Origin: Neisseria canis
Lineage (GTDB): Bacteria > Pseudomonadota > Gammaproteobacteria > Burkholderiales > Neisseriaceae
Direction: 5' to 3'
DNA: 64,000 bases
Assembly (NCBI RefSeq): GCF_900636765.1
Contig: NZ_LR134313.1
Span: 620,001 to 684,000 of the forward strand
The notes below the pieces were generated by a model. The model saw only the letters and a program-made list of their open reading frames with translations, ran no database searches and was not told where the DNA came from. Below, piece after piece: positions 1 to 64,000 of this stretch. Each line of letters begins with the position of its first letter. The first letter of the stretch is position 1. The translations under genes were made by a program, and so were the position numbers.

Positions 1-228
1 CGATACGGCAATGCCGTCGAGCGCACCCAGCCGCTTTCCCGCCCGCAGCCGCGCGGCTGCCGCCTCGGCCGCCGGCCGGGCACGGGTTTCAGTGAGGCGG
101 ATAAACACGGCGCGGTTGCCTGCTTCCCCGACGCTGCTCAGACCGGATTCAAGCAGGGAAACGGGATCGGCTGCGCCGGATTCGAATGCGGCGTGCCAAT
201 CGGCAAGGGTAAGCAGGGGCGGATTCAT
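1..228 (-). CDS. Amidase family protein (N-terminal part, cut by window edge)
   Basis: The minus strand reads from an ATG at 228 to the window edge with no stop (76 codons). The ATG is preceded by GAGGAA about 5-8 bases upstream. The protein begins MNPPLLTLADWHAAF and ends in LGALDGIAVS, which matches the start of the amidase-signature family, where an LDGIPV(S/A)VKD segment leads to the catalytic lysine. The family hydrolyses amide bonds (GatA-like and many stand-alone amidases). The catalytic Ser-Ser-Lys triad lies outside the window, so the substrate cannot be told. It is divergent from the nitronate monooxygenase gene. Confidence 0.7.
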   Translation of the reverse strand, partial: MNPPLLTLADWHAAFESGAADPVSLLESGLSSVGEAGNRAVFIRLTETRARPAAEAAAARLRAGKRLGALDGIAVS

Positions 229-304
229 GGTTGTTCCTCGCATTGCTTGGTTACTGTATATAGTTAAGAGTATGGCTTGTGGCGGAAAAGTTCATCATCA
301 GCCA

Positions 305-348
305 TAGCCATACCTGTCTGAAAAAACATTTCAGACAGGTATGGCTAT
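305..348. terminator. Inverted DUS-variant hairpin
   Basis: ACCTGTCTGAA and its reverse complement form a long stem extended by ATAGCCAT/ATGGCTAT on the outside, with a short loop. The unit is a one-base variant of wadDUS (A for G). It sits between two divergent genes, so it cannot end either of them in the usual way. Confidence 0.6.
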
Positions 349-452
349 AATCAATCAACTTAACTTTTACTACGGCGTTGCTGCGCCTTGCCGTACTATC
401 TGTACTGTCTTCGGCTTGCTGCCTTGTATTAAAAATGTGTTGATTGACTATA
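346..452. mobile_element. Correia-type miniature element (CREE) 1
   Basis: A 107-bp unit with ends TATAATCAATCAACTTAA and TGTTGATTGACTATA. The core, read on the minus strand, has GACAGTACAGATAGTACGG followed by CAAGGCG and CAACGCCGTA. That is the conserved interior of neisserial Correia/NEMIS elements. The ends differ from the classical TATAGTGGATTAA form. Confidence 0.85.
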
Positions 453-456
453 TAAT
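424..456 (+). promoter_or_regulatory. Possible promoter formed by the CREE end
   Basis: TATAAT at 451-456 spans the right end of the Correia element, 28 bases before the ATG at 484. The best -35-like hexamer, TTGTAT at 424-429, is 21 bases away, longer than ideal. CREE ends are known to supply promoters in Neisseria; here this is an inference. Confidence 0.4.
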
Positions 457-483
457 CCCCATACGCAAACAAAGGAGAACATC

Positions 484-1539
484 ATGCAGAACAATCCATA
501 CTTAAACGCTTTGGGTGCCGAGTTACCGATTATTCAGGCGCCGATGGCGGGCGTACAGGGCAGCGCGCTGGCGGTAGCGGTGTGCCGGGCGGGCGGTGTC
601 GGGTCGCTGCCCGCAGCCATGCTCACGCCTGAAAAGCTGCGCGAAGAATTGGCGGCCATCCGCGATGCGGTAGGCGGCAAACCTTATAACGTCAACTTTT
701 TCGCCCACCGCAACCCCGAAGTTTCCGAAACGCAAAAAGCCGCATGGTTTGATGTGCTCAAGCCTTATTTTGAAGAGTTCGGTTTAACCCGGGCCGATAT
801 TCCGGCAGGCGGCGGGCGCAATCCGTTTGACGAAACCGCGCTGGAAATAGTGCAGGCATTCAAGCCGCCGATGGTGAGCTTCCATTTCGGCCTGCCTGAA
901 AAGCCGCTGTTGGATGCGGTGAAAGCCACGGGTGCACAGATTTGGTCGAGCGCCACCACAGTGGAAGAAGCACGCTGGCTGGAAGCCAACGGCGCCGATG
1001 CCGTGATTGCGCAAGGCTGGGAAGCGGGCGGCCACCGCGGCATGTTTTTAAGCCGCGACTTGGGCGCGCAATCGGGCACCTTCGCCCTACTGTCCAATAT
1101 CGTGGCAGCGGTCAAGTTGCCGGTGATTGCCGCAGGCGGCATCAGCAACGCGCAAACCGTGCGCGCCGCGTTTGATTTGGGCGCAACCGCCGTGCAGCCC
1201 GGCACCGCGTTTCTGCTGGCCGACGAAGCCGACACCTCCGCCGCCTACCGCGCTGCGCTGCAAAGCCCGCGGGCAGAGGATACGGTGATTACCAACCTGT
1301 TCAGCGGCGGCTTCGCCCGCGGCATAGCCAACCGGTTTATCCGCGAAGCCGGGCCGATCAATGCCTCAGCCTTGCCGTTTCCCTTTTCCGGCGCGGCGGC
1401 CGGTGTGTTGAAAGCCGCAGCGGAGCGCGCCGGTTCGGATGAGTTTTCTTCATTCTGGGCAGGGCAGAACGCACGGTTTGCCCAAGCAGGCAGCGCGGAA
1501 GTGATTTTGCGCAGACTGGCCGAAGGGTTGGTTTGGTGA
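484..1539 (+). CDS. Nitronate monooxygenase family flavoprotein (NPD/2-nitropropane dioxygenase)
   Basis: 351 aa. The start ATG has AAGGAGAAC just upstream. The N-terminus (GAELPIIQAPMAGVQGS) is the FMN-binding first strand of the TIM barrel of nitronate monooxygenases, which oxidise toxic alkyl nitronates such as propionate-3-nitronate with FMN and O2. Further family signatures are AQGWEAGGHRG near residue 177, containing the catalytic-type His, VIAAGGIS near residue 215 and a phosphate-binding LGATAVQPGTAFL near 233. Length fits the family. It appears monocistronic, with a Correia element immediately upstream and repeat DNA downstream. A detoxification role is inferred from the family. Confidence 0.88.
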   Translation: MQNNPYLNALGAELPIIQAPMAGVQGSALAVAVCRAGGVGSLPAAMLTPEKLREELAAIRDAVGGKPYNVNFFAHRNPEVSETQKAAWFDVLKPYFEEFGLTRADIPAGGGRNPFDETALEIVQAFKPPMVSFHFGLPEKPLLDAVKATGAQIWSSATTVEEARWLEANGADAVIAQGWEAGGHRGMFLSRDLGAQSGTFALLSNIVAAVKLPVIAAGGISNAQTVRAAFDLGATAVQPGTAFLLADEADTSAAYRAALQSPRAEDTVITNLFSGGFARGIANRFIREAGPINASALPFPFSGAAAGVLKAAAERAGSDEFSSFWAGQNARFAQAGSAEVILRRLAEGLVW

Positions 1540-1553
1540 GCTTATCGGGAAAG

Positions 1554-1662
1554 GATAGTGGATCAACTTAAAAATAGTACGTTCTTCATACTCGGGCTTG
1601 AACCGAGTATCTTGAGTTCCGTTAATTTTAGGAGATACTCGGGTCAAGCCCGAGTATGACGG
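1554..1662. repeat. Bipartite palindromic repeat, copy A
   Basis: The unit starts TAGTGGATCAACTTAAAAATAG, like the Correia ends. It contains two palindromic blocks, 1586-1610 and 1635-1660, each built on ATACTCGGG-N5-CCCGAGTAT and placed in opposite orientation. The same blocks recur near 9.4, 36.1 and 52.0 kb. The rest of 1540-1943 has the terminator and operator listed next, and no gene. Confidence 0.8.
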
Positions 1663-1839
1663 AAATGCTGATAAAATTAAGTGTTTTAACGATACATGGT
1701 AAACCATAATTTTTTGCTAAGTCGTTGCTGCTTCTTAGTTTGAAGAGAGGATTTTGTAAGCTCCTATAGCAGCAAAAAAAAACGGCACGCACTATGCTTG
1801 CTGTTACCTTCGGTTTGCCGGCTATATTTGACCGAACTC

Positions 1840-1883
1840 AAATGCCTGTCTGAAAAGCCCCAATGGGCTTCAGACAGGCATTT
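1840..1883. terminator. wadDUS inverted-repeat terminator
   Basis: AAATGCCTGTCTGAA and its complement are separated by a short loop (AAGCCCCAATGGGC). It lies between two plus-strand genes, so it probably ends nitronate monooxygenase transcription. Confidence 0.7.
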
Positions 1884-1903
1884 GCATTTGGCATTTTCTA
1901 AAC

Positions 1904-1927
1904 TATACTGGACATCCGTCCAATATA
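1904..1927. promoter_or_regulatory. Candidate TetR operator
   Basis: Two 10-base arms, TATACTGGAC and GTCCAATATA, one mismatch, separated by ATCC. The site lies 17 bases before the tetR-type start codon and overlaps a TATACT -10-like hexamer. Autorepression of the regulator and the adaptor gene is inferred. Confidence 0.6.
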
Positions 1928-1943
1928 TAAATCAAACACTTCT

Positions 1944-2573
1944 ATGAACCTTCCCGCCCGCGCCCAATTTATCGAAGCCGGTGTGCGCCTTTATCCGCAG
2001 CTGGGCTACCGCAAGCTTTCCGTGCGGCTTTTGGCGGCCGAAGCGGGGTTGAGCCCGGGGATGTTTCACCATTTGTTTGCCAGCAAAGATGAATTTGTGG
2101 CCGAGCTTTTGCAGTCGCAATACGAACACACTTTCGGCCGGGTGGATTTTCTGCCCGATCAAGATGCGGATGTGGTGCAAAAGCTGCGCCATGCGATCCG
2201 TTTGCTCGCATTTTGCCTGCGGGATAATTTGGCTTGGGTTAACCGTATTTTTGCCGACAGTGCCGACGGCGTGAACATTGCGGAAACGTTTTTACGCCGC
2301 CGGTTTGATAATTATTCGGGTCGGCTTTACGCCCTTTTGAGCGACTGTTTTCCCGACACGCCGTTTCCCGAATTGGTGAAGCGCATGTCGTATATCAGCG
2401 CATCGGTGGTGGCGCCGATGTTTTTGGGCATCCGCTTCAGCCATATGGGCATGCTGCCCGAAGATGTGCGCAGCCATATTTTTGCCGTATTGGATGACGA
2501 TGCCATTGAAGAGCGTATCCGGTGGACATTTTCCGCCCTATTCCCCAACTATTCTTTTCAGGAAAAACCATGA
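1944..2573 (+). CDS. TetR/AcrR family transcriptional regulator
   Basis: 209 aa. The N-terminal HTH covers residues 5-50: RAQFIEAGVRLYPQLGYRKL, then AAEAGLSPGMFHHLFASKDEF, the TetR recognition helix region. The C-terminal ligand domain is helical. The stop codon overlaps the next gene's start (ATGA), so the two are translationally coupled. This pairing with an HlyD-type adaptor resembles the E. coli ybiH(cecR)-ybhGFSR drug-export operon. A palindrome directly upstream (1904-1927) is a likely operator. The ligand is unknown. Confidence 0.88.
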   Translation: MNLPARAQFIEAGVRLYPQLGYRKLSVRLLAAEAGLSPGMFHHLFASKDEFVAELLQSQYEHTFGRVDFLPDQDADVVQKLRHAIRLLAFCLRDNLAWVNRIFADSADGVNIAETFLRRRFDNYSGRLYALLSDCFPDTPFPELVKRMSYISASVVAPMFLGIRFSHMGMLPEDVRSHIFAVLDDDAIEERIRWTFSALFPNYSFQEKP

Positions 2574-3541
2574 AAAAACTGATCGTTGCCTTGTTGATTG
2601 CCGCGCTGGCCGCGGGCGGATGGTATGCGTATAACCAACAAAGCCAAAGCGGCCTGCCCAAAGGCTTCGCCCAATCCAACGGTCGTTTGGAGCTGAACCG
2701 CTTTGACATTGCCAGCCTGTATCCGGGGCGGGTGCAGACGGTGTTGGTGGACGAGGGCAGCGAAGTGAAAGAGGGCGACGTATTGGCCGAGCTTTCTTCT
2801 GTAACCAGCAGCAGCCAGCTTGAAGCCGCCAAAGCCCAGAAACAGCGCGCGCAGGAAGCGGTGGCGCGGGCAGATGCCGAAATCAAGGCGTACGAGCAGC
2901 AGCAGAAAGTGGCGCAAATGGAATTGGGCAATGCTCAAAGTTTGAAACGCGACGAATTGGTGTCGTCGGCGGAAGTAAGCAAACGGCTGGCCGCGCGTGA
3001 CGGTGCGGCGGCTTCGGTGAAAGCGGCGCGAGCCGCCCGTGCCGAAGCGGTGGCGGCAGTAGCGGCGGCTCAGGCGCAGATTAACCAAGCGGCTTCGGCC
3101 AATGACGACATGACCATCCGCAGCCCTAAAGCGGGCAGGGTGGAATACAAAATCGCCGAAACGGGCAGCGTGATTGCCGCAGGCAGCAAAGTAGTGAGCC
3201 TGCTTGATCCGGCTGATGTGTCGATGAACATTTTTCTGCCCAATGCCGAAGCAGGCCGTCTGAAAGTGGGCGGCGAGGCACGGATTGTGCTCGACAGCGT
3301 GAAAGCAGTGTTCCCCGCCAAAATCAGCTTCATCGCCACCGATGCCCAATTCACGCCCAAATCGGTGGAAACACAAAACGAGCGCGAAAAACTGGTGTTC
3401 CGCGTCAAGCTGAAAATTCCTGCCGACACCGCGCTGAAACACAAAGGCCTGCTCAAAGGCGGCATGACGGGCAACGGCTATGTGCGTACCGACGATGCGG
3501 CCCAATGGCCGTCTGAATTGACGGTTAAGCTGCCGCAGTAA
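2570..3541 (+). CDS. HlyD/YbhG-type periplasmic adaptor (membrane fusion protein)
   Basis: 323 aa from the ATG at 2570, which overlaps the TetR stop by 4 bp. An upstream in-frame start would put residues before the hydrophobic signal/anchor MKKLIVALLIAALAAGGWYA, so it is not used. After the anchor come a lipoyl-like half (GRVQTVLVDEGSEVKEGDVLAEL), a long coiled-coil hairpin (residues about 80-175, Ala/Gln/Glu-rich), the second lipoyl half (IRSPKAGRVEYKIAETGSVI) and a beta-barrel domain. These proteins bridge an inner-membrane ABC transporter to an outer-membrane channel. No ABC gene follows; the likely partners are at 25580, 31002 and 34535. Confidence 0.88.
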   Translation: MKKLIVALLIAALAAGGWYAYNQQSQSGLPKGFAQSNGRLELNRFDIASLYPGRVQTVLVDEGSEVKEGDVLAELSSVTSSSQLEAAKAQKQRAQEAVARADAEIKAYEQQQKVAQMELGNAQSLKRDELVSSAEVSKRLAARDGAAASVKAARAARAEAVAAVAAAQAQINQAASANDDMTIRSPKAGRVEYKIAETGSVIAAGSKVVSLLDPADVSMNIFLPNAEAGRLKVGGEARIVLDSVKAVFPAKISFIATDAQFTPKSVETQNEREKLVFRVKLKIPADTALKHKGLLKGGMTGNGYVRTDDAAQWPSELTVKLPQ

Positions 3542-3609
3542 CGCCGCCCCAATGCCCAAATACTGCAACAAAACGACTCCACACGAACACAGAACAGAAA
3601 GGATACCCC

Positions 3610-3954
3610 ATGACCGACTTGCCGAATCAAGCCGAAGCACAGGCGCGCATCGACCATATTCAGAAACTCTACCGCGAATGGACAGAGCTGCTCCCCAAAC
3701 TCGAAGCCGCCCATCAAGACTGGTTGCGCGGCGAGGCCATCATGCGCGAGCTGGCGCAGTTTTACTTTGAAGGCGAATACAGCCGCTACCACCAAGCCCT
3801 CGAAGACGGGTTGGATGTGAATCTGCACACGCAAGGCGAATACAGCATCATGAGCGAAGACGCGCTGTGGAACGCCTTCACCGAACAGCAAAGCCTCGCT
3901 TGGCAGCGGCTGCGTTCGGCTGTGGCGGTGTTGGATAGGGATGGCGGGGATTGA
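3610..3954 (+). CDS. DUF4298 domain-containing protein
   Basis: 114 aa, soluble, acidic and helical, with no signal peptide. It starts MTDLPNQAEAQARI after an AAAGGA ribosome-binding site. The pattern of a short helical protein with EAAHQDWLRGEAIMRELAQFYF and a C-terminal SEDALWNAF block matches DUF4298, of unknown function. It lies 68 bp after the adaptor gene and may share its transcript. Its stop codon overlaps the first base of an AG-DUS. Confidence 0.65.
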   Translation: MTDLPNQAEAQARIDHIQKLYREWTELLPKLEAAHQDWLRGEAIMRELAQFYFEGEYSRYHQALEDGLDVNLHTQGEYSIMSEDALWNAFTEQQSLAWQRLRSAVAVLDRDGGD

Positions 3955-4033
3955 GGCCGTCTGAAAAAATGCCTGTCTGAAAAGGCCGTCTGAACACACC
4001 ATGCCTGTCTGAAAGCTGTTTCAGGCAGGTATT
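3954..4033. repeat. Cluster of four alternating DUS, ending in a hairpin
   Basis: AG-DUS at 3954, wadDUS at 3969, AG-DUS at 3983 and wadDUS at 4001 follow one another in the same orientation. An inverted variant (TTTCAGGCAGGTAT) at 4019-4033 pairs with the last one to form a terminator-like stem for the genes before it. Confidence 0.8.
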
Positions 4034-4054
4034 TTTACGCTGTGAACCATCACA

Positions 4055-4162
4055 TATAGTTAATCAACTTAACTTTTACTACGGCGTTGCTGCGCCTTGC
4101 CGTACTATCTGTACTGTCTGCAGCTTGCTGCCTTGTATTAAAAATTAATTTGATTAACTATA
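4055..4162. mobile_element. Correia-type miniature element (CREE) 2
   Basis: 108 bp, ends TATAGTTAATCAACTTAA and TTTGATTAACTATA, same core as the copy at 346-452 with a few substitutions. It lies between the DUS cluster and the promoter region of the TonB-dependent receptor. Confidence 0.85.
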
Positions 4163-4184
4163 GACAACATAAAAATATCTATAA

Positions 4185-4207
4185 ATATAAATGATAATAA
4201 TTTTTAA
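4185..4207. promoter_or_regulatory. Possible Fur box upstream of the receptor gene
   Basis: ATAAATGATAATAATTTTTAA, read by eye, partly matches the Fur consensus GATAATGATAATCATTATC. It lies in very A+T-rich DNA 64 bases before the receptor ATG. Iron-responsive repression would fit the gene. The match is imperfect. Confidence 0.4.
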
Positions 4208-4270
4208 ATGTATTAATATAATAAAATTTTTGAACCGATATTACTTTTATAGGTAACAGGATATTTTGAG

Positions 4271-6490
4271 ATGAAAACATGTTTCACTTCAGTGGTTCTA
4301 ACAGTAACGGCAATGGGAGCCGGAGCGCCGGCATGGGCGGAAAATCAGCCTCCTTTGTCGGATTCGGCACAGCAATCCCCGCTGCCGCAAGCGGTTGAAA
4401 TCGATACGGTAACGGTGCGCGGTAAACGCATTACCATGGAAAAAGGCTATAAAGCCGAACGCAGCGACATTACCGGTGTCAACACATCCATTCTTGACAC
4501 ACCTTACAGCATTGATGTGGTCACTCAAGAGCAGTTGCAGGATAAACAGCCGCAAACTTTGGAGGAAGCGGTAAAAGGCATCAGCGGCCTTACGCAAGGC
4601 AACAATTTAGCGGGCACCTTGGATACGGTTATGCGCAGAGGTTACGGAAGCAACCGCGACGGCTCGATTATGCGCAACGGTTTGGCCAGCTCGATGGCGC
4701 GCAATTTCACGGCCAATGTAGAAAGAGTGGAAGTATTGAAAGGCCCGGCGTCAATGCTCTACGGAATGCAGAATCCCGGCGGCGTGATTAATGTGGTAAC
4801 CAAAAAGCCGGACTATACGAAAAACAGCACCGCAGTAAACGTCGGCTACGGCAATTATGCAGCAAGAAATCTCGGTATTGATACAACCGGGCCTATCGGC
4901 AACAGCGGCTTTGCTTACCGTTTGGTTGCCGACTATCAAACCAAAAATTACTGGCGGAGTTTCGGTAGCAACACCGAATATGTCATCGCCCCTTCTTTAT
5001 CTTGGAAAAACGATAAAACTAAGGTTTCGGCGGGCTACGAATATCAGAATTACGAAGGCGTGTTCGACCGGGGTACTTTTTTAGACGTTAGTGGCACGGC
5101 CGCAAATAATCCCAATTATGGCAAGGCGTTGGACATCCCTTTAAAACGCCGTTTGGACGACCCGATTAACGTGACCAAAGGTTATTCGCACACTTTCCAA
5201 TTAAGCGGCGAACACAAGCTGAATGCTGATTGGCGGTTGCAGGCAGAGTACGGGTTCAGCAAAAATCATTACAACGATTGGCAGGCACGCGTGATGAGCT
5301 ATAACGCCGCCAAGCGGGAAGTTAGCCGCCGTATCGACGGCACAAGGCCTTCCGATGCAGTTACGCACAGCCTGAACCTTTCTGCCAACGGCCTCGTTGA
5401 CCAAGGTGAAAACATTACGCACAAATTGCGTGCATCTTTGCAATTGCAAGACTATAAATTGAAATTGGGCGATTTGCGCCGCAGCGCCACCCGTCACACC
5501 ATGAGTGTGGACAATCCCATTTACGGGCAAAACTGGATTGAATCGACCAATCCGACGGCAGACGCGCGTACCAGCGATACGCTCGAGCATTACAAAACCG
5601 CCGCCCTGCTGCTGCAAGATTCCGCCTATATCGGCAACCGTTGGATTGTTTCCGGCGGTGTGCGCGGGCAGTGGCACAAAATAGAATCCGGGCAAGGCCG
5701 CCCGGCACGCTTCCGCAACCACAGTAGCGGTTTCGACCTGCTGCCGCAAATCGGCGCCGTATACCTACTTAACCCGAGATGGTCGGTTTACGGCAATTTC
5801 GGCACATCGGCCAAACCCAATGCTTCGCGCAACATCGACTACGGCGGCAAAAAAATCCCGCTGGAAAAAAGCCGCCAGTTTGAGGTCGGCAGCAAATACA
5901 ACGGAGAAAACCTTAGCGCGAATCTGGCTTTATTCCATATCAAAAAAAGCAATGTTGCACGCCCCGTAACTTTGGACAACGGTGAAGTGGAAACGCGCGT
6001 TATCGAGAAAAACCGTTCGCAGGGTATGGAAGTGGATGTCAACGGCAAAATTACCGACAAATTGGGTATTTCCGCCAATTACACTTTCACAGACACAAAA
6101 GTGATTGAAGATAAAAATGAGCCGCTCAACGAAGGCACGCAATTCGACAGCATTCCCAAACACACCGCCGGCCTGACGCTGTTTTACGACTTCGGCCGGG
6201 CTGCGGGCGGCAACTGGCGCGCAGGGGCGGGTTTGGACTACCGCGGCACATGGGGCTTTAATTATGTGCGGAACAACCAAGCCCAATGGTTCAAACTGCC
6301 TTCGGCAACCACATACAGCGCGTTTGTGTCTTATGACACAAAAGTCGGCGGAAAACCGTTGAATGTGCGTCTGACCGGTAAAAATCTGGGCAACAAGCAA
6401 TACTTTGTGTCGCACACTACCGCCACCATGGAGCATTTGTCTATCGGTGAGCCGCGCACGGTAACTTTGGGCGCCAAGTTAAGCTTCTGA
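4271..6490 (+). CDS. TonB-dependent siderophore receptor
   Basis: 739 aa outer-membrane receptor. A signal peptide of about 23 residues ends GAPAWA. A TonB-box-like EIDTVTVRGK lies near residue 43. The plug domain (about 60-200) shows VVTQEQLQDKQPQTLEEAV and VERVEVLKGPASMLYGMQNPGGVINVVTK, classic for FhuE/FpvA-type siderophore receptors. A 22-strand barrel ends with a terminal Phe (TLGAKLSF). It imports a ferric chelate using TonB-ExbBD energy. Two ABC-type membrane genes follow on the same strand. A poor Fur-box match lies upstream. The ligand cannot be named from sequence. Confidence 0.9.
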   Translation: MKTCFTSVVLTVTAMGAGAPAWAENQPPLSDSAQQSPLPQAVEIDTVTVRGKRITMEKGYKAERSDITGVNTSILDTPYSIDVVTQEQLQDKQPQTLEEAVKGISGLTQGNNLAGTLDTVMRRGYGSNRDGSIMRNGLASSMARNFTANVERVEVLKGPASMLYGMQNPGGVINVVTKKPDYTKNSTAVNVGYGNYAARNLGIDTTGPIGNSGFAYRLVADYQTKNYWRSFGSNTEYVIAPSLSWKNDKTKVSAGYEYQNYEGVFDRGTFLDVSGTAANNPNYGKALDIPLKRRLDDPINVTKGYSHTFQLSGEHKLNADWRLQAEYGFSKNHYNDWQARVMSYNAAKREVSRRIDGTRPSDAVTHSLNLSANGLVDQGENITHKLRASLQLQDYKLKLGDLRRSATRHTMSVDNPIYGQNWIESTNPTADARTSDTLEHYKTAALLLQDSAYIGNRWIVSGGVRGQWHKIESGQGRPARFRNHSSGFDLLPQIGAVYLLNPRWSVYGNFGTSAKPNASRNIDYGGKKIPLEKSRQFEVGSKYNGENLSANLALFHIKKSNVARPVTLDNGEVETRVIEKNRSQGMEVDVNGKITDKLGISANYTFTDTKVIEDKNEPLNEGTQFDSIPKHTAGLTLFYDFGRAAGGNWRAGAGLDYRGTWGFNYVRNNQAQWFKLPSATTYSAFVSYDTKVGGKPLNVRLTGKNLGNKQYFVSHTTATMEHLSIGEPRTVTLGAKLSF

Positions 6491-6594
6491 TACCTTGCCG
6501 CCGCCTTTGCATCTGGTTTTTAAAGAAGGCATTCCCCTATTTGGGTTTGCCCGTCTTAGGCGGCAATATCATTATTGTTTATTTTATTTACCCT

Positions 6595-6624
6595 ATGCCT
6601 GTCTGAATTTTTTCAGACAGGCAT
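6595..6624. terminator. wadDUS inverted-repeat hairpin
   Basis: ATGCCTGTCTGAA and its complement are separated by only a few T residues. It lies 105 bases after the receptor stop and 16 bases before the next start, so it could attenuate read-through into the transporter gene. Confidence 0.65.
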
Positions 6625-6640
6625 CCTATTACTGCTCATT

Positions 6641-8407
6641 ATGGAAAAATGGCAAATCGAATTAAATGCCACGCCGCTCTGGTTTCTACAGACTTTTATA
6701 GGCGTATCTGTTTCTCTTGTTGCAATAGTTTATATTATCGGCAAAACCCGTTTCGGCAGACAGTTCCGGCAAATCCTTTCACCGTGCTTGGATAAAGCAG
6801 GCCGTCTGAAAATTCTGCTGTTGCTGGCCGCTATGGTAATGCTGCTGCTGACCGAAATCCGTCTGAATGTTTTGAACACATTTTTTTACAACGGCTTATA
6901 CAGCGCATTGCAAGACAAAAAAGCAGCGGCTTTCTGGTTTTTCGCTTTAATCAATGCCGGCGTGGTGATTATGCGCACGCTCAACGGTATTGTTAACGAC
7001 TTTTTAGACCAGTCTCTTGCAATTAAATGGTCTGAAAAACTGAACGGCGTGCTGGTTTCACGCTGGTTTGCCGATAAAAATTATTACCGGCTGCATATGC
7101 TGCGCCATGAACCGGATAATATAGACCAACGCATCCAGCAAGATGCGCAGGAATTTATCGCCAATACCATCGAATTTATACGCGGGATGCTCAATTCCGT
7201 TTTGTCGGCCATTGAATTTACCGTCGTGCTATGGGGGTTGTCCGGCGTTTTATCCTTATTCGGCCTGAACATTCCGCGCGGCATTGTGTTTTTCGTGTTT
7301 ATTTTTGTGCTGCTTTCCACTGCCGCAGCGATGTGGATAGGTAAGCCGCTCATCCGTTACCATTACGACAATGAAAAGCTCAACGGCGACTACCGTTATT
7401 CTCTTATCCGCATCCGGGATCACGCCGAAAGCATTGCCTTTTACCGGGGCGAATGGAAAGAACAACAGCAACTGGGCGACCGTTTCCGCGCCGTCATCCG
7501 CAACCGCTGGAAAATCACCCGGCAAAGCGTAGTCTTGGGCGGATTCAACGACCTCTTGACCCAAAGCGTCCAATTGCTGCCTTTGATGCTGCAAGCTCCG
7601 CGCTTTTTTGCCGGACAAATCAAAATCGGCGATATGCACCAAACCGTGCAGGCATTCAACCGTCTGCAACGCGCCTTGTCGTTTTTCCGTAATTTTTATG
7701 AATCTTTCACCGCCTACCGCGCCCGCTTGGAGCGTTTAAGCGGTTTTCTTTCCAACTTGCAAAACGCCGACTACGGCTCAAACGGCATTGACGTTGTTTC
7801 AGACAGGCTTGAATTGGAGAATGTTGCCGTTTACCGCACCGATGGCACGGTATTGCTCAATCATGTCGCTTTAAAAGCGGAATGCGGAGACGCTTTGCTG
7901 ATTCAAGGCGCGAGCGGCTGTGGCAAGACTACATTGATGCGTGTTTTGGCCGGACTGTGGCCTTTCGGCAGCAGCGGTACGGTAAGAAGGCTGCCTCATC
8001 ACGAAACCTTGTTTGTACCGCAGCGCCCTTATGTGCCGCAAGGTACGCTGTACGAAGCCATATGTTATCCTGATCTCAACCCTTCACCCGAAGAGCTGCG
8101 GCTGGTATTGGCAGACTGCCGCTTGCATTATCTCGCCGGATGTTTAGATAAGACCGACGACTGGCAGCACCGCCTTTCTCCGGGAGAGCTGCAACGTATC
8201 GCTTTCGCCCGTATTCTGTTGGCACGGCCCAAATTGATTTTGCTTGACGAAGCCACCTCCGCACTAGACGAAAGCACCGAAGCAGCACTTTACATGCTTA
8301 TCCGCCAAAAGCTGCCCGACAGCATCATCGTCAGTATCGGCCACCGCAATACGCTCTGTGCATTCCATAACAAAACCATGCAGATAAGCGGATCGATGGC
8401 CGTTTGA
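6641..8407 (+). CDS. SbmA/YddA-like ABC transporter, fused membrane and ATPase domains
   Basis: 588 aa from the ATG at 6641. A longer TTG-started frame would translate the DUS hairpin and is rejected. The first 350 residues hold about six membrane segments and the family motif NYYRLHMLRHEPDNIDQRIQQD typical of ABC_membrane_2/SbmA-BacA-type domains. The C-terminal ATPase has Walker A GASGCGKTT near residue 424, signature LSPGELQRIAFARILLARP and Walker B LILLDEATSALDE. Relatives are half-transporters that move peptides or cofactors. Behind a siderophore receptor, passage of the chelate or its product across the inner membrane is plausible but inferred. Contains an in-frame AG-DUS near 6801. Confidence 0.85.
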   Translation: MEKWQIELNATPLWFLQTFIGVSVSLVAIVYIIGKTRFGRQFRQILSPCLDKAGRLKILLLLAAMVMLLLTEIRLNVLNTFFYNGLYSALQDKKAAAFWFFALINAGVVIMRTLNGIVNDFLDQSLAIKWSEKLNGVLVSRWFADKNYYRLHMLRHEPDNIDQRIQQDAQEFIANTIEFIRGMLNSVLSAIEFTVVLWGLSGVLSLFGLNIPRGIVFFVFIFVLLSTAAAMWIGKPLIRYHYDNEKLNGDYRYSLIRIRDHAESIAFYRGEWKEQQQLGDRFRAVIRNRWKITRQSVVLGGFNDLLTQSVQLLPLMLQAPRFFAGQIKIGDMHQTVQAFNRLQRALSFFRNFYESFTAYRARLERLSGFLSNLQNADYGSNGIDVVSDRLELENVAVYRTDGTVLLNHVALKAECGDALLIQGASGCGKTTLMRVLAGLWPFGSSGTVRRLPHHETLFVPQRPYVPQGTLYEAICYPDLNPSPEELRLVLADCRLHYLAGCLDKTDDWQHRLSPGELQRIAFARILLARPKLILLDEATSALDESTEAALYMLIRQKLPDSIIVSIGHRNTLCAFHNKTMQISGSMAV

Positions 8408-8524
8408 AAAGTGAAACCTCTTGGCGGGATGCCGCAGATGCGGCAAATACACCATAACGGCAATGCAGTTGAATTTTTTATAATACGGTATGACTGCACC
8501 GATGATGGGAAATGAAGTTTAACC

Positions 8525-9391
8525 ATGTGGAATACTTTAAAAAATATCGGCACCACACACCGTAAAAAGCTGTTGCTCACGTTCAGTATCGTGGCTTTGG
8601 AAAACCTGCTGTTTCTGATTTACCCCGTGTTCGGCGGTTTTGCCGTCAACGCGGTAATACAGGGCAAGGTATGGCAGGCGCTGACTTACGCGCTTTTGGT
8701 ATTGTTGATGTGGTTGGTGGGGGCGGCACGGCGCAGCGCAGATACGCGCGTGTTTGCCCGTATTTACAGCGAAATCGCCGTGCCTGTGATTGTGAAGCAG
8801 CGCATACAGGGGCAGACGCCGTCTGAAATTGCGGCGCGGGTGGCATTGTCGCGGGAATTTGTCGATTTTTTTGAAATGCATTTACCGACGGCGGTTACTT
8901 CGCTGGTGTCTGTGTTCGGCGCGGCCATTATGCTTTTGGTGCTGGAGTTTTGGGCCGGCGTGTTGAGCCTGATGATTTTGGCGGTATTTTTGATATTGCT
9001 GCCGGGTTTTTCGCGCGTGAGCGAAAAACTGTATTTCAAACTCAACAACCGCTTGGAGCGTGATGTGGATATGATTCAGTCTGCTCCCGAAATCATGCTG
9101 CACAGGCATTTCGGTTTGGTTGCCCGTTTACGCATTTTGATTTCCAACCGCGAAGCATTGGGCTATCTGTGCGTCGGCATAGCAATGGCCTTGTTGTTCG
9201 GCTTTACTTTCGTGTGGATTACCTTAAACGGTTACGGCAGCGCAGGACATATCTATTCGCTCACCACTTATTTATGGATGTTTGCCATGAGTTTGGACGA
9301 TGTGCCGAGGCTGGTAGAAAGCTATTCCAATCTGAAGGATATTGCCCGTCGCGTGGAAGTGGAAAGCATTCATTCCAAGCAGGCCGTCTGA
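8525..9391 (+). CDS. Stand-alone six-TM ABC transporter membrane domain (ABC_membrane_3-like)
   Basis: 288 aa with no ATPase domain. Hydrophobic segments lie near residues 17-45, 52-70, 118-165 and 212-260. The pattern matches the small family of proteins annotated as ABC transporter six-transmembrane domain proteins. Starts MWNTLKNIGTTHRKK, 117 bp after the SbmA-like gene. It may depend on another protein's ATPase. An in-frame GCCGTCTGAAATT encodes part of TPSEIAAR near residue 100. Function is unknown; linkage to the receptor and transporter suggests a role in the same uptake process. Confidence 0.7.
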   Translation: MWNTLKNIGTTHRKKLLLTFSIVALENLLFLIYPVFGGFAVNAVIQGKVWQALTYALLVLLMWLVGAARRSADTRVFARIYSEIAVPVIVKQRIQGQTPSEIAARVALSREFVDFFEMHLPTAVTSLVSVFGAAIMLLVLEFWAGVLSLMILAVFLILLPGFSRVSEKLYFKLNNRLERDVDMIQSAPEIMLHRHFGLVARLRILISNREALGYLCVGIAMALLFGFTFVWITLNGYGSAGHIYSLTTYLWMFAMSLDDVPRLVESYSNLKDIARRVEVESIHSKQAV

Positions 9392-9536
9392 AAAACATGC
9401 TTGTCTGAAAAAGCATTTTAAAAAACAGCACGTCCGTCATACTCGAGCTTGACCTGAGTATTTCCCGAAGTGGTTGGAATTCAAGATACTCGGGTCAAGC
9501 CCGAGTATGACGGTACGGTTACTACTGAAGTTGTTT
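9381..9536. repeat. Two-dialect DUS pair and bipartite palindromic repeat, copy B
   Basis: AG-DUS at 9381 overlaps the preceding gene's end and is followed by a one-mismatch wadDUS at 9397. Next come two palindromic blocks (9435-9460 and 9485-9513) of the ATACTCGGG/CCCGAGTAT family. The outer ends, AAAAAACAGCACG and its partner at 9520-9536, resemble those of the other copies. Confidence 0.75.
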
Positions 9537-9564
9537 GGTTACACATGGGAAAAAAGAGGCGCAT

Positions 9565-9900
9565 ATGGCATCCGGCAAAGCATATTTGGATTTTATTTTG
9601 GAACAATTATCCGACTTGGACGACATCACTTATCGAGCCATGATGGGCGAGTATATTCTCTACTATAAGCAGAAAATCGTCGGCGGCATCTACGATGACC
9701 GATTGCTGTTTAAGCCCGTTCAGTCGGCAATCGACTATATGCCGAATGCGGCCTATGAGTTGCCTTACGAAGGCGCAAAAGCAATGCTGCTTGTGAGTGA
9801 AGTGGATGACAAGGCTTTTTTAACAGGGCTGTTTGAGGCCATGTATGATGAATTGCCCCAAGCCAGCCCAAGAAAAAGTAAACCGCAAAATCAGCGATGA
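9565..9900 (+). CDS. TfoX/Sxy N-terminal-domain protein
   Basis: 111 aa from the ATG at 9565, which has AAGAGG 5 bases upstream; a frame extension to 9535 lies in repeat DNA and lacks a binding site. The sequence DDITYRAMMGEYILYYKQKIVGGIYDDRLLFKPV is the TfoX N-terminal fold (MFGxxGLY/F-type motif and D-RLxLK). The C-terminal TfoX domain of full Sxy competence regulators is absent. Stand-alone TfoX_N proteins have unclear roles. The start of the GST gene lies 13 bp after its stop, so they are probably co-transcribed. Confidence 0.85.
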   Translation: MASGKAYLDFILEQLSDLDDITYRAMMGEYILYYKQKIVGGIYDDRLLFKPVQSAIDYMPNAAYELPYEGAKAMLLVSEVDDKAFLTGLFEAMYDELPQASPRKSKPQNQR

Positions 9901-9913
9901 AAGGAAGTCCGCT

Positions 9914-10579
9914 ATGATTACCCTATACGCACTCAAACAATCGCGAGCCTACCGCATCGCATGGCTGCTCGAACTGCTCGGCTTGGAGTACCGCGCGGAA
10001 GTGATAGCACGCGATGGCGAAACCTCGCTTGCGCCCGACGGCCTGCGCCGTGTCCACCCGCTGGGCAAATCGCCCCTGATAGACGACAACGGCTTGGTGC
10101 TGGCCGAAAGCGGCGCGATTGTCGAATACCTGATCACACGCTACGGGCAGGAAACGGGATTGAGGCCGTCTGAAAACAGCGCAGCTTATCCCGAATATCT
10201 GTTTTGGCTGCATTATGCCGAAGGTTCGCTGATGCCGCCGCTGGTGATGTCGCTGGTGTTCCGCAAAATCGAAACGCGCAAAATGCCGTTTTTCGCCAAA
10301 CCCGTTGCCCGCAAGATTACCGACGGCGTGCGCGCATCGTTTTTGAATCCGCAGCTCAAACTGCATCTGGAATTTGTTGAAAACAAGCTAAAAGGCCGCA
10401 CTTGGCTGCTGGGCGGAGAAATCAGCGGTGCCGACATCATGATGGGTTTCCCCTTGCAGGCAGCCGTGTCGCGGACCCCGCAGAACCTGCCGAATATCTC
10501 CGCCTATGTGCGCCGCATTGAAAACGACCCCGCCTACCAACTGGCGCAAGAACGCATCGGGAAACTGGAATTGCTGTGA
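9914..10579 (+). CDS. Glutathione S-transferase family protein
   Basis: 221 aa from the ATG at 9914, with GAAAGGAAG upstream. The thioredoxin-like N-terminal domain starts MITLYALKQSRAYRIAWLLELLGLEY and includes the cis-Pro/ESGAI glutathione-binding block (GKSPLIDDNGLVLAESGAI, residues about 52-70). The helical C-terminal domain has the GADIMMGF motif common in GSTs. It conjugates or reduces with glutathione; the substrate is unknown. An in-frame AG-DUS near 10163 encodes RPSEN in the linker between the two domains. Confidence 0.88.
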   Translation: MITLYALKQSRAYRIAWLLELLGLEYRAEVIARDGETSLAPDGLRRVHPLGKSPLIDDNGLVLAESGAIVEYLITRYGQETGLRPSENSAAYPEYLFWLHYAEGSLMPPLVMSLVFRKIETRKMPFFAKPVARKITDGVRASFLNPQLKLHLEFVENKLKGRTWLLGGEISGADIMMGFPLQAAVSRTPQNLPNISAYVRRIENDPAYQLAQERIGKLELL

Positions 10580-10669
10580 TGCCGTGCCTGTTTGAAAACT
10601 TTTGTGCGTAGGGCGGGCATCTCGCTTGCTGTGGAGCAGCTAACATAAATTTGACGTGCATTGAGCAGA

Positions 10670-10774
10670 TATAGTCAATCAACACATTTTTAATGCAAGA
10701 CAGCAAGCCGTAGACAGTGCAGATAGTACGGCGAGGCGCAGCAACGCCGTAGTAGAAATTAAGTTGGTTGACAT
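10670..10774. mobile_element. Correia-type miniature element (CREE) 3
   Basis: Left end TATAGTCAATCAACACATTTTT; core with GACAGTGCAGATAGTACGG and GCAACGCCGTAGTAGAA; right end AAGTTGGTTGACATA. Orientation is opposite to copies 1 and 2. A second end-like TGAATTGACTATAT follows at 10790-10803. The remaining part of 10580-10888 has half of a GTAGGGCGGGCAT repeat (10606) and no gene. Confidence 0.85.
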
Positions 10775-10832
10775 ACTGATGTTGTGTAATTGAATTGACT
10801 ATATGCTTTATTGGATGGAAGTAACGGAGAGC

Positions 10833-10877
10833 AAGGCCGTCTGAAAATCTTTTGAATGGGTTTTCAGACGGCCTTTG
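10833..10877. terminator. AG-DUS inverted-repeat terminator of hsdR
   Basis: AAGGCCGTCTGAAAA and its complement with a 14-base loop, located directly after the minus-strand hsdR stop. AG dialect, unlike most gene-end hairpins to the right of 36 kb. Confidence 0.75.
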
Positions 10878-10888
10878 TTTGCAGGTAC

Positions 10889-13800
10889 TTAGGCGGTAAT
10901 CAGTTCCCTTAAAAACGTATCAATCTGCTTGTTCAGAAAAATCAGGCGGTCTACTTTGAAATACGCCTTGGCTTTTTCTTTGTCCACGGTGGCTTTTAAG
11001 GCGTTCAGTTTGGCTAGGTCTATGCTATCGCGGTTGTATTTTCGGGCGAGCATCTCGCGCAGCAGGCTGCCGTTCAGCCCCAAATCGTCAATCACTTTCT
11101 GTATTTTCTGTTCGGCCTCGGTGTGTTTGCGGGCGGTGATGTAGTCGCTCAAGGTTAGGGCGGGGTCGAGGGTGATGTCGCCCGATTGTACGTCGTGCAA
11201 AAACTGTTCGGCGATGCGCTGGTCTTCTTTGGACAAGGTGGCAAATGCGTGGTGCAGCTCTTCAAACGCCGCCGTTTTTTCCGTATCGCCGATGGCTTTG
11301 AGCCATTTTTCAAAACGGGCGTTCATGTAGTTTTGATCGATTTTATCGGTTTCGATTTCGTTGATGTGCGACTGCAAATCAAAAGGTACGCTGTCATCGC
11401 CGCTGCCCGTGCCGCTGCTTTCGGCAAACAAATCCTTGTAACGCGCCAGCAGCTTGTCGTAGGTTTGTCGGTCGAAATCCAGCGTGGCGGTAATCACGCT
11501 GCCGTTTTCCTGCATCACGTCGTAGCTTTGCTTTTCCCACACAAATCCCAACAGGCGTGCTGATTGCAGGTGGTTGTTGAGTTGGTTGAAGTCCTTCACA
11601 AATTTGGCGCATGCGGTGGCATCGTCGGGATTTTGGGCAAAATCCGCCTGCCCTGCGTGTTTGAAAATCGCGGCAATATCGGCAAAGCAGTCGTTCATTT
11701 TGTTGATGACTTGATCGAGATTGTCCACAAACAGCCCCAGCGGGCGGTCGCCAGAATAAAGTTTGACCGCCTGCTCGATGTTTTTGTGCATGGTGTGCGG
11801 TTTGCGGTAGTAGCGGATTAAGCCGAACGGCTTGTCGGTGTTGTCGCACAGGCGGTTAGTGCGCGAAAAGGCTTGAATCAGGTTGGCGTACTCCAAGAGC
11901 TTGTCCAAATACAGCGTATTGACCCATTTGCTGTCGAAGCCGGTGAGCATTTGATCGACCACAATCAGCAAATCCAGTTGCTCGGCAGGCTGCACCCGTT
12001 TGTAGGCTTTGATGTGGGCGAGGCGGTCGGACAAATCGGCTTTGAATTTACCGTAATCGGCATAGCCGAAATGCGTACCGAATCGGGTGTTGTAATCGCT
12101 TAGAATTTCGGCAATCCACGCTTCTTTGTCGCTGCCTTGTCCGTCGTTGGCAATACTCGGATCAAACAGTGCGGTAAGCTTCAGCCCCGTATTTCTGGCT
12201 TTGATTAAGCGGTAATACTGCACCGCTTCGGGGATGGAACTCGTGGCAAAAATGGCGTGGTATTTGCCGCCTTGGCTTAGCCGCTGCCAGTTGCCCAGCA
12301 GGTCGTCAATCACGGCATTCACATGCTCCGCCACTTGATATTGCGCGTTCGGCACATGTTCTTCAATCTCCACCATATCCACGTCGTTCATAAAGCGGTT
12401 ATAGATTTTCTTTTTCTTTTCATCGGTAAATACTTCAAGTTCATCTTTCGCCTTGGCTTCCTGCAAGGCCACGGCGCGGCGCAAATCGCTGTCTTTGAAG
12501 GTGCTGATGTGAAAGGGGTGAAAGCCCAGCACATTGCCGTCACGAATGCCGTCGGCAATCGAATAGCGGTGCAGCTCTTTGCCGAAAATTGTGGCAGTCG
12601 TCGCGTCTTTTTTTGCGTTTTCGTCTTCAATCGGCGTACCGGTAAAGCCGAAGAAAATGGCGTGGGGAAAGGTGTACTTGATGGAAATCAGCATCTCGCC
12701 GAAAGTGGTGCGGTGCGCTTCGTCAATCACAAACACCAGCCGCTTTTCGGCAATTTGGGCAATATCCGCTTCGTTTATGTCATCTTCTGGTTTGATATTG
12801 CTCATTTTTTTGATGGACGTTACGATCAGGCCGTCGCGGTCGGCATCGCTTTTGAGCTTGGCGAGCAATACACCGGTATTTTCTGTTGCCTGCACATCGC
12901 CCTTATTGTCGGCAAAGTTTTGATACTCCTCCAGCGACTGCTTGCCCAGCTCGATGCGGTCGAGTAGAAACACCACCTTATCGGCATCTTTGCGGCGGCT
13001 GATGAGCTGCGCCGCCTTAAAGCTCGACATGGTTTTGCCCGAGCCTGTGGTGTGCCAGATATAGCCGCCGCGCTGATTGCCCGCTCCCCAATGGGTGCTT
13101 GCCACCGTATCGGCGATTTTGTTTACCGCGTAATACTGATAGCTGCGCAGCACTTTGAGCTGTTCGTCTTTGGCATCGGCAATGGTGTAATCGCCGATAA
13201 ACTGATGCGCCATCGGAATGGAAAGAAAATGCGTCGTCACCTTATCCCACTCTTCAATATATTCATTATTGAAATCCGCCCAGCGGAAATAAAACGCCGG
13301 ATTCAACGCCCCGCTGGTATTGGCAAAATAGCGGCACTCCTCGGGTGACATCGCCACAAAAATCTGCACCAAGCTGAAAATCCCCGAAAATGCCCCCGCC
13401 TTGTGGTAACGCTCGATCTGATTCGTGGCCTGGCTGACAGGCACGCCCGATCGTTTCAATTCGATATGGAACATCGGCATACCGTTGATTAACAGCATCA
13501 CATCGCCGCGCTGTTTGGGGTATAAATCCGAACGCGCCGCAAACTGCGGCTGGCGGGCGATTTGGTAGCGGCTTTTGCCTGCCGAAATCTCTTCGCGGTC
13601 GAAAATATCCAGCGACACTTCCTTGCCGAAATGGCGGCTTTCGGGGTGTTCGCGTTTGATGGCGACGGTTTTGCCGTTGATAAAACCATTGAGCGCATAA
13701 GGTGTTTTCAGCGTTTGCACCTGTTCCAGAATCTGATCCATTTCGCTGCGCAACAGCGGCACATCAAGCCTGTCGATATGCTTGTTGGTCTTATCCAAAT

Positions 13801-13921
13801 GTGCCTGCCAGTTGGTAATCAAATCTTCTTCGGTGGGATGGTTTAACGCCTCCGCCTCCCAACCCTTGGTGGAAAGCAGTTTGATTAAAGCGTTTTCAAA
13901 ATCGGATTCTTTGTTGAACAT
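10889..13921 (-). CDS. hsdR: Type I restriction enzyme, R subunit (motor and nuclease)
   Basis: 1010 aa. The N-terminal nuclease domain contains RGDVMLLINGMPMFHIELKRSG around residues 138-160, a PD-(D/E)xK site with the D...ExK residues. The SF2 helicase part has Walker A TTGSGKT near residue 292, the VFVIDEAHRT box near 397 and FFGFTGTPI following it. The C-terminal region is helical. It translocates DNA and cuts unmethylated DNA when bound to HsdM2HsdS. It is the last gene of the hsdM-hsdS-fic-hsdR order on the minus strand and is separated from fic by about 50 bp holding an AG-DUS. Appears intact. Confidence 0.95.
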   Translation of the reverse strand: MFNKESDFENALIKLLSTKGWEAEALNHPTEEDLITNWQAHLDKTNKHIDRLDVPLLRSEMDQILEQVQTLKTPYALNGFINGKTVAIKREHPESRHFGKEVSLDIFDREEISAGKSRYQIARQPQFAARSDLYPKQRGDVMLLINGMPMFHIELKRSGVPVSQATNQIERYHKAGAFSGIFSLVQIFVAMSPEECRYFANTSGALNPAFYFRWADFNNEYIEEWDKVTTHFLSIPMAHQFIGDYTIADAKDEQLKVLRSYQYYAVNKIADTVASTHWGAGNQRGGYIWHTTGSGKTMSSFKAAQLISRRKDADKVVFLLDRIELGKQSLEEYQNFADNKGDVQATENTGVLLAKLKSDADRDGLIVTSIKKMSNIKPEDDINEADIAQIAEKRLVFVIDEAHRTTFGEMLISIKYTFPHAIFFGFTGTPIEDENAKKDATTATIFGKELHRYSIADGIRDGNVLGFHPFHISTFKDSDLRRAVALQEAKAKDELEVFTDEKKKKIYNRFMNDVDMVEIEEHVPNAQYQVAEHVNAVIDDLLGNWQRLSQGGKYHAIFATSSIPEAVQYYRLIKARNTGLKLTALFDPSIANDGQGSDKEAWIAEILSDYNTRFGTHFGYADYGKFKADLSDRLAHIKAYKRVQPAEQLDLLIVVDQMLTGFDSKWVNTLYLDKLLEYANLIQAFSRTNRLCDNTDKPFGLIRYYRKPHTMHKNIEQAVKLYSGDRPLGLFVDNLDQVINKMNDCFADIAAIFKHAGQADFAQNPDDATACAKFVKDFNQLNNHLQSARLLGFVWEKQSYDVMQENGSVITATLDFDRQTYDKLLARYKDLFAESSGTGSGDDSVPFDLQSHINEIETDKIDQNYMNARFEKWLKAIGDTEKTAAFEELHHAFATLSKEDQRIAEQFLHDVQSGDITLDPALTLSDYITARKHTEAEQKIQKVIDDLGLNGSLLREMLARKYNRDSIDLAKLNALKATVDKEKAKAYFKVDRLIFLNKQIDTFLRELITA

Positions 13922-13970
13922 GGTGCGTTTCTCTTGTTTTTAGATTTTTTTCAGACGGCCTTATCGGGCA

Positions 13971-15095
13971 TTAAACCCGAACCAACTCCATCATCTGCTC
14001 AAATGAATACAATGCCGATTTACGTCCGCCGGCCTCTTCTTTTAGCGATAAAATGCCTTTATTTAACAATAACTTGGTAAATCGGTTTGCCGTGGCCGGC
14101 GGAATGCCTGCAAAGTCGGACAAACGGCTGTTGCGGAAAACAGGATAAGTAAACACAAAATCCAGCACGGCAAGCGAGTGCTTGGAAGAAAGTGTTTCGG
14201 CAAAAACAGATTTCATTTCCTCATAAAGCGAATGAATGTTTTGGGCAATTTCAAGATTGTGCACTGCCTGCCAATAAACCGCCTCCAAGAAAAATCTGCA
14301 CCATTCGTTCCAATCGCCCGTGTCGGAAACCCCGCGCATCAATTCGATATAGCGTTCTTTATGTTCCTCAAAATAGCCGCTGATATAAAAATGCGGCGCA
14401 CTGATGGCATCTGCCTGCCAAAGCATCAAGGTAATCAACATTCTGCCGATGCGTCCGTTGCCGTCTTGAAACGGGTGGAGCGCTTCAAATTCAAGATGGG
14501 AAACCGCCGTTTTCGCCAAAATCGGCGCAGGGTCGTGATGAATGTAATCAAATAACGCATCCAAGCCTTCATCTAATTTTTCAGGGCTGATCGGCACAAA
14601 GAGAATGGCTTTTTTCCCCTTGTCCGCCAAATAATTCTGCTCGTGCTTGAACGTTCCCGGCGATTTATTGGCACCGCGCCCGTAAGACAAAAGCTGCTGG
14701 TGCATGGTTTTCAATAAAAACTTGCCGAGCGTATAGCCGCCTTCCAAGGCATTTTGCGCATTTTTTAAAGCCCGTTGGTACAGCACGGTTTCCACAATAT
14801 CCGAACGCACTTCGGCAGAATGGCTGCCGTCGCCGAAATCCGCCTCATACTGCATAATCTCGTCCATCGTGCTGATGGTGCCTTCCATACGCGAAGAAAT
14901 CACTGCTTCCTGATTGCGCAGCGGAGCCAGCAAAATTTCACTGTTGTGCATATTTTTCAGCATCTGGTCGTAACGCGCCAAAGCATCGGTTGCCTTGAGC
15001 AGTCCTGCCATCAGCAGGGGATAATCCAGCGTTTGAGGTGGAAATCGGTTGTAGTGATACCCAACGGCATCATCAAAATTAAGCAGTTGCTTCAA
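13971..15095 (-). CDS. Fic domain AMP-transferase-type protein in the hsd locus
   Basis: 374 aa. The start is a TTG at 15095, with AAAGGGGAA upstream; no in-frame ATG is suitable. An N-terminal Fic_N-like region includes SSRMEGT near residue 67, matching the inhibitory (S/T)xxxE(G/N) helix of class II Fic proteins. The catalytic loop HPFQDGNGRIGRML lies near residue 208 and is complete. The C-terminal 80 residues (VLDFVFTYPVFRNSRLSDFAG) look like a winged helix. Fic enzymes AMPylate target hydroxyls. Fic genes inside type I R-M operons are known, but their role is not clear. Three palindromes lie directly upstream (15131-15240), suggesting self-regulation through the winged helix. Confidence 0.9.
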   Translation of the reverse strand: MKQLLNFDDAVGYHYNRFPPQTLDYPLLMAGLLKATDALARYDQMLKNMHNSEILLAPLRNQEAVISSRMEGTISTMDEIMQYEADFGDGSHSAEVRSDIVETVLYQRALKNAQNALEGGYTLGKFLLKTMHQQLLSYGRGANKSPGTFKHEQNYLADKGKKAILFVPISPEKLDEGLDALFDYIHHDPAPILAKTAVSHLEFEALHPFQDGNGRIGRMLITLMLWQADAISAPHFYISGYFEEHKERYIELMRGVSDTGDWNEWCRFFLEAVYWQAVHNLEIAQNIHSLYEEMKSVFAETLSSKHSLAVLDFVFTYPVFRNSRLSDFAGIPPATANRFTKLLLNKGILSLKEEAGGRKSALYSFEQMMELVRV

Positions 15096-15130
15096 TAGCT
15101 TCCCCTTTGTTAATCAAAAAATAAGAATTT

Positions 15131-15240
15131 TGAGCGACAAGTCGTATTGTCGCTCATCAATGATTGACAAGCAAGTTTGTCAATCAAAAAGAACGAAAAA
15201 TGATTGGCAAAATAGTTTGTCGCTCACAAATGAGCGACAA
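15131..15240. promoter_or_regulatory. Array of palindromic operator-like sites before fic
   Basis: Site 1 at 15131-15156 is TGAGCGACAA-N6-TTGTCGCTCA. Site 2 at 15161-15186 is TGATTGACAA-N6-TTGTCAATCA. Site 3 at 15201-15226 pairs TGATTGGCAA with TTGTCGCTCA. A further TGAGCGACAA at 15231-15240 makes a second palindrome with the end of site 3. All arms are 10 bp. Sites start at 30, 40 and 30 bp intervals. They overlap the only place a fic promoter can be. Confidence 0.75.
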
Positions 15241-15285
15241 ACCGGCAGGCATATCGGTTTTTCAGACGGCCTTTGCCGTCAAACA

Positions 15286-15350
15286 ACTATGACCTACCGT
15301 GCTTTACTATGCCTTACTACCCACTACTGCCAACCACTACCAAGCACTAG
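15286..15350. repeat. Decamer-phased ACTA array between hsdS and fic
   Basis: ACTAT, ACCGT, ACTAT, ACTAC, ACTGC, ACTAC and ACTAG begin at 15286, 15296, 15306, 15316, 15326, 15336 and 15346, exactly 10 bp apart. The bases between vary. No reading frame explains it. It is flanked by AG-DUS copies near 15260 and 15379 and a relic CAGACAGCC at 15362. Confidence 0.65.
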
Positions 15351-15390
15351 AAACCCGCTTTCAGACAGCCCTTTGTTTTTCAGACGGCCT

Positions 15391-16608
15391 TTACACCAGC
15401 ATGGCGGCGAGCAGGGCTTTTTTCAGACGGCCGAGTTTTTCGGTTTCCAAAGCGTACAGAGCGATGGTGTTATCCAGTTGGCGGAAGAAGTTGCCGATGG
15501 CGGTTTGTTCTTCGGGGCTTGGGAAAGAAATTTCAATTTTTTTCACAATTTCTCCCGACAAATTTCCTTGCCCGCCCTGCAAGTACAGATTAACGATATT
15601 CTCTTTGTTGGCTTTCAGCCATTGAGAGATAAATTCAGCATCATAATTTTCGCTGGGGATGATTGCCAAAATAGCCTGATTTATCGCTCCGTCCATTTGG
15701 CTTCTTCCAACTTCTCCGCTTGTTGCACCATAAAGGGCATACAAAATATCGCCTTTTTTCACTAATTTTGCAGATGAGTTTTCCAAGCCGATTTGGGTTA
15801 AAAACAGTTCGGTTTTTGAACTGTGAATTTCGCCTGAGCGAATAAAAGGAATATTGCCGCCATAAAATTTATTATTTCCAATACTGGGTGTTCCGCCTGA
15901 GTAAGAAAAAGCAATTTCCCCCAACGTTTTCCTTTCCCATTCCCCCGTAAAGCCTTTAAATCGGATTTTAGGGGTGGTTTCGCCTACGGCAGGGAACATT
16001 TTTGTCAGCATGGCTTTTTTAAGTTGGCGGCTTTTTTCCCACAAGGCACGGCTTTGGGTGATACGGTGGTCGAGCTCACGGAAAAAGTTGCCGAGTTGGG
16101 CTTGTTCGGGGAGTTGGGGAATAAAAAGTTCAGCTTTTAATAGCTTATTTTTTGATACCTCCAAAAACGTTGAACCAGACGCATTTTTCAGTGCATATTC
16201 CTTGATTTTAAATCCCATTGAGTAGAGAAAATAAATATCCAGTTCTTTGCCAACGACAAAAGATTGAAATCCTTGATTAGTTGATCCTGCTTTAGTAAGG
16301 ATTGCCATATCGCCAATACTTGCCCTTGACGTAAAAAGTACCGTTTTATTTTCAGGTAGCATTTTTGCCGAACTTTTCTGCAATCCTTGCGATGTAATTT
16401 TTTTTACGCTTCCGTTTGCATAAATATGCTCGCCAATTTCGGTTGGTGAGTACCAATCAATATCTCCGTTCCAGTATGCTGGATTTGTGGTATCAGGCGT
16501 TCCACCGCCAATAATTTCCACTATCTCACCGAGCGTTTTCTTTTCCCAAGCTCCACCAAAGCCTTTAAACCGCAGGCTTGGGGCGGTTTGTTTGTGCCGT
16601 GTCGTCAT
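15391..16608 (-). CDS. hsdS: Type I restriction-modification specificity subunit
   Basis: 405 aa with two similar halves. Each begins with the same type of block: LRFKGFGGAWEKKTLGEI near residue 12 and IRFKGFTGEWERKTLGEI near residue 214. Each target-recognition domain is followed by a helical spacer (FFRELDHRITQSRALWEKSRQLKKAM; FFRQLDNTIALYALETEKLGRLKKAL). The two domains recognise the two halves of a bipartite DNA target. The start lies 3 bp after the hsdM stop, so translation is coupled. No homopolymer or tandem repeat that would suggest phase variation is evident. The 3' end carries an in-frame AG-DUS. Confidence 0.95.
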   Translation of the reverse strand: MTTRHKQTAPSLRFKGFGGAWEKKTLGEIVEIIGGGTPDTTNPAYWNGDIDWYSPTEIGEHIYANGSVKKITSQGLQKSSAKMLPENKTVLFTSRASIGDMAILTKAGSTNQGFQSFVVGKELDIYFLYSMGFKIKEYALKNASGSTFLEVSKNKLLKAELFIPQLPEQAQLGNFFRELDHRITQSRALWEKSRQLKKAMLTKMFPAVGETTPKIRFKGFTGEWERKTLGEIAFSYSGGTPSIGNNKFYGGNIPFIRSGEIHSSKTELFLTQIGLENSSAKLVKKGDILYALYGATSGEVGRSQMDGAINQAILAIIPSENYDAEFISQWLKANKENIVNLYLQGGQGNLSGEIVKKIEISFPSPEEQTAIGNFFRQLDNTIALYALETEKLGRLKKALLAAMLV

Positions 16609-16611
16609 TGC

Positions 16612-19362
16612 TTACCCCTTAAGTAGCGCTTGCCAGGCGGCGATGCCCTGCATATCGAAGTCGTCGCCGGTGAGGTCATCCATCATCTGCGCGAGTGCGG
16701 CGGCGCTTTGGCGGCGGCGTGCGTGGATGTCTTGGTAGGTGTCGGCGTATTTGGCGCACAGGGCGGTGAGTTTTTGGCTGAAATCGGCGAGCATGGTTTC
16801 AGGCAGCGCGAGCATGGCTTGGTTTAGGGGAGTGAACCATTTTTGCCGCAGCAAATCGAGTGCTTCTTCGTCGCTCAACTTTTCCATTGCCGCTTTGGTG
16901 TCGCTGTGCAGCTTGGCGGCGGCGGTTTTGATTTCGCTTTTTAGGGTTTTTTCTTCGTCTAATAATTCTTGTACTTTTAATAATTTACTTTCTAAGCTGT
17001 CTTCGGCAAATTTATAATCGCTACGCAATACGTTCAAATATGCATTGATTTTTGCCTTAGCATAAGTACCGTCTTTTGATGCTTCAATATTTTCCCAATG
17101 TACAGCCGTATTATTTTGAATAAAGGCTAATTTTTCAGGCTTTTTGGCTTTGTTTTCCAATAACTCCAGATAACTTTCTAAGGCTTGGGTTTCTTCGGTA
17201 GTAATACTTGCATAAATCATTTTGAAATAGGCAGTGATTTCTTTGGCAACAAAAGCGTCATTATTATCATTGACATACGCTCCGCTTTTTTCTTCTTCGC
17301 TTAAATTTTCCAAAATGCTTTGCATGTCGCCGTCGATTTCAGTAAGCCGGTTTTCCTGGGCTTTCAAGCGGGCAAGCGCATCCGGCAGTTTAACCTGCTG
17401 CACCAGTTCAAAGGGCAGGATATGCCCCACCCAGCCGTCCTGCACTTCGACTTCTTTCTTGGTTTTGCTGTCTTTTTTCAGCACCATAAAGGGATCAACC
17501 TGCTTGATGGCTTGCATGCCTTCGCTTTGGATCATTTCCAAATCGGCGGCAATGCCGGCGGCGTCGGCACGCCACAGGTCGTCGAGTTTCTGGTAGGCGG
17601 TGTAGAAGTCGATGAGCGGGGTGGCGGCAAGTTTTTCGCGGATGAGTTCGGCAAGGGTTTGTCGGGTTTGGGCGATGCCCAGCGTTGCCATCGGCTTGAT
17701 AAGCAGTTCTTCCAAACAAGCGGTGAGATTGTCGAAGTTTTTTGCAAAGGCCGTCTGAAACGCGGCCACGCTGTCGTGACTTTGGATGGCAGTTTTGAGG
17801 TTGTCGGTTTTGGGTTGCACATAAGGCGTGCCGTTGTCGGTAAACAGAGCGTTTTGCAGGCCGTCGAAGGCTTGCCAGTAGTCGGCAAACTGCGCCAGCT
17901 CGGTTTTGGGGATGCCGCCGTGCATGATGGCGAAGATGTCCCATGTTTCGGCGGTTTCAGCGGCATCGACGTAGCGGGGGATGTTGAGGTTGTAGCCGTT
18001 GTCCATGATTTCGGCTTTGGGTACGCGGCGGGAGAATTTGGGGATTTCGCGGCGGTGGGTGACGCAATCGACAATGCGCTTGATGTCGCTTGCCTGCAAG
18101 TGGTTGTTTTTGCCTTTTTTGATAAAGTGCTTGGAGGCATCAATCATCAGCACGTCGTCGCGGTTGCGCTCTTGCCGTAAGACGATGATGATGGTGGGGA
18201 TGCCGGTGCCGAAAAAGATGTTGGCGGGCAGGCCGATAATGGCGTCGATATGGTTGTATTCAATCAGGTTTTTGCGGATTTTCTCTTCTTCGCCGCCGCG
18301 AAACAACACGCCGTGCGGCAAGACGATGGTCATGATGCCGGCGGGTTTCAAGTGATACAGGTCGTGCAGCAAAAAGGCGAAGTCGGCTTTGGTTTGCGGG
18401 GCAAGGCCGAAGCGGCGGTAGCGCGGGTCGCTTTCTTTGTCTTTGGGGTTCCACGGTTGGGAATACGGCGGGTTGGAAACGACGGCGTCGAGATAGAGCG
18501 GCTCGCCTTCGAGCGGCCAGTCGTCTTCCAGGGTGTCGGCGTTGCGCACGAAGATTTTGTCTTGAGAAATGCCGCGCATCACCAAATTCATGCGGGTGAG
18601 GTTGTAGGTGTTTTCTTTGAGTTCTTGGGCGTAATATTTGATGCTGTCGGGGCTTTTTAAGTGCTTGGCAACGCTGTGGCCGATGTTGATGAGCAACGAG
18701 CCCGAGCCGCTGGTGGGGTCGTAAATGCTGATTTCCTCGCGGTCTTTCAAGTGGTCGGCAACGATTTCCGACATCAGCAGCGATACTTCGTGCGGGGTGT
18801 AAAACTCGCCCGCTTTTTTGCCGGCATTGGCGGCGAACATGCCGATCAGGTATTCGTAGATAAAACCCAACACGTCGTAACCCTGTCTGCCGTCCATAGG
18901 AATGTCTTTAATCAGCTCGAACAGGTCTTTGACGGCGGTGGTTTGGCTCGCGGCGGTATCGCCCAACTTACTCAGACCCGATTCCAGGGTTTTGAAAATA
19001 CCGTCGAATACGGCGGTGTATTGGGGATGGATGTTACGCCCGAACGCGCTCATGGCAGTGCGGACGTTGGCAATATTGAAATCCGAACCTTGTTCAAGCC
19101 AAGTGGAAAACAGATGCTCGTGGGCAATGAAATAGCCGATGTTTTCTTTGATGAAATCGGTAAATTCGCCGTCTTCGGTGAGTTCAGCGGCAAAGTCGGC
19201 TTTGGGCAGCCCTTGGCTGATGACGAATTTTTCCAGCTTGTCGCACAGGAATTTGTAGAAGATAAAACCGAGAATGTAGTCTTTGTATTCGTTCGCTTCG
19301 ATTTTGGAGCGCATTTTGTTTGCCGACTGCCAGATTTTGGCGGCAAGTTGCTGTTTGTTCAT
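16612..19362 (-). CDS. hsdM: Type I restriction-modification methyltransferase subunit, extended form
   Basis: 916 aa from the ATG at 19362 (MNKQQLAAKIWQSANKMR); upstream in-frame codons run through a Correia element and are rejected. N-terminal HsdM helical domain, then an N6-adenine methylase with SAM motif DPTSGSGSLL near residue 215 and catalytic NPPY near residue 297. After the methylase comes a C-terminal extension of about 400 residues, rich in Lys/Glu and probably coiled coil. Classical type IA-C HsdM is about 490-530 aa, so this belongs to the long subfamily. It methylates host DNA with HsdS. An in-frame AG-DUS lies near 17748. Confidence 0.93.
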   Translation of the reverse strand: MNKQQLAAKIWQSANKMRSKIEANEYKDYILGFIFYKFLCDKLEKFVISQGLPKADFAAELTEDGEFTDFIKENIGYFIAHEHLFSTWLEQGSDFNIANVRTAMSAFGRNIHPQYTAVFDGIFKTLESGLSKLGDTAASQTTAVKDLFELIKDIPMDGRQGYDVLGFIYEYLIGMFAANAGKKAGEFYTPHEVSLLMSEIVADHLKDREEISIYDPTSGSGSLLINIGHSVAKHLKSPDSIKYYAQELKENTYNLTRMNLVMRGISQDKIFVRNADTLEDDWPLEGEPLYLDAVVSNPPYSQPWNPKDKESDPRYRRFGLAPQTKADFAFLLHDLYHLKPAGIMTIVLPHGVLFRGGEEEKIRKNLIEYNHIDAIIGLPANIFFGTGIPTIIIVLRQERNRDDVLMIDASKHFIKKGKNNHLQASDIKRIVDCVTHRREIPKFSRRVPKAEIMDNGYNLNIPRYVDAAETAETWDIFAIMHGGIPKTELAQFADYWQAFDGLQNALFTDNGTPYVQPKTDNLKTAIQSHDSVAAFQTAFAKNFDNLTACLEELLIKPMATLGIAQTRQTLAELIREKLAATPLIDFYTAYQKLDDLWRADAAGIAADLEMIQSEGMQAIKQVDPFMVLKKDSKTKKEVEVQDGWVGHILPFELVQQVKLPDALARLKAQENRLTEIDGDMQSILENLSEEEKSGAYVNDNNDAFVAKEITAYFKMIYASITTEETQALESYLELLENKAKKPEKLAFIQNNTAVHWENIEASKDGTYAKAKINAYLNVLRSDYKFAEDSLESKLLKVQELLDEEKTLKSEIKTAAAKLHSDTKAAMEKLSDEEALDLLRQKWFTPLNQAMLALPETMLADFSQKLTALCAKYADTYQDIHARRRQSAAALAQMMDDLTGDDFDMQGIAAWQALLKG

Positions 19363-19400
19363 GGATTGGCCTGTGTTGGGGATTTTGAATCGTGAAAATG

Positions 19401-19513
19401 TAGAGTCATTTAAAATAAGAACGATACGGCGTTGGCTGCGCCTTGCCGTACGTACTACTTGTACTGTCTGCGGCCTGCCGCCCTGTCTCGTTCTTATTTT
19501 AAATGACTCTATA
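19401..19513. mobile_element. Correia-type miniature element (CREE) 4 with long perfect ends
   Basis: A 113-bp element whose 24-base ends (TAGAGTCATTTAAAATAAGA... on the left) are perfect inverted repeats. The core (GATACGGCGTTGGCTGCG, GTACTGTCTGCGGCC) is Correia-like. The ends differ from copies 1-3 and 5, so this is a separate subfamily. It lies 38 bp upstream of hsdM and could affect its transcription. Confidence 0.8.
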
Positions 19514-19573
19514 GAGTGGTGTTTATTATAGCAATTTTTGTTAAGAAATGTATGGGGAATGGCGGGCGGTTGC

Positions 19574-19621
19574 AAAAGGCCGTCTGAAAATCTTTATTAA
19601 AGGTTTTTCAGACGGCTTTTT
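19574..19621. terminator. AG-DUS inverted-repeat hairpin
   Basis: AAAAGGCCGTCTGAAAA and TTTTTCAGACGGCTTTTT with a loop of about 12 bases and a T run on the plus strand. It lies upstream of hsdM, beyond the Correia element. Confidence 0.65.
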
Positions 19622-19643
19622 GTTTTGCAAGCGGTAGGATTTG

Positions 19644-19841
19644 ATGGACATTTTGCCGATTTTCGGCATAATCGTATCGCTTGCATGGAGGCTGTTCAAA
19701 TGTGCCGGCCGATTGGCTATGCCGTCTGAAAACGGTGCACCCGCACTCAAAGGCACCGCCAAACGCTTCTGCGAAGGTTGCAACCGGTTCGGCCGCGAGC
19801 CGAAAACCGTATTGGATTTTTTTGCCAAATATATGAAGTAA
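19644..19841 (+). CDS. Possible small single-TM protein
   Basis: 65 aa. A hydrophobic start (MDILPIFGIIVSLAWRLFK) is followed by a short basic domain with CEGC and ending DFFAKYMK. GGTAGGA upstream is a weak binding site. An ATGCCGTCTGAA DUS is in frame and encodes MPSEN. No family recognised; it may be a chance frame. Confidence 0.35.
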   Translation: MDILPIFGIIVSLAWRLFKCAGRLAMPSENGAPALKGTAKRFCEGCNRFGREPKTVLDFFAKYMK

Positions 19842-19933
19842 TTACAGGTTCTGCCTAAACCCCAAAACATTGGTTTTGCGGAAAGGCCGTCTGAAATCGT
19901 ATACCCGTTTGAACGACAAGAAAGTGATACACA

Positions 19934-21076
19934 ATGAACCCCAAATACACCCCGCTTTTCCAACCTTACACCCTCAACAACGGCACGGTCATTAAAAACC
20001 GCTTGGCCGTTGCGCCGATGACGCATTGGGCTTCTCTGCCCGACGGCAACATCAGCCCGGAGGAACGCCTGTTTTTGAGCAACCGCTTCAAAGGTTTCGG
20101 CCTGTTTATTTCCGCCGCCACGCTGGTGTCGCCCGAAGGCAAAGCCTTTGCCGGACAGCCTGAAGCCGTCGGCACCGAACATTTGCCGAGCTTGAAAGAA
20201 GTGGCGCAGATTGCACACGAACAAGGCGCGAAAGCGGTTTTGCAGCTTCATCACGGCGGTATTCAAGCCTCTGCCGATTTACTGAACGGTGCCGACAAAA
20301 TAGCACCGTCGGATGACGAAGCCAGCGGTTCGCGCGCGCTCACCGAACCGGAAATCCGCGCCCTGATCGATGCCTTTGCCCGCGCCGCCGAGTTGGCACT
20401 CGAAGCAGGCTTCGACGGTGTGGAAATCCACGGAGCAAACGGCTATCTGATTCAGCAGTTCGTTTCCGCCCAAAGCAACCGCCGTTCAGACGAATGGGGC
20501 GGCAGCTTGGCAAACCGCCTGCGCTTCCCGCTGGCCGTCGTCGAAGCCGTCGATGCCGTGCGCCGCAAACACAACCGTCCCGATTTTATCGTCGGCTACC
20601 GTTTTTCACCCGAAGAAGGGGGCGACAACGGCCTGACCATGCAGGATACTTTCGCGCTGATTGATGCGTTGGTGCAAAAACCGCTGCAATATCTGCACGT
20701 TTCGCTTTGGGATTTCTACAAAAAAGCCCGCCGCGGTGCTGATACAAATTTGACGCGCATCGAGCAGATACACCAACGCATCGGCGGCAAACTGCCCCTG
20801 ATCGGCGTAGGCAACCTGTTTACCGCCGAGCAGATTTTGGCGGCCTACCAAACCGGCTGGGCGGAATTTATCGCATTGGGTAAAACCGTTTTGCTCAATC
20901 CCGATTTGGCCGAACTGATTGAAAACGGCCGCGAAGCCGAAATCGTGAGCGAACTCGATCCCGATAAAGCCGACCGCTACCGCATCCCCGAAAGATTGTG
21001 GCAGCAGTGCCAAATGGGGTTGGCATACCTGCCGCCGCTTAAAGGCCGCGCCGATTGGCAGCCGGTAGATATTTGA
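19934..21076 (+). CDS. Old-yellow-enzyme family NADH:flavin oxidoreductase
   Basis: 380 aa. The N-terminus (YTPLFQPYTLNNGTVIKNRLAVAPMTHW) is the FMN-binding start of the OYE TIM barrel. Other family marks are LHHGG near residue 108, GVEIHGANGYLIQQF near 165 with the substrate-binding His/Asn pair, and SNRRSDEWGGSLANRLRF. It reduces activated alkenes or similar substrates with NAD(P)H. It seems monocistronic, with an AG-DUS upstream (19883) and a palindromic repeat after the stop. Physiological substrate unknown. Confidence 0.9.
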   Translation: MNPKYTPLFQPYTLNNGTVIKNRLAVAPMTHWASLPDGNISPEERLFLSNRFKGFGLFISAATLVSPEGKAFAGQPEAVGTEHLPSLKEVAQIAHEQGAKAVLQLHHGGIQASADLLNGADKIAPSDDEASGSRALTEPEIRALIDAFARAAELALEAGFDGVEIHGANGYLIQQFVSAQSNRRSDEWGGSLANRLRFPLAVVEAVDAVRRKHNRPDFIVGYRFSPEEGGDNGLTMQDTFALIDALVQKPLQYLHVSLWDFYKKARRGADTNLTRIEQIHQRIGGKLPLIGVGNLFTAEQILAAYQTGWAEFIALGKTVLLNPDLAELIENGREAEIVSELDPDKADRYRIPERLWQQCQMGLAYLPPLKGRADWQPVDI

Positions 21077-21095
21077 TTAGATAGGCTTTCATGTG

Positions 21096-21121
21096 CAGGG
21101 CGGGCAAGAATGCCCGCCCTG
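21096..21121. repeat. GGGCGGGCA palindromic repeat
   Basis: CAGGGCGGGCA-AGAA-TGCCCGCCCTG, perfect 11-bp arms followed by AGTTTT; likely terminates the plus-strand oxidoreductase. Related sequences occur at 10606, 22054 and (different letters, same design) 25502. Confidence 0.65.
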
Positions 21122-21172
21122 AGTTTTGCTGCATGATTGAATGATGCCGTCTGAAAAATGCCTGTTGGAAAC

Positions 21173-21424
21173 TTACTCTTCGGCTTCGTCGTCTTCAAAA
21201 GGCGGCTTGCCCTGTTCTTTGCGGGTAAGGTAAGTGGCTACCAGCGGAAAGAATGCCGCCAGCACACATGAGCCGCCGATAACCAGCAGAGCGATTGCAC
21301 CAATGGGTTGGTCAAGCAAATCATGCACCCAACCGCCCAAGCCGAACAGCACCATCAGGCCGGGGATAACGGCAGACAGGCCGCAGATTAAGATAATGAT
21401 AGAACCGATATGCATACGGCGCAT
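21173..21424 (-). CDS. Small two-TM inner-membrane protein
   Basis: 83 aa from the ATG at 21424, preceded by GGAAAGGAG. Two hydrophobic segments (residues about 4-24 and 33-57) are separated by GGWVHDLLDQPIG. The acidic C-terminus (PPFEDDEAEE) is cytoplasmic or exposed. No domain recognised. Convergent with the oxidoreductase gene. Confidence 0.7.
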   Translation of the reverse strand: MRRMHIGSIIILICGLSAVIPGLMVLFGLGGWVHDLLDQPIGAIALLVIGGSCVLAAFFPLVATYLTRKEQGKPPFEDDEAEE

Positions 21425-21612
21425 GGCATGCTCCTTTCCGTTGACAGGGTGAAAAAGGAACAAAAGCAATTACGGATAATCTAACACATTGTTTTTTATC
21501 ATACCTATCGGCATTTTTTCTGGAGGCCATCAGAAAAGCAAATCTGTAGACATTTGTGAATGCGGATATTGGTAGAGTGGCATACTTACCTGTAACGATA
21601 TTGGGAGTCTAT

Positions 21613-22098
21613 ATGTTCAGCCATATTACTGTCGGTACCAATAATCTCTCACGCTCGGCGGCGTTTTACGACGCTCTATTGCTGCCACTAGGCATGCGAC
21701 GTAGGCATGAAAAACCGGACGGTGGCCCTGATGCTGCATGTTACGGATTACCGGGTCAAATGCTGCCGATTTTTTATGTACACGAAACCTTTAACCGTCT
21801 GCCTGCTACAGCAGGAAATGGAAGTATGGTGGCTTTTCTTGCATCTAGTGCAGCATTAGTGGATGTCGCATACACCGCAGGCTTAAATGCCGGAGGAACC
21901 GATGAAGGCGCGCCGGGTGAGCGGCCTCATTACGGTAAAGGCTACTACGGTGCTTATTTGCGCGATCCGGACGGCAATAAAGTGCATATTGTCTTCAGAG
22001 GCGATTTTTGTTGGTCGGCAAGACGAAGTGATGCCTGTCTGAAAATAACCATGCGTAGGACGGGCGCCGCTGCCCGCCATTTTGGCTTGCATGTGTGA
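21613..22098 (+). CDS. VOC/glyoxalase-fold protein with repeat-derived C-terminus
   Basis: 161 aa from the ATG at 21613, with TTGGGAG upstream. MFSHITVGTNNLSRSAAFYDALLLPLG is the first beta-alpha-beta unit of the vicinal-oxygen-chelate fold, and HYGKGYYGAYLRDPDGNKVHIVF the last metal-binding motif (family Glu replaced by His-region variant). The expected end is near residue 138. Beyond it, the last 25 or so residues are encoded by a wadDUS (encoding DACLKI) and a GTAGGACGGGCG repeat. The original stop codon was probably lost. The enzyme activity cannot be assigned. Confidence 0.8.
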   Translation: MFSHITVGTNNLSRSAAFYDALLLPLGMRRRHEKPDGGPDAACYGLPGQMLPIFYVHETFNRLPATAGNGSMVAFLASSAALVDVAYTAGLNAGGTDEGAPGERPHYGKGYYGAYLRDPDGNKVHIVFRGDFCWSARRSDACLKITMRRTGAAARHFGLHV

Positions 22099-22145
22099 AT
22101 CATACGGCGGGCATGATGCGGCGCGGATTTGCGATTATTCGGATG

Positions 22146-22175
22146 AGGCCGTCTGAAAAACGATGCCTGTCTGAA
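22146..22175 (+). repeat. Two-dialect DUS pair
   Basis: AGGCCGTCTGAA at 22146-22157 and ATGCCTGTCTGAA at 22163-22175, same orientation, 5 bases apart, in the 199-bp gap between convergent genes. Confidence 0.8.
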
Positions 22176-22297
22176 AACCTCAATCGTTGGTTGTGTCTTC
22201 TTCAAGTTCGTTATGCGGTATTTCATTCCAATATGCGTGTGAGCGTGTTTCACATAAGCTCGCAAGTAAGTTTGGAAACAGCCTGAATGCTCGTTGT

Positions 22298-22774
22298 TTA
22301 GATGTAAAAATAATTTGATAACAACCATCCTCCTAAATATAGGCCGATGCCGAAAGATGTATGTGCAAGCAGACTATTGCGGCGCACGATATTCGGCTTA
22401 GGTGTTTTTGCCCCCGCAATGCCGAAACCGAAAGCAGGCTGCATCAGGAAAAAAGGTATGAACACTGTTATCCATCCCATCAGCAAGGATGGTAATAACG
22501 CAGGCGGATGGCTGAAATGGAGCAATATAGCTGCAAAAATCACACCGATAAGATAATGCATCACCCAGCCAACGATGCGCTCACCTGCAAGCGGTTGCGT
22601 TTGCATAATTGTGTGATGATAAAACCGCCCTTGCCGTATACTTAACAGCCAACGTCCCAACAATCGGTAATCCAAAGGCATAATGCCAAACAAATGTTTT
22701 TGCACAAAAGCCCAAATATCCATAAAGGTGGTGGCTAACAGGCCAAGTGCAATGATATAAATTATTTGATTCAT
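22298..22774 (-). CDS. DUF2938 membrane protein
   Basis: 158 aa with four predicted membrane segments: IIYIIALGLLATTFMDIWAF, a middle pair around residues 70-115, and a C-terminal GIGLYLGGWLLSNYF. The pattern (FMDIWAF...LGRWLL near residue 40, GWVMHYLIG, PAFGFGIAGAKTP) matches DUF2938, of unknown function. It is divergent from a MerR regulator 107 bp away and is probably its target. DNA here is richer in A+T than its neighbours. Confidence 0.8.
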   Translation of the reverse strand: MNQIIYIIALGLLATTFMDIWAFVQKHLFGIMPLDYRLLGRWLLSIRQGRFYHHTIMQTQPLAGERIVGWVMHYLIGVIFAAILLHFSHPPALLPSLLMGWITVFIPFFLMQPAFGFGIAGAKTPKPNIVRRNSLLAHTSFGIGLYLGGWLLSNYFYI

Positions 22775-22862
22775 AAATATTGTCCTTTCCTATCAAAAAT
22801 TAAGAGCTTCTATTTTGTGATTTGTTTAGATAGAACCACGGACATGATAATGATTCAAGCTG

Positions 22863-22876
22863 ACTTGAGGTCAAGT
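22863..22876. promoter_or_regulatory. Candidate MerR-family operator
   Basis: ACTTGAGGTCAAGT: 6-bp arms with a 2-bp centre, overlapping the ribosome-binding region 5 bases before the MerR gene start. SoxR-type sites also use a CTTGA/TCAAG core. Autoregulation inferred. Confidence 0.4.
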
Positions 22877-22881
22877 GCCAT

Positions 22882-23292
22882 ATGAAGATGCTGGATATTA
22901 GCAAAGTATCGACGCAAGCAGGCGTTCCGCCATCTACGTTACGCTATTATGAAGAATTGGGGTTGATTCAATCTGTTGCCCGTCACGGCTTACGGAGGCA
23001 ATTTGAAGAATCTGTATTGCTGAAACTCTCCCTTATTGCGCTCGGTAAGGCTGCCGGTTTTTCATTAACAGACATCGCTGATATGTTCAGTGAAATGTTC
23101 AATGAAGGTTGTTTACAGATTCCCCGTGATAAATTGCGTGCCAAAGCTGATGCGCTAGGACAACAAATCTGCCATTTGCAAAAGCTGCAACAAGCCATAC
23201 TGCATGTGGCAGATTGCCCCGCCCCCTCACATCTGGAATGCCCGAATTTTCAAAAGCTTTTGCGTGACGCGGGTAAGAATAAACCGAGTTAA
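22882..23292 (+). CDS. MerR family transcriptional regulator
   Basis: 136 aa. The winged HTH is at the N-terminus: MLDISKVSTQAGVPPSTLRYYEELGLIQSVARHGLRRQFEESV. A dimerisation coiled coil covers residues about 85-115, and two cysteines lie in CPAPSHLECPNF near residue 118. The two Cys could bind a metal or sense oxidants, but no canonical SoxR cluster (four Cys) is present. Divergent from the DUF2938 gene, which it probably controls. Confidence 0.88.
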   Translation: MKMLDISKVSTQAGVPPSTLRYYEELGLIQSVARHGLRRQFEESVLLKLSLIALGKAAGFSLTDIADMFSEMFNEGCLQIPRDKLRAKADALGQQICHLQKLQQAILHVADCPAPSHLECPNFQKLLRDAGKNKPS

Positions 23293-23321
23293 CTACACAT
23301 AAAACAACCTATTGAAGCATC

Positions 23322-23444
23322 ATGAAAAAATAATCAAAAATAGCAATAGGGATATTTATCGTTTGTTGGTTTATTTGGTTTACGGGTAATTCACTTAAAC
23401 CCAAACTACGGATTGGTAAAAAATTAAAGTGCCTGTCTGAATAA
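23322..23444 (+). pseudogene. Short hydrophobic reading frame broken at codon 4
   Basis: An ATG at 23322 is followed by AAA AAA and a TAA at 23331. Past the stop the same frame runs 36 codons as SKIAIGIFIVCWFIWFTGNSL and a basic tail, ending at 23444 inside a wadDUS. It looks like a decayed small membrane protein or signal-anchor gene. An A-run slippage could restore a frame. It may also be chance. Confidence 0.3.
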
Positions 23445-23457
23445 TAGGAAGATGCCG

Positions 23458-24303
23458 ATGACCTCGACCCAACACACTTTCAATCGCGCAGTTTACCGGC
23501 CCGTGTTTTTCTTCACATGGTCGCTGCTGCTGCCGTGGGCGTTGTGGTTTGCAGCGGCTTATCGCAGCCATATGCCCGACGGAGGGCACAATGGTCTGCT
23601 CACGGCCTTGCTGTTGGCGGGTTTGTTCGCACCGGTGTGTTTGGCGGCAGGTTTGTTGTGGCGTCAGCCTTCTCTGCGGGCAGATGCCTTGTCGCGTTTG
23701 CGTTTTTCCGGCGCGCCCAAACGGTATTTGCTGGCGGCGGTGCTGTTGCCGCCGCTGTCGCTGGTGTTGGCGCAGGGCGTGTCGCTGTTGTTCGGCTATC
23801 CCGCCGAGCAGTTTCACATTTCAGGCAGCCCGTCGTTTACTTCGGCGCTGATTTCGCCGTGGCTGGCTTTGGTGCTCGGAGCGGTGCTGGAAGAGCTGGC
23901 GTGGCACTCCTACGGCACGGACGCGCTGCTGTCGCGCTTCAGCCTGTTTGCCGCGTCGCTGGTTTTTACCGTGTACTGGGCGCTGTGGCATGTGCCGCTG
24001 GGTTTGGTGAAAGGCTATTACCACAGCGAACTGGTGGCACAAGGCTGGCTTTACACCGCCAATTTTGTCGCCAGTATGGTGGCGTTTGTGCTGCTGATGA
24101 ACTGGCTGTATCTGAAAAGCGGGCGCAGCATTGTGGTGGCACTGCTGTTCCATTTGGCCGCCAATCTCGGCAACGAGATATTCCAAACCCACCCCGACAG
24201 CAAAGTGATTCAGACAGGCATTCTGCTGTTGTTGACTGCATGGGTGCTGTGGAAAGAGCGAACTTTGTTTTTCAGACGGCCTAAGTTTAAACAGGCTGGC
24301 TGA
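23458..24303 (+). CDS. CPBP/CAAX-type intramembrane metalloprotease
   Basis: 281 aa from the second ATG (23458), which stands 6 bases after AGGAAG; the first ATG at 23452 touches the binding site. Polytopic, about eight hydrophobic segments. CPBP motif 1 is LEELAWHSYG near residue 144 (usual form EExxxR), motif 2 is ALWHVPLG near 176, and motif 3 is LLFHLAANLGNE near 228. The first-motif Arg is replaced by His, which is uncommon but does not remove the Glu ligands. Bacterial homologues include self-immunity proteins of bacteriocins and Rce1-like proteases. Substrate unknown. Confidence 0.82.
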   Translation: MTSTQHTFNRAVYRPVFFFTWSLLLPWALWFAAAYRSHMPDGGHNGLLTALLLAGLFAPVCLAAGLLWRQPSLRADALSRLRFSGAPKRYLLAAVLLPPLSLVLAQGVSLLFGYPAEQFHISGSPSFTSALISPWLALVLGAVLEELAWHSYGTDALLSRFSLFAASLVFTVYWALWHVPLGLVKGYYHSELVAQGWLYTANFVASMVAFVLLMNWLYLKSGRSIVVALLFHLAANLGNEIFQTHPDSKVIQTGILLLLTAWVLWKERTLFFRRPKFKQAG

Positions 24304-24304
24304 A

Positions 24305-24354
24305 AGGCCGTCTGAAAAACCATGCCTGTATGAAAATACTTTTCAGACAGGCAT
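24305..24354. terminator. AG-DUS plus decayed wadDUS hairpin between convergent genes
   Basis: AG-DUS at 24305 followed by ATGCCTGTATGAA (one base changed from wadDUS) at 24322, pairing with an intact complement at 24341-24354. A bidirectional terminator is likely. Confidence 0.65.
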
Positions 24355-24376
24355 CATTAAAACCAAGCTGTGAAAA

Positions 24377-24883
24377 CTAAAACCAATAAGTCGGATAGCG
24401 TCTACCTTCACCCCAATTGTTATAGAACAAAGCAACCGCTACCAAAATCAGGGAACCTAACAATGTAGGTGTCAATAAAAAATCCCAGCCTACCCCACCC
24501 AACATAACAATCAATGGATTTGAACCGGCAGGAGGATGCGGAACGCGTAAAATAAGCATCAAGGCAATAGCTGTTCCGACCGCAAGCGCCATACTCCACC
24601 AGCCGGAACCGAAAATGCCCATAAGTATCAAACCCGTCAAGGTGGCGACAAAATGCCCGCCTATTACATTTCGAGGCTGTGCAAACGGGCTTTGCGGGTA
24701 GGCAAATACCAATAAACAACTTGCTCCGAAAGAACCTAACACCAAAGGCAACACCAGAGTGTTTCCCAAACCCGCGAAGGCTGCTGTGGCCAAGACGGCG
24801 CCAAGCCAAGCAAACCCAATGGTTTTCCAAGGCAAGCGGGGCGGGCAGTTTTCTGTTGCTTGAAAGCGTGGTTTATCGACCAT
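24377..24883 (-). CDS. HPP family membrane protein
   Basis: 168 aa. The four-segment HPP fold is evident: WKTIGFAWLGAVLATAAFAGLG, LVLPLVLGSFGASCLLVFA with SFGAS, PRNVIGGHFVATLTGLI, and the name-giving VPHPPAGSNPL near residue 115. Some HPP proteins transport nitrite in cyanobacteria and plastids. That role is not established here. Divergent from a TetR gene, with a perfect palindrome between them, so likely repressed by it. Confidence 0.88.
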   Translation of the reverse strand: MVDKPRFQATENCPPRLPWKTIGFAWLGAVLATAAFAGLGNTLVLPLVLGSFGASCLLVFAYPQSPFAQPRNVIGGHFVATLTGLILMGIFGSGWWSMALAVGTAIALMLILRVPHPPAGSNPLIVMLGGVGWDFLLTPTLLGSLILVAVALFYNNWGEGRRYPTYWF

Positions 24884-24933
24884 ATGATTCTCCGTATCAA
24901 TTAAAATTTAAATATACCGACTGGTGTACTAAT

Positions 24934-24953
24934 GATATACCGTTCGGTATATC
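24934..24953. promoter_or_regulatory. Perfect 20-bp palindrome, candidate TetR operator
   Basis: GATATACCGTTCGGTATATC lies between the divergent HPP and TetR genes, 15 bases before the TetR ATG. It is in a position to control both promoters. Confidence 0.7.
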
Positions 24954-24968
24954 GGAACAAGGGTTCAC

Positions 24969-25517
24969 ATGGATATCCGTCAGAAAATCTTAGAAACTGC
25001 TTATCAAACGTTTTATCGTCGAGGCTTTCATGCCTGCGGTGTAGAGTTGTTGGCAGCGCAGGCCAATACGACCAAACGGACACTTTATGCGCATTTCGGC
25101 AGCAAAGAAGGTCTGATTGAAGCAGTTTTGCAATACCGGCACGAGCAATTTATCCAAAATATGATCGACGCACTAGCGTGTTATACGGAGCAGCAAACGG
25201 CTTATGCTTATCTCGATTTCATTATCAATTGGACACAATCTGCCGATTTTCACGGCTGCATGTTTATCAACGCATGTGCCGAGTATTCCGATAAGGCGAG
25301 CATGCCGCATCAAAAATCAAGCCAACATAAGTCCGAAGTCAGGCAGATTCTGCGTCAACGTTTGCAAAACTGCGGCGTGCCTGAGTCGGACAAAAAAGCC
25401 GATATGTTGTTTATGATTGGGGAAGGATTGATTGTTGCCGCACAAAGCGGACAGGATTTGACCTGTACCATAGAAGAAATGGCTAATTTGTTTGATGGGT
25501 GTAGGTCGGATTCCTGA
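24969..25517 (+). CDS. TetR/AcrR family regulator
   Basis: 182 aa. The HTH spans residues 2-50: RQKILETAYQTFYRRGFHACGV, LAAQANTTKRTLYAHFGSKEGLIEAV. A conserved Cys (residue 22) sits in the HTH, as in redox or electrophile sensors of the NemR type, and others occur at FHGCMFINACAEY. The C-terminus (GCRSDS) is encoded by a palindromic repeat that also supplies the stop codon. Likely represses the divergent HPP gene. Inducer unknown. Confidence 0.88.
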   Translation: MDIRQKILETAYQTFYRRGFHACGVELLAAQANTTKRTLYAHFGSKEGLIEAVLQYRHEQFIQNMIDALACYTEQQTAYAYLDFIINWTQSADFHGCMFINACAEYSDKASMPHQKSSQHKSEVRQILRQRLQNCGVPESDKKADMLFMIGEGLIVAAQSGQDLTCTIEEMANLFDGCRSDS

Positions 25518-25527
25518 GTCCGACCTA
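25502..25527. repeat. TAGGTCGGA palindromic repeat overlapping a stop codon
   Basis: TAGGTCGGA and TCCGACCTA separated by TTCCTGAG. The TGA in the loop is the TetR stop. It may act as terminator. Confidence 0.6.
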
Positions 25528-25534
25528 ACCTCCG

Positions 25535-25566
25535 AGGCCGTCTGAAACCCACAATACCTGTCTGAA
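25535..25566 (+). repeat. Two-dialect DUS pair
   Basis: AGGCCGTCTGAA at 25535 and TACCTGTCTGAA (one-base wad variant) at 25555, directly upstream of the RbbA-like gene. Confidence 0.75.
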
Positions 25567-25579
25567 AACAGAGTAACCC

Positions 25580-28500
25580 ATGATAAACAACCCCGCCGTC
25601 TCCCTCCGCTCCGTTTCCCACCGCTACGGCAAAACCGTAACGGCGCTGGACGATGTGTCGCTGACCATCCCGCGCGGGGTAACTGTGGGCTTAATCGGTC
25701 CCGACGGAGTGGGCAAATCGACGCTGTTGTCGCTGATTGCCGGCGTTAAAATCATTCAGAGCGGCACGGTGGAGGTGTTCGGGTACGACATGGCCGCCAA
25801 AGCGGCGCGGCAGGCGTTGTCGCACCGTATTGCCTTTATGCCGCAGGGTTTGGGGCGCAATCTGTATCCCACTTTGAGCGTGTATGAAAACGTCGACTTC
25901 CATGCGCGGCTGTTCGGCCTGAATGCCGCCGAACGCAAAGCGCGCATCAGCCGTCTGCTCGCAGCCACCGGTTTGGCACCGTTTCCCGACCGCGCGGCGG
26001 GCAAGCTCTCGGGCGGGATGAAGCAGAAGCTGAGTTTATGCTGCGCATTGGTGCATTCGCCCGATCTGCTGATTCTCGACGAGCCGACCACCGGTGTCGA
26101 CCCGCTGTCGCGCCGCCAGTTTTGGGCGTTGGTGGACGAATTGCAGGCCGAAAGTGCGGGCATGACGGTAATCGTGGCCACCGCCTACATCGAAGAGGCG
26201 GAACGTTTCGGCCATCTGCTGGCGATGGACGACGGCAAACTGCTGGTCAACAAGCCCACCCGCGAGGTGATGCGTGACAGCGGTGCGGCCACACTGGAAG
26301 CCGCCTATGTGCAGATGCTGCCGTCTGAAAAACAGCAAGGCTTGGGTGGGTTGGAGATGGTGCCGTTTGCGCCCGATCCCGCTTCTCCTCCGGCAATCGA
26401 AGCACACGGTTTAACCAAACGGTTCGGCAGTTTTACCGCGGTGGATCATGTGAGTTTTACGATTCAGAAAGGCGAAATCTTCGGCTTTCTCGGCTCTAAC
26501 GGCTGCGGCAAATCCACCACCATGAAAATGCTTACCGGCCTGCTGGAAGCCAGCGAAGGCAAGGCCGAATTGTTGGGGCGGCCGATTGAAGCGGGCAATA
26601 TCCAAACGCGGATGCGTGTGGGCTATATGTCGCAGGCGTTTTCGCTGTATGAAGAACTGAGCGTACGCGACAACTTGATGCTGCATGCCCGCCTCTACCA
26701 AATGGGCGCGGCCGGCGAACAGGCGGTGGCCGATGCGCTGGTTCAGTTCGACCTCAGCGATGCCGCCGCTGCCAAACCCGCCTCGCTGCCTTTGGGCATC
26801 CGCCAACGGCTGCAACTGGCGGCGGCCTGCCTGCACAAACCCGAAGTGCTGATTCTCGACGAACCGACCTCCGGCGTCGATCCCGCCGCCCGCGACATGT
26901 TTTGGCGGCATCTGCTCAAACTCTCGCGCGAAGACAAAATCACCATATTTGTGTCGACCCACTTCATGAACGAGGCCGAACGCTGCGACCGCATTTCCTT
27001 CATGCACAAAGGCCGCGTGCTGGCGGTGGGCACCCCCGCCGAACTGGTGGCGCAATACCGTGTGCAGAATTTGGAAGAAGCGTTTGTGCGCTATCTGTTG
27101 GATGACGAGATGCGCGAAAGCCTGTCTGAAAGGCCGTCTGAAACGGCGACTTCCGCGCAAGCAAACGCGCAAACAAATAATGCCGCCGTGCCGCCGCAAC
27201 AAACTGCCGATTCGGAGAGGCCGTCTGAAACCGAAAGCGTGGCCCGACTGGCGGCGAGGATTGTTCGGTCGGATCAGGATTTGGACGTGCAGGCAGGGAT
27301 AAGGCCGTCTGAAAATGTCCGTTCCGACAGCAGCCTTGCTTCCTCGCAAGCGGAAGAGAAGCAAACGGTTATTGCACCGGAAGCCTCAGTTTCTTCCACC
27401 CCAGACGAACCGTGTTTGGAAACCGGCAAGATTACAGAAAGGGAACAAGCCGCCGATGTTTCAGACAGGCCGTCTGAAACCGAAAGTGTGGCTCAAGTTG
27501 CAGCAAAGAGCGCGCAGGAAAATCAGGATTCGGATGCGCAAACAGGCAACAGGCCGTCTGAAAACACACCGCCGACCGACACCTTGAAATACTGGCTGGC
27601 AAGCGTGCGCACGTTTGCTTTACGTGAAACCAAAGAATTGCTGCGCGACAAGGTGCGGCTGTTTTTCGCCTTAGCGGGGCCGGTGATTTTGATGGTGGCT
27701 TTGTCGTGGAGTGTGTCGTTCGACGTGAAAGACCTCACGTTTACCGTGCTCGACCGCGACCAAACCACGGAAAGCCGCCGCCTTACCGAATATTTTTCCG
27801 GTTCGCGCTATTTTCAGCAACAGCCGCCGCTCTCGTCGCCAAGCGATATCGACACCGCCTTGCAGTCGGCGAAAACGCGTTTGGTGATTGAGATTCCCGA
27901 AGGTTTCGGGCGCGATATGCTGGCGGGCAGGCGGCCGGAAGCGGCGTTTTATGTCGACGGCGCGATGCCGTTCAACGCCAGCAACATCCAAGGCTATATC
28001 GGCGGCATTTTTGCGCTGTACGGGCAGGATTTGGCGCGCGAAACGGGGCTGACGCTGCCGCCTCCCGCGGCCAAAATCGAGCAGCGGTTTATGTATAATC
28101 AGGATTTTGAAAGCATTTTCGCCATCGCGCCGGGCGTGTTGATGCTGGTGCTGATGCTGATTCCGGCGATGATGTCTGTGGTCGGGGTGGTGCGCGAACG
28201 CGAAATCGGTTCGATTTCCAATTTCTACACCTCGCCCGCCACCGTGCCGCAGTTTCTGCTCGGCAAGCAGCTGCCGTATATTGCGGTGGGCATGGTGAAT
28301 TATGTGGTGCTCACGGCGATGATGGTGTTCGGCTTCGGCGTGCCGGTGAAAGGTTCGCTGCTGGTGCTGACGGCGGGCACGCTGATTCTGCTGTTTGTGT
28401 CCACGGCGCTGGGCTTGCTGGCTTCGACCATCGTGCGCTCGCAAGTGGCGGCCATCAGCCTCACCGCGATTGTGATTATGATCCCGACCTTCAACTATTC

Positions 28501-28711
28501 CGGCTTTCTGCATCCGCTCTCGTCGATGGAAGGCGGGGCGTACTGGATGGGCAAGCTGATGCCCGCGTCGTGGTATCTCAATATCAGTATCGGCAGCTTC
28601 ACCAAAGGCTTGGGCGGGCACGACCTGGGCCGCGAAATGCTGGTGCTGCTGGCGTTTTACGTGGTGTATTTCACCTCGGCCTGCTGGATTTTGAAGAAGC
28701 AGGAAAAATAA
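25580..28711 (+). CDS. RbbA/YhiH-like protein: two ABC ATPases fused to an ABC-2 permease
   Basis: 1043 aa. ATPase 1 has GPDGVGKST near residue 40, signature LSGGMKQKL and LLILDEPTTGVDP. ATPase 2 has GSNGCGKST near 305, signature replaced by LPLGIRQRLQLAA, and VLILDEPTSGVDP near 425. Residues about 690-1043 form an ABC-2 permease, with one TM, a large periplasmic loop and five more TMs. This order is that of E. coli RbbA (YhiH), whose operon partners are an HlyD protein and the permease YhhJ. Between ATPase 2 and the permease a linker of about 150 residues contains five in-frame DUS (RPSET/RPSEN) and a duplicated block. Drug or ion export is the likely role; ribosome binding is described for E. 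coli RbbA only. Confidence 0.9.
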   Translation: MINNPAVSLRSVSHRYGKTVTALDDVSLTIPRGVTVGLIGPDGVGKSTLLSLIAGVKIIQSGTVEVFGYDMAAKAARQALSHRIAFMPQGLGRNLYPTLSVYENVDFHARLFGLNAAERKARISRLLAATGLAPFPDRAAGKLSGGMKQKLSLCCALVHSPDLLILDEPTTGVDPLSRRQFWALVDELQAESAGMTVIVATAYIEEAERFGHLLAMDDGKLLVNKPTREVMRDSGAATLEAAYVQMLPSEKQQGLGGLEMVPFAPDPASPPAIEAHGLTKRFGSFTAVDHVSFTIQKGEIFGFLGSNGCGKSTTMKMLTGLLEASEGKAELLGRPIEAGNIQTRMRVGYMSQAFSLYEELSVRDNLMLHARLYQMGAAGEQAVADALVQFDLSDAAAAKPASLPLGIRQRLQLAAACLHKPEVLILDEPTSGVDPAARDMFWRHLLKLSREDKITIFVSTHFMNEAERCDRISFMHKGRVLAVGTPAELVAQYRVQNLEEAFVRYLLDDEMRESLSERPSETATSAQANAQTNNAAVPPQQTADSERPSETESVARLAARIVRSDQDLDVQAGIRPSENVRSDSSLASSQAEEKQTVIAPEASVSSTPDEPCLETGKITEREQAADVSDRPSETESVAQVAAKSAQENQDSDAQTGNRPSENTPPTDTLKYWLASVRTFALRETKELLRDKVRLFFALAGPVILMVALSWSVSFDVKDLTFTVLDRDQTTESRRLTEYFSGSRYFQQQPPLSSPSDIDTALQSAKTRLVIEIPEGFGRDMLAGRRPEAAFYVDGAMPFNASNIQGYIGGIFALYGQDLARETGLTLPPPAAKIEQRFMYNQDFESIFAIAPGVLMLVLMLIPAMMSVVGVVREREIGSISNFYTSPATVPQFLLGKQLPYIAVGMVNYVVLTAMMVFGFGVPVKGSLLVLTAGTLILLFVSTALGLLASTIVRSQVAAISLTAIVIMIPTFNYSGFLHPLSSMEGGAYWMGKLMPASWYLNISIGSFTKGLGGHDLGREMLVLLAFYVVYFTSACWILKKQEK
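27119..27566 (+). repeat. DUS-containing linker repeats inside the RbbA-like gene
   Basis: AGGCCGTCTGAA copies at 27131, 27219, 27302, 27467 and 27551 all fall in the same reading phase and encode RPSE. The first is joined to AGCCTGTCTGAA at 27119 and the fourth to an inverted TTCAGACAGG at 27460. The blocks ERPSETESVARLAAR and DRPSETESVAQVAAK, each followed by a similar stretch and RPSEN, show a tandem duplication of about 35 residues separated by unrelated sequence. Confidence 0.8.
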
Positions 28712-28746
28712 TGCCTGTCTGAACGTATCGGGCAAAAGGAGGCGAT

Positions 28747-29199
28747 ATGGAAAACCTGAAAATCCCGCCGGTGCTGCAATTTATCGCCTGCGCTGTATTG
28801 ATGCGGCTGCTGGCGGGTGCGCCGGTGGCGGCTTTGCAATGGCCGTCTGCCGGAGTTTGGGCCTTGCTGCCCGCAGCGGTAGGTTTGGCCGTCGGCGCGG
28901 CGGGCGTGGCGGCTTTCAGACAGGCACAAACCACGATGAACCCGGTTCATCTGGACAAAGCCTCCCGTTTGGTGAGCAGCGGCGTTTACCGTTTTACCCG
29001 CAACCCGATGTATTTGGGCTTATTGCTGATGCTCGCGGCTTGGGCGCTGTGGCTGGGACACGGCCTGTCTTGGCTCGGGCTGCCGCTATTTGTCGCCGGC
29101 ATGAACCGCTTTCAAATCCGCCACGAAGAGCGCGTGCTGGCGCAAAAATTCGGCGAGGATTATTTGAGCTATTGCCGTAAGGTAAGGCGTTGGGTTTAA
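28747..29199 (+). CDS. Isoprenylcysteine carboxyl methyltransferase-family (ICMT/PEMT-like) membrane protein
   Basis: 150 aa, start after AAAGGAGGCGAT. Four hydrophobic segments. The C-terminal half has the family signature LVSSGVYRFTRNPMYLGLLLML near residue 78 and NRFQIRHEERVLAQKFGEDYLSYCRKVRRWV near the end, where the RHEE pair binds S-adenosylmethionine. Bacterial members are mostly of unknown substrate. It follows the RbbA-like gene by 35 bp and is probably co-transcribed. Confidence 0.88.
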   Translation: MENLKIPPVLQFIACAVLMRLLAGAPVAALQWPSAGVWALLPAAVGLAVGAAGVAAFRQAQTTMNPVHLDKASRLVSSGVYRFTRNPMYLGLLLMLAAWALWLGHGLSWLGLPLFVAGMNRFQIRHEERVLAQKFGEDYLSYCRKVRRWV

Positions 29200-29321
29200 G
29201 GGAATGCCTGTCTGAAAAGGCTATACAACCATTCTATAAGCCGGCCCGAATATTGAGATACTGAATCCATACGGGTTGGCTGAAAATATAAACGCGCTTC
29301 ATATTTTGGAAAAGATGCATT

Positions 29322-30188
29322 ATGAACACTATCGAAACACATACTTTAACCCTGTCTGACGACCTTTCGGTCGCCTGCCACACCGCAGGCCGGCCCGAAG
29401 AAGAAGCCTGGGTATTTCTGCACGGCGGCGGTTTGGATTCGGCGATGCTGTCGTGGCGCGAAATCATAACGCAGTGGCCGGGCAACGAATATCTGGTTGC
29501 CCCCGACCTGCCCGGCTACGGCCAAAGCAGCAAACCCGATATCGACTACACGCTGGATTTTTACACCGAGCTTCTCTACACTCTTTGGAAAACGCTGGGC
29601 CTGCAGCGTATCAACTTATGCGGCCTGTCGCTCGGCGGCAGCGTGGCTTTGCAGTTTGCTTTGCGCTACCCCCACCTGCTCAAGCGGCTGGTGTTGGTGG
29701 CGCCGTGGGGTATCAGCACCGAGCTGCCGTGGCCGCGGTTGGGCGGCTGGTATGCCCGCTCGCGCTGGAACCTGCCGGCCTACCGCCTATGCGCCAGCCG
29801 CCTGCTGACCCGCCGCCTGATTGCCGCCACACTATTCGGCGATGCCGGCAAAATCAGCGCAGAATTGGTTGGCGAAGTGCGCGCGGCTGCGCTGGAAGAA
29901 GAGGCCGGCAAAGCATTCCAATCTTTCCAGCTCAGCGAAACCTACGGCGGCAAACCCACAGGCCGCCTGCTGCCGGAGCTGCCGAAAATCGATTTCCCCG
30001 TGCTGCTGGTACATGGCGATAAAGATCCGGTTATCCCGCTTGCCGATGCCGAAGCCGCTGCAACCATCATGCCCAACGCACAGCTGGAAATTTTTGAAGA
30101 ACACAAACACTGGCCGCAAAAAGAAAGCCCCGAACGATTTTTGCAGACACTGGCGGACTTTTCCGAAGCAACCGCTGAGGTAGTGTGA
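29322..30188 (+). CDS. Alpha/beta hydrolase
   Basis: 288 aa. Oxyanion segment HGGGLDS near residue 34, nucleophile elbow CGLSLGGS with Ser near 103, acid in VHGDKDP near 233-235 and His in EEHKHWP near 263: a complete catalytic triad. The cap domain lies between about 125 and 205. No lipase or peptidase subfamily can be assigned. It sits among transport genes between the RbbA-like protein and its likely permease. Confidence 0.88.
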   Translation: MNTIETHTLTLSDDLSVACHTAGRPEEEAWVFLHGGGLDSAMLSWREIITQWPGNEYLVAPDLPGYGQSSKPDIDYTLDFYTELLYTLWKTLGLQRINLCGLSLGGSVALQFALRYPHLLKRLVLVAPWGISTELPWPRLGGWYARSRWNLPAYRLCASRLLTRRLIAATLFGDAGKISAELVGEVRAAALEEEAGKAFQSFQLSETYGGKPTGRLLPELPKIDFPVLLVHGDKDPVIPLADAEAAATIMPNAQLEIFEEHKHWPQKESPERFLQTLADFSEATAEVV

Positions 30189-30244
30189 TATGCCTGTCTG
30201 AAAACAATCGAATCTGCTGTAAAAAATAAGTCAGGAGGAAAATA

Positions 30245-30985
30245 ATGAGCAATATAGGAAAATATCAGTGGGCAAAACAAACGTCAGGCATTCTAAACAT
30301 GCGTGAAAAATTTGAGCTGATGCTGATGATAATTCAGTCGGAATGGAAACTCGCTTGCGAAAAGCGCCGTTATCGTAACAAGCTGCTGGAGCGTGCCGAT
30401 GAAATTACCATCCCCGACAGTCGACTTATCCGTAATGTTTTTCAAGATCTTGAAATCTTATACTCTCCCACATTGCAGCTACACTGCATCCGTACTTATT
30501 GCTGGGCATTTTTACTTGCAAGGGCAGACAAGGTACATACCGATTTAGAACAGCTCTACCTTGCCTCTATGCTGCATGATTTAGGTTTGGCTCCGCAACA
30601 CGTGCATCACGCACAATGCGGTTGCTTTGCCGTTTACGGTGCCGAGCAAGCAACACAGCTCTTGGAAAAACACGATGCCGACAAATCCTTGCAGCATATT
30701 GTTTATGAAGCCATCAGCGCACATTTGAATCCATGGATAAGCCCTTCTGATTTTCATAATGTTTCCATATATGTAGGACAAGGTGCTTTTTTGGATGTAA
30801 CAGGTAAAAGGCTGTTTAAAATCCACACTGAAAATAAAAACACTGTGTTACAAGCATATCCTCGCACATCTTTTCAAACAGAGATCTTGGCTACCATGAG
30901 CCAACCTCATCATAAAAGTACACGGGCAGGCCTGATGCAAAAAGCCTTTATTAAAATGGTTAAATCCAATCCTCTGGATATTTAA
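30245..30985 (+). CDS. HD-domain protein
   Basis: 246 aa; AGGAGG-type binding site at 30233. The HD domain begins at LQLHCIRTYCWAFLLAR near residue 77, with the metal-binding HD pair in YLASMLHDLGL near 113, and a further His in ISAHLNPW near 160. The pattern resembles cyanamide hydratase-like or general HD phosphohydrolases. The C-terminal 50 residues are basic. Function unknown; A+T content is higher than in the flanking transporter genes, suggesting a separate history. Confidence 0.75.
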   Translation: MSNIGKYQWAKQTSGILNMREKFELMLMIIQSEWKLACEKRRYRNKLLERADEITIPDSRLIRNVFQDLEILYSPTLQLHCIRTYCWAFLLARADKVHTDLEQLYLASMLHDLGLAPQHVHHAQCGCFAVYGAEQATQLLEKHDADKSLQHIVYEAISAHLNPWISPSDFHNVSIYVGQGAFLDVTGKRLFKIHTENKNTVLQAYPRTSFQTEILATMSQPHHKSTRAGLMQKAFIKMVKSNPLDI

Positions 30986-31001
30986 CCAAAAAAATTAAAC
31001 C

Positions 31002-32141
31002 ATGCCTCAAGATAAGCCCATGCGCAGCATTAAAAACATTTTCTACTTAGCACAAAAAGAACTCCGCAGCCTGTTTTCCGACTTGGTGCTGATGGTGCTG
31101 ATTGTGTTTATGTTTACGGTTACGATTTTTTCCGCCGCCCAAATCGACCCGGGCGTGAAAAACGCTGCCGTGGCGGTGGTGGACGGCGACCGTTCGGCGC
31201 TTTCCTACCGCCTACGTGATGCCGTGCGCGAGCCGTTTTTCCAGCCGCCGCAGGAAGTGGAAGCGGAGGTGGTAAATCAGGCCATGGACAAGGGCGAGTA
31301 TATTTTTGCATTGGAGATTCCGCCGAACTTCGAGCGCGATGTGCTGATGGGGCGCAGCCCCGAGTTGTTGTTGCAAGTAGATGCCACCGCCATGTCGCAG
31401 GCAGGTTTGGGCGCGGCTTATCTGACCCGCATTCTGGAGCGCGAAACGGCAGAGTTTGCGCGGCAGCAGCCGGCGGAAAAATGGCTGCCCGTGAAGCCGG
31501 TAATCCGTTCGCATTTCAACGCCAATGCCGAAGGCAGCTATTACGGGCCGCCGATGGAGTTGGGCAATATGGTGCTGGTGTTGGCGCTGATTTTGGTGGG
31601 CGCGGCAGTTATCCGCGAGCGCGAACACGGCACCATCGAGCATCTGCTGGTGATGCCGGTGAACGCCGCCGAAATCATGCTCGCCAAAGTGCTGGCCAAC
31701 AGCGCGATGATTTTGCTGGTGTCGATATTGGCAATGTGGATGGTGGTGAAGGGCATACTCGGCGTGCCGATTTACGGCTCCATCATGCTCTACGGCTTCG
31801 GCGTGGCCGTGTATCTGTTTTCGATTGCCGCGCTGGCGGTGATGCTTGCCACGATTGCGCCGAGCATGGCGCAGTTCGGCCTCTTGATGATTCCGCTGTA
31901 CATGGTGCTGCTGCTGTTTTCCGGTGTGGCCTCGCCGCGCAACAATATGCCCGCAGCGGCGCAATGGATCAGTGAATATTGGCCGAGCACGCAGTTTATT
32001 CAATTTGCCCAAAGCGTGCTGTTCCGCAATGCCGGCCTCAGCATCGTGTGGCCGCAACTGTTAGCAATGGCTTTGACCGGCTTGCTGTTTTTGGTATTTG
32101 CGTTGATGCGGTTTAGAAAAATGCTGGAGCAACAGGGCTGA
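31002..32141 (+). CDS. ABC-2 permease (YhhJ/YbhR-like)
   Basis: 379 aa; an alternative start is the ATG at 31020. One N-terminal TM (LVLMVLIVFMFTVTIFSAA) precedes a large periplasmic domain with GEYIFALEIPPNFERDVLMGRSPELLLQVDAT, then five TMs from residue about 190 (MVLVLALILVGAAVIREREHGTIEHLL). This is the half-size ABC-2 permease that pairs with RbbA/YhiH in enterobacteria. The RbbA-like gene is 2.3 kb upstream on the same strand with three unrelated genes between. Confidence 0.9.
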   Translation: MPQDKPMRSIKNIFYLAQKELRSLFSDLVLMVLIVFMFTVTIFSAAQIDPGVKNAAVAVVDGDRSALSYRLRDAVREPFFQPPQEVEAEVVNQAMDKGEYIFALEIPPNFERDVLMGRSPELLLQVDATAMSQAGLGAAYLTRILERETAEFARQQPAEKWLPVKPVIRSHFNANAEGSYYGPPMELGNMVLVLALILVGAAVIREREHGTIEHLLVMPVNAAEIMLAKVLANSAMILLVSILAMWMVVKGILGVPIYGSIMLYGFGVAVYLFSIAALAVMLATIAPSMAQFGLLMIPLYMVLLLFSGVASPRNNMPAAAQWISEYWPSTQFIQFAQSVLFRNAGLSIVWPQLLAMALTGLLFLVFALMRFRKMLEQQG

Positions 32142-32177
32142 GGTTTTCAGACGGCCGTCTTAGAGAAAGGAAACGTA

Positions 32178-32933
32178 ATGGATATCCGCCATTTGCCCGA
32201 TCCGCAAACACAGCTTCCCGCACGATGGCAGGCTTATGCTGCATGGCTGGCTGCACGGGGAAATCCGCCCAAATCCTACCGCGACCACCCGTTTGAATCG
32301 CCAGACGAACTGGCGGCTCTGAAAAAAGATTTCGAACGGTACGTCGGCATGTCGCTCGGTCAGTACATCCGCCTGAAACGCATCATGCACTTGCTGGCAC
32401 AACGCAACAACAAACACGGCAACGAGCTGATGGTCTCTGTATCTGCCACGCCGTTGGGGCAGATGCTGGCCGTATTCAGCACACAAGGCTTGTGCCTGCT
32501 GGAGTTTCCCGAGCGCAAAATGCTGGAGAGCGAACTTTTGGCGGTGCAAAAAGCATTTCAAGCGGATTTTGTGTGGCGCGACACGGCGCACAGCCAAACT
32601 TTACAGCAAGAGTTGAATCTGTATTTTGAAGGCCGTCTGAAAAACTTCTCCACGCCGCTTGATCCAGTCGGTACGCCGTTTCAGCGGCAAGTTTGGCGAG
32701 AACTGCAAAGCATTCCCTACGGCGAAACCCGCAGCTACAAACAACAGGCGGAACGCATCGGCAAACCGCAGGCCGTGCGTGCCGTAGCCGCGGCCAACGG
32801 GCAGAATAAGATTTCCATCCTGATACCGTGCCACCGCGTGATTGGCAACAACGGTGATTTAACCGGCTACGGCGGCGGCCTTGCGCGGAAAAAGGCGTTA
32901 TTGGCATTGGAAGGCGTAATCTCTGTTGTTTGA
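32178..32933 (+). CDS. Methylated-DNA-[protein]-cysteine S-methyltransferase with an Ada-type N-terminal remnant
   Basis: 251 aa. The C-terminal 90 residues are the MGMT catalytic domain: TPFQRQVWRELQSIPYGETRSY, then PCHRVIGNNGDLTGYGGG with the acceptor Cys near residue 216. The middle is the N-terminal MGMT subdomain. Residues 1-80 hold FERYVGMSLGQYIRLKRIMHLL, resembling one half of an AraC HTH as found in Ada, but the first helices are missing. It repairs O6-alkylguanine by self-alkylation. An in-frame AG-DUS near 32630 encodes GRLKN. An AlkD-like gene lies nearby (33778). Confidence 0.9.
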   Translation: MDIRHLPDPQTQLPARWQAYAAWLAARGNPPKSYRDHPFESPDELAALKKDFERYVGMSLGQYIRLKRIMHLLAQRNNKHGNELMVSVSATPLGQMLAVFSTQGLCLLEFPERKMLESELLAVQKAFQADFVWRDTAHSQTLQQELNLYFEGRLKNFSTPLDPVGTPFQRQVWRELQSIPYGETRSYKQQAERIGKPQAVRAVAAANGQNKISILIPCHRVIGNNGDLTGYGGGLARKKALLALEGVISVV

Positions 32934-32986
32934 AAAAAATGACGGGAACGCCTGCAACATTTTAATTGAAAGGAACAGAAATAAAG

Positions 32987-33538
32987 ATGAGTTCAGCTTC
33001 AAATATATTCTGTAATAAAACTGTATGGTGGTTACTATTTGCAGCAACAATGACAGTATATCTGATTATGCTTACCGTTACCCTGCCTCAATTACAGGTA
33101 TTTTCAGACGGCCTTAGAGTACCGGATATGATGGTTTCGGGCTACGATACTGCATATTTACAGCAATTTTTCAGCAAATTAGGTAGTTCAGGCAGGCAAT
33201 TTTATCTTTGGCGACAGCTCCCGCTTGATATGCTTTACCCTGCTTTGTTTGCCGCCACTTATTCGGTTCTGCTGGCGTATTTATCCTTAAAAACAGGGAG
33301 GAAAGCAAAGATATGGAGAAAAGCCCTGCCTTTATTACCGTTGATTGCGGGTTTATTTGATTATCTTGAAAACATATTATTAATCGTACTGTTACGCCAG
33401 TATCCACAAGTATCTGTCATACAGGCCGCAACTGCATCAGTGTTTACAGTATGTAAATCGGCATTCGGTGCATTGAGTTTGCTGGCTGTATCCGTTTTAC
33501 TGGTTATTTGGATATGGAAGCGCGGCACAAAATACTGA
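32987..33538 (+). CDS. Four-TM membrane protein of unknown function
   Basis: 183 aa from the ATG at 32987; AAAGGA stands 11 bases before it. Hydrophobic segments are near residues 13-31, 81-100, 113-130 and 150-175. The loop after TM1 contains an in-frame DUS (complement) encoding FSDGL. No family is recognised. It lies between the two alkylation-repair genes; no functional link is evident. Confidence 0.65.
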   Translation: MSSASNIFCNKTVWWLLFAATMTVYLIMLTVTLPQLQVFSDGLRVPDMMVSGYDTAYLQQFFSKLGSSGRQFYLWRQLPLDMLYPALFAATYSVLLAYLSLKTGRKAKIWRKALPLLPLIAGLFDYLENILLIVLLRQYPQVSVIQAATASVFTVCKSAFGALSLLAVSVLLVIWIWKRGTKY

Positions 33539-33578
33539 AATAATAAAATCCCCTGTTACTGCAACACAGGAGCAAAGC

Positions 33579-33729
33579 ATGAAACTGTTTAAAACCAACA
33601 ACTTGGTTTCCATTATCAATGGTGGTGTATTATGAAAATGCGCTGGTGCGATATCAAACACGGCCCGGAGGGCTGATGAGATGCCAGATGGAAGGCAACG
33701 GCATTTCTTTTGTGCAGCTTAAAGAATAA
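33579..33729 (+). pseudogene. Possible frameshifted short gene
   Basis: ACAGGAG stands 7 bases before an ATG at 33579 that opens MKLFKTNNLVSIINGGVL and stops at 33635. In the overlapping +1 frame an ATG at 33619 reads VVYYENALVRYQTRPGGLMR and on to a stop at 33729. Both look coding-like in composition, so a single gene broken by a frameshift is possible. No homologue recognised. Confidence 0.3.
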
Positions 33730-33777
33730 CTTGCAGGCTCGAATGGCATTGTTGGCCGTCTGAAAAAGGTGCATACA

Positions 33778-34467
33778 ATGAATTACGAAGAACTGCTCGC
33801 TATCCTTACCCGCGAAGCCGACCCCGAACGCGCCGTGCCGATGAAAGCCTATATGAAGCACCGTTTCGACTATCTCGGCATCAGCAAGCCGCGTTTGGCT
33901 CAAATCTGCAAGCCGTTGTTTAAAAATGCGGCGGCAGCAGAAGTTGACTGGCGGTTTGTCGAACAATGTTGGGCTAATCCGCACCGCGAGCTGCAATACT
34001 GTGCGCTTGAGTATCTGAAAACCATGCAGAAAAAGCTCACGCCGCTAGACATTCCGCACCTGAAAAAGCTGATTACCGAAAAATCGTGGTGGGATACGGC
34101 GGACGTGCTCGACCGCATTGTCGGCGGCATCGCTTTGGTTTACCCCGAAACCAATGCCGTGCTGCTGGATTGGAGCAACAGCGGCAATATCTGGCTGCGG
34201 CGCGTCGCCATCGACCACCAGCTTTTGCGCAAAGACAAAACCGACACCGCGCTGCTGGAGCAAATTATCTGCAACAATTTGGAGCAAAAAGAGTTTTTCA
34301 TCAACAAAGCCATCGGCTGGGCGTTGCGCGATTACAGTAAAACCAACCCCGAATGGGTGCGGGCATTTATCGAACGGTATCGCAGCCGTATGGCGAAACT
34401 CAGTATCCGCGAGGCGGAGAAATATGTGCAAGCCGCATTACCGAAACAATCTGCACAAACGTTTTAG
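33778..34467 (+). CDS. DNA alkylation repair protein (AlkD-like HEAT repeats)
   Basis: 229 aa from the ATG at 33778, with AAAAGG 8 bases upstream (partly supplied by the end of an AG-DUS). All-helical protein with YMKHRFDYLGISKPRLAQICK and KKLITEKSWWDTADVLDRIVGG, where the WWDTxD motif holds the AlkD catalytic-type Asp and Trp. The C-terminal KAIGWALRDYSKTNPEWV is also conserved. AlkD glycosylases remove cationic 3-methyl- and 7-methylpurines. With the Ogt/Ada-like gene 0.8 kb upstream it makes a small alkylation-defence group. Confidence 0.92.
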   Translation: MNYEELLAILTREADPERAVPMKAYMKHRFDYLGISKPRLAQICKPLFKNAAAAEVDWRFVEQCWANPHRELQYCALEYLKTMQKKLTPLDIPHLKKLITEKSWWDTADVLDRIVGGIALVYPETNAVLLDWSNSGNIWLRRVAIDHQLLRKDKTDTALLEQIICNNLEQKEFFINKAIGWALRDYSKTNPEWVRAFIERYRSRMAKLSIREAEKYVQAALPKQSAQTF

Positions 34468-34487
34468 CGAAACTCACAAAGTTTGCT

Positions 34488-34514
34488 TTCAGACGGCCTC
34501 CATGCCTGTCTGAA
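34488..34514. repeat. Two-dialect DUS pair, opposite orientations
   Basis: Reverse AG-DUS at 34488-34499 and forward wadDUS at 34502-34514, 2 bases apart, upstream of the outer-membrane channel gene. Confidence 0.8.
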
Positions 34515-34534
34515 AATAAAGATAAGGAAAAGCC

Positions 34535-35992
34535 ATGAAACCCCGTTTGAACCCTGTTGCAAGCAGCCTGATGTTGGCGTTGATGCTCGCCGCCTGCAAA
34601 AGCACCGTTGTGCCGCTCGACAGCAAAATCAATATTCCGCAAGCCTTCAGCCAAGCAGAAGCGGCGCGCGGCAGCGCGGAAATCGGCCGCTGGTGGCAGC
34701 ATTGGAACGATCCCGTACTCAGCCGCTTAATCGAACAAGGTTTGCAGCAAAACCACGATATCCAAATCGCCCGCAGCCGTTTGAACGAAGCGCGCGCCAT
34801 TGAGCGCTTGGCCGATGCCGACAAAGGCCCGACGGTTGGCGCGGGCGCGGAAGCATCGCGCCTCAACGCCCGCATCAGCAACCCGCTGAGCGACGAAGCG
34901 CGCTCCTTGTTGGGCAGGATTCCGCAGGCTGCCGATTTGGCGGGCGAGCGTTTCACGTTGAAAGGCAACAGTCTTACGGGTGGCTTTTCCGCGTCGTGGG
35001 AGCCGGATATTTTCGGGCAGAAACGCAGCGATGCCGATGCCGCCGCTTATGCCGCACTCGGCAGGCAGGAAGAAGTGTACGGTACGCAAGTGCTGATCGG
35101 TGGCGAAATTGCCGAACATTACCTGCAAGCCCGCGCTGCCCAAGCACGTTTGAAGTCGGTAAACCGCAATATCGCCACCGTCGAGCGGCTGGCGAAATAT
35201 GTGCAAGGCCGTTTCAAAGCAGGCCATGTTACCGCTTATGAAGTGGACGAAGTCGCTGCCAAGCTCACCGCCTTGCGCGCCAAACAAAGCACCATCGAAT
35301 CGGAATACGCCGCCCATGTGCGCAGCATTGCCGTGCTTACCGGCCAAACCCCGCAAACCTTTGCCCTGCCCGAAAGCAGCGTCAACATCTTAAGCGCGCA
35401 ACCCGCCGCCCCGAGCGGCCAAACCCCGCAAGGCTTGCTTGAGCGCCGCCCCGACATCCGCGCCCATGCCGCGCAAGTGAACGCCTACGCTGCCAAGCTC
35501 GCCAGCGCCAAAGCCGATTTGCTGCCGCGGTTTACCATCGAATTTTTGGGCAGAGGCACCATCAGTATCGACAGCGACAGCGATTTAAAAGGCTGGGGCA
35601 GCTTAATCAAAGCGGGCATCAAAGTGCCGATTTTCACCAACGGACGCATCAAAGCCAATATCGCCGCCGCCGATGCACGGCTTCAGACGGCCTTATTGCA
35701 ATACGACCAAAACATTCTCAAAGCCCTCGGCGAAGTGGACAGCGCATATCAGGCACACAGCGCACTCACCCGCCAAAACACCTTGCTCGTTACCGCGCAC
35801 AAACAGGCGGCAAAACAGGCGGGCAATGCCGAAAAACTGTTTAAATACGGCCAGAAAACGCTCGATAACGCCCTCACCGCACGCCTGAACGAAGAAGCGG
35901 TGCGGGAAAACCTGATTCAATCGCAACTGGCACGCGCGCGGATGCTGATCGGTTTGTATAAGGCTTTGGGCGGCGGTTGGCATGCCGATTAG
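34535..35992 (+). CDS. NodT-type outer-membrane efflux channel lipoprotein
   Basis: 485 aa. A lipoprotein signal ends LMLAACKS (Cys near residue 22). Two OEP repeats form the TolC-like barrel and helical tunnel: IGRWWQHWNDPVLSRLIEQGLQQN near residue 50 starts repeat 1, and RRPDIRAHAAQVNAYAAKLASAKADLLPRF near 305 starts repeat 2. It forms the outer-membrane exit of tripartite pumps. No adaptor or inner-membrane pump is adjacent. The HlyD (2570), RbbA-like (25580) and permease (31002) proteins are candidate partners. An in-frame DUS (reverse) lies near 35683. Confidence 0.9.
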   Translation: MKPRLNPVASSLMLALMLAACKSTVVPLDSKINIPQAFSQAEAARGSAEIGRWWQHWNDPVLSRLIEQGLQQNHDIQIARSRLNEARAIERLADADKGPTVGAGAEASRLNARISNPLSDEARSLLGRIPQAADLAGERFTLKGNSLTGGFSASWEPDIFGQKRSDADAAAYAALGRQEEVYGTQVLIGGEIAEHYLQARAAQARLKSVNRNIATVERLAKYVQGRFKAGHVTAYEVDEVAAKLTALRAKQSTIESEYAAHVRSIAVLTGQTPQTFALPESSVNILSAQPAAPSGQTPQGLLERRPDIRAHAAQVNAYAAKLASAKADLLPRFTIEFLGRGTISIDSDSDLKGWGSLIKAGIKVPIFTNGRIKANIAAADARLQTALLQYDQNILKALGEVDSAYQAHSALTRQNTLLVTAHKQAAKQAGNAEKLFKYGQKTLDNALTARLNEEAVRENLIQSQLARARMLIGLYKALGGGWHAD

Positions 35993-36006
35993 AAGATAAA
36001 GAGGAA

Positions 36007-36047
36007 ATGCCTGTCTGAAAAAGAAAAACGTGTTTTCAGACAGGCAT
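36007..36047. terminator. wadDUS inverted-repeat terminator
   Basis: ATGCCTGTCTGAAAA and its complement with a loop of about 13 bases, 15 bases after the channel gene stop. Confidence 0.75.
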
Positions 36048-36181
36048 ATAGTTAAATCCCTTGGATAATAGTACCGTCATACTCGGGCTTGACCCGAGTA
36101 TCTCGAGTTTCAGTAAATTTGGGGATACTCGGGTCAAGCCCGAGTATGACGTGTGTGCTTTTTCTTAAGTTGATTGGCTAT
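36047..36181. repeat. Bipartite palindromic repeat, copy C
   Basis: Outer ends TATAGTTAAAT and TTAAGTTGATTGGCTA resemble Correia ends. Inside are the two ATACTCGGG/CCCGAGTAT palindromes (36075-36100 and 36124-36151) in opposite orientation. Confidence 0.8.
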
Positions 36182-36186
36182 GATGT

Positions 36187-36221
36187 AAAAAAGCGTACCG
36201 CCGAAGCAGTACGCTTTTTTT
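36187..36221 (-). terminator. Rho-independent terminator of the Opa-like gene
   Basis: AAAAAAGCGTAC and GTACGCTTTTTT around a 10-base loop, 25 bases after the minus-strand stop. Confidence 0.85.
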
Positions 36222-36245
36222 ATGTCAGCCAAAAAGGGTTTTGAA

Positions 36246-36872
36246 TCAGTTGAATGTGTAGCGCACACCGGCAGATACTTCATGCGCTTTCAGGTCTGAA
36301 TCCAAACGGTTATAGCGGTAGCCCACGTCGGCGGCCAGATTGTTGCTGAATTTGTAGCCCACACCGGCCATGGCGCCGTAGCCTACTTTGGTTTTGCTTT
36401 CGGAAGTGTGGGAGCGGGTGCCGGCTGAAACGCCATGCGATTCATATTTCAACCGGTTGGCTGATATGCGCGCGCCAACATAGGGTTGGAAGTTGGATTG
36501 TAGCGGCACGTCGTAAATCACAGATGCGCCCATGCCTTGGGCTTTCACTTTAACGTCCAACTGCTCGTTGCCTTTTTGGGCGCTGTCGTTCATGTTTTTA
36601 TAGTGGGTGTAATCACCAGCCACGCGCACGTCGCCGAAATCATAACCGGCGCTCACACGGGGCATAAAGCCTGAATCTTTGTACGAGTTTTTCAGGTCTT
36701 TGAATGTGTCGCGTACTTTGAATTTCTCGTCATCATCTACTTTTACATTGGCTAAGCCTATATCGCCTTGAATGTAGGGACCGGTTACTTCATCGGCGAT
36801 TGCAGCGGTAGAAAACGATACTCCCAAAGCTGCCGCCACAAAGGCAGCCAAACGTGCAGATTGATGTTTCAT
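36246..36872 (-). CDS. Opacity-family (Opa/NspA-like) outer-membrane beta-barrel
   Basis: 208 aa. The signal peptide is about 26 residues and ends STAAIA. The mature protein is an 8-stranded barrel: TGPYIQGDIGLANVKV, GFMPRVSAGYDFGDVRVAGDYTHY, FQPYVGARISANRLKYES, KVGYGAMAGVGYKF, and a terminal VSAGVRYTFN ending with an aromatic/Asn pattern. Long polar loops lie between strands 1-2 and 5-6. Unlike true gonococcal opa genes there is no CTCTT repeat in the signal-peptide region, so slipped-strand phase variation is not expected. An adhesin or structural role is inferred. Confidence 0.88.
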   Translation of the reverse strand: MKHQSARLAAFVAAALGVSFSTAAIADEVTGPYIQGDIGLANVKVDDDEKFKVRDTFKDLKNSYKDSGFMPRVSAGYDFGDVRVAGDYTHYKNMNDSAQKGNEQLDVKVKAQGMGASVIYDVPLQSNFQPYVGARISANRLKYESHGVSAGTRSHTSESKTKVGYGAMAGVGYKFSNNLAADVGYRYNRLDSDLKAHEVSAGVRYTFN

Positions 36873-37173
36873 GGGGAAACCTTTCTTGAGTTGATTTGAT
36901 TATGAGCAGATATGCTCATTGCCTTTTTCATTGATATTGATACAGGTGCCTAAAATTGTAGCAAGCCTGATGTTAAAGCAAACAGGCTTTGTGTAAGCTT
37001 GTTTTTTATTTTTACCTAAATTGTTGCAGATTGTAAAAACGGCTCAATGCGCCTTGAATCCCGCAGATTCGGCTTGCGCTTTTATCGAGCCTTCCGGATC
37101 AGCTGCGGTGCGCCGCTCTAATCATGTACAATGGCAATTTTATTATGCACTCGCACAACACAACGGAGCAAAT
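36873..37173. other. Intergenic promoter region between opa-like gene and metY
   Basis: 300 bp between divergent genes. A short inverted repeat GAGCAGATATGCTC lies at 36904-36917 near the Opa-like promoter. CAAGCCTG and CAGGCTTTG form a stem near 36960-36990. TACAAT at 37127-37132 is a possible -10 for metY. No gene seen. Confidence 0.5.
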
Positions 37174-38445
37174 ATGAAACTCGAAACCCAAGCCATTCAC
37201 GTCGGCTATAAGCCGGAACCCACCACCAAAGCCGCAGCCGTGCCGATTTATCAAACCACCAGCTACGCGTTTGACAACACCCAACACGGTGCCGATTTGT
37301 TTAACCTCAACGTGGCCGGCAATATCTACACCCGCATCATGAACCCCACCACCGCCGTTTTGGAAGAGCGTTTGGCCGCCATTGAAGGCGGTATCGCCGC
37401 CTTGTGCGTGGCCAGCGGCATGGCGGCGATTACCTACGCCATCCAAACCATCGCCGAAGCGGGCGACAACATCATCGCCACCAAAACCCTCTACGGCGGC
37501 ACGTTTAACCTGTTTGCCCACACCCTGCCCAAACAAGGCATCGAAGTGCGCTTTATCGACCCGGCCAAGCCCGAAGAAATCGCCGCCAACACCGATGCGC
37601 GCACCAAACTGGTTTACTGCGAAAGCATCGGCAACCCCGCTATCAATGTGGTTGACCTGCGCGCCTTCGCCGAAGCCGCACACGCGCAAGGTTTGCCTTT
37701 AGTAGTGGACAACACCGTCGCTTCGCCCGCCTTGTGTCGCCCGATTGAGCTGGGAGCCGACATCGTGGTGGAATCCCTCACCAAATACATAGGCGGCCAC
37801 GGCACCAGCATCGGCGGCGCGATTATCGACGGCGGCAAATTCGACTGGAGCAAAGGCGAACGCTTCAAAGTGTTGACCACGCCCGACGTGTCTTACCACG
37901 GCGTGAATTACAGCGAACACTTCGGCCCCGCCGCATTCATTGCCCGCGCCCGCGTCGTGCCGCTGCGCAACACCGGTGCCGCCATCAGCCCGATGAACGT
38001 ATTTTTAATCCTGCAAGGTCTCGAAACCCTTGCCCTGCGCATGGAACGGCACAGCGACAACGCGCTGAAAGTGGCCGAATTTCTGCAAAAACACCCGCAG
38101 GTGAATTGGGTAAACTATCCCGGCTTGGCCGACAGCCCCTACAAAGCCCTGATTGAGCGCGACTTCGCCGGCAAAGCCTCCGGCCTGCTCAGCTTCGGCA
38201 TCAAAGGCGGCATCGAAGCCGGCGGCAAGTTTATCGACGCGCTGCAACTGTTCACCCGCTTGGTCAACATCGGCGACGCCAAATCTTTGGCCACCCACCC
38301 CGCCAGCACCACCCACCGCCAATTGAATGCCGAAGAATTGGCACAAGCGGGCGTGAGCGAAGACATGGTTCGCTTGTCTGTCGGCATCGAACATATCGAC
38401 GATTTGCTGGCCGATTTGGAACAGGCTTTGGCTGCGGCGGGTTAA
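37174..38445 (+). CDS. metY: O-acetylhomoserine sulfhydrylase (PLP-dependent)
   Basis: 423 aa from the ATG at 37174 (ACGGAGCAAAT upstream); a longer frame to 37021 has no family similarity. Cys/Met metabolism PLP-enzyme: MKLETQAIHVGYKPEPTTKAAAVPIYQTTSYAF, YTRIMNPTTAVLEERLAAIEGG, and the PLP Lys in ESLTKYIGGHGTSIGG near residue 205. It makes homocysteine from O-acetylhomoserine and sulfide in methionine synthesis. The length (about 425) and the GHGTSIGGAIIDGGKFDW segment fit MetY rather than MetB/MetC. Ends with a wadDUS hairpin. Confidence 0.92.
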   Translation: MKLETQAIHVGYKPEPTTKAAAVPIYQTTSYAFDNTQHGADLFNLNVAGNIYTRIMNPTTAVLEERLAAIEGGIAALCVASGMAAITYAIQTIAEAGDNIIATKTLYGGTFNLFAHTLPKQGIEVRFIDPAKPEEIAANTDARTKLVYCESIGNPAINVVDLRAFAEAAHAQGLPLVVDNTVASPALCRPIELGADIVVESLTKYIGGHGTSIGGAIIDGGKFDWSKGERFKVLTTPDVSYHGVNYSEHFGPAAFIARARVVPLRNTGAAISPMNVFLILQGLETLALRMERHSDNALKVAEFLQKHPQVNWVNYPGLADSPYKALIERDFAGKASGLLSFGIKGGIEAGGKFIDALQLFTRLVNIGDAKSLATHPASTTHRQLNAEELAQAGVSEDMVRLSVGIEHIDDLLADLEQALAAAG

Positions 38446-38491
38446 TCAAGAACAACCCAAACACCAGCGCTTGCTTTGGCTGAAATACATC

Positions 38492-38524
38492 AATGCCTGT
38501 CTGAAAAGGTTTCAGACAGGCATT
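38492..38524. terminator. wadDUS inverted-repeat terminator
   Basis: AATGCCTGTCTGAAA and complement with a tiny loop, between convergent metY and glmS. Confidence 0.75.
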
Positions 38525-38595
38525 GATTAGCAATAAAGATCACAAAAGTACACACAAAAAGCCGCATGATTATGCGGCTTTTACTATACCTGCAT

Positions 38596-40434
38596 TTACT
38601 CCACGGTTACGGATTTTGCAAGGTTACGCGGCTTATCCACATCGGTACCGCGTGCCAATGCTGCATGGTAAGAGAGAAGCTGCACCGGCACGGTGTGTAC
38701 GATGGGCGACAAGGCGCCGACATGGCGCGGTGTGCGGATAATGTGCACGCCTTCGCTTTCTTCGAAATGGCTGTCCAGATCGGTGAATACAAACAATTCG
38801 CCGCCGCGCGCGCCCACTTCCTGCATGTTGGCTTTCACTTTATCCAGCAACTGGTCTTTAGGCGCAATCACCACCACCGGCATGTTTTCATCTACCAAAG
38901 CCAACGGGCCGTGTTTCAATTCGCCGGCAGGATAAGCTTCTGCGTGGATGTAGGTAATTTCTTTCAGCTTCAAAGCGCCTTCCAGGGCAATCGGATAATG
39001 GATGCCGCGGCCGAGGAACAGTGCGCTGTTTTTCTGGGCGAATTTTTGCGCCCAAGCGGCGATTTGCGGCTCCAAATTCAACACATGCTGGATGCTGCCC
39101 GGCAGCTGGCGCAGCTCTTCGATATAATCGTGAGCCTGCTCTTCGTTGACCAAGCCGCGCATTTTGCCCAAGGTAACGGCCAAGCCAAACAAGACAACCA
39201 ATTGGGTTGTAAATGCTTTGGTGGAAGCTACGCCGATTTCCGCACCGGCACGGGTGTAAAGCACCAACTCGCTTTCGCGCGGCAGGGCGGATTCCATCAC
39301 GTTACAAATCGACAAGCTGTGTTTGTGGCCTAAAGATTGCGCGTATTTGAGAGCCTCCATTGTGTCGAGCGTTTCGCCGGATTGGGAAATGGTTACAATC
39401 AGCTGTTTCGGGTTGGCGATAACGTCACGGTAGCGGTATTCGCTGGCGATTTCCACATCGGTAGGCACTTTGGCGATGCTTTCCAGCCAGTATTTGGCGG
39501 TTAATGCGGAATAGTAAGATGTGCCGCAGGCGAGGATTTTGATGCTGTCGATATCGCCGAATACTTCGCGCGCTTTGTCGCCGAAGTTTTCCGGCTCGAA
39601 ACCGCCGTCCAAAAATACTTCCGCCGTGTCGGATACAGCTTTAGGCTGCTCGTGGATTTCTTTTTGCATGAAATGGCTGTACGGCCCGAGCTCCAGAGAA
39701 GCCAGCGAAAGCTCGGATACTTTCACTTCGCGTTGGGCTTCTTGGCCGTTTTTGTCGAGCAATTTGCTGATGCCTTGGGCAGTTAAAAGGCCGATATCGC
39801 CGTCTTCCAAATAGGCGATGTTGCGGGTAAACGCAATTACGGCGGATACGTCGGAAGCAATAAAGGTTTCGTTGTCGCCGAAAGCCACCAAAAGCGGGCA
39901 GCCCATACGCGCAACCACCATGTTCTCAGGTTGGTCGTTGGCAATCACGCCGATGGCATATGCACCGTGGAAACGGGCGCACGCGGCTTGAACGGCGGCG
40001 AATAAATTGTGGCCGTTTTTGGTGTATTCATTGTGAACGCTGTGGGCGATTACTTCGGTATCGGTTTGGGAATCAAAAGTGTAGCCCAAATCCTGCAGGC
40101 GTTTGCGCTCTTCTTCGAAGTTTTCGATGATGCCGTTGTGCACCACGGCAATCAGGCCGCCAGAAATATGCGGGTGGGCATTAGGCTCGGTTACGCCGCC
40201 GTGTGTGGCCCAGCGTGTGTGGCCGATACCGATATGGCCGCTCACGCCTTCGGCTTTGGCAGCGTCTTCCATCAATTGGACGCGGCCTACGCGGCGCACG
40301 CGGGTAATTTCGCTACCGGTTTGCACGGCAATGCCGGAAGAGTCGTAACCGCGGTATTCAAGGCGCTTTAAACCGTCGGTCAGAAAATCTACTACGTTTT
40401 GATTGGCGCGGATGGCGCCGACAATACCACACAT
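38596..40434 (-). CDS. glmS: Glutamine-fructose-6-phosphate aminotransferase
   Basis: 612 aa. The N-terminal glutaminase begins [18 protein letters not shown] with catalytic Cys2, and includes GHTRWATHG. Two SIS domains follow, with [12 protein letters not shown] near residue 300 and SQSGETLDT near 348, and the C-terminus [13 protein letters not shown] is standard. It makes glucosamine-6-phosphate, the first step to UDP-GlcNAc. It follows glmU on the minus strand, so first and last pathway steps are neighbours. No GlmS ribozyme is expected in this group and none was noticed. An AT-rich 60-bp leader precedes it. Confidence 0.97.
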
Positions 40435-40530
40435 ATTTTTGTATCCTTATATTTAAATCATGCTTTGGCAAGCTTGCTGCTGTGGATTACTTAAAATTCG
40501 AACATGGCCGATACACGCTCGGGTGTATGG

Positions 40531-40568
40531 TTTCAGACAGGCATGGTTAAGGGGTATGCCTGTCTGAA
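40531..40568. terminator. Outward-facing wadDUS pair
   Basis: TTTCAGACAGGCAT and ATGCCTGTCTGAAA separated by about 10 bases: the DUS point away from each other, the opposite of every other hairpin in the window. Between glmU stop and glmS start. Confidence 0.7.
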
Positions 40569-40579
40569 AAACTGCGGCT

Positions 40580-41953
40580 TTATTGTTCTTTCTTTTCTTT
40601 TACGGGGCGTACCCAGCCTTCAATCACGGTTTGACGCGCCCGCGCCAACACCAGCGTGTGTTCGGGGCAGTCTTTGGTAATTACGCTGCCGGCACCGGTA
40701 GTGGCGCCGGTTTCAATGCTTACCGGAGCCACAATCATCGAACCTGAGCCGATAAATACATCATCGCCGATAAAGGTTTTATGTTTGTTGACACCATCGT
40801 AATTGCAGGTAATGGTGCCTGCTCCGACATTGCTTTGGCTGCCGATTTCGGCATCGCCCAGATAAGTCAAATGGTTGGCTTTGCTGCCTTTGCCCATTAC
40901 AGTGTTTTTCACTTCGACGAAATTGCCGATATGCACTTCGTCACCCAATTTCGCATTGGGGCGCAAGCGGGAAAACGGGCCGATTTTGGCATGTTCGCCC
41001 ACTTCGCAACCGTCCAAATGCGAGAACGGGGAAATTTTGGAACCTGCGGCAATTTTGGCATTGCGGATAACGCAGTTCGCGCCGATTTCAACACTGTCGC
41101 CCAGCTCTACATCGCCCTCGATAAGCACGTTTGCATCAATCACCACGTCTTGGCCGTGTGTGAGCGTCCCGCGCAAATCAAAGCGCGCCGGGTCGCGAAG
41201 GGTTACGCCTGCGGTCAGCAAAGCCTGTGCTTGCTCGGTTTGGAAAATGCGCTCCAGCTCGGCCAGCTGCAATTTGTTGTTGACGCCGGCAGCCAAGTGG
41301 GACGCGCGTACTTGAACGGGATGCACGGCTATGCCGTCGCGGTTGGCCAGGCCGATTAAGTCGGTAAGGTAGTATTCGCCTTGGGCGTTATTGCTCTGCA
41401 AGGCGTTGAGCCAGCCTTCCAGCTTGTGGTTGGGCAGCACCAAAATACCCGTGTTGATTTCCTGCACGGCTTTTTGCACATCATCGGCATCTTTTTCTTC
41501 TACGATGGCAACCACTTTGCCGCCTTCGCGGATGATGCGGCCATAGCCCGTAGGATTGTCGAGCACATCGGTTAACAGGCCCACTTCGTCGCCGGCGGCG
41601 CTGAGCAGCGCTTCCAATGTGGTTTTATCAATCAGCGGCACATCACCGTACAGCACTAATGTTTTGCCGTTGGCTGGCAGGTGCGGCAAAGCCACTTTCA
41701 CAGCATGCCCCGTGCCCAATTGCTCGGTTTGCTCCACCCACACCACATCACGCTTAACGCGCGCCAAAACCTGGTCTTTGCCATGGCCGATAACGACGGC
41801 AATGCTTTGCGGATTGAGGCCGGCTGCCGTGTCGATCACACGCTCCACCATCGGCTGGCCGCCGATTTCATGCAGCACTTTGGGTTGTTTGGAATACATG
41901 CGCGTGCCTTTGCCGGCCGCGAGGATAACGATATGCAGATTATTTTCGTTCAT
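40580..41953 (-). CDS. glmU: Bifunctional GlcNAc-1-P uridyltransferase / GlcN-1-P acetyltransferase
   Basis: 457 aa. The N-terminal nucleotidyltransferase starts [32 protein letters not shown] (GxGTRM signature); VLYGDVPLI carries the metal Asp. From residue about 250, a left-handed beta-helix of hexapeptides ([23 protein letters not shown]) and acetyltransferase motifs [19 protein letters not shown] follow. It makes UDP-GlcNAc for peptidoglycan and LPS. A small lipoprotein gene and a nucleotidase lie upstream on the same strand, glmS downstream. Confidence 0.97.
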
Positions 41954-41999
41954 AATGATTTACTGAATCGGAGGATGGTTTCCAGCCTTGCGGCTTTCA

Positions 42000-42260
42000 T
42001 TATTGATTGTATCGGGCAGGCTTTTCCCAGTGTGTACCGCGCGCTTCTTGATCAGTGCCGCTGCTCTGCTGGATGGCATGCTGTTCGGGGCGGAATTCGT
42101 TATTGCGCATATTAGGCGAATAGGTGCCGCTCTCATAATAAACAGGGGTTCCTTTCGGATATTTCTGGCGCAGCGAAGTGCGGCCGTCTTCTGTTTGATA
42201 AGTTTCCCAAGTACACCCTGTGAGCGCCAGAGCTAAAAGCAGGCAATGGATATAACGCAT
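42000..42260 (-). CDS. Small lipoprotein of unknown function
   Basis: 86 aa. Lipobox ALTGC with Cys at residue 16, then a hydrophilic domain containing TEDGRTSLRQKYPKGTPVYYESGTYSPNMRNNEFRP. No membrane anchor beyond the lipid. Lies between the nucleotidase and glmU, all on the minus strand with gaps of 68 and 46 bp. No family recognised. Confidence 0.8.
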   Translation of the reverse strand: MRYIHCLLLALALTGCTWETYQTEDGRTSLRQKYPKGTPVYYESGTYSPNMRNNEFRPEQHAIQQSSGTDQEARGTHWEKPARYNQ

Positions 42261-42328
42261 GATGATTCCTTAATTTCCCGAAATTGGTAAAGGATGGGAT
42301 TGTAACGGATTTGGCCGTGCTCCAACAA

Positions 42329-43000
42329 TCAAACAGCTTCGCTGCACAGCCCTTGATTTACAGCCCACGCACTTAAAGCATCCATATCGGATATGGCGGC
42401 ATCAACAAACGGTAGGTCATGGTTTTTTTGGCCGAACCAGAGGGTGGTCATTCCCAGCTTTTTGGCCGCCAGCAGATTTTCTGCGCTGTCGTCAATCATA
42501 ATACAGCCGCAAGGATCGGCTTTCAATAAACGACAAACGGTTAAATAAGCTTGGTCGGAGGGTTTGTATAACAAGCCGAAATCGTCGGTACCGAATAAAG
42601 CCTCGAAGTAACTGCCAAGCGCCATTTTTTCGACAAGTGCAGCCACATAAAAAGACGGGCCGTTGGAAAAAACGGCTTTCTTTCCTTTAAGTTTTGCCAG
42701 TGTGGCGGCGGTGTACTCCATGGGAACCAAAGCTTCCAACAATGGCGGCAGCGGGTGGCTGCGTTGGAGAAATTCGTGCACATCGATTTCGGGATGGTGT
42801 TTTTGCAGGCCTGCCAAAGTGGCGCCGTAGCGGTGCCAATAATCTTGCCGTACGTGCGAGGCTTTTTCGGTGGGAAGTGCTAATTTTTCCGCCAGATAAT
42901 CGGTCATATAGCAGTTTATCAGGCCGAAAATAGCGGCATCGGCATGATGCAGGGTGTTGTCGAGGTCGAAAAGCCAAACGGGGTCGGATGGAAAGTTCAT
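42329..43000 (-). CDS. HAD-family pyrimidine 5'-nucleotidase
   Basis: 223 aa. Motif I WLFDLDNTLHHAD near residue 9, motif II Ser/Thr in KAVFSNGPS near 110, Lys in YKPSDQAY near 147 and motif IV IMIDDSAENL near 165. The DLDNTLY/H start with a helical cap (YLAEKLALPTEKASHVRQDYWHRYG) is typical of the Sdt1/Phm8-type pyrimidine 5'-nucleotidases, which dephosphorylate UMP/CMP. Substrate is inferred from the subfamily. Confidence 0.85.
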   Translation of the reverse strand: MNFPSDPVWLFDLDNTLHHADAAIFGLINCYMTDYLAEKLALPTEKASHVRQDYWHRYGATLAGLQKHHPEIDVHEFLQRSHPLPPLLEALVPMEYTAATLAKLKGKKAVFSNGPSFYVAALVEKMALGSYFEALFGTDDFGLLYKPSDQAYLTVCRLLKADPCGCIMIDDSAENLLAAKKLGMTTLWFGQKNHDLPFVDAAISDMDALSAWAVNQGLCSEAV

Positions 43001-43142
43001 GGTGTTTCAGACAGGCATTATGTTGGGAACGGTTGGCGGCATTATTTAAAGCCGACGCAGAAATTTTAGGCGTAACCTCTTGATGATTGCAAAGCTTGCC
43101 CGTTGATTGAAGCAACGGCGCAAGCCTTGGTAAACAACAGCC

Positions 43143-43175
43143 AATGCCTGTCTGAAAAGTTTTCAGACAGGCATT
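43143..43175. terminator. wadDUS inverted-repeat terminator of metG
   Basis: AATGCCTGTCTGAAAA with complement, 3-base loop, 63 bases after the metG stop (minus strand). Confidence 0.75.
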
Positions 43176-43237
43176 GGTTACGGCCGGACTTCTATACGAC
43201 ACTTACCGCCATACTTGGAAAAATATGGGCAGGAGCC

Positions 43238-45319
43238 TTAACCCACCTTATCCCCCGGCTGTGCACCTGCATCCACGTCCAGCAGCTTCAATTTGCCGTC
43301 TGCCGTGGCGGCGGAAAGAATCATGCCTTCGGATACGCCGAATTTGGCCATTTTGCGCGGGGCGAAATTGGCGACGGCGATGACCATGCGGCCGTTGAGT
43401 TCGGCAGGGTTGGGGTAGCTGGCAGCGATGCCGGAGAAGATGATGCGTTTTTCAAAGCCGAAGTCGAGGTCGAATTTGAGCAGTTTGGTGCTGCCTTCGA
43501 CGGCTTCGCAGTTCAGTACTTTGGCGACGCGCATGTCGATTTTCATGAAGTCGTCGAAGCTCGCTTGCTCGGCGACGGGCGCGTATGGAGATTTTTCGGC
43601 GGGGGCGGCTTCGGTTGAGACCGTCTGAATGCTTTGTTTGTTGGCTTCGATTAAATCGTCCACTTGTTTTTGCTCCACTCGTTGCATTAAATGTTCGTAT
43701 TGGTTGATGGTGTGGCCTTCGGGCAGCACGGTTGCGGCGTCGTCCCAGCGCAGGCCGTCGAGATTGAGGAAGGCGGCGGCGCGCTCGGCGACTTTGGGCA
43801 GCACGGGCGCGAGGTAGATGGTGAGGATTTTGAAGGCGTTGATCAGCTCGCTGCACACTTCGTGCAGGCGCGCGTCTTGGCCTTCTTGTTTGGCCAATTC
43901 CCACGGTTTGTTGGCATCGACGTATTCGTTCACGGCATCAGCCAGCGCCATGATTTCGCGCAGGGCTTTGGCGTATTCGCGGTGTTCGAAATCGGCGGCG
44001 ATGTTGTCGCGCTCGGCGGCGAGTTTTTGTACCAATTCGCTGCCTGAAACGCCTTTCAGACGGCCTTCGAAACGTTTGGCGATAAAGCCGGAGGCGCGGG
44101 CGGCGATGTTGACGTATTTGCCGACTAAATCGCTGTTGACGCGGGCGATGAAGTCGTTCAGGTTCAAGTCGATGTCTTCGATTTTGCTGTTGAGTTTGGC
44201 GGCGATGTAGTAGCGCATCCATTCGGGGTTGAGGCCGCCGTCGAGGTAGGATTTGGCGGTGATGAAGGTGCCGCGCGATTTGGACATTTTTTGGCCGTCG
44301 ACGGTTAAAAAGCCGTGGGCGAACACGCCGGTGGGGGCGCGGTGGCCGCTGAATTTGAGCATGGCGGGCCAAAACAGGGCGTGGAAGTAGAGAATGTCTT
44401 TGCCGATGAAGTGGTACATCTCGGTTTGGCTGCCTGCTTGGAAATATTCGTCGTAATTCAGGCCGGTGCGGTCGCACAGGTTTTTGAACGAGGCCATGTA
44501 GCCGACGGGTGCGTCGAGCCAAACGTAGAAATATTTGCCGGGTGCGCCAGGGATTTCGAAGCCGAAATAAGGTGCGTCGCGGCTGATGTCCCAATCGGAA
44601 AGGGTGGTTTCGCCGTTTTCTCCGCCGCCCAGCCATTCGTTCATTTTGTTGAGGGCTTCGGCTTGCAGGTGCGGCTGGATGCGGCCGTCTGAAAGTGTGG
44701 TGCTGCCCGAAGTCCATTCTTTCAGGTAGTCGGCGCACTCGCCCAGCTTGAAGAAGAAGTGTTCGGATTCTTTCAGCACGGGAGTGGCGCCGGATACGGC
44801 GGAATAGGGGTTGATCAGCTCGGTGGGCGAATAGGTGGTGCCGCACGATTCGCAGTTGTCGCCGTATTGGTCTTTGGCGTGGCATTTCGGGCATTCGCCT
44901 TTCACGAAACGGTCGGGCAGGAACATGTTTTTTTCGGAGTCGAACAGCTGCTCGATGACGCGGCTTTCGATTTTGCCGTTGGCTTTGAGGGCAAGGTAGA
45001 TTTGTTCGGAAAGCTGTTTGTTTTCAGGCGAATGGGTGCTGTAATAGTTGTCGTAGCCGATGTGGAAGCCGGTGAAGTCGGCCAAATGCTCTTCGCGCAC
45101 TTTGGCAATCATGTCTTCGGGCTTCATGCCTTGTTTTTGGGCGGCCAGCATCACGGGCGTGCCGTGAGTGTCGTCGGCGCAGCAGTAATAGCATTCGTGG
45201 CCGCGCAGTTTTTGAAAGCGCACCCAGATGTCGGTTTGGATGTGTTCGACCATGTGGCCTAAGTGGATGCTGCCGTTGGCATACGGCAGGGCGGAAGTGA
45301 CGAGGATTTTGCGTGTCAT
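43238..45319 (-). CDS. metG: Methionyl-tRNA synthetase with C-terminal tRNA-binding domain
   Basis: 693 aa. Class I signature [10 protein letters not shown] near residue 17. Zinc site [18 protein letters not shown] near 145. KMSKSRGTF near 342. A C-terminal EMAP/OB-fold domain (residues about 590-693: [24 protein letters not shown]) allows dimerisation and tRNA binding. It charges tRNA-Met. AG-DUS copies occur in frame near 43617 (decayed), 44053 and 44688, unlike the wadDUS at its end. Clean start ATG at 45319. Confidence 0.97.
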
Positions 45320-45434
45320 GGTTTGTCTTTAAGGGTTTAATCTTTAATTATGGAATCGGCGGTTATTATAGCTGTGAAAACCAATATTTCATACAAGGCG
45401 GCAGGGGTCGAGGGCACTTGGCGACGATATAGAC

Positions 45435-45489
45435 ATGCCTGTCTGAAAATGATGCCCTTAATGAAGCAATCGCTTTTTCAGACAGGCAT
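45435..45489. terminator. wadDUS inverted pair with long loop
   Basis: ATGCCTGTCTGAAAA and complement around a loop of about 25 bases, after cbpM on the minus strand. The rest of the 219-bp gap holds no gene. Confidence 0.6.
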
Positions 45490-45538
45490 TCGTGTGCATA
45501 AGCATCTAAAGCCAATAAACTGGCAAGGCTTCGCTGTA

Positions 45539-45814
45539 TCAGAAGCCGGATGTCTGACTTTTGCGCAGGCTTTCCAGTTCGTCCAGCAATTCCAAAATCA
45601 GCGCGGTGGCGGGTGCGCTGGCTTCGAAATCGCGGCTGATGCGGCGGGCACGTCGGATGCGGGCAAGCTGGAAGCCGCTGAAGCTGGCCTGTTGCGGGCT
45701 GCCGCTCACGGAAATGATTTCTTCTTCTATGATGCGCACTACCCAGTCGGTATCATCGCCGCAGGCGTGAACGATTTCGTTGAAACTTAGTTGTACGTCT
45801 TGCTCGTGGTTCAT
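45539..45814 (-). CDS. cbpM: CbpM-like chaperone modulator
   Basis: 91 aa. MerR-like fold in the first 60 residues: LSFNEIVHACGDDTDWVVRIIEEEII then FSGFQLARIRRARRISRDFEASAPATALILELLDELE. This matches CbpM, which binds and inhibits the DnaJ-like CbpA. It starts 3 bp after the cbpA stop, the normal gene pair order. Confidence 0.85.
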   Translation of the reverse strand: MNHEQDVQLSFNEIVHACGDDTDWVVRIIEEEIISVSGSPQQASFSGFQLARIRRARRISRDFEASAPATALILELLDELESLRKSQTSGF

Positions 45815-45817
45815 GGT

Positions 45818-46807
45818 TTATCCTTTCGCACCGTAGTGTTCCGCCAGATTTTGCCATACTGCCTTGTCGGCTTCGCTGTCGGCACGCGGCAGAACGATGT
45901 TGATGGTCAGATACAGGTCGCCGGCTTCTTTGGCCGGAATGCCTTTGCCTTTGAGGCGCAGGTTTTGGCCGTTGCGGCTGTTGGCCGGTACGTTGACATT
46001 CACTCGGCCGGCGGGGGTGGCGACTTCCATTTGGCCGCCGGTTGCCGCCGTCCACGGCATCACGTCGATGCGCCGGTAAACGTCTTTGCGGTCTTTCACA
46101 TATAGGTTTTGCGATTCGCGGAAACGGATTTTCAAGTATAAATCGCCGTTGCCGCCGCCGTTGAACCCGGGCAAACCCTGCCCGCGCAGGCGGATTTGCT
46201 GGCCTTCGCCTATGCCTTTGGGGATTGTTACATGCAGGGTTTTGCGCTCGTAGGCCATTTCGCCTTCGGGTGTGAGCGTGGGCATGTCGATACTCAGGCT
46301 GCGCTCGCTGCCTTCGTAAGCGGCGGCGATGTCGATGCTCAGCTCGGCATGTTGGTCTTCGCCCCGAACCGGGCCGGCGGGGCGTGATGCGCGGTGACGG
46401 CGGGCTTGGCCGAAAGCGGAGAATATGTCGTCGAAGCGGAAATCGCCGCTGCCGAAAGGCTGGCCGTCACCAAAGTGGCTGCTGTCGAAGTTATAATATT
46501 GATAGCCGCCCTGGCCGGGATTGAAACCTTCAAACCCTTCAAAGCCGCCGTAGCCCTGCCCGCCGCCTGTCTGCTGATACTGCTTGAACGGGTTGGCGAG
46601 CATTTCGTCATATTCGGCGCGCTTTTCAGGGTCTTTCAAGGTATTGTAGGCCAGATTGATTTCGCTGGTTTTTTGGTCGGCATCCGGGTCTTTGCTCACG
46701 TCGGGATGATATTTGCGAACCAGTTTTCGGTAGGCCTTTTTGATGTCGTCGGTGCTGGCATCTTTGCTGAGGCCGAGTACCTCGTAATAGTTTTTTTCAG
46801 TTGCCAT
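45818..46807 (-). CDS. cbpA: CbpA-type DnaJ co-chaperone
   Basis: 329 aa. J-domain at the N-terminus (NYYEVLGLSKDASTDDIKKAYRKL) with the HPD triad in RKYHPDVSKDPDADQ. A Gly/Phe-rich stretch (residues 75-115) and two beta-sandwich substrate-binding domains (LSIDMPTLTPEGEMAYERKTL... GDLYLKIRFRES) follow. It lacks the zinc finger of DnaJ, so it belongs to the CbpA class that works with DnaK. Paired with cbpM. Confidence 0.94.
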   Translation of the reverse strand: MATEKNYYEVLGLSKDASTDDIKKAYRKLVRKYHPDVSKDPDADQKTSEINLAYNTLKDPEKRAEYDEMLANPFKQYQQTGGGQGYGGFEGFEGFNPGQGGYQYYNFDSSHFGDGQPFGSGDFRFDDIFSAFGQARRHRASRPAGPVRGEDQHAELSIDIAAAYEGSERSLSIDMPTLTPEGEMAYERKTLHVTIPKGIGEGQQIRLRGQGLPGFNGGGNGDLYLKIRFRESQNLYVKDRKDVYRRIDVMPWTAATGGQMEVATPAGRVNVNVPANSRNGQNLRLKGKGIPAKEAGDLYLTINIVLPRADSEADKAVWQNLAEHYGAKG

Positions 46808-46893
46808 AGTTGTCTCGCATGTTTGTATAAAATTTTATTCTTTTCAACATGATGACAATATATTAAAAAGCAAGTCCCGTTTTCGGTAAAAAA

Positions 46894-46926
46894 TATGCCT
46901 GTCTGAAAACTTTCAGACAGGCATAT
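46894..46926. terminator. wadDUS inverted-repeat terminator
   Basis: ATATGCCTGTCTGAAAA and complement with a minimal loop, after the mltA stop (minus strand) and before the cbpA promoter region. Confidence 0.75.
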
Positions 46927-46941
46927 TGGCTTATCCAAAGG

Positions 46942-48264
46942 CTACGGGCGGTATTGCGGCTGCACGCCGTTGGGCAGCAGCTGCCACACATAGCCTGTGT
47001 GTTTCATCTTGCCCGCTACTTGGCCGGCTTCATCGCCGTAGCCCCAGAAATAGTCCACCCGCACGGCGCCGCGGATGGCGGAGCCGGTGTCTTGCGCCAT
47101 CATCAGACGGTTAAGCGCGTGGTTGCTTACGGGATGGGTGGTGGCCACGAAAATCGGTGCGCCCAAGGTAATGTAGCGGCGGTCAACCGCTCCGGCAAAT
47201 TCGCCGTGCAGCGGCGTGCCCAATGCACCGATGGGACCTTCGTCTTCCTTGCCGTCAAGCTTGCGGAAAAATACATAGCTGGGGTTTTGCCCGAGCACTT
47301 CGGCCAGATGCGAGGGGTTTTGCTGCATCCATGCTTTGATGCCCTGCATGGTGGTTTTGCCTAAGGGCAGATAGCCTTTGTCGGCCATATAGCGGCCGAT
47401 AGACACATAAGGATGCTCGTTTTTATCGGCATAACCGAGGCGGATGTAGTCGCCCTTCGGAGTTTTCAGGCGGCCGGAACCTTGGATTTGCAGAAAGAAA
47501 AGTTCCACCGGATCATCGGCATAACCGAGGATGGGGGCTTTGCCGTCGATCGCGCCGCCGTTGATTTGGGCGCGGGTGTAATAAGGAATAAAGCGGTTGC
47601 CGCTCACAAAACGGCCTTTGATGCTTTTGCTACGCTCGTTGATGGGGAAATCGTTGAGGTTGGCGGTGTATTGCCCGTCGGCAGCGATGGCGCCTTTGTT
47701 GTCGCCGGTGGGTTTCACGCGAACCGTGCCTTTTGATGCGCGCAGGTTGGCGGGCAGCTCAACCGACACAAAATCGCCGGGAATACCGTAAATCGGGAAA
47801 CGCGCTTTGCCGGTGGCTTTGCTGTCGCCGTGCAGCACCGGCTCGTAATAGCCGGTTATCGTGCCTGCCAGATTGCCGTTTTCGCTCACTTCCCACACGG
47901 TAAAATAGCGCTCGAAAAAGTGCTTGGCGGAAAAGTAGTTGCGCGAAGTGCGCTCGGCTTGGGCGCACACGTTCTGCCATTCGATGCGGGCTTTCAGCTT
48001 GGTGCAGCCGCTTTTGAAAGACTCGAGGCTGCGCACAAAATGCTGGGTATTCCAATGCGGAAGCGCATGGTAAGACACGGCGCGGTAGCTGGCCGGGCTG
48101 CCTGCGGGGTTCACTATCGTGCCGGGTGCGGCCGGCGAGCCGGTAGGCAGCGCGCCGCCTTTGCCGATGGGCACATAGCCGCCGGCTTTCTTGCCGGTGG
48201 AACATGCCGCCAAAAAGGCGGTAAGGCCGATGAGGGAATAAGTTACAAGGGTTTTGCGGTTCAT
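46942..48264 (-). CDS. mltA: Membrane-bound lytic murein transglycosylase A
   Basis: 440 aa lipoprotein: signal with LTAFLAACS (Cys near residue 21). The family domain includes GTITGYYEPVLHGDSKATGKARFPIYGIP near residue 130, and the 3D domain near the C-terminus: VGYGDEAG-like YFWGYGDEAGQVAGKMKHTGYVW with catalytic Asp in AIRGAVRVDYFWG. It cleaves peptidoglycan with 1,6-anhydro product, anchored in the outer membrane. Confidence 0.94.
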   Translation of the reverse strand: MNRKTLVTYSLIGLTAFLAACSTGKKAGGYVPIGKGGALPTGSPAAPGTIVNPAGSPASYRAVSYHALPHWNTQHFVRSLESFKSGCTKLKARIEWQNVCAQAERTSRNYFSAKHFFERYFTVWEVSENGNLAGTITGYYEPVLHGDSKATGKARFPIYGIPGDFVSVELPANLRASKGTVRVKPTGDNKGAIAADGQYTANLNDFPINERSKSIKGRFVSGNRFIPYYTRAQINGGAIDGKAPILGYADDPVELFFLQIQGSGRLKTPKGDYIRLGYADKNEHPYVSIGRYMADKGYLPLGKTTMQGIKAWMQQNPSHLAEVLGQNPSYVFFRKLDGKEDEGPIGALGTPLHGEFAGAVDRRYITLGAPIFVATTHPVSNHALNRLMMAQDTGSAIRGAVRVDYFWGYGDEAGQVAGKMKHTGYVWQLLPNGVQPQYRP

Positions 48265-48399
48265 ATCAAGAAGGACGGCTGCTGATTGTTTTCAGCTTCG
48301 CGGCAACCCGCGTAGCTCGTTTTCAGACAGGCATGGTCAAAGTGGATAAACAAAGGGCAGACTATATCAGCTTATGGCAAACTCACCAAATCGGGCGCT

Positions 48400-48828
48400 T
48401 TATTCCGCGCAGGATGCGGTTTGCCCGCCTTTGCGGCGCATGGTGCCTGAAGCGGTGTAGCTTTTGTCTTTGCGGCTGTAAATGGTTTGGGTAAACCGGA
48501 TTTCGTTTTCGCCCAGCTTTTCATATTCCGCATCAAAGCTCATGGTTTCGCACGCGGCTTTAAACGAAGCCTTGTTGCCCCGGCTTTGAAAATTGCTCAC
48601 TTTGCAGTTTTCCGCCGCAAGGCTGTCGGCCTGCGCTTTGGGGTAATCGGTGCTGCTTTTTTGGCTGATGCAGATGCTTTCGCTGCCTTTTACACTGTCG
48701 GTGCTGTTGCTGGTTTTGTCGTGCCAGGAAATCGTGTGCGGCCATTGCCATTCGCCGGATTGAACGGAAAACGCCTGCGCACCGGCCGCAGCCGCGCAGA
48801 ACGTGAGAAACAAAAACGGTTTGTCCAT
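48400..48828 (-). CDS. Secreted DUF3617-like protein
   Basis: 142 aa; signal peptide of about 19 residues ends AGAQA. The mature protein SVQSGEWQWPHTISWHDKTSNS, with Cys residues in SICISQKS, AENCKVSNFQ, KAACETMSFD and TASCAE, resembles the DUF3617 periplasmic family (W near the start, spaced Cys, repeated beta structure). Function unknown. Confidence 0.7.
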   Translation of the reverse strand: MDKPFLFLTFCAAAAGAQAFSVQSGEWQWPHTISWHDKTSNSTDSVKGSESICISQKSSTDYPKAQADSLAAENCKVSNFQSRGNKASFKAACETMSFDAEYEKLGENEIRFTQTIYSRKDKSYTASGTMRRKGGQTASCAE

Positions 48829-48877
48829 AAATTGCTTTCGGTTGGTGGGGATTCGGTTGGCTAAACATTATAAGATA

Positions 48878-48908
48878 ATGCCTGTCTGAAAAAGTTTCAG
48901 ACAGGCAT
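48878..48908. terminator. wadDUS inverted-repeat hairpin
   Basis: ATGCCTGTCTGAAA and complement upstream of the DUF3617-like gene and after the split lipoprotein gene (minus strand), so it probably ends the latter. Confidence 0.7.
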
Positions 48909-48912
48909 AAAC

Positions 48913-49010
48913 TATGGTTAATCAACACATTTTTAATATAAGGCAGTAATCCGAAGACAGTACGGCAAGGCACGGCAACGCCGTAGTAAAAGTTAAGTTG
49001 ATTAACTATA
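48913..49010. mobile_element. Correia-type miniature element (CREE) 5, internally shortened
   Basis: 98 bp, ends TATGGTTAATCAACAC and GTTGATTAACTATA. The core reads GAAGACAGTACGGCAAGG, lacking the 9 bases (ACAGATAGT) present in the other copies between two TAC-type repeats, as expected from slippage. TATAAT at 49009-49014 spans its right end. Confidence 0.8.
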
Positions 49011-49013
49011 TAA

Positions 49014-49148
49014 TTATCCTATGCTGCGCCCCATACTTTGACTTTGCTCGTAAGCAGCGATTTCCATCGCCCGCTGCTCTGCAGCCAATGCCAAGTCACG
49101 TTCCGCCTGTCGGGATTGGATAACGTTTTCTTTAAGAGTCGTAGCCAA
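49014..49148 (-). pseudogene. 3' part of a lipoprotein gene split by an IS remnant
   Basis: 44 codons, helical and Glu/Ala/Gln-rich (LKENVIQSRQAERDLALAAE... ends MGRSIG), stop at 49014. It starts exactly at the IS end. Joined with 49710-49928 the frame is continuous, giving an ancestral product of about 117 aa. Confidence 0.7.
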
Positions 49149-49188
49149 TGAACTGTCCCCCAATCCTTGGACAAGTTAAGAATATTTC

Positions 49189-49542
49189 TCAAACAGCCTC
49201 TTCAAGCTGAGTCCTGTAGGCCACAGGGCTCAGCTTTTTTAAGTTTAAACTAATGCGTTCATGATTGTAATAATGTATGTAATCATTGATCACCGTTGTC
49301 AGCTCGGCCACCGATAACGCACCTTCTTCGTAGAAGCTTTCCGTTTTCAATGTACCGAAGAAACTCTCCATCGGCGCATTGTCCCGGCAGTTGCCTTTGC
49401 GCGACATACTTTGCACAATCCCGTTCTCAGCCAATTTCGCCCGATAAGCACTTGTCCGATACAGTACGCCTTGGTCGGAATGCAGCAGCGGTGTTGCTCC
49501 TTTCAGACGGCCGAATGCGTTATCCGGCATTTGCGTTACCAT
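49189..49542 (-). pseudogene. IS3-family orfB, C-terminal remnant
   Basis: 117 codons. LLHSDQGVLYRTSAYRAKLAENGIVQSMSRKGNCRDNAPMESFFGTLKTE contains the second Asp (HSDQG) and the final Glu (MESFFGTLK) of the DDE catalytic site. The first Asp and the HTH region are deleted, so it cannot be active. Confidence 0.9.
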
Positions 49543-49543
49543 T

Positions 49544-49654
49544 TTACCGTTCGCTCTGCGGCTTGTTGAAGTGTTCTGCGGTGCGCTGTTGGCTGTGCAC
49601 TTGGTGATAATGGAGTACGGCTCGGTATTTGAAGTCTGGTGTATATTTGGACAT
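49544..49654 (-). pseudogene. IS3-family orfA, N-terminal remnant
   Basis: 36 codons (MSKYTPDFKYRAVLHYHQ and on to KPQSER) ending at a TAA, then joined at once to the orfB remnant. It is the start of the HTH_Tnp_1-type orfA protein. The deletion removed the rest of orfA and most of orfB. Confidence 0.8.
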
Positions 49655-49709
49655 AAGAAAACTGCACCTTTTTAGTTGGAGGGGTGTCCAACTTTTGGGG
49701 TGCAGTTCA

Positions 49710-49928
49710 GTTTGTATCGGTGTACATCACGTCCTGTACCGTATAATCCACCATCCTCACTTTCCTGCCCCCTAATGTGCCGATAATATCGGGCGCATCG
49801 TACACCGGCGGCAATGCGCCGATTTTTTCGATAGGTATCGCGTTGCGCGGCTGCGGGGAACAAGCTGTGGCTGCGGCGGCAGACAGCAGCAATACCGCCC
49901 GACAAAATGTTTTTCCGGCAAACTGCAT
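49710..49928 (-). pseudogene. 5' part of a lipoprotein gene split by an IS remnant
   Basis: 73 codons from the ATG at 49928 (AAGGAG 7 bases upstream). The signal with AAAATACS gives a lipidated Cys near residue 23; then PQPRNAIPIEKIGALPPVYDAPDII. The TGA from the IS end stops it just after codon 73. A truncated lipoprotein may still be made. No family recognised. Confidence 0.75.
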
Positions 49929-50024
49929 GGTATTTCTCCTTGTCAATATCGATATTTTTGGCCGTCTGAAAATCTTTACCTTTATATTATTATGTAAGAA
50001 AAAGATTCTTTGAAGATATTTTAG

Positions 50025-50055
50025 AATGCCTGTCTGAAACTTTTCAGACAGGCAT
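50025..50055. terminator. wadDUS inverted-repeat hairpin
   Basis: AATGCCTGTCTGAAA and complement, 41 bases before the ribonuclease start and between divergent genes. An AG-DUS is at 49962. Confidence 0.7.
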
Positions 50056-50095
50056 TATGTTAAAATCACGCCCTTAATCAATAAATGACACCAAC

Positions 50096-51949
50096 ATGAA
50101 TATATTCTACGAAGAAAGCGGCCAATTTAAGGTCGCTTCCGTGATCCAGAAAACCGAAGGCCATTATCAGGTGGAAACACAGCACGGCAAGCGTGTCAAA
50201 GTGAAAGCCGCCAATGTGTTTGCCGAATTCGACACGCCGCCGGCAAGCTTTCTCGAAACCGCCGAAGCCGAAGCGGCGCAGATCGATACTGATTTATTAT
50301 GGGAAGTGTGCGGCGAAGAAGAATTCAGCGCAGCCCAGATTGCCGAAGAATATTACGGCCACGCGCCCACCAAAACCGAGCTGGCGGCTACTTTGATTGC
50401 ACTTTATGCCGCGCCCGCCTATTTCTATAAAAAAAGCAAAGGCGTGTTTAAAGCCGCGCCGGAAGAAACGCTCAAGCAGGCGCTGGCGGCCATCGAGCGC
50501 AAAAAGCAGCAGGATGCGCAAATGGAAGCTTGGTCACAAGCTTTACAGCAGGGCAGCCTGCCCGCAGAAATCGGCGCCGACCTGAAAACCATACTCCACG
50601 CGCCCGACAAACAATCGCTCACTTACAAAGCTTTCACCAAAGCCGCCGCCGCCATGAAGCTTTCGCCTTACGAGCTGGCCAAAAAAACCGGCGGCGTTAC
50701 CTCGTTGGCACAATTTATGCGCGAAGGTTTCGAGCTGAAAAACTATCCTCAGGGCACCGGTTTTCCCGCCGTCGATATTCCGCAGCTGGGCGATTTGCCG
50801 CTGGCCGAAGGCATTGAAGCCTTTTCGATTGACGACGAAAGCACCACCGAGGTGGACGACGCTTTATCCGTGCAGGATATCGGCGGCGGCATCAAGCGCA
50901 TCGGCATCCATATCGCCGCGCCCGCATTGGCGGTGGCGCCGGGCAGCGACATTGAAAAAATCATTTTCCAGCGCCAAAGCACCGCCTATTTTCCCGAAGG
51001 CAAAATCACCATGCTGCCGGAAAACTGGATCGCCGCCTTCAGCCTCGACACCGGTGCGGCGCGCCCTGCGGTGAGCATCTATTTTGATGTGGACGAAGCG
51101 TTTAATGTGAGCAACCCGCAAACCAAAATCGAACGTGTGCAGATTGCCGAAAACCTGCGCATCGGCGCCATCGAGCCGCACTTCAACAGCCAAAGCGGGC
51201 TGGATGCCGAAGGCGAAGCCATGTTTGCCCACCACAAAGCCTTAATCTGGTTTTACAGGCTGGCGGTGGAATTGCAGAAGCAGCGCGGCAAATACGATGC
51301 CGAAGCGGCGCCGCAATATGATTACGGCATCGGTTTCGGCGAAGCGGGCAAAGTGGAAATCACCGTGCGCGAGCGCGGCTCGCCGATCGACACGCTGGTG
51401 TCGGAAATGATGATTCTGGCCAACAGCACTTGGGCGCAAATGCTGCATGAAAACGAAGTGCCCGCCCTGTTCCGCGTGCAGCCCGCCGGCAAAGTGCGCA
51501 TGAGCACGCAATCGGAGCCGCACATCGGTATGGGCGTGCAGCACTACGGCTGGTTCACTTCGCCGCTGCGCCGCGCCGCCGACTATATCAACCAAAAGCA
51601 GCTTATCAGCCTGATTGAAGCGGATGCAGAGCCGCGTTTTGCGCGGGGCGACAATATGTTGTTTGCCGCCATGCGCGATTTTGAATCGACTTACACGGTT
51701 TACCATGATTTCCAGCGCGAAATGGAAGCTTATTGGTCTATGGTGTACCTCGCGCAGGAAGGCATCCGGGAAATCAACGGCTTGGTGTTGAAAGAAGAGC
51801 TGGTGCGCCTCTGCGGCCTGCCGATGGCCGCCCGCGCCACCGGCATTCCGCTGGAAATTCCGCCGAAAACCACGGTGAAGCTGGCCGTGACGGAAGTGGA
51901 TCCGGAAAAGCAGGTTTTGGGCTTGAATTATTTGAACGCGGTGGTTTGA
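50096..51949 (+). CDS. RNB-family exoribonuclease (RNase II/R-like)
   Basis: 617 aa. The N-terminal region is OB-like (residues 1-90). The RNB catalytic domain begins near residue 240 with EAFSIDDESTTEVDDALSV (the metal-binding Asp cluster), GIHIAAPALAVAPGSDIE and YFPEGKITMLP. The end has GMGVQHYGWFTSPLRRAADYINQKQL, the typical RNB YxHFTSPIRRYxD-like block. There is no clear S1 domain at the C-terminus, so it is shorter than RNase R and nearer to RNase II-like proteins. It degrades RNA 3' to 5'. Confidence 0.88.
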   Translation: MNIFYEESGQFKVASVIQKTEGHYQVETQHGKRVKVKAANVFAEFDTPPASFLETAEAEAAQIDTDLLWEVCGEEEFSAAQIAEEYYGHAPTKTELAATLIALYAAPAYFYKKSKGVFKAAPEETLKQALAAIERKKQQDAQMEAWSQALQQGSLPAEIGADLKTILHAPDKQSLTYKAFTKAAAAMKLSPYELAKKTGGVTSLAQFMREGFELKNYPQGTGFPAVDIPQLGDLPLAEGIEAFSIDDESTTEVDDALSVQDIGGGIKRIGIHIAAPALAVAPGSDIEKIIFQRQSTAYFPEGKITMLPENWIAAFSLDTGAARPAVSIYFDVDEAFNVSNPQTKIERVQIAENLRIGAIEPHFNSQSGLDAEGEAMFAHHKALIWFYRLAVELQKQRGKYDAEAAPQYDYGIGFGEAGKVEITVRERGSPIDTLVSEMMILANSTWAQMLHENEVPALFRVQPAGKVRMSTQSEPHIGMGVQHYGWFTSPLRRAADYINQKQLISLIEADAEPRFARGDNMLFAAMRDFESTYTVYHDFQREMEAYWSMVYLAQEGIREINGLVLKEELVRLCGLPMAARATGIPLEIPPKTTVKLAVTEVDPEKQVLGLNYLNAVV

Positions 51950-52040
51950 TATAGCAAACAAACTAAAAAACAGCGCTTTCGTCATACTCGGGTCAAGCCC
52001 GAATATGACGAGTTTACTGTTTTCAAGTTGATTCACTATT
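51950..52040. repeat. Palindromic repeat, copy D (single block)
   Basis: Ends TATAGCAAACAAACTAAAAAACAG and CTGTTTTCAAGTTGATTCACTA are related to those of copies A-C and to Correia ends. Only one palindromic block (51980-52010, GTCATACTCGGGTCAAGCCC, then GAATATGACG) remains, as if the two blocks recombined. Confidence 0.7.
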
Positions 52041-52058
52041 CTATACTGCCCACATACA

Positions 52059-52092
52059 AATGCCTGTCTGAAAAAGTTTTCAGACAGGCATT
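52059..52092. terminator. wadDUS inverted-repeat terminator
   Basis: AATGCCTGTCTGAAAA with complement between convergent ribonuclease and ggt. Confidence 0.75.
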
Positions 52093-52122
52093 CTTTATCA
52101 TTCACCGCCGATCGACAGCCCG

Positions 52123-53883
52123 TCAGTCGCCCATCACTTTGCCTTCCCTGCGCGGGTCGGCGCCGCCGATTAAGCCTTTATCGGTAATCACGATGCCTTG
52201 CACGCCGGAATTCAGATCTCGCACTTCGGTTTTGTAGCCGATTTTCTGCAAAGCTTCGGCCTGTTTGGCCGCTGTGGTGTTTTGTTCCAGCTCGTACGTG
52301 CCGAAGCGGTTGAGCATATTGGGCAGGGAAATGGCTTGCTGGATGTCCATGCCCCAATCGATATGCGCCACCAGCGTTTTGGCCACATAGCCGATGATGC
52401 GGCTGCCGCCGGGCGAACCGACCGTCATATAGGGCCGGCCGTTTTTCAACACAATAGTCGGCGCCATAGACGAGCGCGGGCGCTTACCGCCTTCAACGCG
52501 GTTGGCAACAGGCTTGCCGTTTTTTACCGGCTCGAATGAAAAATCGGTCAATTCGTTGTTCAGCAGATAGCCGTTGGCCATCAGGGTGGAGCCGAACGCA
52601 TTTTCAATGGAAGTGGTCATGGAAAGCACGTTGCCTTGTTTGTCCACCGCCACGACATGGCTGGTGGAAGGCAACTCGATAGCCGGTGCGGCGGCCTGTG
52701 TGCTGCCGAACTCGCCGGCCGGGGCGTCGCCGAGGGCTTGGGCGGTATCGGCGAGCAAGGCGGCGCGCTGTTTCAGATAGGCATCGGAAACCAGCGCTTG
52801 CGTAGGCACTTTTACAAAATCCGGATCGGCCACATAAAGGTCGCGGTCGGCAAACGCCAAGCGCGAGGCGTCGCCGAGCAGACGCCAGCTGTTGAGGCTG
52901 CGGTAGGAAGATTGTTTTTGCTCAAATTGGTTCAGAATGCCGGTAATCTGCGCCAGCGCAATGCCGCCCGAGCTGGGCGCACCCATGCCGCACACTTGGT
53001 ATTCGCGGTAACTTCCGCACACGGCTTCGCGCTCGATGATTTTATAGTTTTTAAAATCAACGGCGGCCAATTTGCCGGGATTGTCTTTGGCACCGCGCAC
53101 GGCTTTGATGATGTTTTGCGCGTATTTGCCGTTATAAAAAGGTTTAGCGCCGTCTTTGGCCAGCGTTTTCACTGTGGCGGCAAACTCGGGATTTTTCAGC
53201 AACGCACCTGCCTGCAAGGCTTGTCCGTTGGGCAGGAAATAGGCGGCAGTGGCGGGATAGCGCTGCAAGTGCTCGGCATTGCTCTGAATGGAAGCCGCCA
53301 TGCGCGGCGACACTTGGAAGCCTTCTTCCGCCAGCTTCACCGGCATATCAAACAAGCGCGCCCACGGCATTTTGCCGTAACGCTTGTGCAGCTCTTCCAT
53401 CATTTTCGGCACGCCCGGGGTGCCGACCGAACGGCCGCCCACCACCGCCTGCTTGAATTCCAGCGGCTTGCCTTCTTTATCTAAAAACAATTCGGGCGTA
53501 GCGGCTTTGGGCGCGGTTTCGCGCGCATCAAACGTGGTGAGCTTTTTCGCCTGATTGTCCCAATACACCACAAACGCGCCGCCGCCCAAACCGGAAGACT
53601 GCGGCTCCACCAAGCTTAATGTGGTTTGCATGGCAATCATGGCATCCACCGCGCTGCCGCCTTGTTTCAAAACCCGATAGCCCGCTTCGGTAGCCAACGG
53701 GTTGGCGGAAGCAGCCATAAATTCTTGGGCGCGCACAAGCTGCTGCTCGGTGTTGCCGTGGCCTTGTTCTGGCGCAAAATCATCGGCGCCGCGCGCGGTT
53801 TGTTTTTCGGGCGCTTGGGAAGACGAACAAGCCGCCAGCAACACGGCTGCGGCCAAGGCAAAAGCGGTTTTCATCGGCATCAT
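52123..53883 (-). CDS. ggt: Gamma-glutamyltransferase
   Basis: 586 aa from the ATG at 53883, with GGAG 8 bases upstream; a longer frame to 54120 would overlap recQ and is rejected. Lipoprotein-type signal (ALAAAVLLAACSSS). The large subunit starts near residue 40 (ASANPLATEAGYRVLKQGGSAVDAMIAMQ). The autocleavage nucleophile Thr is in LPSTSHVVAVDKQGNVLSM near 403. The small subunit holds the GSPGGSRIIGYV substrate loop. It hydrolyses or transfers gamma-glutamyl groups of glutathione; lipidation would place it in the envelope, as in other Neisseria. Confidence 0.93.
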   Translation of the reverse strand: MMPMKTAFALAAAVLLAACSSSQAPEKQTARGADDFAPEQGHGNTEQQLVRAQEFMAASANPLATEAGYRVLKQGGSAVDAMIAMQTTLSLVEPQSSGLGGGAFVVYWDNQAKKLTTFDARETAPKAATPELFLDKEGKPLEFKQAVVGGRSVGTPGVPKMMEELHKRYGKMPWARLFDMPVKLAEEGFQVSPRMAASIQSNAEHLQRYPATAAYFLPNGQALQAGALLKNPEFAATVKTLAKDGAKPFYNGKYAQNIIKAVRGAKDNPGKLAAVDFKNYKIIEREAVCGSYREYQVCGMGAPSSGGIALAQITGILNQFEQKQSSYRSLNSWRLLGDASRLAFADRDLYVADPDFVKVPTQALVSDAYLKQRAALLADTAQALGDAPAGEFGSTQAAAPAIELPSTSHVVAVDKQGNVLSMTTSIENAFGSTLMANGYLLNNELTDFSFEPVKNGKPVANRVEGGKRPRSSMAPTIVLKNGRPYMTVGSPGGSRIIGYVAKTLVAHIDWGMDIQQAISLPNMLNRFGTYELEQNTTAAKQAEALQKIGYKTEVRDLNSGVQGIVITDKGLIGGADPRREGKVMGD

Positions 53884-53949
53884 GGCATTTTCTCCGGATG
53901 TTATGCAAAAAGGGTTTGCATAATTTAACCGATTTTGCCGGAAAAGCAC

Positions 53950-53993
53950 AATGCCTGTCTGAAAGCCGATAAACAGGTTTTCAGACAGGCATT
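53950..53993. terminator. wadDUS inverted-repeat terminator of recQ
   Basis: AATGCCTGTCTGAAA and complement around a 13-base loop, 18 bases after the recQ stop (minus strand). Confidence 0.75.
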
Positions 53994-54010
53994 GCTTAAC
54001 TGCTTGCCGA

Positions 54011-55843
54011 TTAAAATACATCTCCTCCGTCGTCGGCTTCCTGCATAAACTTGGCGCACAAAGCCAACACTTCGCTGCCGTATTTCTCGATTTTCGCTTC
54101 GCCCAAACCGTAAACTTCATGCAGATCGGCTTCGGTTTGCGGCAGGTTTTGCACGATACTCTGCAAGGTGCGGTCGCCGAAAATGATGTAGGCGGGCACG
54201 TTTTCCGCTTTGGCCTGCTCCAGCCGCCAATGCCTGAGCTCCTGCCAAATGCGCTCTTCGCGCTCGGTGCGCAGCCATTGGGTTTTGCTGCCCGCAGCCG
54301 CGGTTTTTTGGCGTTTGAGCGGGCGCAGCCACACGGTTTGCCCGCCGGTTAGCACGGCTTTGGCTGCGGGGGTGAGGCGCAAGGCCTGATAATTGGCGGT
54401 ATCGGTGTCGATCAGGCCGAGGCCGAGGCATTGGCGGGTAACGGCGCGCCAGTCTTTATCGGATTGCTCGGCGCCGATGCCGAATGTGGAAAGCTTGTCG
54501 TGGCCATTTTGCTTGATCCAGTCTTCGTTTTTGCCGCGCAACACGTTAATCACATAGCCTGCACCGAAGCGCTGACCGACGCGGTAGATGCAGCTCAAAA
54601 GTTTCTGTACCAACACGGTGCCGTCGAAGCGCACGGGCGGGTTGAGGCAGTTGTCGCAATTGCCGCAAGGCCCGCTTTCTTCGCCGAAATGGCGCAACAA
54701 GGGCACGCGGCGGCATTCGGCGGTTTCGCACACGGCAAACATGGCGTTGAGCTTGGATAACTCAATCTGTTTTTGAAAATCATCGCTGCCGCTTTCCATA
54801 ATGCGTTCTTTAAGCAGCATGAAATTATTCATGCCGTAGCAAAGCCAGCTGGCAGCGGGCAGCCCGTCGCGCCCCGCGCGGCCGCTTTCCTGATAAAAAT
54901 GCTCGATGCTTTGCGGCATGTCGAGGTGGGCGACAAAGCGCACGTCGGGCTTGTCGATGCCCATGCCGAAAGCCACGGTGGCCACCACGATGATGTTGTC
55001 TTCCTGCGTGAAACGGCGCTGGTTTTGCGTGCGCGTTTCCATGCTCAGGCCGGCGTGGTAGGGAATGGCGTTTAAGCCGTGGCTGCTTAAAAATCCGGCG
55101 GTGTCTTCCACGCTTTTGCGGCTGAGGCAGTACACAATGCCGCTTTCTCCCTGCATGTCTTTAAGGATAAAGTCGAGCAGCTGCTTTTTGCCGTTGTTTT
55201 TTTCAACCACTTGGTAGCGGATATTGGGGCGGTCGAAGCTGGCGACAAACTCGGGGGCGTCTTCCAGCTTGAGATAATGTTTGATGTCGGCGCGGGTTTC
55301 GGCGTCGGCCGTGGCGGTAAGCGCGATGCGCGGCACTTGCGGATAGCGTTCGGCCAAAAGAGCGAGCTGTCGGTATTCGGGGCGGAAATCGTGGCCCCAC
55401 TGGCTCACGCAATGGGCTTCGTCGATGGCAAACAGGCTGATCCGGGTGTTATCCAGAAAGCGCAGGAAACGCTCGCTCACCAATCTTTCGGGCGCAACGT
55501 AAAGCAGCTTGAGCGAGCCGTTGTGGATATCTTCGGCAATCCGGCGCACTTCGTCGGGATACGTGCCGCTGTGCACGCTGGCCGAATGCACGCCCGCGGC
55601 ACGCAGGTTGGCCACTTGGTCGTTCATCAGCGCAATCAGCGGCGACACCACTATGGCCACGCCTTCGCGCATCAGCGCCGGTATTTGGTAGCAAAGCGAT
55701 TTGCCGCCGCCGGTGGGCATCAAAACCAAGAGGCTCCGGCCGCCGGCGAGCGTGTCCACAATTTCGGCCTGACGCCCGCGGAAACCGGGGTAACCGAACA
55801 CATCGTGCAAAATCCGCCGTGCATCGTCGCGCTGCTTGGTCAT
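54011..55843 (-). CDS. recQ: ATP-dependent DNA helicase RecQ
   Basis: 610 aa. Motif 0/I FGYPGFRGRQAEIV and PTGGGKSLCYQIPAL; DEAH box in FAIDEAHCVSQWGHDFRPEY; motif VI QESGRAGRDGLPA. The zinc-binding RQC region has Cys in AVCETAECRRV and GPCGNCDNC. One HRDC domain is at the C-terminus (LRTEREERIWQELRHWRLEQAKAENVPAYIIFGDRTL). Neisserial RecQ often has three HRDC domains; only one is evident here. It works in recombinational repair and, in gonococci, in pilin variation. Confidence 0.96.
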   Translation of the reverse strand: MTKQRDDARRILHDVFGYPGFRGRQAEIVDTLAGGRSLLVLMPTGGGKSLCYQIPALMREGVAIVVSPLIALMNDQVANLRAAGVHSASVHSGTYPDEVRRIAEDIHNGSLKLLYVAPERLVSERFLRFLDNTRISLFAIDEAHCVSQWGHDFRPEYRQLALLAERYPQVPRIALTATADAETRADIKHYLKLEDAPEFVASFDRPNIRYQVVEKNNGKKQLLDFILKDMQGESGIVYCLSRKSVEDTAGFLSSHGLNAIPYHAGLSMETRTQNQRRFTQEDNIIVVATVAFGMGIDKPDVRFVAHLDMPQSIEHFYQESGRAGRDGLPAASWLCYGMNNFMLLKERIMESGSDDFQKQIELSKLNAMFAVCETAECRRVPLLRHFGEESGPCGNCDNCLNPPVRFDGTVLVQKLLSCIYRVGQRFGAGYVINVLRGKNEDWIKQNGHDKLSTFGIGAEQSDKDWRAVTRQCLGLGLIDTDTANYQALRLTPAAKAVLTGGQTVWLRPLKRQKTAAAGSKTQWLRTEREERIWQELRHWRLEQAKAENVPAYIIFGDRTLQSIVQNLPQTEADLHEVYGLGEAKIEKYGSEVLALCAKFMQEADDGGDVF

Positions 55844-55905
55844 TTGGAGAATTCCGTTATAATAAGGCGGATATTTTAATGAATGCCTGTCTGAAAGGAA
55901 AGTTT

Positions 55906-56343
55906 ATGAACCCACGCAAGGCTTTGCGGTTAGCCGCTCCGCTTGTTTTGCTCGGCCTTCTGGCCGCGTGTGCCGGCGGCCCGAAAGTTGAAGGAAGCTG
56001 GCAGAGTATCGGCGAGAGCAACGAAGGCAATATCCGCAACTATATCGATAAAAACAGCGTTAAGCGCAACGGCAACATCGTAACTTTCCGCGACAAGAAA
56101 ACCGTGATGAAACCCGCGCAAGAGCGCTATGTCAACACGCCGCGCTACAAAACCGCCATCGGCACGTGGGAAATCGACTGCGCCAAAAAAACCTACCGCC
56201 TAAGCGCGCTCACGCTCTTAGACGAAAGCGGCAAAGAATTGCTCAAGCAAACCTACACGCCGGTAAACGTGCGCCCGATGCCGGTTGCCGAGAGCGGCTC
56301 CATTGTCGAAAAACAATATCAAACCGTATGTTCGGGCAAATAA
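55906..56343 (+). CDS. Surface-adhesin E-like lipoprotein
   Basis: 145 aa from the ATG at 55906; AAAGGAAAG upstream is the tail of a wadDUS joined to a purine run. Lipobox LGLLAACA gives Cys near residue 22. The mature part has W near the start (GSWQSIGESNEGNIRNYIDKNSVKRNGNIVTF), DKK near 62, and Cys in TWEIDCAKKTYRLSALTLLD and the final QTVCSGK, the pattern of the adhesin-E (PF16747-like) domain. Function in Neisseria is not established. The next lipoprotein gene follows by 22 bp. Confidence 0.75.
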   Translation: MNPRKALRLAAPLVLLGLLAACAGGPKVEGSWQSIGESNEGNIRNYIDKNSVKRNGNIVTFRDKKTVMKPAQERYVNTPRYKTAIGTWEIDCAKKTYRLSALTLLDESGKELLKQTYTPVNVRPMPVAESGSIVEKQYQTVCSGK

Positions 56344-56365
56344 TGCCTGTCTGAAAGGATACACA

Positions 56366-56776
56366 ATGAAGCCTTTTTTAGCCGTTTTTTTACTGTTCCC
56401 CCTTTCCGCCTGCACGTTTAACAACCCTTTCGGCAGCACGGCCGAACCGGCACCCGCCAACCTGCCGCCGGCAGCCACCGCACAAGTAGCCGCCGGCTCC
56501 GGCTCAGCGGGCGACGAATTATTGAGCGCGCAAGCCGCCTACCGCGAAGCCATCCGGCAGCAAAACCGCAGCGACGGCAATATCGCCAGCCTCCAACGCA
56601 AGCTTCACGATGCCGAGCGCCGCAAACAGCAGGCCGACGACGACATTACCCGCCTGCGCGCCGAGCTGCACCAAGCCAGCGAATCGAAAACCGGCACCGA
56701 CAGCGCCACCCAAGCCGCCAGCCAACGCCTGAACGCAGCATGGGAAGCTGCCCGCCAAGCCGGATTGGTGCATTAA
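56366..56776 (+). CDS. Coiled-coil lipoprotein
   Basis: 136 aa from the ATG at 56366, which has CTGAAAGGATACACA upstream; here again the wadDUS supplies the Shine-Dalgarno-like AAAGGA. Lipobox LFPLSACTF, then a Pro/Ala-rich spacer and a coiled coil over residues about 50-115 (YREAIRQQNRSDGNIASLQRKLHDAERRKQQADDDITRLRAEL). No family recognised. Probably co-transcribed with the adhesin-E-like gene. Confidence 0.8.
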   Translation: MKPFLAVFLLFPLSACTFNNPFGSTAEPAPANLPPAATAQVAAGSGSAGDELLSAQAAYREAIRQQNRSDGNIASLQRKLHDAERRKQQADDDITRLRAELHQASESKTGTDSATQAASQRLNAAWEAARQAGLVH

Positions 56777-56788
56777 TCCGAAAAACCG

Positions 56789-56829
56789 AATGCCTGTCTG
56801 AAAAAACACCTTGCTTTCAGACAGGCATT
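56789..56829. terminator. wadDUS inverted-repeat terminator
   Basis: AATGCCTGTCTGAAAA and complement with a 12-base loop, 13 bases after the coiled-coil lipoprotein stop. Confidence 0.75.
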
Positions 56830-56891
56830 TATACTGAGTAAAGCTGCTTTAAGCAGCCGACAACAAAACTTTTTACTCACTTAACATAACA

Positions 56892-57371
56892 ATGATGAAA
56901 TCCAAAGCCATTTCCCTGCTCGCCTTACTGGCCGGCCTCGGCGCCCACGCCGCGCCCGCCCAAACCGGCGGGAAAACCCAACTACAGCCCGGCCAATACC
57001 AATATGCTCTCTACGGCCCTTACGGCCCGTCCGACTTCCGCGAGCTGGTTTTTGTTCATGTATTACCCGAAGGCAGATACTGCATGTTTTCAACAGGAAC
57101 GGATTTAAGCTACGAAGGCATGCAGCTGGGCAAATGGCGGAAACAAAAAGGCAATATCATGCTGGATAACCAAACCGTTATCAGCAACCAACCCGTTTTG
57201 GGCAGCGCGGAAGCGCCTGCCGACGATACGGGCATGAAAGGCGCGCTGCTCGGTAAGCAACCGGCGCTTTTCATCAATGCAAGAAACGCCGAATATCAGG
57301 CTTACCACAATAAGCAGGCGCTGGAAAAAGCCCGCGCGGAATGCGTGGAAATGCAAAAAAATTCATACTGA
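56892..57371 (+). CDS. Secreted protein of unknown function
   Basis: 159 aa; start MMK. Signal peptide of about 20 residues ends GLGAHA. The mature part has LQPGQYQYALYGPYGPSDFRELVFVHVLPEGRYCMFSTGTDLSY and a C-terminal helix (KALEKARAECV-like). Two cysteines could pair. No known domain recognised. 98 bp before gpmA on the same strand. Confidence 0.75.
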   Translation: MMKSKAISLLALLAGLGAHAAPAQTGGKTQLQPGQYQYALYGPYGPSDFRELVFVHVLPEGRYCMFSTGTDLSYEGMQLGKWRKQKGNIMLDNQTVISNQPVLGSAEAPADDTGMKGALLGKQPALFINARNAEYQAYHNKQALEKARAECVEMQKNSY

Positions 57372-57469
57372 GTTACCGGGCAAACGGAATCCTGAAAATT
57401 TCCCGTTTGAAATGACCGTTTGCACCGATACCTGTTGTTAACCTTAACCCCGATATGGAGAAGAAATAA

Positions 57470-58153
57470 ATGGAACTCGTACTTATCCGCCACGGCCAAA
57501 GCGAATGGAACGCCAAAAACCTGTTTACCGGCTGGCGCGACGTCAAGCTTTCCGAGCAAGGCATTGCCGAAGCCACTGCGGCCGGCCGCAAGCTGAAAGA
57601 AAAAGGCTATCTGTTTGACATCGCGTTCACCTCGGCTCTTTCCCGCGCCATCAAAACCTGCAACATCGTACTGGAAGAATCCGACCAATTATGGGTGCCG
57701 CAAATCAAAAGCTGGCGCTTAAACGAGCGCCATTACGGCCAATTGCAGGGTTTGGACAAAAAACAAACCGCCGAAAAATACGGCGACGAGCAAGTGCACA
57801 TCTGGCGCCGCAGCTACGATACCCTGCCGCCGCTGTTGGATGCCGGCGACGAATTCTCCGCCCACAACGACCGCCGCTATGCCCATTTGCCTGCCGATGT
57901 GGTGCCCGACGGCGAAAACCTGAAAGTAACCCTCGTACGCGTGCTGCCTTTCTGGCACGACCAAATCGCTCCGGCCCTCTTGAGCGGCAAACACGTGCTG
58001 GTGGCCGCCCACGGCAATTCTCTGCGCGCTTTGGTGAAGCATCTGGAAGGCATTTCCGATGAAGAAATCATGGGCGTGGAAATTCCTACCGGCCAGCCGC
58101 TGGTATATAAGCTGGACGATAATTTGAAAGTGATTGAGAAATTCTATCTGTAA
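57470..58153 (+). CDS. gpmA: 2,3-bisphosphoglycerate-dependent phosphoglycerate mutase
   Basis: 227 aa. [27 protein letters not shown] holds the phosphohistidine (RHG). [18 protein letters not shown] and [20 protein letters not shown] with the second His fit the dPGM family closely, including the length. Glycolysis/gluconeogenesis: 3-PG to 2-PG. Start preceded by GGAGAAGAAATAA. Ends with a wadDUS hairpin. Confidence 0.96.
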
Positions 58154-58170
58154 GCGTTTACGGATAAAGC

Positions 58171-58204
58171 AATGCCTGTCTGAAAAGGTTTTCAGACAGG
58201 CATT
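58171..58204. terminator. wadDUS inverted-repeat terminator
   Basis: AATGCCTGTCTGAAAA and complement between convergent gpmA and lpxC. Confidence 0.78.
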
Positions 58205-58220
58205 GTTGATATCCCCGCAA

Positions 58221-59141
58221 TCAAGCCACGTCTAAATTCAAATTATGAAAAGCCGGCGGCAAATCTTCGTCTTGTTTGAATTCCACCCATTCGTAAGACG
58301 TTTCGTCTTCCAACACTTTGCGCAACAAAGCATTATTGACGGCATGTCCGGATTTGAAGCCTTCAAACGCGCCGATAATCGGGTGGCCGACAATATACAA
58401 ATCACCGATGGCATCCAAAATTTTATGGCGCACAAATTCATCGGGGTAGCGCAAGCCGTCGGGATTCAGCACGTCGGCATCATCAATCACAATTGCGTTG
58501 GAAAGGTTGCCGCCCAAACCGAGGTTGTGCGAGCGCATCATTTCTACTTCCTGCATAAAGCCGAACGTGCGCGCACGGGCGATTTCTTCCACATAAGATT
58601 TTCCTGCAAAATCAATCTCAAAGCGCGGGCTGCTGCGGTTGAACACCGGATGGTCGAATTCAATCGTCAGCGCGGCTTTAAAGCCGTTATAAGGCGTGAA
58701 TTTCACCCATTTGCCCGGTTCCCGCACTTCCACTTCTTTCAGTATGCGCAAAAACTTTTTCTGCGCTTTCTGATCCACAATGCCCGCATCCTGCAAAAGA
58801 TAGATAAAAGGCAGGCTGGAACCGTCCATAATCGGGATTTCCGGCGCGTTCAATTCAATCAACACGTTGTCCACACCATAGGCGGCCAATGCCGACATAA
58901 TATGCTCAATGGTTCCGACGCGCACACCTTGTTCGGTAACAATGGTGGAAGACAAACGGGTATCGTTAATCAGATAAGGGCTCAGCTTGATGATTTCGCC
59001 CTGCTCTCCGCCCAAATCGGTGCGGCGGAAAGCGATGCCGCTGTTTTCTTCGGCCGGATGCAGGGTAAGCGACACACGTTCGCCCGAATGCAGACCCACG
59101 CCGGTTGCCCGCACGGATTTGGCCAAAGTACGCTGTAGCAT
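58221..59141 (-). CDS. lpxC: UDP-3-O-acyl-N-acetylglucosamine deacetylase
   Basis: 306 aa from the ATG at 59141 (GGAAGGATTTCT upstream). Starts MLQRTLAKSVRATGVGLHSGERVSLTLHPA, with zinc ligand and catalytic regions IEHIMSALAAYGVDNVLIELNAPEIPIMDGSS (EHxxxA), and HKILDAIGDLYIVGHPIIGAFEGFKSGHAVNN with the final His residues. It catalyses the committed step of lipid A synthesis. It is transcribed away from gapA across a 564-bp region rich in DnaA boxes. Confidence 0.96.
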   Translation of the reverse strand: MLQRTLAKSVRATGVGLHSGERVSLTLHPAEENSGIAFRRTDLGGEQGEIIKLSPYLINDTRLSSTIVTEQGVRVGTIEHIMSALAAYGVDNVLIELNAPEIPIMDGSSLPFIYLLQDAGIVDQKAQKKFLRILKEVEVREPGKWVKFTPYNGFKAALTIEFDHPVFNRSSPRFEIDFAGKSYVEEIARARTFGFMQEVEMMRSHNLGLGGNLSNAIVIDDADVLNPDGLRYPDEFVRHKILDAIGDLYIVGHPIIGAFEGFKSGHAVNNALLRKVLEDETSYEWVEFKQDEDLPPAFHNLNLDVA

Positions 59142-59221
59142 AGAAATCCTTCCATAATGGTCGAAATAGGGGTTCACGGAGCATCATACGGTAAAACAGG
59201 CATGAATAACATTGAATTTGT

Positions 59222-59470
59222 TTATGGATAAAGTAGCTTTATCCACATGGCCGGCGGTTTCAAACCGGTTTGTTCTTTTTGCTGCACATGCTGTCTCCAG
59301 CTTTTCCCGCCGCTTTACCTCAGCTTATCCATAGTTTTTCAGACAGGCTTATCGTTTGATTTTACATGAAAAACTTAACTTATCCACAGAATATCGCCTG
59401 AATAAAGCCATTTATCTACATCATAATCTTTTTATTTTTTAAATTAAAAAGTAAAAAGGAAGTTTAAAAA
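59222..59470. other. DnaA-box cluster with A+T-rich flank; candidate replication origin
   Basis: 9-mers: reverse TTATCCATA at 59223-59231, TTATCCACA at 59239-59247 and 59380-59388, TTATCCATA at 59325-59333, and TTATCTACA at 59412-59420. An A/T-only-like stretch follows at 59421-59460 (TTTTTATTTTTTAAATTAAA). The flanking genes lpxC and gapA are transcribed outward. The remainder of 59142-59705 has no gene. Confidence 0.5.
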
Positions 59471-59705
59471 CCGCCGATTTCCAACCTGATAAAATCAAAT
59501 TTGCATAAATAACTGTATGTAAGCTTAGGTAGTATTTGAAAAATATGATAAAACCGATATAAATCAGCCCGATATTGTTTTTAATTTGCCCTAGCAGGTT
59601 AAACACAATATCGGCCAAGCAGCCGTTCAACCGGCTCTATGCTGAAAATACCTCGATAATTAAATTTTCACGCTTTCAATTCATCCTAAAAAACAGGAGT
59701 TTAAT

Positions 59706-60713
59706 ATGGGTATCAAAGTTGCCGTCAACGGATTCGGCCGCATAGGCCGTTTGGCATTGCGCCGCCTTGTCGAACAGGACGATATCGAAGTGGTTGCCAT
59801 CAACGACCTTACCCCACCCGATATGTTGGTGCATCTGTTTAAATACGACACCATGCAGGGCCGTTTTCAAGGCACGGCCGAGCTGAAAGAAAATGCCATT
59901 GTTGTGAACGGCAAAACCATCCGGGCGTTTGCCGATGCCGATCCGGAAAACCTGCCGTGGCGGGAATTGGGTGTGGACGTGGTGTTGGAATGCACAGGCT
60001 TTTTCAACAGCAAAGACAAAGCCGAAGCGCATATCCGGGCAGGCGCCAAAAAAGTATTGCTTTCCGCGCCCGGCGGCAATGATGTGAAAACCATCGTATT
60101 CGGTGTGAACGAACACACTTTGGACGGCAGCGAAACCGTGGTTTCCGGCGCTTCCTGCACCACCAACTGTTTGGCGCCTATGGCCAATGTGCTGCACAAG
60201 GAATTCGGTATCGTCCAGGGGTTGATGACCACCGTGCATGCCTACACCGGCGACCAAAACACGCTGGACGCACCGCACCGCAAAAGCGATTTCCGCCGCG
60301 CCCGCGCCGCCGCGCAAAACATCGTGCCCAACAGCACCGGCGCGGCCAAAGCCATCGGTTTGGTGATTCCCGAGCTCAAAGGCAAGTTGGACGGCGCCGC
60401 CCAGCGCGTTCCGGTGGCAACCGGCTCGCTGACCGAGCTGGTTTCCGTGCTTTCCCGGCCGGTAACGGTGGAGGAAATCAATGCCAAGATGAAAGCGGCT
60501 GCAAACGAAAGCTATGCTTATACGGAAGATCCGATTGTGTCTTCCGATGTAATCGGTTTGGAAGCCGGTTCGATGTTTGATGCAACACAAACCAAAGTGA
60601 TAACGGTGGGCGACAAGCAGTTGGTCAAAACCGTGGCGTGGTATGACAACGAAATGTCTTATACCTGCCAGCTGATCCGCACGCTGCAATATTTTTCCGC
60701 TTTGATGAAGTGA
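59706..60713 (+). CDS. gapA: Glyceraldehyde-3-phosphate dehydrogenase
   Basis: 335 aa, AGGAG 6 bases before the ATG. NAD-binding start [21 protein letters not shown], catalytic Cys in [15 protein letters not shown] near residue 151, and NAD-loop [35 protein letters not shown]. The type I phosphorylating GAPDH pattern is complete. Standard glycolytic or gluconeogenic role. The paralogue issue (Neisseria have gapA-1 and gapA-2) cannot be settled here. Confidence 0.96.
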
Positions 60714-60726
60714 ATGTTGCATTAAA

Positions 60727-60761
60727 AAATGCCTGTCTGAAAGTTTTCAGACAGGCATTTT
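60727..60761. terminator. wadDUS inverted-repeat terminator
   Basis: AATGCCTGTCTGAAA and complement with a T-rich tail 12 bases after gapA. Confidence 0.8.
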
Positions 60762-61027
60762 TGTATAAACGGTACTGTTTTTGAAACAAACGGTATTTTA
60801 TATAAAATTATATTCTTAATAAAATCAATAATATGATTCAAATGTCGAAAAATAATTACCGTTTATCTGTTCCCAACGGTAAAAACTTTGTCTAGAATGC
60901 AATCCAACAAAACAAAAAACAGATTCAATCAAATAAAAAATATTTACGGGCAGGCAAGAAATAATCGATTGCCGATTTATTTTAAAGCCGTTTTTCTATC
61001 AGATATTAAAGAAAAAGGAAAACCATC
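60762..61027. other. A+T-rich leader before a small gene
   Basis: 266 bp with runs such as TATATAAAATTATATTC (60797) and no reading frame that looks like a gene. It should hold the promoter of the 70-aa gene. The hexamers are too degenerate to choose one. Confidence 0.4.
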
Positions 61028-61240
61028 ATGTTAGGCTTTTTATTCAACCGCAAAAACAAACAAAACAATGCTCCTGTTGTGAAACAACCCGTTGTGCAGG
61101 CCACTCTTGCCAAATTTGCGCTGGATAAAATCCAAGCTGAAGAATTCAGCTTCGACGACAGCGAATTGGGTTTGAATGTCAGCTTCGACGAAAAGCCGAT
61201 GACCCGCGACCAAGTGCGCATGCTTGAGCTTGCAATGTAA
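61028..61240 (+). CDS. Small soluble protein of unknown function
   Basis: 70 aa; AAAGAAAAAGGA upstream. Starts MLGFLFNRKNKQNNAPVV and ends TRDQVRMLELAM, with an acidic middle (AEEFSFDDSELGLNVSFDEKPM). It has its own long leader and a strong terminator, which supports a real gene. The N-terminal FLFNRKNK resembles the start of the next gene (FSFFKRKKK), likely chance. No family recognised. Confidence 0.7.
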   Translation: MLGFLFNRKNKQNNAPVVKQPVVQATLAKFALDKIQAEEFSFDDSELGLNVSFDEKPMTRDQVRMLELAM

Positions 61241-61254
61241 ACCGAATCACAGCG

Positions 61255-61292
61255 AAACCGCCCGAACAGATTGTTTTCGGGCGGTTTGCTTT
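61255..61292 (+). terminator. Rho-independent terminator
   Basis: Perfect 12-base arms AAACCGCCCGAA and TTCGGGCGGTTT around a 9-base loop, then GCTTTTGC and further T residues. Confidence 0.88.
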
Positions 61293-61396
61293 TGCTTTGT
61301 TCAGACAGCCATTGTGCTTGTGTTAACATACAAACCTCAGCAATTAGGCTACAATAAGCTTCACGATACAACCCTTCCAAATTTAAAGAGAATTTT

Positions 61397-62644
61397 ATGT
61401 TTAGTTTTTTTAAACGCAAGAAAAAACAAGAGCATACCGAGCTTGAAGCCGAACAGGAACACAGCCTGCGGGAGCGGGAAGAAGCTTTAAGCGATCCGGC
61501 TCCCGTTGAAGAGCCGGCAGGGCAAACGGAAGCAACCGTTTCCCTTGTTGAAGAGCAGGAACAAGCGGCAGATACATCCGAAGCGCAAACTTTGCCTGCC
61601 GAACCGGTACAAGATGCGGCCGTACCGGAAGCTTTGCCGGAGGAAGCCGAAACCGAGCCTGAGATTCAAGCCGGCCCGGAGGAAAAACCGCTTTCGGTTG
61701 CCGCGCAACCGGCTCCCCGGCAGGAAGAAAAACTCGGCTGGGCGGCGCGCTTGAAAAAAGGCCTCACCAAATCGCGCGACCATATGGCCAAATCGCTGGC
61801 CGGTGTGTTCGGCGGCGGTCAGATTGACGAAGATTTATACGAAGAACTGGAAACCGTGCTCCTTACCAGCGATATGGGCATCGAAGCCACCGAATATCTG
61901 ATGGACGACGTGCGCAAACGTGTGTCGCTTAAGGGATTGAAAGACGGCGCCGAGCTGCGCCAGGCCTTGAAAGACGCGATTTACGACCTGCTCAAGCCGC
62001 TGGAATCGCCTTTGGAAATTCCGGAAGGCAAAGGGCCTTTTGTGATTATGATGGCGGGCATCAACGGCGCGGGTAAAACCACTTCCATCGGCAAATTGGC
62101 GAAATATTTCCAATCACAGGGCAAATCGGTGATTTTGGCTGCGGGCGACACATTCCGCGCCGCCGCCCGCGAGCAGCTGCAGGAATGGGGTGCGCGCAAC
62201 GGCGTAACCGTGATTTCGCAGGCCAAGGGCGATTCTGCCGCCGTGTGTTACGATGCCGTGGAAGCGGCCAAAGCGCGCGGCGTGGATATTGTGCTGGCCG
62301 ACACTGCCGGCCGCCTGCCTACGCAGCTGCATTTGATGGAAGAAATCAAAAAAGTGAAGCGCGTGCTGCAAAAAGCTATGCCTGAGGCGCCGCATGAAAT
62401 CATTGTGGTGCTGGATGCCAATATCGGCCAGAATGCGGTGAACCAAGTGGTGGCGTTTGACGATGCGCTGGGCGTAACCGGCCTGATAGTAACCAAGCTA
62501 GACGGCACGGCGAAAGGCGGCGTGCTGGCCGCTTTGGCTTCCAACCGCCCTATTCCCGTGCGTTATATAGGGGTGGGCGAAAGTATCGACGATTTGCGCC
62601 CGTTTGATGCCGGAGCGTTTGTGGATGCTTTAATCGACGGATAA
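61397..62644 (+). CDS. ftsY: Signal recognition particle receptor FtsY
   Basis: 415 aa. The acidic A-domain (residues 1-110; EQEHSLREREEAL, EEQEQAADTSEAQTL) tethers to membrane and SecYEG. The NG GTPase has G1 GINGAGKTTSIGKLA near residue 215, G3 DTAGRLPTQLHLM near 300, and TKLDGTAKGGVLAAL near 370. It receives SRP-ribosome complexes at the inner membrane. N-terminal KRKKK is a basic patch. Complete. Confidence 0.96.
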   Translation: MFSFFKRKKKQEHTELEAEQEHSLREREEALSDPAPVEEPAGQTEATVSLVEEQEQAADTSEAQTLPAEPVQDAAVPEALPEEAETEPEIQAGPEEKPLSVAAQPAPRQEEKLGWAARLKKGLTKSRDHMAKSLAGVFGGGQIDEDLYEELETVLLTSDMGIEATEYLMDDVRKRVSLKGLKDGAELRQALKDAIYDLLKPLESPLEIPEGKGPFVIMMAGINGAGKTTSIGKLAKYFQSQGKSVILAAGDTFRAAAREQLQEWGARNGVTVISQAKGDSAAVCYDAVEAAKARGVDIVLADTAGRLPTQLHLMEEIKKVKRVLQKAMPEAPHEIIVVLDANIGQNAVNQVVAFDDALGVTGLIVTKLDGTAKGGVLAALASNRPIPVRYIGVGESIDDLRPFDAGAFVDALIDG

Positions 62645-62662
62645 TCCGGCTCGGATAATTAA

Positions 62663-62696
62663 AATGCCTGTCTGAAAAAGTTTTCAGACAGGCATT
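62663..62696. terminator. wadDUS inverted-repeat terminator
   Basis: AATGCCTGTCTGAAAA and complement between convergent ftsY and the LysE-type gene. Confidence 0.78.
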
Positions 62697-62701
62697 GTCC
62701 A

Positions 62702-63313
62702 TTAACGTGCAGCGAACAGCAGCATGGCGCCCAAACCGAACAATACCATGCCGATGAAACGGTTTACATATATCTGTTTGCTTAATAAAGCATTACGGAT
62801 TAAAGGATTGGCCAACACGGTGGCAACGGCGGCAAACCACGCGAAATGCGCCAGCGACATAAACGCCCCGTAGCCCACCTGCACCGGCATGGGCGTGGCA
62901 GGCTTGACCACTTGGGTGAATGTGCTCAACACAAACAAAGTGGTTTTGGGGTTGAGCGCATTGGTGGCAAAGCCGGTTTTGAATGCGGCCAAGCGGCTGA
63001 TTTCGCTGTGATTGCCGCTTAAATCGACGTTTACTTTCCGATGGCGGAAAGTTTTGAACCCGATATACATCAAATAAAGCGCGCCTGCTGTTTTAACCAG
63101 GTGGAAGGCCGCGGGAAATTTCACCAGCAGCACGCTCACGCCCAGCAAAGTATAGCCAACGTGAATCCAAACGGCGGATGCGATGCCCACCGAAGTCCAC
63201 ACCCCTGCCCGCCGCCCGTAAAGATAACTGTTGCGCGTTACCATGGCGAAATCCCCGCCCGGGCTGACAACGGCCAAAATCGTGATGGCGGCAACGGCGA
63301 AAAGTTCGTTCAT
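62702..63313 (-). CDS. LysE/RhtB family amino-acid exporter
   Basis: 203 aa from the ATG at 63313, with GAGG 7 bases upstream; a longer frame to 63412 adds a non-family leader. Six hydrophobic segments. Signature VSPGGDFAMVTRNSYLYGRRAGVWTSVGIASAVWIHVGYTLLGVS is that of RhtB/LysE exporters. Exports a small amino acid or analogue; the substrate is unknown. The divergent LysR gene is probably its regulator. Confidence 0.92.
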   Translation of the reverse strand: MNELFAVAAITILAVVSPGGDFAMVTRNSYLYGRRAGVWTSVGIASAVWIHVGYTLLGVSVLLVKFPAAFHLVKTAGALYLMYIGFKTFRHRKVNVDLSGNHSEISRLAAFKTGFATNALNPKTTLFVLSTFTQVVKPATPMPVQVGYGAFMSLAHFAWFAAVATVLANPLIRNALLSKQIYVNRFIGMVLFGLGAMLLFAAR

Positions 63314-63460
63314 CAAGCACCTCTTTATATGAAAAAATTTCTGATATGATATGGAACAAGTGGCAGGCAGGAATGCCTGCTTTTTGATTAAAAGAGCGGA
63401 TATTTTGAACAAAAACCGCTTTCAAAAAAATCGAAATAATGTCGGATAAGGTGTGAGATT

Positions 63461-64000
63461 TTGGAACATATTAAAAAGCTGCCCTTAAAGGCTTTGAAGT
63501 TTTTCTATTTTGCCGGCCGCTACGGCAGCTTGAGCGAGGCGGCGGAAAGGCTGCATGTAACGCATGGCGCGGTGAGCAAGCAGATGAAAATTTTGGAAGC
63601 GCATTTGGGCACCGCATTGTTTGTGAAACAGGGGCGCAGCCTTGCTTTGTCTGAAGCGGGCAAGCAATTGTATGACTCATGCGGTTATGCTTTTGAAGCG
63701 CTGGAAAACACGGTGCAGAAAATCAGCGGCGCGCGCAAACGGGATTTAACCGTGTCGTGCGAGCCGACTTTGGCAATGAAATGGCTGATTCCGCGCATCG
63801 ACCGGTTTCAGACAGGCATGGGTGTGAACGTGGTGATTTTGGCGGCCGGCGGCGAAATAGATTTCGACAAACATCCGGCCGACATTGCCATCCGCCGCAA
63901 CGATTTCCGTTGGTCTGCCGGTTTGTATGCGGAAAAACTGATTGATGAATACATCGGCCCGGTGCATAGTCCGGGCGTGAAAAGCCGCAACAGACTGCAC
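63461..64000 (+). CDS. LysR family transcriptional regulator (cut by window edge)
   Basis: 180 codons open to the edge. Only TTG at 63461 can start it: an in-frame stop lies at 63437 and no ATG or GTG falls between. AAGG stands about 9 bases before. The winged HTH (ALKFFYFAGRYGSLSEAAERLHVTHGAVSKQMKILEAHLGTALFVKQGR) is followed by the substrate-binding domain (LTVSCEPTLAMKWLIPRIDRF), as in GcvA-like regulators. A wadDUS (reverse) lies in frame near 63806 (FQTGM). It is divergent from the LysE exporter, 147 bp away. Confidence 0.88.
   Translation, partial: MEHIKKLPLKALKFFYFAGRYGSLSEAAERLHVTHGAVSKQMKILEAHLGTALFVKQGRSLALSEAGKQLYDSCGYAFEALENTVQKISGARKRDLTVSCEPTLAMKWLIPRIDRFQTGMGVNVVILAAGGEIDFDKHPADIAIRRNDFRWSAGLYAEKLIDEYIGPVHSPGVKSRNRLH

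Follow-up and report, generated by a model that had tools for sequence, protein, structure and literature searches.

Why should DNA uptake sequences (DUS) of two dialects stand within a few bases of each other, time after time, in one stretch of a Neisseria chromosome? The question is raised by a window of 64,000 nucleotides, positions 620001-684000 of the genome of Neisseria canis (a single contig of 2.57 Mb, G000 below). Exact 12-mers of both dialects are abundant across this genome, with 2095 copies of wadDUS and 327 of AG-DUS, and reversed-motif controls give zero, as befits true DUS dialects. An earlier note on the window had listed pairs of AG-DUS and wadDUS. All of them have the contents described and lie at most one base away from the listed positions; it is the exactness of the wad copy that holds at four sites only.

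The exact wad copy (TGCCTGTCTGAA) is found at 3969, 4001, 22163 and 34502. The wad 14-mer has one mismatch at 9397, 24322, 25554 and 27118, and there are two at 27459, where the copy has minus-strand orientation and shares bases with the AG-DUS. The pair 34488/34502 is in opposite orientation. The pairs 27118/27131 and 27459/27467 are inside the rbbA reading frame, which contains AG-DUS at 27131, 27218, 27302, 27467 and 27551. Two pairs extend the earlier listing, namely 21144/21158, made of ATGCCGTCTGAA and a wad copy with two mismatches, and 15390/15359 on the minus strand, adjoining the 3' end of a minus-strand specificity gene (15391-16608). At the second site in the table, the AG copy provides the stop codon of the frame 8525-9391.

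Table. Two-dialect sites and flanking efflux genes in the window (positions counted from its first base)
Feature	Position	Strand	Remarks
HlyD-type adaptor gene, first flank of the cassette region	2522..3541	+	NCBIfam PRK03598 HlyD, 1e-33, under the curated cut-off
Double unit AG-wad-AG-wad	3954..4013	+	One unit here in relatives with both flanks (n=4); recombinant unit in G035
AG-wad unit	9381..9409	+	wad copy with one mismatch; meets four different left flanks among relatives
AG-wad unit	15359..15390	-	wad copy with two mismatches; the one minus-strand unit of the window
AT-DUS and decayed wad copy	21144..21170	+	Two mismatches in wad copy; present in G010 too
AG-wad unit	22146..22175	+	Both copies exact
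AG-wad unit at CPBP protease gene end	24305..24353	+	wad copy with one mismatch, then inverted wadDUS
AG-wad unit directly before rbbA	25535..25566	+	wad copy with one mismatch
RbbA-type transporter gene rbbA, second flank of the cassette region	25580..28711	+	NCBIfam NF033858, over the cut-off
ABC-2 type (YhhJ-like) permease of the operon	31002..32141	+	
Divergent pair before the NodT gene, AG-DUS (-) and wadDUS (+)	34488..34514	.	
NodT-type outer membrane efflux gene	34535..35992	+	NCBIfam TIGR01845, over the cut-off

As judged from NCBIfam and Pfam, we are dealing with an efflux operon (HlyD ... RbbA-YhhJ-NodT, to which a TetR-like regulator also belongs) that is interrupted by gene cassettes; we take its ABC-2 permease to be YhhJ-like. 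The distance between HlyD and RbbA in G000 is about 22 kb, and the interval is filled with a TonB receptor accompanied by ABC transporter genes, a GST-like gene, type I restriction genes with a Fic protein, an OYE-like gene, regulators and the CPBP protease. Among 46 Neisseria genomes searched, five others have the locus with rbbA at least 89% identical to that of G000, and in these six loci the interval measures 8-22 kb and differs in contents. Both genes could also be placed in nine relatives outside this group; three of these (G037, G051 and G017) have an interval of 0.1-0.4 kb and the remaining six one of 0.9-2.9 kb. Neither integrase, transposase nor relaxase families were matched in the 20 ORFs scanned with Pfam and the 27 scanned with NCBIfam, which represent part of the cassette ORFs, and the same ORFs include no integrase and conjugation genes of the kind that an integrative and conjugative element would carry as its own.

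The unit has the same layout in both kinds of hosts: an AG-DUS, a gap of -1 to 10 bases, and a wadDUS on the same strand. Both strands of the six loci contain 48 such registers, from which three overlapping-register artefacts and three minus-strand registers were dropped; the remaining 42 were scanned on the plus strand only, so that the plus-strand bias of this scored set is by construction. Two very decayed registers (G000 19884 and G033 17915) were left out of the hairpin and stop codon analysis, which covers 40. The first copy, AG or AT, is exact in 39 of the 42, the wad copy in 24. Intactness of either copy does not differ between host kinds across these 42 registers, and there is thus nothing to suggest that a host preserves the copy of its own dialect. 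The units mostly sit near the 3' ends of open frames: in 29 of 40, as a raw count set against no null, the stop codon of a frame of at least 70 codons falls between -90 and +14 bases relative to the AG copy and in many cases overlaps that copy. The site just before rbbA has a unit, at times decayed, in all six loci. Elsewhere, a forward AG-DUS precedes rbbA in two of six HlyD-RbbA intervals of other relatives, G042 and G011, whose genomes have zero exact wadDUS; this gives a weak hint that the AG copy came first.

Is this more than the chance meeting of two frequent motifs? Null models were built on 1.264 Mb of G000 (61 pieces) with 178 AG-DUS and 1006 wadDUS, of which 82 and 835, respectively, are intergenic by simple longest-ORF calls of at least 90 codons. 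AG-DUS were either redistributed over intergenic DNA or set at their original distances from randomly drawn gene ends; the shuffle P-values assume independent units, and the units are in fact non-independent, because they are able to spread along with cassettes. A uniform null, under which a wadDUS within 10 bp of 13 of the 178 AG-DUS compares with 3.9 expected (maximum 12 in 2000 shuffles), ignores the preference of DUS for certain places, and was set aside as a yardstick and kept for comparison only. Under the intergenic and gene-end nulls, exact copies in the 1.264 Mb show no excess in any arrangement: 4 AG-then-wad tandems vs 4.5 and 4.4, 1 wad-then-AG tandem vs 4.6 and 3.4, and 9 opposite-strand pairs vs 9.1 and 6.3. 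With wad copies of up to two mismatches, the corresponding figures are 10 vs 4.9 and 5.0 (P 0.024 and 0.029), 2 vs 5.4 and 4.1, and 16 vs 10.8 and 7.5 (P 0.067 and 0.005). Seven of these ten AG-then-wad tandems fall in the window, the home of 28 of the 178 AG-DUS, that is, 7/28 per AG-DUS there against 3/150 elsewhere (Fisher P 1e-4).

When the null is confined to the locus, G000 has 6 AG-then-wad tandems vs 0.6-0.8, a number matched in none of 2000 shuffles, and the five homologous loci have 5 to 7 each vs 0.3-0.8. Summed over the six loci there are 33, against a gene-end null mean of 4.0 and a maximum of 13 in 2000 shuffles. The wad-then-AG order is also over the null (7 vs 1.6-1.9), and opposite pairs are not (1 vs 2.0-3.9). 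A genome without an excess of exact copies and a locus with one indicate that the tandem excess is local to the locus. The statement that pairs are far more frequent than expected is thus correct for the locus and does not extend to exact copies genome-wide; random intergenic placement, named beforehand as the outcome that would speak against it, describes the latter and fails for the former.

The hosts of the locus belong to both dialects. G000, G033 and G048 are wad-dialect genomes; G010, G035 and G053 are AG-dialect genomes, with 27 to 37 wadDUS each vs more than 2600 AG-DUS, and in G010 nine of the 27 wadDUS are found at 78-98 kb, inside the locus. Across the dialect line, rbbA is 89-96% identical, compared with 73-78% for two core genes. 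In G000 these core genes (n=2) are 73.5-77.2% identical to those of the AG three and 92.0-97.1% to those of the two wad sisters, while the respective values for rbbA are 91.6-92.6% and 89.9-91.6%. Both core trees split the dialects at support 100/100. In the rbbA tree the six locus hosts form one clade (100/100), in which G000 groups with G010 (93/94), and G053, G048, G035 and G033 are intermixed in one clade (99/98). Dialects that are interleaved in rbbA and split in the core trees imply that the locus has moved across the dialect line on more than one occasion.

The joints left by some cassette insertions and losses lie within a unit. Comparing the six loci two by two yielded 83 structural junctions, the comparisons being non-independent. 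At 19 of them the two ends share at least 12 bases, and these shared ends hold a DUS by pattern in 14 cases, a wad copy with one mismatch in three, and another repeat in two; 11 of the 14 are tandem units, all at two neighbouring sites. The other 64 junctions have no such shared end, so that unit joints account for only part of the rearrangement; a DUS is found near junction ends in 67 of the 83, a raw count without a null. Four left flanks (G000/G048, G010/G053, G033 and G035) join one common right flank at a unit, and in G035, where the TonB and ABC cassette is missing, the two outer units are merged into one. Remnants of gene ends with units occur two to three times in G048 and in G035. We also considered a mobile repeat carrying the unit, and rejected it: the candidate, a repeat of about 193 bases in G035 and G048, resembles 3'-end remnants of genes together with intergenic DNA, and its body matched only this window in the G000 sample, the matches elsewhere being DUS-like stretches only.

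Beyond the locus, exact AG-then-wad tandems are found in 59 places in 16 of 83 genomes of the family; in the 46 genomes of the genus, there are 58 such places vs 13 in the reverse order. In 15 of these 46 genomes, chosen for having at least one AG-then-wad tandem and therefore conditioned on it, we compared heterotypic with homotypic neighbours. The minority dialect stands beside the other dialect more often than the majority dialect stands beside itself. This holds for 14 of the 15, with odds ratios from 3 to 197 (infinite in one genome) and P from 0.047 to 8e-11, the exception being G049 (2/31 vs 198/2549, P 0.71). The wad-then-AG order is also in excess in G018 (P 0.0099) and G019 (P 5e-5). 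AG-AG tandems, partly in arrays, are common in G012 (40), G028 (21), G046 (50) and G049 (198), and no genome has more than 16 wad-wad tandems. Several of these places lie in DNA that is common to the dialect groups. Blocks of the AG host G018 and the wad host G036 are 98.7%, about 98% and 94% identical, values that stand without a core-gene baseline, and the unit is kept in both copies. A further common site, placed by interpolation from alignments, unites G033, G048 and G000 on the wad side with G035, G049, G053, G050 and G051 on the AG side at 74 to 94% identity. For two tandem loci the only hosts seen are G018 and G019, both of the AG dialect, and several loci have no partner among those compared.

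A second combination, AG-DUS followed by an eik, king or sim motif, occurs in 30 places in 11 of 83 genomes, and regions covering 25 of the 30 were examined. G003, assigned to the genus Eikenella only through a genus code in common with the Eikenella genome G004, and with a dialect counted only in four loci (53 eik, 21 AG), has five AG plus eik/sim tandems in these four loci, and Neisseria G020 has four, each of which matches a site of G003 (three eik, one sim) in loci that are mostly 92-97% identical, again without a core-gene baseline; the fifth G003 site is in a common stretch of which the G020 copy has no exact tandem. Another Neisseria, G009, reaches only 75-82% identity to G003 and G020 at one of the loci. 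The AG hosts G012 and G044 have one such site in common (87-89%), and the remaining places examined have no counterpart with a tandem. As these loci were picked for their tandems, they show that tandems can lie in shared DNA and do not give the frequency at which this happens.

Cross-dialect similarity also exists away from units. A systematic 400 kb sample of the AG host G010 outside the locus contains no unit. Ten of 80 HSPs of at least 400 bases between this sample and G000 reach 90% identity (27.1 of 105.6 kb, with one stretch counted twice), and none of the nine blocks that they represent has a unit. Four blocks have AG-DUS only, in both copies; one has two AG-DUS in G010 and two wadDUS in G000; and four have no DUS, some of which may be slowly evolving genes rather than transfers. 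Such blocks show that the unit is not required for transfer. We read the contrast with the efflux region, which comes from one well-studied locus, as units building up in DNA that moves back and forth.

What, then, are the pairs? The arrangement is real, concentrated in the locus, and recurrent in DNA common across dialect groups. Position, order, homologous sites in both kinds of host and local excess of the units are observed directly, as are the interleaved phylogeny and the cassette junctions inside some units. The interpretation that fits best, still unproven, is that the pairs are two-dialect uptake units of a cassette locus traded repeatedly between AG and wad Neisseria, to which we give an even chance. 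The earlier suggestion that pairing might open the DNA to uptake in either kind of host fits the units at homologous gene ends in three wad and three AG species, the repeated crossing of the dialect line, and the similar pattern of the AG and eik/sim tandems; the unit-free blocks show that it describes no necessity. Unit-bearing DNA would enter through the DUS receptor (ComP) of either host, and, with a unit readable by either ComP, each cassette would keep a tag readable on both sides. The 28-52 bases common to units might serve as the crossover stretch for adding and removing cassettes. The AG copy may perhaps be the older, the wad copy having been gained after the locus entered a wad host. 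The companion suggestion that one copy arose from the other finds no support: spacers range from -1 to 10, homotypic tandems are rare in most genomes, and no intermediate is seen.

The main rival to reading the pairs as tags for both dialects posits a single origin of the tandem, or a few origins, followed by spread because short-homology recombination at DUS puts cassettes together there; its being bilingual would bring no advantage. We regard this as unlikely, but serious: of the 19 junctions with shared ends, 17 coincide with a DUS or with a wad copy that has one mismatch, and for 11 of these the sequence is the tandem, always at the same two adjacent sites; the repeated gene-end remnants of G048 and G035 carry units with them. 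It leaves to be explained the tandems of other, unrelated loci and those of a second dialect combination, the varying spacers and flanks, and the majority of junctions that lack a shared end. Crowding, in which the gene-end preference of both dialects yields chance pairs, describes exact tandems genome-wide, which equal the gene-end null, but is improbable as a general account and already disfavoured within the locus, where the confined gene-end null gives 0.5-0.8 per locus vs 5-7 observed; moreover, homotypic tandems, which are equally crowded, are far rarer in 14 of 15 genomes (not G049).

Could the wad copy instead be one arm of a terminator with an AG-DUS merely in front of it? An inverted wad copy does follow within 45 bases in 7 of 40 units, and three more have an inverted AG-DUS with three mismatches, but ordinary wadDUS in the genome sample have an inverted partner on the 3' side in 606 of 1005 cases and on the 5' side in another 126. 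Units are thus depleted in hairpins, most are not terminators, and we consider this origin highly improbable. Equally little credence can be given to attachment sites of a site-specific recombinase, of the type proposed for ICENmu: some insertions and deletions do end at units, but the scanned ORFs offer no enzyme family for the task.

Among known systems, the locus resembles the minimal mobile elements of Neisseria, in which variable genes are found between conserved flanking genes. It likewise has variable genes between conserved flanks and, in the ORFs scanned, no mobility genes, and differs from them in that exchange crosses the dialect line and some joints fall in two-dialect units. The wadDUS motif and the role of dialects as barriers have been described (Frye et al. 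2013, PMC3630211). The AG-DUS and TG-wadDUS motifs there are the same as ours, and wadDUS is dominant in G000 as in N. wadsworthii, whereas here a single site carries both dialects in tandem, whichever dialect the host has. The same paper describes overlapping simDUS/kingDUS dyads in Simonsiella muelleri, 1294 in one genome, which likewise place two dialects within one short unit; our units, unlike these, are direct tandems with gaps of -1 to 10, few per genome and tied to DNA common across dialects. Foreign-dialect islands, and an insertion (att) motif of ICENmu centred on a DUS, are described in PMC7371117; there, as here, foreign DUS mark transferred DNA, but our units hold both dialects and no integrase is found in the ORFs scanned. 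The inverted DUS pairs of terminators, a few bases apart near gene ends (PMC2397512 and PMC3630211), differ from the units, which are direct, of different dialects, and only in 7 of 40 cases followed by an inverted copy. Titles and abstracts, in a search that left most subscription papers outside, yielded nothing on tandem two-dialect DUS units, and a word search of the text of PMC12061091 gave no match to the terms sought.

On a broader scale, Neisseriaceae might hold a general class of bilingual uptake units: two-dialect tandems that stand at gene ends, would be maintained by selection or by uptake drive, would let accessory genes pass between dialects and between genera, and would also act as crossover joints. 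This extension, drawn from sequence comparison, is possible, if somewhat doubtful. It is held that DUS dialects keep species genetically apart. A natural locus that has crossed the dialect line repeatedly, and has both dialects at the ends of its genes, makes testable the dialect barrier to gene flow and the change of dialects, as well as the possibility that accessory genes travel more widely by means of a short tag. A marker of DNA traded between dialect groups, readable from sequence only, could also be had from the tandem two-dialect units.

The double unit, in which AG-DUS and wadDUS alternate twice on the same strand, is followed closely by about 100 bases that are missing from the same place in three relatives (G010, G053 and G048), and this stretch looks like a small inserted repeat. 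Repeats of about 193 bases, consisting of a gene 3'-end remnant and a unit, occur three times in the homologous efflux locus of the AG-dialect host G035 and twice in that of the wad-dialect host G048 (stretches L082 and L084). The cassettes between the HlyD gene and rbbA include restriction and specificity genes of type I, and the two are separated by a gene for a Fic protein; this stretch gave no alignment to the loci of the five relatives (G010, G033, G035, G048 and G053).

Coordinates of the stretches discussed
Feature	Sequence	Position	Strand
Double unit	window	3954-4013	+
Putative small inserted repeat	window	~4057-4158	
Type I restriction/Fic stretch	window	10889-19575	
rbbA linker with AG-DUS	window	27131-27562	
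AG-DUS array	G046 C1	1412886-1413220	
Dense AG-DUS cluster	G000 C1	~856-930 kb	

All five AG-DUS in the rbbA linker are in frame, four of them spaced 84-87 bases from a neighbour, and rbbA of G053 has an internal duplication at the linker region that bears AG-DUS in N. canis (G000). The two dialects are also found at corresponding places in different genomes: an inverted AG-AG pair in the AG-dialect host G018 is wad-wad at the same site in the wad-dialect host G036 (94% block, L090/L114), and two AG-DUS in G010 stand against two wadDUS in N. canis (95.7% block, L199/L022).

AG-DUS of the wad-dialect N. canis genome are clustered, and in the sampled part (L032) of one dense cluster AG/wad pairs on opposite strands recur. 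Elsewhere in the family, G046 carries an array of about 20 head-to-tail AG-DUS with a period of 17 bases, and the G049 genome has 198 close AG-AG tandems.
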